Positions 1 to 34,344 of a stretch of DNA of 34,344 bases are shown here, piece after piece (the first letter of the stretch is position 1; each line of letters starts with the position of its first letter). The position numbers and the translations under genes were made by a program. The stretch is from the IMG/VR virus record IMGVR_UViG_3300044645_002371, positions 1 through 34,344 of that record; one strand, written 5' to 3'. This stretch comes from a virus. The notes beneath the pieces were generated by a model. That model was not told where the DNA came from. It saw only the letters and a list, made by a program, of their open reading frames with translations, and ran no database searches.

Positions 1-37
1 CCTGAATTCCACCTCGCCCACTAGGCCCCCACCAGCC

Positions 38-304
38 ATGCGCGTCCTTCTCGGCGGCAAGTACTGGACTCTCCGGTTCGCGCCAAACATGCGCGACTAC
101 GGTGACATGCAGGATCCGGGCAAGGCGCAGGGCCGCTTGATCCGCGTGGGCACCTGGCAGGGGGAGCACGACACCCTGGACACCATCATCCACGAAGCAC
201 TGCATTGCTCCCGCCCAGAACTAGACGAGTCCGCAGTCGACGCTACTGCCCGTGACCTCTCCCGCCTCCTGTGGCGTCTGGGTTACCGGCGGACTGGAAC
301 TTAA
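38..304 (+). CDS. Small HExxH metallopeptidase-like protein
   Basis: This 88-residue protein carries HEALH at residues 52-56, the HExxH zinc-binding motif of metallopeptidase-like folds. Acidic residues E61 and E64 just downstream could act as the third ligand. It is far shorter than a classical protease and resembles small phage-encoded HExxH proteins of unknown substrate. The frame stays open upstream to the window edge, so the ATG at 38 is only the most likely start; no good ribosome binding site is visible because the Chi-like motif (27-37) sits directly against the ATG. Metal binding is likely; proteolytic activity is inference. Confidence 0.65.
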   Translation: MRVLLGGKYWTLRFAPNMRDYGDMQDPGKAQGRLIRVGTWQGEHDTLDTIIHEALHCSRPELDESAVDATARDLSRLLWRLGYRRTGT

Positions 305-406
305 ACTTCCACTTACGGGAAGCCCATCCCTGTAAGAAACACTTACCAGTATTTCTTACCGTGTACGCCGGGTCGACAGTCCCAAATAACGTGTACAAAT
401 CTGCCA

Positions 407-422
407 CACTTGTCGACAAGTG
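407..422. promoter_or_regulatory. 16-base perfect palindrome, operator candidate
   Basis: CACTTGTCGACAAGTG is a perfect inverted repeat with 8-base arms. It lies 8 bases before the TTGACA hexamer in the gap upstream of the nuclease gene. A dimeric repressor site is the natural guess; the HTH-like protein at 1827-2309 is one possible partner. Binding is inference. Confidence 0.4.
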
Positions 423-574
423 GAGTGCTTTTGACACAGCCCATTTGCTGAGCGGGATTCCCATTACCCGCATTGCCGGTTCACCCACGGCATCTTGTTC
501 TTGGCCCGTCCTAGGCGAGATGTTAGATCATCAGCATGGGTGAAACACATACTACACCCCCACCCCATAGAGTC

Positions 575-610
575 GCGCACGCGGGGAGGCGCGGTGCGCC
601 CCGCGTGCGC
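575..610 (+). promoter_or_regulatory. 12-bp GC hairpin before nuclease RBS
   Basis: GCGCACGCGGGG (575-586) pairs perfectly with CCCCGCGTGCGC (599-610), and the loop can form three more pairs (590-592 with 596-598). It ends 8 bases before the AGGAG of the nuclease gene. No T-tract follows, so a classical terminator is unlikely. A 5' stabilising or RNA-processing hairpin fits better. Confidence 0.5.
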
Positions 611-628
611 TCAACACCAGGAGTCCCT

Positions 629-1843
629 ATGCCACCCACCGTCGAATCCGTGCAGTACCCCACCAGCCTGTCCGATGCCAACGTGACCCCGTGGCTTGAA
701 GCACACGGCATTTTCGCTCGCCTGCCCCCGATCCGCTCCTCTGACTACCGCCTGCTGCGGTCGTGCCCCCGTACCTACTACCTGTCCCGCCGACTCGGGC
801 TGGTCAAGGCCATGCAGTACAGCCGTGCCCTGAACCGCGGCAGCTGGGTCCACCTAGCATTCGCCTGCATCCTGTCTGACCCCATGTCCCGTGCCGCCGA
901 ACTCGAGGATGCCATCGTCGCCCGGTGCGAAGAGCTGCGCGACGTGTGCAAGGTCCTCGGCGTCTCACCCGACAAGATCCGGGAGATCGTGGCCCGCGAG
1001 GAGCAGGACGCACGCACCAGCATCGCCTGGTTCAACGCAGCCCTGACCATCACCGACGGCAGCGGACGCACCCTGGCCCAGCGGTTCGCAGAGGACTGGA
1101 CCATCATCGCGCAGGAGCCGGAGATCCACCACGGTGACCGACTCATCCAGCCCGACGTGCTACTCCAGGACAAGGCCGGGAAGGTGTGGATCGTGGACTT
1201 CAAGACCACCTCCCTCTCCACCAACGCACGCCTCCAGACCTGCCCCCTCGAGTTTCAGACCCAGCACTACTACCACACCCTGGACGATGCCGTTGGCAAC
1301 GGCAACTACGAGAACTACGGACCCATCGGCGGTGTCCTGCACATCGCCGTCCGTAAGCCGTCCATCGAGTTCGGCTCTAAGGACCGCCCATTCACCCTCG
1401 ATGAATCCCCATTCAAGTCCGGTCCCCGCAAGGGCGAGCCCCGCAACGAGCGTATCTACACTGGTGAGCCGGACCCTGCCCTTTACGAGCAACGGTGCAT
1501 CGACTGGTACCTCGGCCGCGGCGAGTACAGCCATCTCGAACCCGAACGGCTGACGGACCCATGCGTTGCGATTTCGACCACATCTTCCGAACTTCTCTCT
1601 TGCGAAGATATCTACTCGGAGTACAATGCGCGCCTCCGGTTCATCCGGTCTTACACGTCGCGCAAGTCCCAGCCCGCACAGTTTGAGATTGGGGATCCGG
1701 TGGTTCAACACGGCACCCCGTCTCCTTACATGACGTTCCACGCGGTGGAGCCCGGCAAGTGGCCGGAAGTCATCAGGCTCGAAGGATTCATGCAGCGCGA
1801 CCGTGACACATTCACGGAGCTCGAGAATGGAACCAACGACTGA
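629..1843 (+). CDS. PD-(D/E)XK nuclease (Cas4/RecB-like, PDDEXK_1)
   Basis: The 404-residue protein has the layout of RecB/Cas4-type exonucleases: an N-terminal SDYRLLRSCPRTYYLSRRL segment with C46, RGSWVH with H75, a catalytic aspartate D176 in QPDVLL, the DFKTT core at 190-194 (D190, K192), and a QxxY-like QTQHYY. The family cuts DNA ends and often works with a phage recombinase. The start is the ATG at 629 with AGGAG at 619-623; an in-frame upstream ATG at 536 lacks such a site and would read through the leader hairpin. It lies in a cassette with a Sak4-like ATPase and a DUF669-like protein, which supports a recombination role. A C-terminal iron-sulfur cluster, as in Cas4, is not clearly supported. 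Confidence 0.85.
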   Translation: MPPTVESVQYPTSLSDANVTPWLEAHGIFARLPPIRSSDYRLLRSCPRTYYLSRRLGLVKAMQYSRALNRGSWVHLAFACILSDPMSRAAELEDAIVARCEELRDVCKVLGVSPDKIREIVAREEQDARTSIAWFNAALTITDGSGRTLAQRFAEDWTIIAQEPEIHHGDRLIQPDVLLQDKAGKVWIVDFKTTSLSTNARLQTCPLEFQTQHYYHTLDDAVGNGNYENYGPIGGVLHIAVRKPSIEFGSKDRPFTLDESPFKSGPRKGEPRNERIYTGEPDPALYEQRCIDWYLGRGEYSHLEPERLTDPCVAISTTSSELLSCEDIYSEYNARLRFIRSYTSRKSQPAQFEIGDPVVQHGTPSPYMTFHAVEPGKWPEVIRLEGFMQRDRDTFTELENGTND

Positions 1844-2309
1844 GAACCCCACCAGCCAAGAAGCAGGCAAGTCGGTCTTGGGTGCGGTGATGTGGGCGGA
1901 AGTCCTACGCCTCGTCATCGCACCCCGGATCGTGAACATTGTGCGTACCCTGCCAGAGATCGAGAACCGGCAGCAGTTGCACCGTGCCTTCTGCGACCAC
2001 AACAAGGTCCGCGTCTCTTACTCCACCTTCAGCAGTTGGTGCGAGGATCTTGGCATTCAGTTCCGCAAGCGCATCGAGGTCAACATCCCCGGCTGGCGCG
2101 ACATGCCCAAGCAACAGCCAGTGCAGCAGACCGCCCCACCAGCCGTGCTCAGGCAGATGGAACCAGAGCCTAGACCGGACGAACCGGTGCAGTGGGACAC
2201 CCCGCCAAACAAGCCGTCGGAGATGTTCGCGAACGACGGCATGCCAAACGTGTTGCCGGGAGGGATGCGGGCACCCACCTTCCTCGACGGCAACGATTTC
2301 GCGAACTAA
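1827..2309 (+). CDS. Putative HTH DNA-binding protein
   Basis: This 160-residue protein begins at the ATG at 1827, which has GGAG upstream and overlaps the end of the nuclease gene by 17 bases. Residues about 40-90 are helical; the stretch VSYSTFSSWCEDLGIQF looks like the turn and recognition helix of a helix-turn-helix, followed by a basic strand and IPGW. The C-terminal half is proline- and acid-rich and probably disordered. Its place between nuclease and ATPase suggests a regulator or a DNA-binding accessory of the recombination cassette. The family is not recognised with certainty. Confidence 0.5.
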   Translation: MEPTTENPTSQEAGKSVLGAVMWAEVLRLVIAPRIVNIVRTLPEIENRQQLHRAFCDHNKVRVSYSTFSSWCEDLGIQFRKRIEVNIPGWRDMPKQQPVQQTAPPAVLRQMEPEPRPDEPVQWDTPPNKPSEMFANDGMPNVLPGGMRAPTFLDGNDFAN

Positions 2310-2330
2310 CCCCACACCTTAGGAGCCATC

Positions 2331-3230
2331 ATGACCCACTCCGTTACTCACGGTACGACTGTCGCATCCAAATACGCAGGACTTGGCAATGCCGTCACCA
2401 CTGGCCGCACTACTCCTTCCCGCATGCTTGGCCTGGTGGTCGGTGAAGCTGGCTGCGGCAAGTCTTTCCTCCTCCAGTCCCATCCTGGCGCGTACATCCT
2501 CAACCTTGACGAGACGCCTGCGGTCTGCGGGACCAGCGAAGCGGTCATGTTCCCCACCCCCGGTCCTGACGGTCGCTCAGTGGACGAGAAGGGAAGTCCC
2601 ATCGTCCTCGACTGGGCAGCACTCGAGGCCAAGCAGAAGGTCCTGATCGACCTCGCCGTGCGCAACCAGCCCCGCCCCGAGACCGTGGTCATCGACACCC
2701 TCGGTGCCGCCATCCGCCTGCTGCGCCCGCACATCGCCAAGATCTACGGCCGCGAGCGGTTTACCGACGTCGACGGCCGACTGGGCTGGGAACGCCTGTT
2801 CGACACCCTCATCGAGTTCGGCACCACCCTGCGCCGTCACGGCTACGGCGTGTACTACATCGCACATCTGTCCCGCAAGCACGTCCCGCTCAGCGAAAAC
2901 CAGAATGTTGAGGAGTACAAGATCCTCATCTCCGACGGCCTGTATGCCCGCATGTTCCCCATGTTTGACATCGTGATTCCGGTCACCGCACATTGGGATA
3001 TCCGCGAAGTCAGCCGTGACCAAGAGACCAACGTGGGCGGCAAGACCGTTACCCGCAAGGTCACCTCGCAAGAGAAGGTGCGCCGTCACTACTGCTCCTT
3101 CGACAATCCCAAGCTCGAAGGCATCGCAAAGGTCCGCACCCTGTCACCGCTGACCACCATTGAACTGCCACGCGAAAGTGCGTGGACCACGTTCTGCGCT
3201 GCCTACGAGAGCGCGAACGCCGCCCGCTGA
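2331..3230 (+). CDS. Sak4-like RecA-fold ATPase (recombinase)
   Basis: The 299-residue protein has a Walker A motif GEAGCGKS (38-45), a Walker B strand VVIDT (120-124, D123) and a GVYYIAH strand (174-180) typical of the RecA-like core of phage Sak4 ATPases. These proteins promote single-strand annealing or assist recombination with an SSB partner. AGGAG at 2319-2323 supports the ATG at 2331. It is followed by a DUF669-like protein and preceded by a PD-(D/E)XK nuclease, a known phage gene neighbourhood. The stop codon lies inside a strong hairpin (3213-3249). Confidence 0.85.
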   Translation: MTHSVTHGTTVASKYAGLGNAVTTGRTTPSRMLGLVVGEAGCGKSFLLQSHPGAYILNLDETPAVCGTSEAVMFPTPGPDGRSVDEKGSPIVLDWAALEAKQKVLIDLAVRNQPRPETVVIDTLGAAIRLLRPHIAKIYGRERFTDVDGRLGWERLFDTLIEFGTTLRRHGYGVYYIAHLSRKHVPLSENQNVEEYKILISDGLYARMFPMFDIVIPVTAHWDIREVSRDQETNVGGKTVTRKVTSQEKVRRHYCSFDNPKLEGIAKVRTLSPLTTIELPRESAWTTFCAAYESANAAR

Positions 3231-3249
3231 CGCGGGAGCGGGCGTTCGC
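3213..3249 (+). terminator. Hairpin overlapping the ATPase stop codon, T-rich tail
   Basis: Arms starting GCGAACG at 3213 and ending CGTTCGC at 3249 can form 13 pairs with a 3-base bulge on the left side. The stop codon TGA (3228-3230) lies between them. A T-rich stretch follows at 3258-3279, several bases late for a perfect intrinsic terminator. It may terminate or attenuate transcription before the SSB-like gene, or shield the 3' end of the ATPase message. Confidence 0.5.
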
Positions 3250-3300
3250 TACCACAATCGTTTCGTTTCTTTTCTTTCACCCATCTCTTCGGAGAATCAG

Positions 3301-3822
3301 ATGCCCATTGAGAATAACGTCAAGGCAATGTTCAACTCGCTCAACAACACCTTCGCTAGCGTGCAGCCCGACAACGGCATGGGCGCCGGTGGTTGGTGGC
3401 CCGCCGAGGGTCAGCACGAAGTCTTCGTGTCCGACATCAACGTGCGCAACAGCGAGTACAAGTTGCCCGACGGACAGAAGGTGCCCGGCACCGACATCAC
3501 GTTCCGTTACCAGCTCATCAACGACACGGACTCCCCCACCGAGCCCCGTTCGTTTGACGGCTCGCCCTTCCGCCTCCCGCTCGATACCAGCGTCCTCGAT
3601 GACAAGGGCCGCATCCGCGTCGAGATCGAGATGCGCCGCCTGAAGGGCCACCTCCAGACCATCCTCCGCCGCGACGTCAAGGACATCGGCACCGCCATCG
3701 GTGACGCCGATAACAAGATCAAGGGCGCGGAAGCTGTCGCGGTTGTCGTGAAGTGCCAGTACGACAACGTGAACGGAAAGATCTACCGCAAGGACTTCCT
3801 TGTGAAGCCGCTTGCTGGTTGA
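3301..3822 (+). CDS. DUF669-like ssDNA-binding protein candidate
   Basis: A 173-residue soluble protein with the look of DUF669: an N-terminal GGWWPAEGQHEVFVSDINV segment, then beta strands (TDITFRYQLIND, RIRVEIEM) and a C-terminal VVVKCQYDNVNGKIYRKDFLVKPL pair of strands. Such proteins accompany Sak4-type ATPases in phages and are thought to act as single-strand DNA-binding partners. GGAG at 3291-3295 fixes the ATG at 3301. Strong Asp/Lys content and no membrane segment fit a cytoplasmic DNA protein. The function comes from context and general resemblance. Confidence 0.65.
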   Translation: MPIENNVKAMFNSLNNTFASVQPDNGMGAGGWWPAEGQHEVFVSDINVRNSEYKLPDGQKVPGTDITFRYQLINDTDSPTEPRSFDGSPFRLPLDTSVLDDKGRIRVEIEMRRLKGHLQTILRRDVKDIGTAIGDADNKIKGAEAVAVVVKCQYDNVNGKIYRKDFLVKPLAG

Positions 3823-3851
3823 TCTGTTACACTACCGAGACCCCACCAGCC

Positions 3852-3883
3852 GGGGGAGGGTTACCCGCAAGGTGCCCTCCCCC
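3852..3883 (+). terminator. GC-rich hairpin after SSB-like gene
   Basis: GGGGGAGGG (3852-3860) pairs perfectly with CCCTCCCCC (3875-3883); inside, ACC (3863-3865) pairs with GGT (3871-3873) around a CGCAA loop. The downstream tail is TCATAGT, not a T-tract, so it could be a rho-independent-like stop, an mRNA 3' stabiliser or a processing site. A Chi-like motif (3841-3851) lies immediately upstream and shares base 3851 border. Confidence 0.45.
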
Positions 3884-3888
3884 TCATA

Positions 3889-3955
3889 GTCCCCCGGATA
3901 GCCCCCTGGCTGCGACCGCACGACGGAACGCGCCAGGGGGTTTCCGCGGGGGGAC
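3889..3955 (+). promoter_or_regulatory. Nested two-stem RNA structure before gene at 3969
   Basis: An outer stem GTCCCCC (3889-3895) with GGGGGAC (3949-3955) encloses a 9-bp inner stem CCCCCTGGC (3902-3910) with GCCAGGGGG (3932-3940) and a 21-base loop. The structure ends three bases before the purine-rich ribosome binding site (3959-3964) of the next gene. With the hairpin at 3852-3883 it fills nearly the whole 146-base gap, consistent with a structured leader that tunes translation or transcript ends. Confidence 0.45.
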
Positions 3956-3968
3956 CGGAAAGGATTCC

Positions 3969-4412
3969 TTGTACAAGACCCGCTTCGTGTTCCAGCTCCC
4001 TCTCGCAGATGCTGGGAAGGTGGCTTCCTACGTCACCAGCGTTCTCGCAACAAGCGGCCATGTTCCCTCAGACGTTCGGGTGCAAGCCGATGATGACAAC
4101 AAGACGCTGTTCTGCACCGTCTCCTACCTCACCCACACCTCCCACGAAAGCAACGCAATCATCGGCGACTGGAAGCTGCTCAGCCCGCGCACGCAGGTCG
4201 AGCGGCTGCACGTGATGGACCCGGACAAGTTCGAGACCGCCATCTCCGCGGGTGTGAACGGTCGCGCGCTGCGTCGCGACCTAGCCCGCGAGGTACGCAA
4301 CCTGTGCACACTCGGCGTTGGTTCAGGCGGCGTTCTTGACTACCTTGCCGAGTGCGAATCAGTCATTGCAGAGGCGCGGGGCATCGTAGAATCCTTGCGT
4401 GCACAAGTCTGA
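3969..4412 (+). CDS. Unknown 147-aa protein (TTG start)
   Basis: No in-frame ATG fits after the hairpins; TTG at 3969 follows AAAGGA (3959-3964) and gives LYKTRFVFQLP as the start. The product appears globular: N-terminal beta/alpha elements (FVFQLPLADAGKVASYV), a strand LFCTVSYLTH and a long C-terminal helix rich in Arg, Glu and Ala. It resembles no family I can name. Its position behind a structured leader, directly after the SSB-like gene and overlapping the next gene by 14 bases, suggests it belongs to the early cassette. Confidence 0.6.
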   Translation: MYKTRFVFQLPLADAGKVASYVTSVLATSGHVPSDVRVQADDDNKTLFCTVSYLTHTSHESNAIIGDWKLLSPRTQVERLHVMDPDKFETAISAGVNGRALRRDLAREVRNLCTLGVGSGGVLDYLAECESVIAEARGIVESLRAQV

Positions 4413-4848
4413 ACACGGACTCTCTGCCGTCATCAGCCAACGCCATCGAGGCGAACCCTGGTCGATCACCGGCCCCTCGCCCTACGCTGACACCACCGAA
4501 CCCCTCCCCGCATTCGCGGGCACCCTCCTGACCCCCAAAGGCTGGTGGGGCATCGTCCTGCACTGCGCACGTGGCACGCACCCCCAGACCGCAGTCTCCC
4601 ACTTTGAACCCCACCTACCACCCATCCGGTGGCACGGGCAGCGCGCAAGCATCGGTCTCTACCGCATGCCCAACCGGGAACTCATCGTCTCATCCCGCAT
4701 CCAGCAGCCTGCACTCGATGAGATGATCGCTGCACTCGCCGAAGACATGGGTACTGAGCGCGCCGAAACCCGCTTCGACCGCCGACGCGTACCTGCCGGT
4801 GTCCGCTACCTCCCCGGTCAGCAGCTTCAGCTCTGGTTTTCTCTTTGA
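4399..4848 (+). CDS. Unknown 149-aa protein, last plus-strand gene
   Basis: GTG at 4399 overlaps the end of the previous gene by 14 bases, so translation may be coupled; no strong ribosome binding site is visible. The protein is rich in Trp, His, Pro and Arg and has a hydrophobic GWWGIVLHCARG segment around residue 50, encoded partly by a plus-strand Chi-like motif (4540-4550). No known fold is recognised. Its 3' end overlaps the convergent virion gene by 22 bases (4827-4848), so the two transcripts can be antisense to each other. Confidence 0.55.
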   Translation: MHKSEHGLSAVISQRHRGEPWSITGPSPYADTTEPLPAFAGTLLTPKGWWGIVLHCARGTHPQTAVSHFEPHLPPIRWHGQRASIGLYRMPNRELIVSSRIQQPALDEMIAALAEDMGTERAETRFDRRRVPAGVRYLPGQQLQLWFSL

Positions 4849-7800
4849 CCACCACGCGGCTGCTGCGACCATCGGTAGATATCACCGCGCTCCCCCGGCA
4901 CCTGCGCTTCCATCAACTGACCAGGCGCATACTCCTCGACTGACTGCCGGTACACGTCGCGCGCCGTCTTATCAATCGACTCCAGCGTCCGGGCCACCAC
5001 GCTCTCCTCACGCACCTTGATCGCCTGTTTCAGCTGCTCCTGCGTCACGGTCAGCGGCATCCCAAACCGCCGCTCAAACTCCCGCTTCACCTTCCCCGCA
5101 GCCTGAAGGTTGTTGCCAAGCACCGACGCGATGTACTGCCGACGCCCCTCGCGGATCGCATCCCGGTTCTTCAGCAGGAACTGACTCACCTCCTGCGGAT
5201 TCCCAAAGCGCCCAAGGTCCGCACCAAACGACTTCAACACCACGTCGCTGGTGGGGTACTGGCCGACAAACCGACCGTCCGACTTGAACACGGGCACCAT
5301 GCCACCCTGCGCCTGGCTCCAGTCCGCATACGTCTTCTGCAACCCAAGCGCCTGCAACGTCTCACTCGGACCCGTCGAGCCAAGCGCCCGACTCAGCGCA
5401 ATACCACCCGGCAGCACACGCGGCGCAATGTCCTTCAGGATCTCCACGTCCTGCGTCGCAAGCAACTTGACCGCATCAAAGCCGATGTCCACCACAGGCG
5501 GCACGTACACCTTGGGCTCGTCCCCCGAAAGCGCCTGCTGGCCCCCCACCAGATCAGTCATGCCGAACGCAAGGCCGCGGCTCACATCAACTCCGAGCGC
5601 ACTCTTGCCGATCTCGTACGTCACCGCGCTCACCGCCATCAACCGCGCCGTGTCAACGAGCGTCGTGCCCAGCTTCCCGCTCACTTCCCGACCCGCAAAC
5701 GAACGCGTGCCGCCCATCATCGCAGGCACGGTGAACAGGTTCGCAAGCGATCGGATGCCGTACTGCGCGAACTGACGGAACGCAGGCTCTCTCAGCAAGG
5801 GCGCGTAGAACAGAGAAGGACGGTTGATGGGGTTCGTGCCGAACTGGAACTGCTGCACCGCCTGCGTTGCGTCCAACTGTGCCCGGTAGAAATCGTCGCC
5901 CCCCACCCGCCCAGCACGCTGGTACGCGTTCAGCACCGCATTCGCAGTGACCGTCCGGTTCAGCGTCTCGCTGAGCTGGAACGGCTTCATCATCATCTCG
6001 AGGAACCGGAACTTCGGATTCCCAACCTCAATCCGCGCGCCGTACCCACTCCGCTCCAACATGTCGAACGTGCTGCTGATGTCCGCAATCTGCGTCAGGT
6101 CCACGTCCTGCCCGCCGAACGAACGCTTGAACGCACGCTGCATCGCTGCATTTCGCGCGTCAGCCGTAGGCCGCAGCCCAAGCTTTGCACGCTCCTGCAT
6201 GTAGTTGCCGATCATCTCGATGCTCTGCGCATACGCCTTGACCGTGTTGTTGAACCCCAACTGGTGCACGCTCTGGAGCGGCTGCAGCATGTTCACCAAC
6301 ACCGTGCCCAGGTTCAGGCCCATGTGGCTCACGTACAGGCTGCGGGTAATCGCACCCATTGGCATGAACTCCATACCCGTGGAGTCCGTGGCCCACCGCC
6401 GCATGTCCGTTACAAACCGACCGGAGTGCCCACCCTTTGCCTCAATCGCCTTCATGAACCTGCTGTTCGCAAGCCGTTCTACCCCCTGCCGGATTTGCCC
6501 AGCGACGGCAATATGCGTCCCGTCATCAAGCGGACGAACACCAGTAATCGCAGGCAGGATGTGCTTGCGCCACAGGTTCGAGGAGTACTTATCGCCAGGT
6601 CGTTCCGTTGCTGCTGAACGCAACTCCGTGTCAATCAGCATGGCAAGGTTGTACCCACCAGCCGGACGCTGATCTTCCGGAATCCCCTCAAGGCTGCGCG
6701 TCGTAGCCACAACACCACCACGTTCCCGTTGGCCGGTGGGGCCAGGGTAACGCACGTTGGAAGCAGCAGGCACAAAGTCCTTGAGCGTTACGCGCACCAT
6801 CGGGTCAGCAGCCGCGTCCATCGCGTAGTACGCGTAGTCGCGCGCCGTGCTGCTCACATACTTGTCGGCCGCAATGTCGGGCCGCAACCGCATCGTGCGG
6901 TAGAAGTTCTGGTTGGCAATCTGGCCCTGCACACGCTCACGCTGCTCCGCAATCAGCTCCTCAATCTGGTCGGTGCCACCGAACCGATCCGCGATTCTGC
7001 GCAGATCGTCCGGGTCCCACGGCACTTCCGTGGTCCTCGTACGCGCAAAGGTACGGCTAGTCGGACGAGCACCAACTCCCTGCACCTCTTCGGTAGCTAC
7101 CTTACCGGTGTAGGGGTTGTACGCAATGCGGGCACCCGTAGCATCACGCGCTTCGACCGTGTTGCGGGGGCGGTAGTTGGGGTCCATAAACCCCTCCTCC
7201 ATCGCCTCGACCACCACATCCTCGATCTCCTTCGCCGTAGACCCCAGCTTGACGCCGCCCTTCGACCGCTTGCTCGCCCGGATCAGTGGCCCAGCCACCT
7301 CATCGGTCAACAGAGCACGTAGCGTCTCCTGCCCATCCGCGGTCAGCACACCGCTCTCAGTCAACTGGTTGCTGCTCCGCATCTCCATCAACTGGCCCTG
7401 GGCCAAACGCAACACCTTGTCCCGGTCGATTACGAAGTTCCCGGTCCGCGCAAACTCAGCCTCGTTCCCAGCCACCAGCACCTTGCCTGCGAGGTAGAGC
7501 TTTTTCTCCGCCTCCATGAACCGACCGAGATCAAACTCCCGCACCACCGACTCAATCGCCTCATCATCCGCAACGTATCGCGGACGCGTAATGCGGGTAA
7601 ACGTGGGCTTGACCCCACCAGCCAAGTTGCTCGCAGGGTCGAGGAACACAGCCTCCGGATCCCGCGTGGGGTCCACTCGCTTGGGGTTTGCACCAAGCTT
7701 TACCCTCAGCGCGTCCACCCCCACCCGCTCCATCATGTCGTACGCAGTCTCCGGCACCTCCGTAGGTCCAAGGCCAAAAATGTCCTCTCGCCTCGTGCCC

Positions 7801-8642
7801 ACCACGATCTGCCTAAGCAACGCTGCTTTCTCAGGGTTGAGCCTAGAAAGCGTTCGCTTCGTATCACCCCTGAACGCTTCCTTCAGCCCGTCGAACGTAG
7901 CCTGGTCGACCTCAATCGTCCGCAACTTCTTGTTGGCCGGGTTGGTGGGGTCCGCGCGAATCCGCACAAAGTGACGCGCGGGCGCAGTCGACCTCGCGGC
8001 AATGACCTTCTCTGACCTTTCGCGGTCAAAGGCAAGACGCTTGATGTCGAGCACGTCAAGGATGTCACGCAGATCCCGCGCCACTGCCTGGTTAGGGGCA
8101 AGGTCAGGATCCAACGAGTTCAGTCGCACGTTGTGCTTGCGCCCAACCCGCTCCAACAACCCCCGCAACTCCGGCTCAATTATTGCGACCAACTTGCGGG
8201 AAGTATCGTCGGTCTTGCGGGCAAGGACCTGGGCAAGCGGCGCAATCTTGCGGCCAATCGAATCCGTCGCACCACTTGTCAGCCCGAGCTGACGGAGGAT
8301 CGGGAAGTTCTCCACCCCCATCTTCCCTGCCCAATGGCCACCCGTACCGCCCGCAAAGAACCGACGGCCAACCGCCAGGTTCCTCGCGGCGACCCCACCA
8401 GTCCCCATGGTCAGCATGCCCAGCCACACGAACGGGTTGGTGAACACATCAATCACCGTGTCGGACACGGCATTGCCGCCGTACGAGTCCTTCATCCGCT
8501 GGACAAACGTCTCCCGCTCGCGGGGACTCAACGAGGCCGGATCAAACAGAACGCGACTCACCGAGTCGGTGGTCGCGATTCCGTTCGCCAGCTGGCTGAT
8601 AATGACCGCTGGCTTGTCGTAGCTTCGGATCGGGTCAAACAC
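4827..8642 (-). CDS. Giant 1271-aa virion-like protein
   Basis: The start is GTG at 8642 with AAGGAAG upstream. The protein is long, helical, and rich in Arg, Ala and Leu, with weakly hydrophobic helices near the N-terminus (VFTNPFVWLGMLTMGTGG), in the middle (MGLNLGTVLVNMLQPL) and at about residue 990 (DTARLMAVSAVTYEIG). That size and the end-of-virion-operon position suit an internal virion or ejection protein of podovirus-like phages, which enter the host with DNA. No transglycosylase or protease motif was found by eye. The C-terminal 100 residues are charged and coiled-coil-like. The role is inferred from size and context. Confidence 0.6.
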   Translation of the reverse strand: MFDPIRSYDKPAVIISQLANGIATTDSVSRVLFDPASLSPRERETFVQRMKDSYGGNAVSDTVIDVFTNPFVWLGMLTMGTGGVAARNLAVGRRFFAGGTGGHWAGKMGVENFPILRQLGLTSGATDSIGRKIAPLAQVLARKTDDTSRKLVAIIEPELRGLLERVGRKHNVRLNSLDPDLAPNQAVARDLRDILDVLDIKRLAFDRERSEKVIAARSTAPARHFVRIRADPTNPANKKLRTIEVDQATFDGLKEAFRGDTKRTLSRLNPEKAALLRQIVVGTRREDIFGLGPTEVPETAYDMMERVGVDALRVKLGANPKRVDPTRDPEAVFLDPASNLAGGVKPTFTRITRPRYVADDEAIESVVREFDLGRFMEAEKKLYLAGKVLVAGNEAEFARTGNFVIDRDKVLRLAQGQLMEMRSSNQLTESGVLTADGQETLRALLTDEVAGPLIRASKRSKGGVKLGSTAKEIEDVVVEAMEEGFMDPNYRPRNTVEARDATGARIAYNPYTGKVATEEVQGVGARPTSRTFARTRTTEVPWDPDDLRRIADRFGGTDQIEELIAEQRERVQGQIANQNFYRTMRLRPDIAADKYVSSTARDYAYYAMDAAADPMVRVTLKDFVPAASNVRYPGPTGQRERGGVVATTRSLEGIPEDQRPAGGYNLAMLIDTELRSAATERPGDKYSSNLWRKHILPAITGVRPLDDGTHIAVAGQIRQGVERLANSRFMKAIEAKGGHSGRFVTDMRRWATDSTGMEFMPMGAITRSLYVSHMGLNLGTVLVNMLQPLQSVHQLGFNNTVKAYAQSIEMIGNYMQERAKLGLRPTADARNAAMQRAFKRSFGGQDVDLTQIADISSTFDMLERSGYGARIEVGNPKFRFLEMMMKPFQLSETLNRTVTANAVLNAYQRAGRVGGDDFYRAQLDATQAVQQFQFGTNPINRPSLFYAPLLREPAFRQFAQYGIRSLANLFTVPAMMGGTRSFAGREVSGKLGTTLVDTARLMAVSAVTYEIGKSALGVDVSRGLAFGMTDLVGGQQALSGDEPKVYVPPVVDIGFDAVKLLATQDVEILKDIAPRVLPGGIALSRALGSTGPSETLQALGLQKTYADWSQAQGGMVPVFKSDGRFVGQYPTSDVVLKSFGADLGRFGNPQEVSQFLLKNRDAIREGRRQYIASVLGNNLQAAGKVKREFERRFGMPLTVTQEQLKQAIKVREESVVARTLESIDKTARDVYRQSVEEYAPGQLMEAQVPGERGDIYRWSQQPRGGQRENQS

Positions 8643-8661
8643 CCGTCAACTTCCTTGCAGG

Positions 8662-9093
8662 TCAACGCCCGCGGTAGGAGAGAGTGACACTGTTAAAGAC
8701 GCTGTTCGTGGTCGCGTGATTAGAGGCGAGGAATCCAATGGCCTTACCAGCCGGAACAACAAAGGGATCCGTCGTCGTGCCATTGTCGTTGATGACGTGA
8801 TTCTGCGTGCCGATGGCAGCAACGTCCGTGAACGCAGCACCGACAGCCGTCACACCACCCGCAGCCGAGGTGCCGGGATCGGCATAACCGCAAGTAAAGG
8901 TCATGCCAGAAGTCGGAGAGCTGCTACCCGCACGATTCATCGAGAACGCAAGGATCTCGACCGGAAACGGGAAGCAAGCGATGGTTGTAAACACGTTGGT
9001 CGTTGGAGCGGTACCAGCAGCGGCGGAGCCAAAACTTTCGGTCAGGACGCTGTAAGGAGAGGTCAGGTACTTAGCGGTGTTCAAAGCTGCCAT
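8662..9093 (-). CDS. Small beta-rich virion protein (143 aa)
   Basis: A Gly/Ala/Thr/Ser-rich, low-lysine sequence alternating short strands and turns, with PFPVEILAFSMNRAG near residue 45 and a C-terminal strand ending in SVTLSYRGR. This composition is typical of capsid decoration or head-fibre subunits. AGGACA lies before the ATG. Its neighbour (9127-9552) has the same size, composition and strand-basic-tail ending, so the two may be diverged relatives. A structural role is inference. Confidence 0.55.
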   Translation of the reverse strand: MAALNTAKYLTSPYSVLTESFGSAAAGTAPTTNVFTTIACFPFPVEILAFSMNRAGSSSPTSGMTFTCGYADPGTSAAGGVTAVGAAFTDVAAIGTQNHVINDNGTTTDPFVVPAGKAIGFLASNHATTNSVFNSVTLSYRGR

Positions 9094-9126
9094 GGTTGTG
9101 TCCTATGTGAGAGTGCGAGTAGAGAT

Positions 9127-9552
9127 TTACTTGGGTCGAGAACGGAAACGGATGTTGAACGTGCCGCGGAACGTGGCAAGAGTGCCATCTCCAGCAGTTG
9201 CATCAATGCAAATCCACGAACCGGCATCAACAAAGTTTGTAGTGTTAACAACCGTGCCAGAAGTCACGGCAGCAGCAGCAGAAATATTGACCGTGCTGAT
9301 TGTGCCCGCAGCAGCAGCGGTTCCGATGTTGGCCGAAGTCGGAATGGTTCCCGAAGCGACTTTGACCAGAGCAACAGTAGTAGTCGTTCCGCCTGCGCCA
9401 ATCTGGCTGCACACGTAGAACGCATCAACAATCATGTTGCGGTCGCAGTAGATCCACGGAAAGTCCGCAAGCGAAGCATCGTGAACAACGTGCGAAATAA
9501 TCAGAAAGTCGTCGGGGTAGTACTGAACGGGAAGGACGGATTCGCCAGGCAT
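9127..9552 (-). CDS. Small beta-rich virion protein (141 aa)
   Basis: The 141-residue protein begins after a strong AAGGAG. The N-terminal third is hydrophobic and aromatic (PVQYYPDDFLIISHVVHDA), followed by a Gly/Ala/Thr-rich beta region and a C-terminal strand ending FNIRFRSRPK. It shares layout with the downstream 143-residue protein, including a hydrophobic strand followed by a long small-residue stretch and a basic tail. The likely role is a head or tail surface subunit; identity is not known. Confidence 0.55.
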   Translation of the reverse strand: MPGESVLPVQYYPDDFLIISHVVHDASLADFPWIYCDRNMIVDAFYVCSQIGAGGTTTTVALVKVASGTIPTSANIGTAAAAGTISTVNISAAAAVTSGTVVNTTNFVDAGSWICIDATAGDGTLATFRGTFNIRFRSRPK

Positions 9553-9575
9553 GGTTTGCTCCTTGGTCTATAAGT

Positions 9576-10130
9576 TTACTGTCTAAACTGGCCTTCCGCC
9601 ATGGAACGGCCAAGTTCCTGAAGAAGATCAACACGCGGTTCCCCGCCAAGCACCACAGCCCCCTGCGGCAGCTTCCTGCCCGCGGATACAGCCGTATAAA
9701 TGGCAGGCTCAAACAACGCAACGTTCCGAAGGTTCTGGTCAATCGAACGTTCAAGGCTCTGCCGCTTGACCTGTTCAACCTGCTGGGCAAGCGCATCGCG
9801 CCGCTGACTATCGTAGAAGTCCATCAGCGCCGCTTCGGTTCGGTCCTTCTGGATCCGCTGGCGCACGAGGCTTGCACCAGTCGCAATAGCGCCGATTCCG
9901 GCGAGCGCACCCAGCCCACCCCTCAGGACCCGTTGCCGCTTCATCGCTGACAACTTGCGAGCGCGGGTCGCGTCCATCCGCGCCTTGCGTTCAGCAGCCG
10001 CCGCCGGATCTGGCATAGGACCCATAGGTGCAGCAGGAGCAGTCGGCTTAGGCTTAGGCTTAGGCTTAGGCTTAGGCTTGCCCTTCGTACCACGGGCACC
10101 GGCTGGAACTGGTACGCCTCGTCGAGCCAT
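9576..10130 (-). CDS. Lys-Pro repeat protein with one membrane-like segment
   Basis: The N-terminus carries a run of six Lys-Pro pairs encoded by a hexanucleotide repeat (10045-10080), followed by a Pro/Ala stretch and a basic helix. A Gly/Ala-rich segment GGLGALAGIGAIATGASLV at about residues 71-89 could cross or associate with a membrane. The rest is helical and charged. The ATG overlaps the upstream stop as TGATG. Placement among virion-like genes suggests a minor virion or ejection component; a holin-like role is possible but unsupported. Confidence 0.55.
   Translation of the reverse strand: MARRGVPVPAGARGTKGKPKPKPKPKPKPTAPAAPMGPMPDPAAAAERKARMDATRARKLSAMKRQRVLRGGLGALAGIGAIATGASLVRQRIQKDRTEAALMDFYDSQRRDALAQQVEQVKRQSLERSIDQNLRNVALFEPAIYTAVSAGRKLPQGAVVLGGEPRVDLLQELGRSMAEGQFRQ
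10045..10080. repeat. Hexanucleotide tandem repeat (GGCTTA)5 + GGCTTG
   Basis: Five perfect GGCTTA units and one GGCTTG unit form a 36-base microsatellite. On the coding strand the unit encodes Lys-Pro, so changes in copy number stay in frame and alter the length of the Lys-Pro rod. Confidence 0.9.
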
Positions 10131-10594
10131 CAGGTGGATTCCGCAATCTGGATAAGTTCAAGGGGAGTAAGCGCGCGCTGAGACTGCATCTGCGCAATCC
10201 TCGCGGTATTCCCCGCAAGCAAAGCCTCAAGCTCTGGATTCACGCGACGTTGCATAAGCCGATCAATCTGGTTTTGAGTGGCGCCGTACTTTCGGGTGAG
10301 CTCTTCAATCGCAGTCAACTCAGGCACCCCCATGCGCGGGCCACCCCCCACCAACCCCTCAAGTTCGCCCATTCCCCCACCGGCACGAGCCGCACGCTGC
10401 TGCTCAAACTCGTCCTGGATTTCCAGCTGCCGACGCAGCATCCGCTCCTGCTCCTCCTCGCTCGGCTGCCCAGCGCCAAAGACAATCGGAATCGTAGAAG
10501 CAGCACCGACGGCACTAGTCAAATTGAAAAGCCCGGCCAACTGGCTTCCCATGCCAATCTTGGCAAGCGCAGGGCCAATAAGAGGAAGAACCAT
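10130..10594 (-). CDS. Unknown 154-aa virion-region protein
   Basis: An N-terminal hydrophobic stretch (LPLIGPALAKIGMGSQLAGLFNL and VGAASTIPIVFGAG) is followed by an acidic-basic coiled-coil segment (EEEQERMLRRQLEIQDEFEQQ) and a helical C-terminus with MQSQRALTPLELIQIAE. The start overlaps the previous stop as TAATG. The pattern of a membrane-interacting N-terminus plus coiled coil is common in podovirus internal virion proteins; no family is recognised. Confidence 0.55.
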   Translation of the reverse strand: MVLPLIGPALAKIGMGSQLAGLFNLTSAVGAASTIPIVFGAGQPSEEEQERMLRRQLEIQDEFEQQRAARAGGGMGELEGLVGGGPRMGVPELTAIEELTRKYGATQNQIDRLMQRRVNPELEALLAGNTARIAQMQSQRALTPLELIQIAEST

Positions 10595-10923
10595 TACGCA
10601 GCCTCCGTAAACACGATTGCGTCTTCCGACTCGGGGGAACCCACACGACCGACCTTACCCACCCAGCTGGTGGGGGACTCGCGCTCGACGTACACAAGCA
10701 CGCCGGGCTCCTTCCACACCGGATCGTACCGAACTTCCCATAGCCAACGACGCAACTGCTTTGGAGTTACCTTGGCAAACGAACGACCAAGGCTTGGCAA
10801 TTCCACAAACGCGCGATCCCCCACCAACCCAAAGCCGTTCTCCGCCTCGGGAGTGACAAGGGCAACGCCAAACTTGTGCGCCATGTACGAGAGAAGGTGA
10901 CTTGCTGCCTTCCAGTCGGTCAC
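10594..10923 (-). CDS. Unknown 109-aa protein
   Basis: GTG at 10923 overlaps the preceding stop as GTGA. The sequence is compact and mixed alpha/beta (FGVALVTPEAENGFGLVGDRAF; LRRWLWEVRYDPVW; GVLVYVE) with no repeats or membrane segment. It lies between putative internal virion proteins; a structural or chaperone role is possible. A plus-strand Chi-like motif (10666-10675) lies inside it and encodes SPTSW on the coding strand. Confidence 0.5.
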   Translation of the reverse strand: MTDWKAASHLLSYMAHKFGVALVTPEAENGFGLVGDRAFVELPSLGRSFAKVTPKQLRRWLWEVRYDPVWKEPGVLVYVERESPTSWVGKVGRVGSPESEDAIVFTEAA

Positions 10924-12602
10924 GACTGTCCACCAATAAGATCCATGTACCCTTCGAGACCCTTACGCCGAAGCTCTTCTCGCGCCTTCTGCCGAGCTGC
11001 CGCCTGCGCACGAACATTACCTGTCTGCAGCTGAAGCGGCAAAAGTCCCTGTTCAGCCTGAAGACCTTCAACCCGTCGGTTTGCAAGATCACGCTCCACC
11101 TGTGCGCCAGTAAGGGCCTGATCCGAGTACAGGTCACCAGCCCTCATCTGGCCAAGACCCATCATCGACGCACCTGCCTGCGGACCAAACACAGGCCGAC
11201 CAATAGCCGCCTCAAGCTGACCGTAGGTGTCACTCAAACCAGCAGCACGCGCAGCTCCTCCAAAGCCAAGCATCCCCCTGAGGCCACCGCTCGTACGTGC
11301 GTTGTTCAAAGTGGTTAGGAAACCAGTCATCACTTCAGGCGTCGTAACACTCATACGGCTTGAAGCCCCCGCAAGCATGCCGCTACGTTGATCTTCTGCA
11401 ATAATCAGAGCACCAAGAGCCTTCGTCTGCAGGCTTTCTTGGCCGCCACCTGAAACCCCAAGCTGGCTAATACGATTTACGGCAGCGCGCTTCGACTCGC
11501 TCGCCTTGTTGGCAATGGTCGAAAACATCGTCTTCAACATAAACGGATCAACGCCTGCCACACTGAGTTCCTGCAGCGCAGACGGGTCCTGCTCGGTAGA
11601 TGACAGTACGCGAATAACCGCATTGCGCGCAAGGTTAATGTCAGTCACCTTCGTATTCGGCATCTTCGCAAGCGACATCACAATAGAGTTTGCCGTCTCA
11701 TCCACTACCTTTCGGCGAATGGTTTCCGGCGAGTCGACCCCACCAACCAGCGAAGCAGACGTCTCCTGATACGGCGACAAACCTCCCACAGGAATACCGG
11801 TGGGCTGAAGCTGCACATACTGAAGACCCGCGATCTCGGCGTCAGACACCTGCACGTCAGCGCCAAACAGAAAATCCATGACTCCCTGTGCAGTGCCTTG
11901 TGCAAACGCAGACGTAGAACGACCGGCTGAAAATGCCTTGGCTAGATCAGCAGACTTCTTCTTGCTCTCCGTGACAATGTCGTCGTACACGGTCAAACCA
12001 ACTTCACCGGCCGTCCTGGCCGCATTCATCTGAGTCTGCTTAAACTCCTCAACCTTTTGGCTGAGGTTTGCAAGAATCGAGCCAACCTGCTCTTCAGTCT
12101 TGCCTCGCGCTGCGGTCATAAAGCTGACGCGAAATGCAGCATCCCCCAGCGCGTTGTTTGCCTCGTTGAGCTTGGCGGTGGCTTCCGCAATCCGCTGTTC
12201 GTTCTGCTCAGCCTGGGCCACCATCACTTCTTCTTCAGCCTGCTGAACAATTGCCTGCGCCTGTGCAGCCTTCTTGGCCTGACCCTCAAGGTATGCACGC
12301 TCAACGGAGGCCTGCTGGGCAAGGAAGTTCTGCTGCGACTGCTGTTCAGCCATGCGGCCCTGCTGCCGCATCTGCTCCATCTGCATTTCCTGCGTCTGAC
12401 CCTGCTGGCTCAGGAGCGCACCCAACGCCAGCTCGCGCTGACGCTGTGCCAGCTCCTGCTGCGCAAGCTGCTGTCGCTGCTGCTGTGCCATCGCGTCCTG
12501 ACCACGGGCCTGGTCGATGTCCTGGCCCTGAAGGATCCCCGCAAGGGCCTGGTCAAAGCCGCTTCCACCGCCGCCATACGGACTCGTCAACTGGCTTGCC
12601 AT
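10920..12602 (-). CDS. Gln-rich coiled-coil virion protein (560 aa)
   Basis: Residues about 30-150 form a Gln/Ala/Glu-rich segment (QQQRQQLAQQELAQRQREL and similar) with strong coiled-coil character; the rest is helical and Ala/Gly-rich. This resembles internal virion or ejection proteins of podoviruses, which are long, helical and degenerate in sequence. TAATG couples it to the upstream 397-residue protein, which has the same character. No enzymatic motif is seen. Confidence 0.6.
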   Translation of the reverse strand: MASQLTSPYGGGGSGFDQALAGILQGQDIDQARGQDAMAQQQRQQLAQQELAQRQRELALGALLSQQGQTQEMQMEQMRQQGRMAEQQSQQNFLAQQASVERAYLEGQAKKAAQAQAIVQQAEEEVMVAQAEQNEQRIAEATAKLNEANNALGDAAFRVSFMTAARGKTEEQVGSILANLSQKVEEFKQTQMNAARTAGEVGLTVYDDIVTESKKKSADLAKAFSAGRSTSAFAQGTAQGVMDFLFGADVQVSDAEIAGLQYVQLQPTGIPVGGLSPYQETSASLVGGVDSPETIRRKVVDETANSIVMSLAKMPNTKVTDINLARNAVIRVLSSTEQDPSALQELSVAGVDPFMLKTMFSTIANKASESKRAAVNRISQLGVSGGGQESLQTKALGALIIAEDQRSGMLAGASSRMSVTTPEVMTGFLTTLNNARTSGGLRGMLGFGGAARAAGLSDTYGQLEAAIGRPVFGPQAGASMMGLGQMRAGDLYSDQALTGAQVERDLANRRVEGLQAEQGLLPLQLQTGNVRAQAAARQKAREELRRKGLEGYMDLIGGQS

Positions 12603-13795
12603 TATGCGATCCCCAGCAGGTTTGCAAGGTACGGACTAATCATGTCACCAGGCCTTGCATCTGATGCCTGCGTCATACGCGCCAGCATCTCCGCAAAGCT
12701 CACAGGCCCGAGCGGCGCCTGCTGAATAATCGAAGCCATCGCCATGTTGCCCTGCAACTGGTTCTGGAAAGCCGTTGCCATCGCACTCTGCATAATGCTG
12801 GTGCTGAACTGGTTCATGCTCGAGTAGAGATTTCCAATGTTGCTTTCCATCTCCACGCCCATGCCGGTACGCGCCATTGCAAGCGAACCCATCGCCGCAC
12901 CGGTTTGCGCCTGAAGTCCACCAATGGTCGAACCAGCCGCACCCTGCAACTGAGCCAGCGCGTTCTTTGCGCCGAGCAGGCTTTCTGCTGCAGCCTGATC
13001 CGACTGAGCCGCAAGTCCCGCAGTCTGCTGCTGCATGTTCATGCGCAGCTCATCCTGCATCATCGAGCGCTGTTCATCCGTCAGGTTTGCATTGCTCGTA
13101 ATGGCGTTCATCTGGTTCTGGAACTGGTTCTGCAGTCCCAGCACGTTCGCCGCAACCGTGTCCTTCCGGAAGAAGTCGTGGTCAGCAATGGCCCCTTCCA
13201 TCGTCTTGATGGCCTTGCCGAAGTAGCTGCCCGCAGTCTGCGACGCCTTCCCCAGCATGCCCATCGCCTTGTTGTAATCTTTCTGCCCGGCTTCAAACAT
13301 GCCGCGCATTGCGCCCGCAGACTGATCAATGTCTTGGCGGTACTGGTTGATACCGGACCCCACCGCGCCCAACATTGACTGGTTCTGGCCAAGCGCGCGC
13401 TGCAAGTTCCCGAACAGACCACCATACAAACCAAGCTCTTGCTGCCGGGCCTGCTCAGCTGCACCGAAGTCCTGCATGAGCCCGTACTGCATCATCTGCC
13501 CGTACGTCGGTCCGCCAGCCCCACCAGCCCCCACCTGCTGGATCCGCTGCGGCGTCATGCCGGGGAAGCTGGCGTAAGGACTAAAGCCACCCTGCCCGAA
13601 CGAGGCAGACGGCGCATACGCAGGAGCGCCCGTAGCCGCATTGAAGTAACCCGTTATATTCGGGTTGTACCCCAGCTGCGAGCCGCCATACATCGCGCCT
13701 CCACCGCCCTGTTGAAACGACTGAGCGAACCCCGCAAACGGATTGGGACCACTTCCAAACAAGCCCGCAAGATTTCCAAAGTTAAACGAGCTCAT
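12602..13795 (-). CDS. Gly/Gln/Met-rich internal virion-like protein (397 aa)
   Basis: The first 100 residues are Gly/Phe/Tyr/Pro-rich and probably disordered (GGGGAMYGGSQLGYN). The remainder is a Gln/Ala/Met-rich helical rod with repeated NQxQ and AAxG patterns (LQNQFQNQMNAI; AGLAAQSDQAAAESL). The ATG overlaps the upstream stop as ATGA. Composition and neighbours point to an internal virion or ejection protein; the identity is inference. Confidence 0.55.
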   Translation of the reverse strand: MSSFNFGNLAGLFGSGPNPFAGFAQSFQQGGGGAMYGGSQLGYNPNITGYFNAATGAPAYAPSASFGQGGFSPYASFPGMTPQRIQQVGAGGAGGPTYGQMMQYGLMQDFGAAEQARQQELGLYGGLFGNLQRALGQNQSMLGAVGSGINQYRQDIDQSAGAMRGMFEAGQKDYNKAMGMLGKASQTAGSYFGKAIKTMEGAIADHDFFRKDTVAANVLGLQNQFQNQMNAITSNANLTDEQRSMMQDELRMNMQQQTAGLAAQSDQAAAESLLGAKNALAQLQGAAGSTIGGLQAQTGAAMGSLAMARTGMGVEMESNIGNLYSSMNQFSTSIMQSAMATAFQNQLQGNMAMASIIQQAPLGPVSFAEMLARMTQASDARPGDMISPYLANLLGIA

Positions 13796-14217
13796 GCCAT
13801 CCCCCTCCGCGAATTGATCGCTCCGCTAATCAGAAAAGGGTTGAAGCCTCCGCCACCAAACCCACCAGCCTGATATCGCTGACGAGCCTGGTCCTGTTCG
13901 GGACTTCCGTACTGCCCGCTTCCGCCCTGTGCGCTCCCGTACCCGCGGCCACCGCTGGCGTACGGCACGTTGCCGCCCATCCCCTTCGGGCCGCCGAACA
14001 ACGCCATCAGCAGCTGCTCAAAGTTGGGCTGGGCCTGCGGTACTGGCTGGGTGGGGGCCTGCGGCGGCGCGGCTTGCGGCGCAGCCTGATAGCCCACCGA
14101 GTTGAAGCCCCTGTTGCTGCTGGCAAACGCGCCCGGAGCCTGGCCGTACGTCGTTGATGGCGAGAATGAACCGCCATACTGCGTTTGAAAGCCAGGGAAT
14201 GAACCGAAGAAGTTCAT
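13792..14217 (-). CDS. Low-complexity Gly/Gln/Pro protein (141 aa)
   Basis: The start is the ATG at 14217, which overlaps the upstream stop as TGATG and has GGAGG upstream; a TTG one codon earlier is less likely. The protein is rich in Gly, Gln, Pro, Ser and Tyr (QAAPQAAPPQAPTQPVPQA; GGRGYGSAQGGSGQYGS) with a small hydrophobic centre (FEQLLMALFGGPKGMGG). It is probably disordered and shares composition with the N-terminus of the next protein, which suggests a virion assembly partner. No family is recognised. Confidence 0.55.
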   Translation of the reverse strand: MNFFGSFPGFQTQYGGSFSPSTTYGQAPGAFASSNRGFNSVGYQAAPQAAPPQAPTQPVPQAQPNFEQLLMALFGGPKGMGGNVPYASGGRGYGSAQGGSGQYGSPEQDQARQRYQAGGFGGGGFNPFLISGAINSRRGMA

Positions 14218-16997
14218 CAATACGTCCTCCGAGTACGGTCTGTCGGGAGCATTCTACCCTTTACCTGGACCCCCACCAGCCGATATGTGACGTTTGATAG
14301 GTAAACCTCGACGCCAGGGGTAAGCCATTGGCCGAGGATTCCGTGGGTGCTAAAGGGTGCCCAGACCGCAGAGTCGCCTTCCGACAGCGAGTCGTTGACA
14401 ATCGTGCCCTCCCGGTCGGTGGGCTTGGACGTCAGGTAGGGGGTGTAGTCGTTGTTACGGTACAGCAGGGCGTTCCAGAACAGATTCCAACTGGACTTGC
14501 CTGAGCTTTCTACATCGCAGAACACACACCCAAGACTGCTAGGCTGCTTGACCACAAACTCCTCAGTCGGATCCTGCCCAATTCGCATCGGGTGCCCAAC
14601 CCACTTCAGGTAGATCGGATCAATGCTAATGTCGTGGCTCTCAGTCAAGCTTGAGTTGTCGCTCGCAGGTGCCACCACAAACTTCGCGGTGGTTGCGTCA
14701 ACGATCTGGAACTTCGTGTCAATGAAGTTCTTATCGTCATCGCGATTGGTGTACACGTACGACCCAATCATTCTGGCAGCAGCAGTCGCACTGGTAGTCG
14801 CAGGGTTGATGGTGTTCGTAGAGTTACGGACATCAACCACCGAAAGAGACTGAAGCGTGCAGGTGTTGTCGTAGTAGCTTACAGTATTCTTTGTTATCTT
14901 GAACCCATTGATCTTTGCTGACACAAAGTGGGCACACTCGCTATCAAACATGTACAGCACGGGATCTGCACCAGACTCCGGGAACGCCTTGTCACCCGCA
15001 TTCCGGCACGGCATGAACACAGCAGGCCGGAAGTTCGTGTTCGTCACGAGGTCCGGGTACGGCGCATTGGTTAGGAACAACGCACGGGGCACCAACTGTC
15101 CGTCCGTGTCCTGCCACCATCCCTGCGTGACCTTCCCGAAGTTCTGATCCCGCAACTCGCTCACCACCCCCGTTGAGAACCAGAACTGTACTGCCGTCTG
15201 GCGGGTGGGGTTTAGGATGTACATGCACAGCGTGGCTGGGTCGAACGCAATGCTGACCTTCGTTAACTCCTGCGCGCCAGACGTCCCCGAATACCACTCG
15301 TCCATCACCAAGTCATCAATGGACTGCACGTCATCCAACTTCCCATCCGGGAACACCGCCTTCAACCCCCGGTAGTTCAGGTAGTACACCACCGGACCCA
15401 CGCTGCATGCCGCATACGGCCCCACCACGCCGAAGCCCTGGTGCGCAGGCACGACCTTCACGAACCCGCTGCTCTTGTCGAAGAGCTGCACGCCGATCCG
15501 CGTCAGGCCCGCCATGATCTGCCCAGACCGGCGGAAGCAAGTAACCGCATCACCAACGCTTGGCGGCTTGTACTGGCTCTTGGCCGTGAACAACTCAACG
15601 CTGCTCTCAGTGCTGGAACTCCACCGGGTCTCACCCGTACCCGTCAGGTCCGACGTCCCCTCGCTAATGTTCCCCACCAGCAGGGTCCCGTCCAACATCC
15701 CCGCAGCACCGCCCTTCGGCATCGTCTCGTAGTACGCGCTGCGGTCGGTGTACACGTCCTGCATCACCAGCGCGCTGTCCTTCAACTGGTACGCGTACCG
15801 GAAGTACTTGATGTTGCCACCGCTCGGCAACGTACCACCGCTTGTCCGGATCGGTAGGTCAGTCACCGTGTACGTCGTACTCAGCGTGATCTGCGCCTCA
15901 AGCTGCAAGATGCCCCCCGTATACGCACCCGCCGCATTCTGGGTCCGCACGCTTCGGTACACGTTTAGCGTGTCGAACTTGCTGCTGTCGTAGATCCCGT
16001 CCAGGAACAGCTTCTTGTCGGTCGTCCCCGAGAACGTGAAATCCACGTTGTCGCTGATCTGCGTCTTGCGACCGCTCAGACTGTCCTCAAACTGGACCGC
16101 AAGGCTGTACGTTCCCTCTTCCAGCAAGCACCCCGTCCCCAAGTTCGACACCACAAACGGACCCGCACCACCCGTACCAGCAGCAGGCGTAGTCGAATCG
16201 TTGATGCGGCAGAACACCACGCTCCCCGCCGGATTCGCCACGTTGGTGGGGTCAGGGAACGACGACGCAAGGTGCGCACTGCTCGCAGCAGTCGGGAAGT
16301 CCACCTCAACCGGCGGCGTCGACCCGTCAACGAACATACGGGCATTTGGCTTCTTGCCCGCACCTGCACTCGTATTGACCTGCGGCGTCGTTTCCTGCGG
16401 GCTCGCAACGTACTTGAAGTAAATGCTGACCGGCACGCTCCCGCGCTGGAAAAAGTACACGGCCTTGCCAGTGGTCTCGACCGTCATAATCGAGTTGTTC
16501 TTGTTGTCCACGGGACTCAGCACACCAGCGTCGCCGATGTTCTCCTTCAGCACCTTGCACTTCCACTCATCCACAGGCGTACCGCCCGTGTTCTGCGGCG
16601 CGTAGTAGTCCATCAGCAAGTCGTAGTTGCTGTTGCAAGACACGCCAGCCACGTCGTTCGGACGCTTCGCTACATACACAAATCCCCACACCCGCTTGTC
16701 CGACCCCGCAATCACGCTAAACGACCAGAAGTCAATCACGCTCGATCGGTGCCCAAGTGCAACGTACGGGTTCACATTGCTGTTGCCGGGAAACTCAGTC
16801 CCCGGCGCTTCGGTCATCTTGAAACGGTGCATCTCCCGGAACCCAGGGAACGGCTTTAGCCCACCATCACTCGAGCCGTCAACCCCCACCAGCTCGCTGG
16901 CGGATCCGATGGGCACACCAGTGCGAGAAGTGGACTTGTTCTCGCTCACCTTCAGGAGCGAGTAGGGCCAGATGATGTCTGTCTCGGGGACCTGCAT
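14217..16997 (-). CDS. Tail nozzle-like protein (926 aa, gp12-type)
   Basis: The protein is long, beta-rich and poor in charged helices, with many Gly/Thr/Ser/Asn turns, including SVSIYFKYVA-like strands and RRTY at the end. It begins VPETDIIWPYSLLKV. The size and position after a connector-like gene match tail tubular/nozzle proteins (T7 gp12 class, usually about 800 residues). GAGGG precedes the ATG. No enzymatic motif was noted. The assignment rests on size, composition and order; a tail spike is a less likely alternative. Confidence 0.6.
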   Translation of the reverse strand: MQVPETDIIWPYSLLKVSENKSTSRTGVPIGSASELVGVDGSSDGGLKPFPGFREMHRFKMTEAPGTEFPGNSNVNPYVALGHRSSVIDFWSFSVIAGSDKRVWGFVYVAKRPNDVAGVSCNSNYDLLMDYYAPQNTGGTPVDEWKCKVLKENIGDAGVLSPVDNKNNSIMTVETTGKAVYFFQRGSVPVSIYFKYVASPQETTPQVNTSAGAGKKPNARMFVDGSTPPVEVDFPTAASSAHLASSFPDPTNVANPAGSVVFCRINDSTTPAAGTGGAGPFVVSNLGTGCLLEEGTYSLAVQFEDSLSGRKTQISDNVDFTFSGTTDKKLFLDGIYDSSKFDTLNVYRSVRTQNAAGAYTGGILQLEAQITLSTTYTVTDLPIRTSGGTLPSGGNIKYFRYAYQLKDSALVMQDVYTDRSAYYETMPKGGAAGMLDGTLLVGNISEGTSDLTGTGETRWSSSTESSVELFTAKSQYKPPSVGDAVTCFRRSGQIMAGLTRIGVQLFDKSSGFVKVVPAHQGFGVVGPYAACSVGPVVYYLNYRGLKAVFPDGKLDDVQSIDDLVMDEWYSGTSGAQELTKVSIAFDPATLCMYILNPTRQTAVQFWFSTGVVSELRDQNFGKVTQGWWQDTDGQLVPRALFLTNAPYPDLVTNTNFRPAVFMPCRNAGDKAFPESGADPVLYMFDSECAHFVSAKINGFKITKNTVSYYDNTCTLQSLSVVDVRNSTNTINPATTSATAAARMIGSYVYTNRDDDKNFIDTKFQIVDATTAKFVVAPASDNSSLTESHDISIDPIYLKWVGHPMRIGQDPTEEFVVKQPSSLGCVFCDVESSGKSSWNLFWNALLYRNNDYTPYLTSKPTDREGTIVNDSLSEGDSAVWAPFSTHGILGQWLTPGVEVYLSNVTYRLVGVQVKGRMLPTDRTRRTY

Positions 16998-17006
16998 CCC
17001 TCAATC

Positions 17007-17345
17007 CTACCCGTTTACCGGCCATTTCCCCAGCGGGCACTTGGCCGCAGGCATGCCCCATTTCACCTGCAATTTGCTGCGTTCCCACTCCGGGCACCCG
17101 CAGCTCTTGCAGTACCACTCCTCGTCCCCCGCCTTCTTCACGCTCTCGCACTCCCCACACGCCAACTTCCGCGCCTCGAGCACGGGCAACTCGACCTTCC
17201 CCACCAGCCCGCTCACCTCTGCCTTCGCGTACTCCACCGCCTTCCGCACCAACCCCACCCGTTTGCCCCCATGAACGGTCAACTCACCCGACTCGTTGTC
17301 GTGCTCAAACGAGTACTCCCAGTCACCGATGCGCACATTGTTCAT
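17007..17345 (-). CDS. Cys-rich zinc-ribbon-like small protein
   Basis: The C-terminal half holds CxxC (C63, C66), then CxxCxC (C79, C82, C84) in EEWYCKSCGCPEW, and C103 near the end, a zinc-ribbon-like arrangement. The N-terminus has strands IGDWEYSFEHDNESGELTVHGG. The ATG overlaps the fibre-like gene stop as ATGA. Small zinc-binding proteins next to tail genes occur in several phages, with an assembly or fibre-attachment role possible. Zinc binding is likely; function is unknown. Confidence 0.55.
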   Translation of the reverse strand: MNNVRIGDWEYSFEHDNESGELTVHGGKRVGLVRKAVEYAKAEVSGLVGKVELPVLEARKLACGECESVKKAGDEEWYCKSCGCPEWERSKLQVKWGMPAAKCPLGKWPVNG

Positions 17346-18844
17346 GAGATCTGGAAACTCCCCGTAATTGTCTCAACACCATTAAATGTGGGAGCAGCAC
17401 TAATAACTGGAGTGATTGTGTTGTATGAAGCAACTACCAAAAAATTCCCAATGAACGTGCACGGACAAGTATTTCCTGAAAGATATGCGCCTGAACAATC
17501 TTTCAAACCACATCCATCCCAGCTTAATGGTCCAAGTCCATTTGGACCTTCAATGTCATAAATTGCCCCCGTGAAGTCGTAACACTGATTTTCAAACGGG
17601 CCACTTGGCGGACCAGTAGTGCAAGAAGAGCAAACAAGATTCCATTCGTTAATAGAAAGAGTTCTATCGTTGCTCCAAGTTCCAAAACTTGATGAGTTGT
17701 AGCTTTGGGATGATGAACCAGATGTGGTGCTCCATCTGTTTGAAAGCCCCAAGTAACTGTTTGAAGCAGACTCAAGAGTTCCAATTGTAGAACTACCTGA
17801 AATTAGTTTAGGAAACCAGGTCCTGCGAAGAAAACTTTCGAGCCCCGCAATATTGTTTGGAAGCCCTTCAGCAACAGCGTCAAACCTTAGCTGGATCAGA
17901 AACGGAGAACCAGCACTGAGTCTGACCGGTGGAACTGTTCCGTCTCCAGATCCAGGGGCAATCAAGTCACCGATGTCGATGATGTACAAGCTGTGCGTGC
18001 ATGCAGTAGAAAGCGGCTGCGACTTTGACTGCTTTAAGTCCTGCGTCTCCGCCGGTGTTCTTGCCTGCGCAGTAATCGTCGCAGTGAAGAACCCAGCTGA
18101 GTTGATCGACGTGCGCACAGCAGTCAGCAACCCAGAATAGGTCGTTGTCGTTCCGGCACCGTTCGTCAACTTCAGAACCCCACCAGCTACCTCCACCACC
18201 CACGGGCCTGCTGCAAGCCCAGCGGCCGTAAGCACGAGCGTCATCCCCGCAACACGCTCAGACGCAACACCTGCCCAGTCAATCGTGTATGAAGCCGCCG
18301 ACGACGGCGTCGTTTGGTTTGTCGTTGTTCCGGTTATGTAATCGTCAAAAACATATGACGTTGAGTCTGCGCTTGACGGGCAACAACTTCCATAAACGGT
18401 ATATGCCGTGGATGAACCAACTTGCGCACCAAGGCTATATGACCTAAATCTAGACACGCGGTTAAACAAGCAACGCCTGAACTTGAATTGCAGGGATGCA
18501 GCAACGACTGTGTTCGTTCCTGGCCTTACCACAGGACCCCCAGCTCCGGTAGTAATCGTGCTAGATGCTAAATCCCACCGTGCATTTCCGGTTCCAAGGT
18601 TTGACAAATTATAACTGTTTACGCCTGACGCTATTGAACCCCAACTGGTGGTAAATGAACCAACCGGGCATCCTGGATGGTTTGTAATTGTCTTTGAATC
18701 TTCAAAGACAAGACCGCTTGCACTGAAGTTGTTTGTGTTCGTGTAGCTGCAGGCAATGGTGGTAAACGGGCAGGTGGGGATCTGGTTGTTACTGAGCCCG
18801 CCGTTTGCGCAACACGCCGCAAGTAGCCGTCCACCCACGCTCAT
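17342..18844 (-). CDS. Cys-rich tail fibre/receptor-binding candidate (500 aa)
   Basis: The start is the ATG at 18844, which overlaps the previous stop as ATGA; an upstream in-frame extension to 18931 would run through the preceding gene. The protein is rich in Ser, Thr, Asn and Gly and predicted beta, as in tail fibres, but has about 16 cysteines (CC pairs near residue 11 and in GSCCPSS; CxxC in SSC and NTCPC). GC content is much lower than in neighbouring genes (about 37% at 17401-17460). Low GC and position suggest a fast-evolving or acquired receptor-binding protein. Its role is inference. Confidence 0.5.
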   Translation of the reverse strand: MSVGGRLLAACCANGGLSNNQIPTCPFTTIACSYTNTNNFSASGLVFEDSKTITNHPGCPVGSFTTSWGSIASGVNSYNLSNLGTGNARWDLASSTITTGAGGPVVRPGTNTVVAASLQFKFRRCLFNRVSRFRSYSLGAQVGSSTAYTVYGSCCPSSADSTSYVFDDYITGTTTNQTTPSSAASYTIDWAGVASERVAGMTLVLTAAGLAAGPWVVEVAGGVLKLTNGAGTTTTYSGLLTAVRTSINSAGFFTATITAQARTPAETQDLKQSKSQPLSTACTHSLYIIDIGDLIAPGSGDGTVPPVRLSAGSPFLIQLRFDAVAEGLPNNIAGLESFLRRTWFPKLISGSSTIGTLESASNSYLGLSNRWSTTSGSSSQSYNSSSFGTWSNDRTLSINEWNLVCSSCTTGPPSGPFENQCYDFTGAIYDIEGPNGLGPLSWDGCGLKDCSGAYLSGNTCPCTFIGNFLVVASYNTITPVISAAPTFNGVETITGSFQIS

Positions 18845-19590
18845 GTGCAGGTTCCGTCGATTGGGTTGGGCGCAGAGAACCAGTACAGCGAAGCACCAGT
18901 GGGATCGTCTGTGTACTCCATGCACACCCATGTATTGACTGGCACGTTCTTGAAGTAGTACTGCGTGCCGGTCACGAGCTGGGCCGCACTCGTTGAGTAA
19001 CCGTACGACGGAGTGGCTGTCGTGTTGTTTCGCTCAAGTAGGTTGTACGCAAAGACTGTGCTGCCGGAAGCCGAACCGTTGACATAGGGCTGGACCGTAT
19101 ATCGCCACCTCGCCGTGCCCGTGTACCCAGCAGGCGTCTGATCTACCGCAGTGATCTGGCCGTACTCCAGCGTAGTGCCACCACCACCGCCGCCTGTGTC
19201 CTGGTAGTTGACGTCCACCGACGTGGGGCCCGTAGACGTCACCGACACAAAGCCAGTGCCCGTAAAGTTGACCGTATCCACCCCGGGAATCGGCGTGCCG
19301 CTGTTGGGCACTACCGTAATCCCCGTAATCCCACCGCCGCCCCCACCAGTCCCGAAGCCGGGGAACGCAATGGGCGGGCCCATGGTGAGGTTGGGGAACG
19401 CGAAGTTGAACGAGCCGCCCTGGATGTTGGGGATGCCGATAGGAGGGAACCCAAGTCCCGTTTGCCCAGCCGGTGGATTGATGGACGGCAGATAGCCGGA
19501 CCCCACCCCGCCACGGGTCATCTGGCCGGGGAACCGCTCGACGTGCATGAACGTCGGAGTCCTGAAGTCATCGGGGAGCCCGATTGCCAT
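18841..19590 (-). CDS. Gly-rich tail structural protein (249 aa)
   Basis: The start is ATG at 19590, overlapping the upstream stop as TGATG and preceded by GGAGG; an upstream in-frame ATG lies inside the previous gene. Two polyglycine linkers (GTGGGGGGITG near residue 82 and DTGGGGGGTTLEYG near 132) separate beta-rich parts (VDTVNFTGTGFVSVTSTG; ARWRYTVQPYVNG). The C-terminus ends in a WFSAPNPIDGTCT sequence. It is probably a tail fibre or tail-tip component next to the Cys-rich protein. Confidence 0.55.
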   Translation of the reverse strand: MAIGLPDDFRTPTFMHVERFPGQMTRGGVGSGYLPSINPPAGQTGLGFPPIGIPNIQGGSFNFAFPNLTMGPPIAFPGFGTGGGGGGITGITVVPNSGTPIPGVDTVNFTGTGFVSVTSTGPTSVDVNYQDTGGGGGGTTLEYGQITAVDQTPAGYTGTARWRYTVQPYVNGSASGSTVFAYNLLERNNTTATPSYGYSTSAAQLVTGTQYYFKNVPVNTWVCMEYTDDPTGASLYWFSAPNPIDGTCT

Positions 19591-20516
19591 CAGATCCTCC
19601 AGTACTGGCCGAGCGGGTTGTCCACCGTGTCCTTCTGCCACGCCTTCGGCATGCGCATCTGAATGTTGCTGTTGCGGTCCATCAGCGTCTTCATGGCATC
19701 CCGGTACTGCGCCTGGATCATGCCGTAGTGTTCGCCGCTGATCTTCCGGTACCCCGCCATCTTCATTGCGCTAGCAGCCGCAACCGCCTCATACATCGGC
19801 TCGGCACCCTCCGGCGCAATCTCGTATGCAGTCATCGCCGTGTTGTTGGTGAACGGCCTGCGCACGGTCGCAGTCCAGTTGCTGCTCGTGCCCTTTTCCC
19901 AGCTCTCAATCATCCGCTCCTCAATTACGCCACCCGTAGACGTGCTAATGAGTCGGAGCATTGAACCGACGTACGCGCTGGGCCTACGGTCGAACGTCCC
20001 AAGGGTCGCTACCGTCGACGCAAGGTTGAACACGACCTGCGTATACGTGCCGTTCATAGTCGCGCCTGTAGCAACCGACGAGTACACCGGCTGGAAGTCA
20101 CCGCTCGGGCAGTACCACAGTTCCAACGTGGAGAAGTCCGCGTCCGGATACGGCATAAACGAAAGCAGGTTGCCCTCGATCTGCCAGTTCGGGCCACGGT
20201 AGTTGTAAAGGCCCCGAGGAACCGCCTCCTGCGTCACCACTCCATACTCGTCAACGATCGCCAGACGCCACACCTCTCCGACGCAAGGGGGCAGCTGGTA
20301 ATACTGCTGGCTCTTCGTGAGCGGGAACGTGAGTCGCTTCAGCACGGGGTTGGTCGCACTGTTGTTCAGCCTGCTGGTCACGCTGGCGAACGCGGGCTGG
20401 AAGATGTGCCGAACGATGTAGTCGTCCGAGTACTTGGCCTCCATGTCCGGATCGTCCAAGTACCCGCGAATCCGTTCGATGGCGGTCTTCAGGAGGCTGT
20501 TGCTTGAGTCTGCCAT
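19590..20516 (-). CDS. Head-tail connector/adaptor-like protein (308 aa)
   Basis: The N-terminus (AIERIRGYLDDPDMEAKYSDDYIVRH) begins with a helical, charged segment typical of podovirus tail adaptors (T7 gp11-like), followed by beta segments (RLTFPLTKSQQYYQLPPCVGEVWRLAIVDEYG). The C-terminal helix segment AVAAASAMKMAGYRK precedes the end. Placement before the tail fibre and nozzle genes supports a ring between portal and tail. The family call is moderate. Confidence 0.6.
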   Translation of the reverse strand: MADSSNSLLKTAIERIRGYLDDPDMEAKYSDDYIVRHIFQPAFASVTSRLNNSATNPVLKRLTFPLTKSQQYYQLPPCVGEVWRLAIVDEYGVVTQEAVPRGLYNYRGPNWQIEGNLLSFMPYPDADFSTLELWYCPSGDFQPVYSSVATGATMNGTYTQVVFNLASTVATLGTFDRRPSAYVGSMLRLISTSTGGVIEERMIESWEKGTSSNWTATVRRPFTNNTAMTAYEIAPEGAEPMYEAVAAASAMKMAGYRKISGEHYGMIQAQYRDAMKTLMDRNSNIQMRMPKAWQKDTVDNPLGQYWRI

Positions 20517-20517
20517 G

Positions 20518-21069
20518 TCAGGTCGCCTTTGCCATTGCCATGAGCTCGCTCACGGTTTCGCTGTACTGCTTGGTGCACTCGCTCGGTGCCATCCAACCGC
20601 ATGCCCCGTCCTCCAGCGCGCGGGCACCCTCATCCATCCCGCGACTCCGCATGTACTTGACGGCACCCTTCTTGCTTTCAATGCGCTCGTCCTTCATCGC
20701 ACGACGGTGGGAGTTGGCGCGCTTCAGGCGTTCCTTCATCGACTCCACCATCTCGTCCACCGGCTTGCAACGCGCAATCAGCGCCTCCCCCACCAACCTA
20801 CCGCTGGTGGGGTCATTCGGGTGCGCTGGCATCGACTCCAGCTCTAGGGCCACCGGCGAGTCCGTCTGGCTCGGGTGGAATAGCCACTTTGCCAGAACCC
20901 AACTGTTCGCTCTCTTGTGGTGGTACACGAACAGATCCTTGATGCCCGTCAACCGACGGGCGTACAGAATCCATTCCCCGTCCGCGCACACCTCGTGGTC
21001 CTCCGACATGGCGAGTCCCGCGCATGCTGCCTCCCATTTGGGGTCAAAGACAATCTCGATCTCACTCAC
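20518..21069 (-). CDS. Unknown 183-aa protein
   Basis: GTG at 21069 overlaps the previous stop as GTGA. The N-terminal half is alpha/beta with aromatic residues (GEWILYARRLTGIKDLFVYHHKR; SWVLAKWLFHPSQTD). The C-terminal half is a charged helical segment (VDEMVESMKERLKRANSHRRAMKDERIESKKGAVKY). It contains a facing pair of Chi-like motifs at 20788-20812. No family is recognised; it lies directly before the connector gene. Confidence 0.55.
   Translation of the reverse strand: MSEIEIVFDPKWEAACAGLAMSEDHEVCADGEWILYARRLTGIKDLFVYHHKRANSWVLAKWLFHPSQTDSPVALELESMPAHPNDPTSGRLVGEALIARCKPVDEMVESMKERLKRANSHRRAMKDERIESKKGAVKYMRSRGMDEGARALEDGACGWMAPSECTKQYSETVSELMAMAKAT
20788..20812. repeat. Facing pair of Chi-like motifs (hairpin)
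   Basis: CCCCACCA (20788-20795) and TGGTGGGG (20805-20812) face each other around a 9-base loop and can form an 8-bp stem inside the gene at 20518-21069. Left copy is the CCCCACCAACC variant; right copy is a full plus-strand 10-mer. Confidence 0.8.
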
Positions 21070-21320
21070 TCGAAGTCACCTTTCTTGCGAGCCTCACGGA
21101 TCTGGCTCCTGAACTGCCCCAGCGTCATCTCCTCTGGGGGCCACGTACCAAACCGCTTCTTGTAGAAGTTCCGCTCGCCAACCGTAAGCATACGCCCCCT
21201 GTCACCCGGATCAACCTTCTTTGGCGCAGGCCGCGGCAATGGCTTGGGCGGCGGAGTCCGCGGTACATCCGGGGCTTCCGCCATCTTCTTCATGAGCCAC
21301 GCCAGGTTCTCCGGCTTCAT
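21066..21320 (-). CDS. Unknown 84-aa Pro-rich protein
   Basis: The proposed start is ATG at 21320, which overlaps the stop of a five-codon minicistron as ATGA; a farther in-frame ATG at 21398 would overlap the upstream gene by 65 bases. The sequence has a helical start (KPENLAWLMKKMAE), a Pro-rich linker (PRTPPPKPLPRPAPKK) and a basic C-terminus (ERNFYKKRFGTWPPEEMTL). It is probably a small assembly or packaging accessory; no family is recognised. Confidence 0.5.
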   Translation of the reverse strand: MKPENLAWLMKKMAEAPDVPRTPPPKPLPRPAPKKVDPGDRGRMLTVGERNFYKKRFGTWPPEEMTLGQFRSQIREARKKGDFE

Positions 21321-21334
21321 CGCTTCTTCGCCAT
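21317..21334 (-). CDS. Five-codon minicistron MAKKR
   Basis: ATGGCGAAGAAGCGATGA begins inside the upstream stop (TAATG) and ends in an ATGA overlap with the next gene. It repeats, in 5 codons, the start of the nearby basic proteins. It could carry reinitiating ribosomes between the two genes. Translation is inference. Confidence 0.3.
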   Translation of the reverse strand: MAKKR

Positions 21335-22044
21335 TATCGTTCTCTTGTGAGAAGTTGTGGAGGCACCATTTCTGAAAGCGCCCACTCGGGGATTTCAAGC
21401 TTTCCAGACCTCAACCGAGCGGGAGCAGATCCTCTTTGGGGATCAATGCCGGCTCTCTTACGAATGATAATCCGGGAGATTGGGTTTGATTCAACCGGGT
21501 ACTTCATTTGGCGACCTAGCTCAGACGCCAAAATCCGGAAAGCATCTTCACGAGACAGCCTCTTAATGGCCTCCTCAACTGGCAAGGAAAGCAAGGCAAG
21601 TCTCTGTTCCCGCAATGATGTCGGAAGATTTAAACCAGAAGGTACGCCTTCGGATACTTCTACAAACGCACGAGGCAACCTATGCGCCACGCCTTCCGGA
21701 AGCCTTTGCTTGAGCATCGCAAACTCATCAAAGCTGGTGGGGTTCTCGTTGATCCTCGGCTCAAGTCCCCGCTTCAAAATAGCCTCTACTCGGCCTTCAG
21801 GAGTAAAGTGATACGCTCGACCTCTTCCAACGTTGTAACCCATTGCTGGGTCCATGAGCAATTCTCGAAGCTGATTCTCTGTAAGTACACCCAGTTTGGA
21901 AATTTCTTCAACGGCTTTTCGATAGCGGTCTTGAATATCACCGCGCACCTTTAGACGTGGATGCTTTCCGCTTCGGTACTTGGCTAGGGAAATAGGTCCG
22001 CCACCCCGTTGTTCTGTTTCCTTTGGATACAGCTTAATCGGCAT
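21334..22044 (-). CDS. Possible ADP-ribosyltransferase-like protein (236 aa)
   Basis: Residues 78-96 read YHFTPEGRVEAILKRGLEP, which resembles the YHxT...ILxxGL start of ART/DarT-like or Tpt1-like folds. The C-terminal segment LEIPEWALSEMVPPQLL (217-233) matches the acidic-hydrophobic end of such folds only loosely. Between them lies a helical region. AAAGGGAAG precedes the ATG. If real, it could modify host or phage molecules; the catalytic glutamate cannot be assigned with certainty, and a structural origin is an alternative. It lies between tail genes and the small-protein cluster, after a hairpin at 22063-22092. Confidence 0.4.
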   Translation of the reverse strand: MPIKLYPKETEQRGGGPISLAKYRSGKHPRLKVRGDIQDRYRKAVEEISKLGVLTENQLRELLMDPAMGYNVGRGRAYHFTPEGRVEAILKRGLEPRINENPTSFDEFAMLKQRLPEGVAHRLPRAFVEVSEGVPSGLNLPTSLREQRLALLSLPVEEAIKRLSREDAFRILASELGRQMKYPVESNPISRIIIRKRAGIDPQRGSAPARLRSGKLEIPEWALSEMVPPQLLTRER

Positions 22045-22062
22045 GGCTTCCCTTTATCGAAA

Positions 22063-22092
22063 GGGGGGCAGGCCAGTTACGACCTGCCCCTG
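22063..22092 (-). terminator. Hairpin between small-protein cluster and ART-like gene
   Basis: GGGGCAGG (22065-22072) pairs with CCTGCCCC (22083-22090) around a 10-base loop. On the minus strand it is followed by CCCTTTCG, a weak T-run. It may attenuate transcription from the small-protein cluster into the ART-like gene or stabilise the upstream message. Confidence 0.45.
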
Positions 22093-22124
22093 CGGGAGTC
22101 CCTGCCCGCCCACCCTCAAGTGGA

Positions 22125-22259
22125 CTACAGACCCTTGCCGAACTTCAGGCGGGGGGTCTTCTTGTTCTTGCGCCCAAATCGGGAAGTTGACTTCAATCCG
22201 GCGGGTTTCAACTTCCGCCGAAATCGTTCCTTCAGGGCTCTCAGCGGATTCGGGCCCAT
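22125..22259 (-). CDS. Tiny basic protein (44 aa)
   Basis: MGPNPLRALKERFRRKLKP begins at an ATG that overlaps the preceding stop as TAATG; the product has 44 residues with many Arg and Lys (SRFGRKNKKTPRLKFGKGL at the end). The charge suggests nucleic-acid binding or a packaged basic peptide. No family is known. Confidence 0.5.
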   Translation of the reverse strand: MGPNPLRALKERFRRKLKPAGLKSTSRFGRKNKKTPRLKFGKGL

Positions 22260-22417
22260 TACTTGCGACCGCCGCCTCCGCCACGAATCTGGCCCGCACC
22301 AAGTGAAAGTTGACGCATCGAATCCGCAGTCTTAGAAACGCTGCGTCCGCGGGGACCGCCAGACATCTTGTTCATGAGAGGATTCTTGCCCTTGACCTTG
22401 ATCTTCTTGCCGTACAT
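22259..22417 (-). CDS. Tiny basic protein with shared start (52 aa)
   Basis: The ATG at 22417 follows AAAGGA. The product begins MYGKKIKVKGKNP, close to the MAK-type start of nearby genes, and ends with a Gly-rich, basic GGGGGRK tail. It ends in a TAATG overlap with the next gene. A DNA-binding or capsid-internal basic protein is plausible; the family is unknown. Confidence 0.5.
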   Translation of the reverse strand: MYGKKIKVKGKNPLMNKMSGGPRGRSVSKTADSMRQLSLGAGQIRGGGGGRK

Positions 22418-22426
22418 GGTGTTCCT

Positions 22427-22498
22427 TTACTTGCAGCCGCAGCTGCACTTGCCTGTTCCACAACGCTTACAACCCTTGACCTTGACCTTCTTAGCCAC
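22427..22498 (-). CDS. 23-residue five-cysteine peptide
   Basis: A GTG at 22498, with AAGGAG 10 bases upstream inside the end of the previous gene, opens a 23-codon frame that starts MAKKVKVKGCKRCGTG and ends KCSCGCK. Cysteines at 10, 13, 18, 20 and 22 make a compact metal-site pattern, like a metallothionein fragment or a half zinc finger. The MAKKVKVKG start matches its neighbours, which argues for a real gene. Function is unknown. Confidence 0.5.
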   Translation of the reverse strand: MAKKVKVKGCKRCGTGKCSCGCK

Positions 22499-22865
22499 GG
22501 CTAAGTCTCCTTAGTTTACGAAGCGGAGAGACCTTCTTGCCGAATGCGCCCTGCATTCCAACCTTCGACTTCTCCGCCTTCTTCCTCGCCAACTCCCCGC
22601 TGCTCATCTCGCCCTTCGTCTTGGGCGTCTTGCTGCTCACGCGGCGGGTAGGCCTGCAATACTCGTTGGCCCCACCAGCCCCGCAAGCCTTGCCGCTCTT
22701 CGTGTCCTGCCACTTCTCCGCGCCCCACCGCTTCAGGTTCGCGCCAGCCTGCGTCTTCCGCACGTTGCCGCTGGCCTTCCTGCACTTCGCCGTGGCCTGC
22801 GCTGCACGCGCCGACCACTTGCCGTACGAGGCCATCACCTTCCTGTAGCACGCGTCCTTGGGCAT
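22491..22865 (-). CDS. DUF5872-like basic protein (124 aa)
   Basis: The N-terminus MPKDACYRKVMASYG, then CRK, NLKRWGAEKWQDTKSGKACG and CRPTRRVSSKTPKT, matches the layout of DUF5872 phage and giant-virus proteins. It is rich in Lys and Arg with conserved-looking Cys. The ATG overlaps the previous stop as TGATG. The family has no settled function; DNA binding or a virion-associated role is inference. Its last codons hold the ribosome binding site of the 23-residue peptide. Confidence 0.65.
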   Translation of the reverse strand: MPKDACYRKVMASYGKWSARAAQATAKCRKASGNVRKTQAGANLKRWGAEKWQDTKSGKACGAGGANEYCRPTRRVSSKTPKTKGEMSSGELARKKAEKSKVGMQGAFGKKVSPLRKLRRLSRG

Positions 22866-23038
22866 CAGCGAATTCCGTGAGAAAATCCAGGAGGCAACCC
22901 AAGGGGCCTATGCGGCGAGCGAGGCGGATTACGAGGCGGCTTCTTGGGCTTTACTCCAGGACGCTTGATCGTTCCAGCGGGCTGCACATTTCTTGCGCCC
23001 ATTGAACCAATCGAAAGATTTCTAAGTGGGTTCATCAT
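22865..23038 (-). CDS. Pro/Arg-rich small protein (57 aa)
   Basis: The start is the ATG at 23038, overlapping the stop of the 18-codon gene as TAATG; an in-frame upstream ATG at 23137 would run through two neighbours. The product is MMNPLRNLSIGSMG followed by a Pro/Lys/Arg-rich part (RPGVKPKKPPRNPPRSPHRPLG). It ends in TGATG with the DUF5872-like gene. A basic, probably disordered peptide; function is unknown. Confidence 0.5.
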   Translation of the reverse strand: MMNPLRNLSIGSMGARNVQPAGTIKRPGVKPKKPPRNPPRSPHRPLGLPPGFSHGIR

Positions 23039-23094
23039 TAGCAGTTCCATGCCCGAAGGCTCTTGTTGATGCGATAGCAATCGTCCTTCGCCAT
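23038..23094 (-). CDS. 18-residue peptide with DUF6321-like tail
   Basis: ATG at 23094 (TAATG overlap) opens an 18-codon frame MAKDDCYRINKSLRAWNC that ends in TAATG. Its last 10 residues are nearly identical to the end of the DUF6321-like protein (RINKSLRAWKC), and its first 7 resemble the DUF5872 start (MPKDACY). A 33-base near-duplicate (23041-23073 and 23302-23334) explains the tail. It may be a deletion relic or a real peptide. Confidence 0.45.
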   Translation of the reverse strand: MAKDDCYRINKSLRAWNC

Positions 23095-23334
23095 TAGTAC
23101 TGAGTCTCGTCGTTTCTACTAAGTGCTTGAAGAGCACGCAGTAACCGCAACTTCTCAGAGTTGCTCATGTCAAGGTTTTTGAAAGCTTTGGGAAATCGCT
23201 CAATACCAGATCTGCCAGCGCGCAAATCCATTTCGTCTTGAAGCCGATTAGCAAACAATCTTGGGTTCTTGTTTTTGACTCTGATGCGCTTTGCCATGTC
23301 AGCATTTCCATGCCCGAAGGCTCTTGTTAATGCG
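23041..23334. repeat. 33-base imperfect direct repeat pair
   Basis: The 33 bases at 23041-23073 and 23302-23334 differ at two positions. Both encode RINKSLRAW(N/K)C, ending the 18-residue peptide and the DUF6321-like gene. This is a local duplication or a deletion joint. Confidence 0.75.
23094..23297 (-). CDS. Small basic MAK-type protein (67 aa)
   Basis: Begins MAKRIRVKNKNP, one of the shared-start family, then a charged helical sequence (RLFANRLQDEMDLRAGRSG; SEKLRLLRALQALSR). The ATG follows the upstream stop by one base. A DNA-binding or virion-internal role is inferred from charge and context; no known family. Confidence 0.55.
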   Translation of the reverse strand: MAKRIRVKNKNPRLFANRLQDEMDLRAGRSGIERFPKAFKNLDMSNSEKLRLLRALQALSRNDETQY

Positions 23335-23547
23335 GGAGTTGGGATCGTTCGCGGTCTTGGCGCTGGTCAGCTTCTTCTTCATGCCGCGCATACGGGCGCA
23401 GAAGGAGTTTCGTCTCGACCCACCCTCGGGTTGCGGACGCTTGAGGTTCCCGCCCGTAGCGCGGTTGTAAGCACGCCGCCCGAGCTCACTGAGCCCGCCA
23501 GCGGGATTCTTGTGCTTGGCCTTGAAATCGAAACGCTTCTTCGCCAT
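23299..23547 (-). CDS. DUF6321-like protein (82 aa)
   Basis: MAKKRFDFKAKHKNP, then GGLSELGRRAYNR, NLKRP, SRRNSFCARM and the tail KTANDPNSRINKSLRAWKC match the DUF6321 layout seen in several phage lineages. It is Lys/Arg-rich with Cys in FCARM and at the end. The gene starts two bases after the previous stop. The function of the family is unknown. Confidence 0.75.
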   Translation of the reverse strand: MAKKRFDFKAKHKNPAGGLSELGRRAYNRATGGNLKRPQPEGGSRRNSFCARMRGMKKKLTSAKTANDPNSRINKSLRAWKC

Positions 23548-23549
23548 GG

Positions 23550-24023
23550 TTACACCCGACGACTTCCAACCCGACGAAGGATCATTTCGCCGATACGGCG
23601 ATAGATCTCATTGTTGCTCGAGATGGGTTCGCTTTCATCCTCAGAACCACGAATCTTTTTAACGCCTCTTTTCCGGTCTCGGTTTAGACCCCCAGCCCTT
23701 CGAGTAACCGAGTCGTAGTTTTCATTAAGTTCGCTGCTGAGCTGGCGAGGACCGACAAACTTGGGGCTGCCTTCCTTCACGCGCTTCTTGCGGGTAGACG
23801 ACGGGCGAGCTGAAACATCTCTGCGCTCTAAAGCATCTTCAATGAAATAATCAAGACGTTCAATCGCTTCGGGATCAACTCCCTCAGGAGCACCTGCTCT
23901 ACCCAATTCGCGGTCATACCTAAGTAGAGCCGCCCTCTTTGACTGAAGTCGATTTAGATCTCTTCGCTGAGACTTACTGAGCCCCTGCGGGGTCTTGCCA
24001 TTGACCTTGATGCGCTTTGCCAT
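23550..24023 (-). CDS. Basic MAK-type protein (157 aa)
   Basis: MAKRIKVNGKTPQGLSKSQ shares the family start; the rest is charged and helical (RRDLNRLQSKRAALLRYDREL; RRAGGLNRDRKRGVKKIRG). It is the first gene after the capsid terminator in transcription order, so it may have its own promoter or rely on readthrough. A DNA-binding, packaging or virion role is guessed from charge; no family is recognised. Confidence 0.55.
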   Translation of the reverse strand: MAKRIKVNGKTPQGLSKSQRRDLNRLQSKRAALLRYDRELGRAGAPEGVDPEAIERLDYFIEDALERRDVSARPSSTRKKRVKEGSPKFVGPRQLSSELNENYDSVTRRAGGLNRDRKRGVKKIRGSEDESEPISSNNEIYRRIGEMILRRVGSRRV

Positions 24024-24043
24024 GCCCGCATTTTAGCAAAGGG

Positions 24044-24075
24044 AAAGGGGTGTGCCCCGAAGGACACACCCCTTT
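24044..24075 (-). terminator. UUCG-loop terminator after the capsid gene
   Basis: On the minus strand AAAGGGGTGTGTCC pairs with GGGCACACCCCTTT around a TTCG tetraloop, giving 14 pairs if the G-U pair is counted; that pair would be a C-A mismatch in plus-strand RNA, so the minus strand is the functional one. A run of CCTTTCCCTTT follows. It lies just past the capsid stop (24097) and before the small-protein cluster. Confidence 0.7.
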
Positions 24076-24096
24076 TGTTGCGGGTTCAGGCAGCGA

Positions 24097-25593
24097 TTAC
24101 TCGCCGTACTGACGATCCGTGCTCACGCCGGTGAGCTTGATGCCCGCGGGCTGGTCCGGGACAAGCTGCATACGCAGCATGCCCGGCATCTGAGCGCCTT
24201 CGGTCAGCAGCGAGATGCCGCTGGCGGTTGCGGGCTTCGTGATCGGCACCTTGACGCTGGAGTAACCCAGCGCCGGGGCGACGAACTCGAAGGGGATGAA
24301 GGACTCTGCCTTGTCGAACTTCTGGGTGCCCTTCGGCGAAGGCGGGACGTACTTCTTCCAGTTCGAACCACCCTTACGGATGCCGTAGACCGTGCCGTCC
24401 TCGATGAAGTTCGAGGTGTAGCCGGTGTACGTGCGGCCGTCGAAGGTGAACTTGAAGCCCTCCTGGCTGCCCTCGTTGGTGAGGCTCGACAGGCGGTTGG
24501 TGCGGTCCAGCATGTACTGGCCGATCTTCTGCGACTCGTAGTTGAGCCACACGCCATCGCTGGCAATGAGGCAGTCAACGTACTGGCCGTACTTCTCCTT
24601 CGCGCGGTGGAAGCCGCGGAGGTACTGACGGAGCTTGTGCTCAGTCAGCGTGCCCACGCTGGTCTTGAAGTACGACTTAAACTCCGGGTGCGTACCGACG
24701 TCGATGGCATTGCTGCTGTCGGCGTCGTTGCCCAGGAGGTTGCCGGTGTTCTTCAGCCAGCTGTTGATGCCCGCAATGCCGTAGCCCTTGCTGTTGGCGA
24801 AGGTCACGATATCGGTGTTCACGATGCCGGTCGAGGTGTTGCCGATCACCGTGATGGTCACGGTGCCGACGACCTCATCGACCTTGGTCACGAACGCGTT
24901 GTTGCGAACGCCACCAGCCTCGTTGCGACGAGTAGTGGCGCCCGAATTGAACACGTCGACGCGCATGCCGACCGCATAACGGTCGACGTTCTGTGCACCC
25001 GGCGTGAACACGACGGTCGTGTTGCCGCTGCCCGTGCTCACGGTGCTGCTCGTGATGGAACCCAGCGAGTAGTTGGTGTTGTCGCTGATGTACCAGTAGT
25101 TGCAGAGCGTGTGCGCGATCAGTCGGGCATGGCCCTCGAGCTTCGGCGCAATGACCTCGCCGATGAACGCCGGGGTTGCCTCGGCCTGCATCTCACCCAT
25201 GGTGACGAGCAGGTTGGACACCATGGCCTTCATGCCGATGCCGAGGCGGTACGGACGCGCCATCGCGCCCTGGGTGGCATCCGGCCAGGTGTTCGTGAGA
25301 CCCTGCGTCTGCAGCTTGTCGCCCACGTTGGTGATGGTGTCATCGCCGTAGAGGACAAAGTTGCTGGAGTTGTCGGCCATCTCAAGCACGCCAGCCATCG
25401 AGCCCATGTAGATCTTAAGGATCTTCATGTCGCGGCCGATGAGGTTTGACTGACCGACGCCCTGGCTGGACACGGTCGTGTCACGCCAAGCGGGGTCCAT
25501 CGCAGGCAGGAACACCTCGATGTTCTTGTTCAGGATCTCCTGGATCCGGTTGCTCTGTGCATTGAACAGAGAGTTGGTAGGTGCAAAAGGCAC
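24097..25593 (-). CDS. Major capsid protein candidate (498 aa)
   Basis: The GTG at 25593 starts MPFAPTNSLFNAQSNRIQEILNKN after GGAG. The protein has a helical N-terminus and a beta-rich core with capsid-like composition, and it directly follows an acidic scaffold gene, the usual order portal-scaffold-capsid. Its length is typical for HK97-fold podovirus capsids. The identity rests on gene order and composition, with no distinctive motif. A palindrome overlaps its ribosome binding site. Confidence 0.75.
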   Translation of the reverse strand: MPFAPTNSLFNAQSNRIQEILNKNIEVFLPAMDPAWRDTTVSSQGVGQSNLIGRDMKILKIYMGSMAGVLEMADNSSNFVLYGDDTITNVGDKLQTQGLTNTWPDATQGAMARPYRLGIGMKAMVSNLLVTMGEMQAEATPAFIGEVIAPKLEGHARLIAHTLCNYWYISDNTNYSLGSITSSTVSTGSGNTTVVFTPGAQNVDRYAVGMRVDVFNSGATTRRNEAGGVRNNAFVTKVDEVVGTVTITVIGNTSTGIVNTDIVTFANSKGYGIAGINSWLKNTGNLLGNDADSSNAIDVGTHPEFKSYFKTSVGTLTEHKLRQYLRGFHRAKEKYGQYVDCLIASDGVWLNYESQKIGQYMLDRTNRLSSLTNEGSQEGFKFTFDGRTYTGYTSNFIEDGTVYGIRKGGSNWKKYVPPSPKGTQKFDKAESFIPFEFVAPALGYSSVKVPITKPATASGISLLTEGAQMPGMLRMQLVPDQPAGIKLTGVSTDRQYGE

Positions 25594-25604
25594 GGTTGTT
25601 GTCT

Positions 25605-25619
25605 CCGGTCATTGACCGG
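25605..25619 (-). promoter_or_regulatory. Palindrome overlapping the capsid RBS
   Basis: CCGGTCA (25605-25611) and TGACCGG (25613-25619) form an inverted repeat with a one-base centre. On the minus strand its 3' arm runs into the GGAG of the capsid gene. It could act as a binding site for a regulatory protein or influence ribosome access. A perfect RNA hairpin would need a larger loop. Confidence 0.4.
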
Positions 25620-25633
25620 CTAGAGGCGATGAA

Positions 25634-26545
25634 TCAGACCTTCGTTTCCCCACCAGCCCCCATGTCGGCGGCAAGGCGGGTCAACGCGTCCACGTTGAAG
25701 TCTCGAACCGAAGCATCAGCAGCCCCACGGTCCATGCCCTTCTTGTATTCGGGCGGTGCCACGGGCTTCTGCGAACGCAACGTCTCGAGCTCGCCATCTG
25801 TTTCCGGCGACCGCCCGAGGGCATCAATGTCGCCGATGACCGTGCGATAGTTTCCTGCAATCGCCTTCGCCGCCTTCGCGGCTTCGTCCGCAACCCACCC
25901 TTCATCAAACCGTCCACCTTCCGCGTCACGGCGGCTGTAGAGGTTCTTGAGCGTGGTTTCACGGACCTGCTCTTGCAGAGCTCGCCAGGCACCCGCCGCA
26001 TGTTCGCGGCCACGGGTCTTATCGAGCGTTTGGAGCATCCTAACAATCTCCGGATTCTTGTCAATACTTTCGACAACCCTCCGGTCCATTTCTTCCTTCA
26101 GGAGCCGCAGTCGCAACTCCCGCGTCTCTCGCATCGCCGCCTCAGCCTGACCCTCAGCCTTGGCCGTGGTCCGCTTCAGCATGCGTTCAATCTCCCGTTC
26201 ATCCACATCAGCCTCCTGATCCCCACCATCCTCTTCGGCCCCACCAGCCTCGTCCTGCACGTACTCGGAGGCGTACTGGAGGGCCTCGGCGTCGCTGAAC
26301 CCTGCGCCCTTCAGCACCTCGAAGGCAGCCTGCTCATCCGCGCCATCTCCCCGCATCAGACGGGTGGCGTTCTCCCGGAACCGCTCCAGGCCCTGGATCC
26401 GGCTTTCAGCCTGCTCAGCCGCTTCCGCTGCTTCCTGCTGGGCCTGAAGGATCTCCCCTAGCGTGGCCTCCGTCCCGTCCTCGAACTCGAGGATAGTGTC
26501 CATGTCGATTCCTTCGTCAGCGCCTTCGTTCTGTTCTTCAGACAT
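25634..26545 (-). CDS. Scaffolding protein candidate (303 aa)
   Basis: The acidic N-terminus (EEQNEGADEGIDMDTILEFE), Ala/Glu/Gln coiled-coil segment (LQAQQEAAEAAEQAESRIQGLE) and helical rest are typical of phage scaffolds that guide procapsid assembly. The ATG follows GGAG and overlaps the portal stop by eight bases. The order portal, scaffold, capsid supports it. No protease is seen nearby. Confidence 0.75.
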   Translation of the reverse strand: MSEEQNEGADEGIDMDTILEFEDGTEATLGEILQAQQEAAEAAEQAESRIQGLERFRENATRLMRGDGADEQAAFEVLKGAGFSDAEALQYASEYVQDEAGGAEEDGGDQEADVDEREIERMLKRTTAKAEGQAEAAMRETRELRLRLLKEEMDRRVVESIDKNPEIVRMLQTLDKTRGREHAAGAWRALQEQVRETTLKNLYSRRDAEGGRFDEGWVADEAAKAAKAIAGNYRTVIGDIDALGRSPETDGELETLRSQKPVAPPEYKKGMDRGAADASVRDFNVDALTRLAADMGAGGETKV

Positions 26546-28544
26546 TCATTGCTCCTTGAGGTGGTTGTGCCTGGGGCCCAATCCGACCTGCGACCCCACC
26601 AGCCATCTGGGGGTTGACAATCGCAACATCGTCGGGGTTGGGGACCATGGCGGGTAGGGACTGTCCCATGAACGAGATCAGGGACTCACGGTATGCCTTG
26701 AACGCGTCCTGCACGGCAGGACTCGACAGCGACATGATTGGGTTGGCCATGAACGCGCTGAGGACCCTCAGCTGCAAGTCAGGGCGGGTGGTGTGCGGCG
26801 TAAGCACGATCTGCTGCGTCGTGGTCCCATCCCCATACAGCAACAGCACGTTCCGGATCACGCTCTCGTACGCACTCTTCTCCTCTTCCATCCACAGCGC
26901 GAAGTCAAGGCCCTCCTTGAGCGCAAGCAACTTCACGCCCTCCGGGTCCGTCATCCCCGCCTGCAACAGACCCATCGCCTCCTGCTTCCGCACGACCTCG
27001 CTCTTCGGTGTCGTATCACGCACCGTAAAGCTGATCTGGCTGAAGTTAGGAATGGGGTTCTTCTTGAAGTTGACCGTGCCCTCCTCGGGGTCAATCACGG
27101 CACCCGCAAGGTCAAGCGTCAACCGATTGACCGGAAGCGCTCGATCACTCAGCAGCATCTCCCGGCTCGCATTCGCAACAAGGCTCTTGTACATCCCACC
27201 GAACGCGGCCTGCACACCGCTGGTGGGGTTCGTCATCGCCTTGCTGATCTGCTCGTCCAGGAACTGCAACCCACTCGCGCTATCCACCCGGCCCTTCTCA
27301 GCCAACAGATCCTGCACCGGGCTCAGGCTGTCAGACACGCTCTTCGCAAACTGCGCGACCTTCCCCGGCACGTCACCGGCGTTGAACGGCTGAATCACCA
27401 TCGGGCGGAAGTCATCGCCAAGCAGCGCGTCCTTGCTGTAACTGACGTAACGCAGGCCCTTGCCGATGTCACGCATCACCGCGCGCTCGTTCATCGTGCC
27501 CTGCGGCATGACTAGCACACCGTACTTGTCGATGTCGCGCACGTTGTTGAACAGGCTCTTCATGAGCCGTTCCATCTCGCGCACGATGCCGAACATCAGG
27601 TCAAACAACCCAGCGCCGTGGAACGTGCCGTTGTCCATGAACCGCGCAAACCCGATCGGGCAGTACGTTTCCACCTCGCTCAAGTCGCGGTCCTCGAGCA
27701 CCACGTCGCCACTCGAGACGATGTACCGGCTCACGGTCCCACGCGGGCCGTCCATCCACAACTCCCGCACCTTCACGACTTCCATCTCGTTGCCGTCCGG
27801 CACGCCGTTCAGCGCGCCAGTACTCGCAGAGTTCAGGATGTAGCCGTTGCCGGGGCTGTCCGCGGGCTCCTCCATGTCATGGCCCCACTCCCAGCTCCAC
27901 GCGTCCATGCGCTCCTTGTGCTTCTCCAGCTTCGCCTTCCCGAACCGCTCCTGAAGGAACGTCATGGGAACCACGCGCTGCCGGATCAAACCCCTGACCT
28001 TGGTGTGGTCCATGCCCAGGCTCGGGAACGGCATCAACTCCTTGGGATGCACAACTTCCAGATCGCTAGTCAGTCCGATGGTGGGGTGGTCAACAATGTG
28101 ACCCGTGATGCCCGCGCTGCCAAGCAGTGCAAACAGGTAGTTGAACTCTCGCTTGACCTTCTCCAACTGCTGGTCGCTCACCACCGCATCGGCCACCAAC
28201 TGTGCCACACTTCGCTCGCGCAGTCCCGCGAGGCTATAGCCCTGCCGCAGTGCCTTGGGCCTCAGGTCCATCGTGTTCAACCGCGCCGTGGTCTTGTCCA
28301 CGATCGACAGCAGCTCCGTACTCTGGAACTCCATGTTCCCCTCTTCATCGAGGTAGTACGGCACCACACGCGCAGTGCGGGGATCAAACACGTCGAACCG
28401 CCTGAACCCGTTCAGGTAGTACCACGCCAGGATCCACAGCGTCCGCCGATACGTGAGCTTCGTAAGCTCCCGTTCAACGTGCTGGTCAATGATCCGCCCG
28501 AGGATCCGCTTGTCAGTCGGCAGCGTGTATGCGTCACTCGCCAT
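26538..28544 (-). CDS. Portal protein (668 aa)
   Basis: The sequence has the helical-beta pattern of podovirus portals, including LTYRRTLWILAWYYLNGFRRFDVFDP near the start and a conserved-looking VVHPKELMPFPSLGMDHTKVRGL region. The C-terminal third is helical and ends in a Gln/Pro-rich tail. Portals form the dodecameric ring at the packaging vertex. It follows the large terminase by one small gene and precedes the scaffold. Family assignment is by layout and neighbourhood. Confidence 0.8.
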   Translation of the reverse strand: MASDAYTLPTDKRILGRIIDQHVERELTKLTYRRTLWILAWYYLNGFRRFDVFDPRTARVVPYYLDEEGNMEFQSTELLSIVDKTTARLNTMDLRPKALRQGYSLAGLRERSVAQLVADAVVSDQQLEKVKREFNYLFALLGSAGITGHIVDHPTIGLTSDLEVVHPKELMPFPSLGMDHTKVRGLIRQRVVPMTFLQERFGKAKLEKHKERMDAWSWEWGHDMEEPADSPGNGYILNSASTGALNGVPDGNEMEVVKVRELWMDGPRGTVSRYIVSSGDVVLEDRDLSEVETYCPIGFARFMDNGTFHGAGLFDLMFGIVREMERLMKSLFNNVRDIDKYGVLVMPQGTMNERAVMRDIGKGLRYVSYSKDALLGDDFRPMVIQPFNAGDVPGKVAQFAKSVSDSLSPVQDLLAEKGRVDSASGLQFLDEQISKAMTNPTSGVQAAFGGMYKSLVANASREMLLSDRALPVNRLTLDLAGAVIDPEEGTVNFKKNPIPNFSQISFTVRDTTPKSEVVRKQEAMGLLQAGMTDPEGVKLLALKEGLDFALWMEEEKSAYESVIRNVLLLYGDGTTTQQIVLTPHTTRPDLQLRVLSAFMANPIMSLSSPAVQDAFKAYRESLISFMGQSLPAMVPNPDDVAIVNPQMAGGVAGRIGPQAQPPQGAMNV

Positions 28545-28782
28545 TGTTCTTGCGCTTCCTCAGAGACTTCCACCCTGGCGGCATCTCCTCAAAAAGCTCA
28601 ACGCCTTTGAGGTTAAACGTCGACATCGGAGACGGATCAGGCGTCGGCACCTTCATGTCGGCAGGTGTTGCCTCCACATGATCAGACTCGTGCTGCCCAT
28701 AATACGCCTGGGCCAGCATTTGAAAGTATACGAAAGGAATCGTGACGTACAGGGGATTAGACGCGCGAACCTCGTTTTGCAT
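28534..28782 (-). CDS. Unknown 82-aa protein between terminase and portal
   Basis: A short protein with a hydrophobic aromatic segment (PLYVTIPFVYFQMLAQAYYG) and a Pro/Asp-rich C-terminus that ends in basic RKRKNNGE. GAGAGGAAAC precedes the ATG, and it overlaps both neighbours (26 bases with the terminase, 11 with the portal). A small portal- or packaging-associated protein is likely. Confidence 0.5.
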   Translation of the reverse strand: MQNEVRASNPLYVTIPFVYFQMLAQAYYGQHESDHVEATPADMKVPTPDPSPMSTFNLKGVELFEEMPPGWKSLRKRKNNGE

Positions 28783-30700
28783 TTGTTTCCTCTCTCATTG
28801 CGTTCATCAATGATCCAACAGGCATCTGCCCGAAATCCATCGCCTCGACCGCTGGGACCCCACCAGCCATCGAATCCCGGATCGTGCCGTCTTCCAGCAT
28901 CCGCTCAAAGTCCAGGCCCTCGGCGGCTCCGGTGGGGTTCTGGCGGTCCAGCCGCCCCCGGACCACGAACATGCTCATGGCCACCGTGTCGATAAAGTCA
29001 TCGTGCTGGAGACCTCCGCTGTCCGCGTCCGGGTTGAACTGCTCAATCTGGTCGAACAGGAGCCGCCACGGCAACTGACCGCGCCGCCACGTGGGGAACT
29101 TGATGAGCCCATGCTCAAAGCGGTAGTGGAGCGCATTGATCTTTGCCGTCTTGTCCAGCGTGCCCACCCGCAGCGGGATGATCCGGGGCGGAGTCTCGCC
29201 CGTCACCTCTGACGCACGCTGCCTGACCATGCTCTCCATAGCCGTATACAAGCCGAAGGACTGCCGGACCACCTCCGGATGGATCGTCGGGCACCCCCAT
29301 CGGCCAGCCATCGCAAAGCTCTTCTCGATCAGCAACTGCTCCCTGCACTGCGCACCCCACGTGTCCAGCACAAACAGGCACGCATCCACCGGGTCGTACC
29401 CAAGCAGCGTGCAGACCTTGTAGTCGCTGTCGCTCGTGTTCGTGTAGCTGGTGTCTACCGTAATGAACATCCGCACCCGGTCTCGTAGGAACTGCTGGAC
29501 CGGCATCTTCTCCTCGACCCCACCCTTCCCGCGCCAGCACATCACCGCGTTGCTGCGCTTGGGGTCCAGGTCAAAGTCGGCGTCCGGCTGCTCCAGCCAC
29601 CACCCATGCTTCTCCGTGGTCACCTCGCCGAAGTGCATGTCCTCCGCCTCACCCGGCTGCGCTAGGTACTCCGCCAGGTAGTTGTGTGTACCGATGAGTT
29701 CCCGGATCTCCTCCAGGCTCACCAGCCCCTTCAGCTTGGGGTCCGCCTCCTTGGCCTTCCGGTCAAGCGGCCACATCCCCGGCCAGCAACTCTTGCGGAC
29801 ACCCTCGTCCTCGTACTCCGCCTTCAGCACCAAGCGGGCCCACTGGTCGAAACGGGGATCCTTCGCCACTAGGCCGGTGGGGCTCGGCACAGCCTCCATC
29901 GCGTGCCACGCGTAGTGCCGCCGACTCACAAACGTCGCCAACCACCGCACGCTCGTATCGCGGCGGGTGACCATTGGCATGACCACCTTGAACAACAGCC
30001 GCTCCATATACGACCGCAACACACTCATGCTGGTGCTTGCCTTGGGGTCATACTCAGGGTCATCAAGCGCGTACACGCGCGGACGGCCACCACGCTGCCT
30101 GCTCTCGGCGCTGATAGCTCGGAACCAGCTGCCGTTGTTCAGGTACATCATCTCCACGCCGAACGAACGCTCGCCCCGCTTTGGCGTCAACCGACCGTCG
30201 GGGAACTCAGGACCCCAATCGTCAATAAGCCGCTGGTTCGCAAGGAACTGCGTCTTCAGGATCTGGCTCGTCTGCTCGGCGTTGTCGATGCTGCTGGTTG
30301 CGTAGATGAACGAGTAAGCCGGGCGGCTAACCATTTGCAGGAGTGCCGACTTCCGGAAACAATTGCTCTTGGCAAAGCCACGCGGAGCAATTGCGACGCT
30401 GCGTGATGCGAGCGCCCACAGCCGGTAAATGGCGAAATGCCCCAGCGGCGATTCAATCGGATCGTCATCGTAGAAGTAGGGATTGAACTCTTCTTCCCAA
30501 TCGGGATACAGGTAGTAACGATCAAAAAAGTTGATGCATGCAGCAAGCGCATGCGCCCGCTCGTTCGGCTCGCCCCCCACCAGCCATTGACGGCATGCGT
30601 TGACGCGAGCCAATCGCTGGCCTTCCGGCGTCAGCTCCAGGTAATCAGGCGGAAGCGGGTAGAAGTCGTTACCGTTGCGTTCGATGCGGACCGCGCTCAA
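28757..30700 (-). CDS. Terminase large subunit (T7-like TerL)
   Basis: The TTG at 30700 overlaps the upstream stop as TTGA and lies five bases after the Chi-like motif, whose GGTGGGGAAG run can pair with 16S rRNA. The 647-residue protein has a Walker-A-like APRGFAKS (105-112), a Walker B VYALDDPE (209-216) and nuclease aspartates in MFITVDTSYTN and HDDFIDTVAMS. These fit T7-like packaging ATPase-nucleases. An ATG at 30802 would overlap the upstream gene by about 100 bases. Confidence 0.85.
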   Translation of the reverse strand: MSAVRIERNGNDFYPLPPDYLELTPEGQRLARVNACRQWLVGGEPNERAHALAACINFFDRYYLYPDWEEEFNPYFYDDDPIESPLGHFAIYRLWALASRSVAIAPRGFAKSNCFRKSALLQMVSRPAYSFIYATSSIDNAEQTSQILKTQFLANQRLIDDWGPEFPDGRLTPKRGERSFGVEMMYLNNGSWFRAISAESRQRGGRPRVYALDDPEYDPKASTSMSVLRSYMERLLFKVVMPMVTRRDTSVRWLATFVSRRHYAWHAMEAVPSPTGLVAKDPRFDQWARLVLKAEYEDEGVRKSCWPGMWPLDRKAKEADPKLKGLVSLEEIRELIGTHNYLAEYLAQPGEAEDMHFGEVTTEKHGWWLEQPDADFDLDPKRSNAVMCWRGKGGVEEKMPVQQFLRDRVRMFITVDTSYTNTSDSDYKVCTLLGYDPVDACLFVLDTWGAQCREQLLIEKSFAMAGRWGCPTIHPEVVRQSFGLYTAMESMVRQRASEVTGETPPRIIPLRVGTLDKTAKINALHYRFEHGLIKFPTWRRGQLPWRLLFDQIEQFNPDADSGGLQHDDFIDTVAMSMFVVRGRLDRQNPTGAAEGLDFERMLEDGTIRDSMAGGVPAVEAMDFGQMPVGSLMNAMREETNAKRGSRV

Positions 30701-31035
30701 CGCTTCCCCACCAGCCGGATTGCGGAGATGCGCAGCATGGCAATGGCCATCACCTGCGGGTCCGTCACGAACCGCCCAAGGTCCTCGCACACCATGAACC
30801 ACTCCGGGTTCGCCTTGATGCCGTCACGGAACATCACGCCCATCTCCGGCGGCTCAACGCCGCGGAACAGGCTTGGCTCCAGAATGCCGATGTCCTGGAA
30901 GATCGCTGCACCCAGCCGGTAGCAATCACTTGGGGTCAGACGCGCCAGCGTCTCGTACACCTTGAGCAGATGATCCGGAATCACGGGCGGGGAGGAACTG
31001 GGCTGCGAAAGGGAGACTGTTGGGGACTTGGACAT
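30697..31035 (-). CDS. Unknown 112-aa protein upstream of TerL
   Basis: A Ser/Pro-rich N-terminus (SLSQPSSSPPVIPDHLLKVY) is followed by a helical region with PQVMAIAMLRISAIRLVG near the end. It overlaps the preceding gene by 110 bases, an unusually long overlap, and ends in a TTGA overlap with TerL. An internal GTG at 30960 could be the true start and shorten the overlap. A terminase-associated role fits the position. Confidence 0.45.
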   Translation of the reverse strand: MSKSPTVSLSQPSSSPPVIPDHLLKVYETLARLTPSDCYRLGAAIFQDIGILEPSLFRGVEPPEMGVMFRDGIKANPEWFMVCEDLGRFVTDPQVMAIAMLRISAIRLVGKR

Positions 31036-31354
31036 GTTGGGTGGTCTCTTTCAGGGACTGGACCAGCTTCGCCGATGCACTGATCTTGACGGTCTGGTTC
31101 CCGTCAGAGTGCGTGATCTCGGCGTTCTGGCTCGTGATGATACCGTTGATCTCCGCCGTCTCCCTCACCACACCCCGCAATTGCTTCATTGCCGCCATCG
31201 CCACCTTGGGGTCCGGATCCCGGCTGAACCCCACCAGCCGTTCAACCTCTTCCCGCACTTCCCAATTGCTCTCCCGCATCGCCAACGCAACGCCCTCAAG
31301 CCCGAAGTACGAGCGGATCACTTCTTCCCCCGGAACAGCGGGCAACTTCTTCAA
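30926..31354 (-). CDS. Putative terminase small subunit (142 aa)
   Basis: The protein has a helical N-terminus with REEVERLVGFSRDPDPKVAMAAMKQLRGVVRETAEING, and a region with IKSAS-like turns. Its size and position two genes before TerL match small terminase subunits, which bind packaging-start DNA. The ATG overlaps the previous stop as ATGA. No helix-turn-helix is clear, so the call is based on context. Confidence 0.45.
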   Translation of the reverse strand: MKKLPAVPGEEVIRSYFGLEGVALAMRESNWEVREEVERLVGFSRDPDPKVAMAAMKQLRGVVRETAEINGIITSQNAEITHSDGNQTVKISASAKLVQSLKETTQHVQVPNSLPFAAQFLPARDSGSSAQGVRDAGASDPK

Positions 31355-32694
31355 CGCTTTCTCCTCCCAATCCCACGCATCTGCTGCGCAGAAGTCTTGC
31401 CCTTGGCTTGATCCATAATCAACTTGGCCATAAGAGCGCGAGCGCGGCGGCGCCGATCCATTGTCTCGCTGAACTCAGGGCTATCTGCTTCATACGTCGG
31501 CAGGCGTGCCCCCTCAAGCTTCATCAACATGCGGAGTGCTTCCTTGCCCTTACCAGGCAACCCACCGCCACCCTTGATCTCACCACGACGCTTGCCGGTA
31601 AACGACCCCACCAGCATCGACTCCTCAAGCTCGCGGTCTTCCCGGCGGTTCTTCATGCGAGCACCCGCTTCGGATGGTGGGGGCGCAAGTGCTGCTACCT
31701 TGCGGGGACGCATCTTTCCGCCAATCATCTCCGGCTTGGTTTCCTGAATGCGGGGCTTTACGCGCTTTCCGCGGCTCATTGCGGAGGCTTCGCCAGCAGC
31801 AGCAGTGCGCTTGCCAAACCGATTCGCCTGCTGAGCTTGCCGTTCGTTGATGATGCGGAACAAGTTGCGGGCCATAAGCCGAGCCTGTCGGGTCTGCTTA
31901 GGGTCATTTGCCACTGCACGCAGACGATCAAGCGGCGCATTCTCAACTCGACCAGGAAGCCGAGGTGCCTCAGTAATTGGCTTCATGGCTGCACGGACAG
32001 ATCGTTCGCTTGGCTGCGCAACCGGCTTCAGCTTCGAGATTTCCTTGCCTCCACGCGTTACGCGAAGGCCAGCCACTTCACCGCGCTGCCGGGGATTCAC
32101 AAACAGGGCACGCAAGCCAGCGATGCCTGGCTTCGGCGCATCTGGCTTTGTACCCGGTTCTCGAACGCGACCACCGTAACGCGAAGCCGCACGCAAGGTT
32201 GCAAGGCGTTCTCCCGCCCGGACATTGCCCGGAGCTTCCCCAGTCTCGATTCGTCTTTCAAATCCACGGGTCGCAAGGTCCCGGCCACGCTTGCTCGTAA
32301 ACACCTTGCGCATGAGGTTCCGGTATTCCTCAGGCAGCGCAGACCGATACTCAGCCCGCATCTGCTTGCGGCTCGTGAACTTTGGACGCAAGGCAGAACG
32401 CACTTCGTCTGACCCCTCGAAGTAACGCTCCTGAAGTCCTTCGCTTCCACCCTTGAATGAGGTTGCGCTGCTTACTCCCCGGATCTGATCCTGAGCATAG
32501 ACAACCGCTGTAGCCAAGTTGTCGGCAACTGACTTGCGGACTCTGCCCTCTTCAGCGAGCAGATTAATTGCGTCCTTGATTCCCTTTGCGGAGGAGTCCG
32601 TTGTGTCCCCAATGAATGCAATAACGTCAAGGACTTCCTTGGCATTCGGCATTTCGCCGATCGGACTGAGGGGTGCCTGTGTCTTCTTGGCCAT
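31351..32694 (-). CDS. Large basic unknown protein (447 aa)
   Basis: MAKKTQAPLSPIGEMPNAKEV begins a strongly Arg/Lys-rich protein with helical stretches (RKQMRAEYRSALPEEYRNLMRKVFTSKRGRD) and disordered basic parts. A GGAGCAGCAGG run lies before the ATG. It starts 68 bases inside the preceding gene. The start resembles the MAKK family loosely. A DNA-binding, packaging or virion-internal role is inferred from charge only. Confidence 0.5.
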   Translation of the reverse strand: MAKKTQAPLSPIGEMPNAKEVLDVIAFIGDTTDSSAKGIKDAINLLAEEGRVRKSVADNLATAVVYAQDQIRGVSSATSFKGGSEGLQERYFEGSDEVRSALRPKFTSRKQMRAEYRSALPEEYRNLMRKVFTSKRGRDLATRGFERRIETGEAPGNVRAGERLATLRAASRYGGRVREPGTKPDAPKPGIAGLRALFVNPRQRGEVAGLRVTRGGKEISKLKPVAQPSERSVRAAMKPITEAPRLPGRVENAPLDRLRAVANDPKQTRQARLMARNLFRIINERQAQQANRFGKRTAAAGEASAMSRGKRVKPRIQETKPEMIGGKMRPRKVAALAPPPSEAGARMKNRREDRELEESMLVGSFTGKRRGEIKGGGGLPGKGKEALRMLMKLEGARLPTYEADSPEFSETMDRRRRARALMAKLIMDQAKGKTSAQQMRGIGRRKR

Positions 32695-33166
32695 CCTGCT
32701 GCTCCTGTTCGCCGGATGGAATCATTGTAAGCACAAACCGGGTCAACTCCGCGGCCGCACTCTTGATTGCTGCACGTTCTGCTGGTGGGGAGTGAAGCCC
32801 CACCATCCGCCGGGAGTCGAGGATGGCGCGCACAACGAGCCGCCAGTTGCGGCGGACTTCGCGGGCTGGGATCTTGGTGCGGATGTAGGGCCTGCGCTTG
32901 CGGTCAGGCTTCATGTTGGAGTTCGGGCCGTTGAAGTCCAAGCTGCCCGGCACAGACAAGTGCTTGATGCAGACCTGGAATACGGCGGGATCCACGAACG
33001 CAACCCGGCCCAGCACAATGATTGGGCAGCAGATGGAACGGCACAGTGCGCGGAATGCGCGGGGCTTGTCAATGCCAAAGCCGCGCAACTCCTCGATGTA
33101 GTACGCCTCGCTCATCAGGCGTACACCGCGCCCAAAGCTGATGACGTGTTTCTCTCCCGTACTCAA
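32627..33166 (-). CDS. Unknown 179-aa protein (TTG start)
   Basis: The TTG at 33166 overlaps the previous stop as TTGA and follows GGGGAAG; a later ATG at 33115 lacks a ribosome binding site. The N-terminal part (ELRGFGIDKPRAFRALCRSICCPIIVLGR) is helical with paired cysteines; the rest has a basic segment PDRKRRPYIRTKIPAREVRRNWR and a Gln/Glu/Asp-rich tail. It may bind nucleic acid; no family is recognised. Confidence 0.5.
   Translation of the reverse strand: MSTGEKHVISFGRGVRLMSEAYYIEELRGFGIDKPRAFRALCRSICCPIIVLGRVAFVDPAVFQVCIKHLSVPGSLDFNGPNSNMKPDRKRRPYIRTKIPAREVRRNWRLVVRAILDSRRMVGLHSPPAERAAIKSAAAELTRFVLTMIPSGEQEQQDGQEDTGTPQSDRRNAECQGSP
32783..32805. repeat. Facing pair of Chi-like motifs (hairpin)
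   Basis: TGGTGGGG (32783-32790) and CCCCACCA (32798-32805) face each other around AGTGAAG and can form an 8-bp stem inside the gene at 32627-33166. The left member belongs to a plus-strand 10-mer, the right one to the CCCCACCATC variant. Confidence 0.8.
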
Positions 33167-34344
33167 TAGTACTTTCCGGGGAAGTAGTACATACTTCTCG
33201 GGTCTCTAAAGCTGTCCGGAAGAATTTTCATAAGAGATTCAAGAACTCCAGGTGGCATCGGAGGCGCTGCACCAATGTTGCCACCAGAAGAAAGATCTCT
33301 TCGATAGGTGCTTGGCGGCATCGGCATTGCAGGAGGCAGGTTGTCAAAGTTCAACCGCATTGGCGGGTTGACAAAACTTTCGCTTGGTACAACGGAAGAT
33401 CTTCCGGTGCGAGGACCTTCACGCAATGCTCGAAGACGCGCTTCTTCCTTCAATTGGTTCTGATACCTAGCGCGTTCTTCAGCAACTCGCCGTTCGTTAA
33501 GTTCGGTGTTGCGCTTGTTTATATTGATTGTCTGAGCAACTTCGTTTACCACGTCATCCGAATACTCAGCTTCCGGATCAGTGAAACCAAACATAACCGG
33601 CAACGGATCAACAACGGATTCAAGCCCACCGAGCACTCTACTAATTCCATCAACTCCAGTTCGGTACAGCGCGCTTGCCCCTTCAGGAGAAAATGCTCGG
33701 CTCAAAGCATTTAGAACCAACTGAGGGTCATTGAGCTGATTAAGGGGATCAGGAACGAGTGCTTCTGCGCGGCGGGCTGCGTTCTGCTGGGAATGAATTT
33801 GATTTACAGCCATCTGCGCGCGTGCTGCGTTGCGGTTGATGACTTCCTGCTCTGCCGAAAGACGATTGCGTTCAGCAAGCCTCTCTTCATCGGTGCCGTA
33901 CTTGGACTGGATTGCGGCTTCGCGGTAGCGGGCTTCGAGTCCCTGAGCGGCCTGACGGGCTTCCATGTCGGCGAGCATGCTTTCGGATTGCTGGTCTAGC
34001 TCTGCTCGAGAACGAGCAATTTCTTCGGGAGTGATTGGCGCGCCCGCATTTGGGCTCATCCCCCTGAGCTTGGCGAGTTCATCACTGAGCTTCTTCTCGG
34101 GGCTCCGTCGATCACGAGGAAGCGCTGGTGGTGCGGCGTAGACGGAGGACGGTGCGCCAATGGTGCGCGGCGCAAGACGAGCGGATTCGGCTGCGTCGTA
34201 GCTCCGGTCCGGGTTGCGCAGGGCCTTTGCGAGTGCTATTGCTGACTCGGGTGTAGGCTTGGCGCGGTTAGTGGCCTTGGTGGCTTCGAGGTCACGGGCT
34301 TCCTGCTGGCGACGCGCGCGCATGGCTGCGCGGTTCTGGGCGTA
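33163..34344 (-). CDS. Partial coiled-coil protein at the right edge
   Basis: The frame is open past an ATG at 34323 to the window edge, so the true N-terminus may lie outside. The sequence is highly charged and helical (REAAIQSKYGTDEERLAERNRLSAEQEVI; RRVAEERARYQNQLKEEARLRALR) with a Pro/Met-rich C-terminus (LPPAMPMPPSTYRRD). It may be a packaging or virion accessory protein. Function is unknown. Confidence 0.5.
   Translation of the reverse strand, partial: YAQNRAAMRARRQQEARDLEATKATNRAKPTPESAIALAKALRNPDRSYDAAESARLAPRTIGAPSSVYAAPPALPRDRRSPEKKLSDELAKLRGMSPNAGAPITPEEIARSRAELDQQSESMLADMEARQAAQGLEARYREAAIQSKYGTDEERLAERNRLSAEQEVINRNAARAQMAVNQIHSQQNAARRAEALVPDPLNQLNDPQLVLNALSRAFSPEGASALYRTGVDGISRVLGGLESVVDPLPVMFGFTDPEAEYSDDVVNEVAQTININKRNTELNERRVAEERARYQNQLKEEARLRALREGPRTGRSSVVPSESFVNPPMRLNFDNLPPAMPMPPSTYRRDLSSGGNIGAAPPMPPGVLESLMKILPDSFRDPRSMYYFPGKYY

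Follow-up and report, generated by a model that had tools for sequence, protein, structure and literature searches.

A recombination module and a dispersed G-rich word

The window, that is, the whole stretch of 34,344 nucleotides analysed here, makes up two thirds of an approximately 50-kb phage genome from a large uncultured family, and the terminase large subunit gene identifies it as a tailed phage (Table 1). The recombination module is opened by a PD-(D/E)XK nuclease gene that is conserved across the family; a PDB search with the nuclease profile gave no match. The small protein encoded between the nuclease and Sak4 genes is a candidate DNA-binding protein, for which the fold search returned weak winged-helix matches only (E above 1). 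The Pfam search with the product that follows Sak4 and the fold search with the 32627..33166 product gave no match and no significant match, respectively. The nuclease, the helical protein and Sak4 were found together in every near-complete genome examined. Among the proteins searched, no integrase or repressor was recognised, and no RecBCD inhibitor was noticed, small family-specific inhibitors being able to escape notice. Searches with TerL, MCP and Sak4 revealed no cultured relatives, and the matches of DNA polymerase A were only ~24 percent identical.

Table 1. Genes and word sites in the window (all GCTGGTGGGG sites are exact matches)
Feature	Position	Strand	Remarks
PD-(D/E)XK nuclease, RecB/AddB/Cas4-like domain	626..1843	+	Pfam PF12705 E 7e-12; PHROG 1218 exonuclease E 2e-14
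Small family-wide protein, nuclease-Sak4 interval	1863..2309	+	three predicted helices
Sak4-like ssDNA-annealing protein	2331..3230	+	PHROG 124 E 3e-10; Pfam AAA_24 E 8e-13
Conserved protein that follows Sak4; SSB-like only from its position	3307..3822	+	family-wide homologues
Terminase large subunit	28757..30802	-	PHROG 38 E 1e-32
Family-wide protein, beta-hairpin/helix-helix N-terminal domain	32627..33166	-	
GCTGGTGGGG site	27..36	-	directly upstream of ORF 38-304
GCTGGTGGGG site	658..667	-	position kept in 7/8 clade-A1 nuclease genes
GCTGGTGGGG site	1847..1856	-	intergenic
GCTGGTGGGG site	2134..2143	-	
GCTGGTGGGG site	3841..3850	-	intergenic
GCTGGTGGGG site	4541..4550	+	
GCTGGTGGGG site	5247..5256	+	
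GCTGGTGGGG site	7613..7622	-	
GCTGGTGGGG site	10666..10675	+	
GCTGGTGGGG site	13519..13528	-	
GCTGGTGGGG site	14271..14280	-	near gene end; equivalent position occupied in 7/7 clade-A1 relatives
GCTGGTGGGG site	15672..15681	-	
GCTGGTGGGG site	16884..16893	-	
GCTGGTGGGG site	17199..17208	-	
GCTGGTGGGG site	18178..18187	-	
GCTGGTGGGG site	20803..20812	+	
GCTGGTGGGG site	21733..21742	+	
GCTGGTGGGG site	22670..22679	-	
GCTGGTGGGG site	25648..25657	-	position kept in 8/8 clade-A1 relatives
GCTGGTGGGG site	26239..26248	-	
GCTGGTGGGG site	26594..26603	-	position kept in 7/8 clade-A1 relatives
GCTGGTGGGG site	27219..27228	+	position kept in 8/8 clade-A1 relatives
GCTGGTGGGG site	28858..28867	-	
GCTGGTGGGG site	30575..30584	-	
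GCTGGTGGGG site	30706..30715	-	
GCTGGTGGGG site	31229..31238	-	
GCTGGTGGGG site	31606..31615	-	
GCTGGTGGGG site	32781..32790	+	
Variant GTTGGTGGGG	7941..7950	+	
Variant GTTGGTGGGG	10346..10355	-	
Variant GTTGGTGGGG	10819..10828	-	
Variant GTTGGTGGGG	11738..11747	-	
Variant GTTGGTGGGG	16242..16251	+	
Variant GTTGGTGGGG	20788..20797	-	
Variant GATGGTGGGG	26221..26230	-	
Variant GATGGTGGGG	28077..28086	+	
Variant GATGGTGGGG	31673..31682	+	
Variant GATGGTGGGG	32798..32807	-	

Counted on both strands, the window contains 28 exact copies of the 10-mer GCTGGTGGGG (7 on the plus and 21 on the minus strand; 0.82 per kb), the first at 27-36 and the last at 32781-32790, together with 38 copies of GNTGGTGGGG and 33 copies of the octamer GCTGGTGG, the final one at 34124. 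An order-3 Markov model predicts 0.34 copies of the 10-mer and 5.1 of the octamer; these expectations are conservative because the training sequence included the motif copies. In 500 synonymous-codon shuffles of the window, the 10-mer occurred 4.6 +/- 1.1 times (maximum 8), a mean that counts the intergenic and unshuffled sites, which were kept fixed. Falling in different reading frames and in either sense, the sites translate to AGG, LVG, PTS, WWG or PPA, which shows that selection acts on the DNA. No flanks are shared around the dispersed sites. Accordingly, the strong enrichment and the DNA-level selection proposed in a sequence-only reading of the window are confirmed, neither null model predicting comparable counts; its 28 copies of the 10-mer were recovered, whereas its figure of 32 octamers has to be raised to 33.

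In the window, 25 of the 28 sites are intragenic, in both senses, and 3 are intergenic. Sense and antisense sites number 290 and 219 in clade A and 134 and 121 in clade B. The sites therefore disregard gene sense and mostly disregard gene boundaries, a slight surplus near gene ends being seen in clade A only. Their spacing is even, with a coefficient of variation (CV) of 0.77 against 1.00 for control words, and it lies below the control in 30 of 31 genomes. The 7:21 strand split fits the strand-specific base composition in clade A, and in 4 of 6 clade B1 genomes the strand bias surpasses composition (p 0.0004 to 0.007); there are also bacterial Chi words without skew (PMC5959072). No switch of strand bias that could mark an origin was seen.

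The enriched unit and its variation along the phage tree

In clade A1, GG lies directly 3' of the octamer GCTGGTGG in 263 of 321 sites, and octamers without this GG (5 in the window) are near expectation. The enriched unit in the window's clade is therefore GGCTGGTGGGG and not the bare octamer. The one-substitution profile of clade A1, built on CTGGTGGGG, gives 287 observed copies against 5.4 expected, and the corresponding values are 144/3.7 in clade B, 85/1.2 in C, 17/0.3 in D, 30/0.5 in E and 27/0.4 in F. The single-substitution neighbours of the clade words stay at chance level, so that the profiles are almost all-or-none, as for a site read by a protein.

The top-enriched 8-mer was one dispersed G-rich word in all 40 family records examined, the motif being present in every relative. 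In 28 of these records, trimmed to 40 kb or less, the top word had a median z of 15.9, compared to 6.3 in 20 unrelated viral contigs. The clade words are GCTGGTGGGG, cGTGGGGGGAc, GAGTGGGGG, cTAGTGGGGAA, AGCGGGGAA (clade E) and aGTGGGGGGA; all share the core G[T/C]GGGG, and their flanks vary by clade. The words follow the phage tree perfectly: a single origin suffices for each word type on 18 of 18 phage gene trees, and since all 18 agree, no discordance points to a reader. Each word type is unchanged across relatives with a GC range from 0.49 to 0.64. The novelty lies in the diversification of the word by clade, in its greater length and in the regular spacing of the sites.

Possible readers of the word and competing explanations

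According to Bobay et al. (2013, PMC3784561), Chi is over-represented in P1-like and T5-like phages and in many lambdoid ones, and the earlier statement that most phages lack such enrichment needs to be qualified to that extent. P1, the Chi word of whose host is known, carries 50 copies of GCTGGTGG where 4.5 are expected (0.53 per kb), and a P1-like contig among our controls carries 33 in 40 kb (0.82 per kb). Because the profile of P1 is equally sharp, the window finds a known kind of counterpart in Chi-rich phages, with which the family shares a short, asymmetric, G-rich word that is dispersed, over-represented against Markov models and selected at the DNA level, at a density of the same order. 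The family differs from them in that its word has at least 10 bases, requires the 3' GG and varies by clade, its sites are evenly spaced where those of P1 are clustered (CV 1.5), and it carries its own nuclease and Sak4. The sequence-only reading was right that Chi is the closest functional analogue; the E. coli octamer as the unit is not supported, since two extra 3' Gs are required and other clades use different words. In clade A1, enrichment of the octamer depends on the next bases, whereas the positive control P1 shows no 3' GG requirement.

Based on these results, we tentatively prefer the interpretation that the 10-mer is a phage-carried Chi-type DNA-end signal, read by a helicase-nuclease of the RecBCD/AddAB class. 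Such an enzyme, most likely the host's, would run in from an end of linear or broken phage DNA (an injected end, a packaging end or a replication break) and would meet the asymmetric G-rich word about once per kb genome-wide. Reading of a site would halt destruction and leave a 3' single strand. Either host RecA or the phage nuclease/Sak4 module might use this strand to join or repair concatemers. If the reader is a host enzyme, the variety of clade words would mirror host groups that differ in their Chi.

This interpretation is favoured by the enrichment in the window and in all family records, the almost all-or-none profiles, the sharpness and density found in P1, the indifference to gene sense and the even spacing. 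It is also favoured by the likeness of known Chi words to the clade words: GYGG closes the Chi words of E. coli (GCTGGTGG), S. aureus (GAAGCGG) and B. subtilis (AGCGG), and GGTGG is shared by the Chi word of Caulobacter AddAB, GCGGTGGT, and the clade A word (PMC8022716, PMC5959072, PMC5443536). AGCGG is contained in the clade E word, but without the next GG it is not enriched in clade E. Chi is also over-represented in concatemer-packaging phages and in phages with a recombinase and without an inhibitor (PMC3784561); the family may fall into that scheme (Rec- or Rec+Inh-), its own word being enriched and recombination genes being present. Against the Chi interpretation stand the two additional 3' Gs, which no known Chi needs, the clustering of the Chi sites in P1 as opposed to the even spacing here, and the host search. 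One scan with the MCP alignment over bacterial genomes found only three contigs, all in a Myxococcales MAG; outside its phage contigs the word is not enriched (one copy in 400 kb, where 1.3 are expected), nor is it in 17 kin genomes. This MAG may not be the host, as the phage tetranucleotide profile does not match it. No host genome carrying the word was thus found in the scan, the MAG or its kin, and there are no tRNA genes as host clues. Two low-sensitivity paired-site scans revealed no unrelated phages with the word dispersed, nearly all matches being local repeats, and searching the literature for a named motif that corresponds to the 10-mer gave nothing relevant. Should the hosts prove not to be enriched, part of our confidence would shift to a phage-encoded reader.

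That a phage-encoded protein reads the word, with sites and reader co-evolving in each lineage, is a serious if minority possibility; the sequence-only reading had named a site for a phage protein as its alternative. The perfect tracking of the phage tree, with one origin per word type, fits it at least as well as a host reader, and it is further favoured by the constancy of the word across the GC range, the presence of the recombination module in every near-complete genome examined, the lack of enrichment in the sole possible host assembly and the need for a 3' GG beyond known host Chi. The reader could be the nuclease with the small helical protein and Sak4, or a DNA-binding protein of replication, compaction or packaging; the nuclease is a possible user of the sites, and the 32627..33166 product is an alternative candidate reader. 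On the other hand, no reader was identified among the candidates, the fold matches of the small helical protein and of the 32627..33166 product are insignificant, and the predicted helix of the best candidate, the small helical protein, shows no covariation with the word: A1 and A2 share a word and differ in this helix, as do B1 and B2. The likeness to several bacterial Chi words would moreover be coincidence, and we know of no phage-encoded Chi reader.

It is improbable that the words are programmed single-strand nick sites, although the nick words of T5, phiKMV-like phages and Pseudomonas putida phage tf are likewise asymmetric, group-specific consensus words of similar length dispersed over the genome (PMC3517423). 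In tf, all 14 nick sites lie on one strand at positions similar among relatives (PMC3517423), whereas family sites occupy both strands (~30 percent on the opposite one; 7 and 21 in the window) and turn over, 24 of 48 aligned clade A1 positions being found in one genome only; their density is also about three times higher. Repressor or transcription-stop sites such as the mycobacteriophage stoperators, which lie for the most part between genes and in line with transcription, are a still more remote explanation. Cluster A mycobacteriophages do have numerous asymmetric repressor sites, the stoperators, across the genome (PMC9283540, PMC6550527), but the sites here are mostly within genes, in both senses, with sense and antisense near balance across the family and no integrase or repressor recognised among the proteins searched. 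An origin of the enrichment in base composition, codon usage or repeats, suggested by the G-richness of the word-rich strand and by the strand bias that follows composition in clade A, is refuted by the substitution profiles with their chance-level neighbours, the codon shuffles, the Markov models and the dispersal without shared flanks.

Meaning for the phage family

Chi words are known for few bacteria (PMC8022716). If the host reads the word, as in the preferred Chi-type interpretation, the phage genomes would directly report Chi words of uncultured bacteria, six of which are supplied here. If a phage protein reads it, the family would mark its own DNA through a Chi-like system encoded by the phage, of a sort that to our knowledge has not been described so far. 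We consider it possible, if rather doubtful, that reader and word form a Chi-like code of the family's own, co-diversified into at least six dialects (a GYGGGG core with lineage-specific flanks) and marking the phage DNA independently of host Chi; it is similarly unlikely, yet conceivable, that such self-marking would serve processing, repair or packaging of phage DNA. With either reader, the family shows a genome-wide word and its reader changing together, step by step, along the phylogeny.

The word in the window and its clade-specific forms

The window is a 34-kb tailed phage record encoding a terminase large subunit (PHROG 38). Related viral contigs reach approximately 50 kb, and three of these have assembly terminal repeats (123-127 bases); by this measure, the window covers about two thirds of a genome. 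In relatives, the absent third carries a family A DNA polymerase, a primase/helicase, an ERCC4-type nuclease and a uracil-DNA glycosylase. TerL, MCP and Sak4 gave no match to cultured phages.

In the window, GCTGGTGGGG occurs in 28 exact copies (7 on the + strand and 21 on the - strand), the E. coli Chi octamer GCTGGTGG in 33 and TGGTGGGG in 42, against 0.34, 5.1 and 2.8 expected from order-3 Markov models whose training sequence included the motif itself. The enrichment proposed by the sequence-only reading is confirmed, with its 28 10-mers upheld and its 32 octamers corrected by one. Synonymous-codon shuffles (n=500; coding sequence only, intergenic bases held fixed) retained 4.6 +/- 1.1 copies of the 10-mer and at most 8; thus, neither codon usage nor protein sequence accounts for the count. 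Most sites (25 of 28) lie within open reading frames, which are backed by conservation but uncurated, in several frames and both senses. Their flanks favour G before the word and T or G after it, and otherwise have nothing in common.

Features of the window and words of the phage family by clade
Feature	Content or word	Positions in window	Observed	Expected
Recombination module	PD-(D/E)XK nuclease, small helical protein, Sak4-like annealing protein, further conserved protein	626-3822
First candidate reader	small family-wide protein, nuclease/Sak4 interval	1863-2309
Second candidate reader	protein	32627-33166
Tandem hexamer	GGCTTA, at least 5 copies, near start of gene 9576-10130; codes proline/lysine repeat	10045-10076
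Clade A1 word	G-G-C-T-GGTGGGG-(T/G)		287 (CTGGTGGGG)	5.4
Clade B word	c-GTGGGGGGA-c		144	3.7
Clade C word	a-GAGTGGGGG		85	1.2
Clade D word	c-TAGTGGGGA-A		17	0.3
Clade E word	AGCGGGGAA		30	0.5
Clade F word	a-GTGGGGGGA		27	0.4

The enrichment extends to the relatives. In all 40 family records (39 phages or fragments, many of them fragmentary, with three contigs from one Myxococcales MAG), the top enriched dispersed 8-mer is part of a single G-rich word, and the core G[T/C]GGGG is common to all six clade words. One-substitution profiles, pooled by clade with expectations from order-2 models, show recognition close to all-or-none. In clade A1, to which the window belongs, substituted versions of GGTGGGG are at or near chance. 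Two positions ahead of the second G in this heptamer, C is the commonest base and T the next; this is the second-position variation noticed in the sequence-only reading. The octamer GCTGGTGG is followed by GG in 263 of 321 cases; consequently, the enriched unit differs from the E. coli Chi octamer alone, which is rejected as the unit.

Inheritance and distribution of sites

On the MCP maximum-likelihood tree (75 loci), the words are grouped by branch, and a single origin per word type suffices on each of 18 separate gene trees of sampled genomes. The word is therefore a vertical character of phage lineages, along which it changed about five times; the gene trees are all concordant, so their comparison does not single out a reader gene.

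Across the family, neither sense nor antisense placement of the sites is strongly preferred, and the sites do not gather at gene boundaries, apart from a mild tendency in clade A. Their spacing is more even, with a mean CV of 0.77 versus 1.00 for equally abundant control words and a lower CV in 30 of 31 genomes, which are non-independent relatives. The dominant orientation relative to the genome is the same in clades A and B; the clade A bias equals the strand-composition expectation, whereas four clade B genomes exceed theirs. Of the 48 positions occupied in the aligned clade A1 genes, about half are each specific to one genome and 10 are common to at least half of the genomes, so sites turn over and some are old.

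Comparison with other phages

With all genomes treated alike, the median z of the top dispersed 8-mer was 15.9 in 28 family genomes versus 6.3 in 20 unrelated viral contigs (~40 kb each, a non-random sample taken from pattern-scan hits). One control, G059 (L329/L330, IMGVR_UViG_3300048927_000308), belongs to the P1-like phages, near Cronobacter phage JK004, and has 33 GCTGGTGG in 40 kb, with balanced strands. In phage P1 the count of this octamer is 50, or 0.53 per kb, against 4.5 expected; the substitution profile is as sharp as that of the family, no following GG is required, and the sites are clustered. Chi is reported to be over-represented in lambdoids without RecBCD inhibitors and, most strongly, in T5-like and P1-like phages (Bobay et al., PMC3784561). 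Together with the P1 counts, this makes a Chi-rich phage genome a known kind of thing.

Other words were observed in further contigs. G060 (L331-L332, IMGVR_UViG_3300022562_000309) has 15 TGTTCACT in 40 kb, mostly halves of near-palindromic TGTTCACTNNGTGAACA boxes that look like a dispersed operator set; G073 (L343-L344, IMGVR_UViG_3300025932_000005) has the palindrome CCCCGGGG 13 times, confined to ~11 kb (16967-28124) at ~1 per kb; and G076 (L363-L364, IMGVR_UViG_3300036803_000057) has 12 dispersed copies of the asymmetric TGTAGTTA(C) in 40 kb, on both strands.

Mechanism and candidate readers

The word may be a Chi-type signal, read by an enzyme that starts at a DNA end and moves along the molecule. 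Such a signal fits because the word is DNA-level, asymmetric, dispersed, even, indifferent to genes and changing as a unit. In form, the family's words are similar to known bacterial Chi: E. coli GCTGGTGG, S. aureus GAAGCGG, B. subtilis AGCGG, P. syringae GCTGGCGC and Caulobacter GCGGTGGT (PMC8022716, PMC5959072, PMC5443536). Stoperator-like repressor sites are unlikely, since the sites lie inside genes in both senses. Programmed nick sites are also unlikely: in T5, phiKMV-like phages and tf they are confined to one strand and conserved in position (PMC3517423), which the family's sites are not. Base composition is excluded by the one-substitution profiles and the codon shuffles.

The reader of a Chi-type signal could be host RecBCD/AddAB, a view favoured by the likeness to known Chi words and by P1 as a precedent. 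It could also be a phage protein, as suggested by the perfectly vertical inheritance, a word longer than known Chi, and the phages' own nuclease/Sak4 module. In addition, the word is not enriched in Myxococcales MAG NP1036, the one bacterial assembly with a relative (1 observed versus 1.3 expected in 400 kb), or in its kin genomes. Because the tetranucleotide usage of the phage contigs differs from that of the MAG and mis-binning is possible, NP1036 is weak evidence on the reader. A divergent family member is split over three contigs binned there (G026 contigs C7, C18 and C72; L210-L213) and is likely mis-binned or host-associated.

The small protein beside the nuclease is predicted to form three helices, with only weak winged-helix matches to the model; the modelled second candidate, likewise a conserved protein, gave no significant match. 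In several clades, a C-terminal segment of the former is acidic and conserved, frequently reading DNE, and is possibly a protein-contact tail. The Chi interpretation of the sequence-only reading is refined: the motif is interpreted as a family-wide, lineage-specific Chi-like code, with host RecBCD/AddAB and phage proteins as candidate readers.
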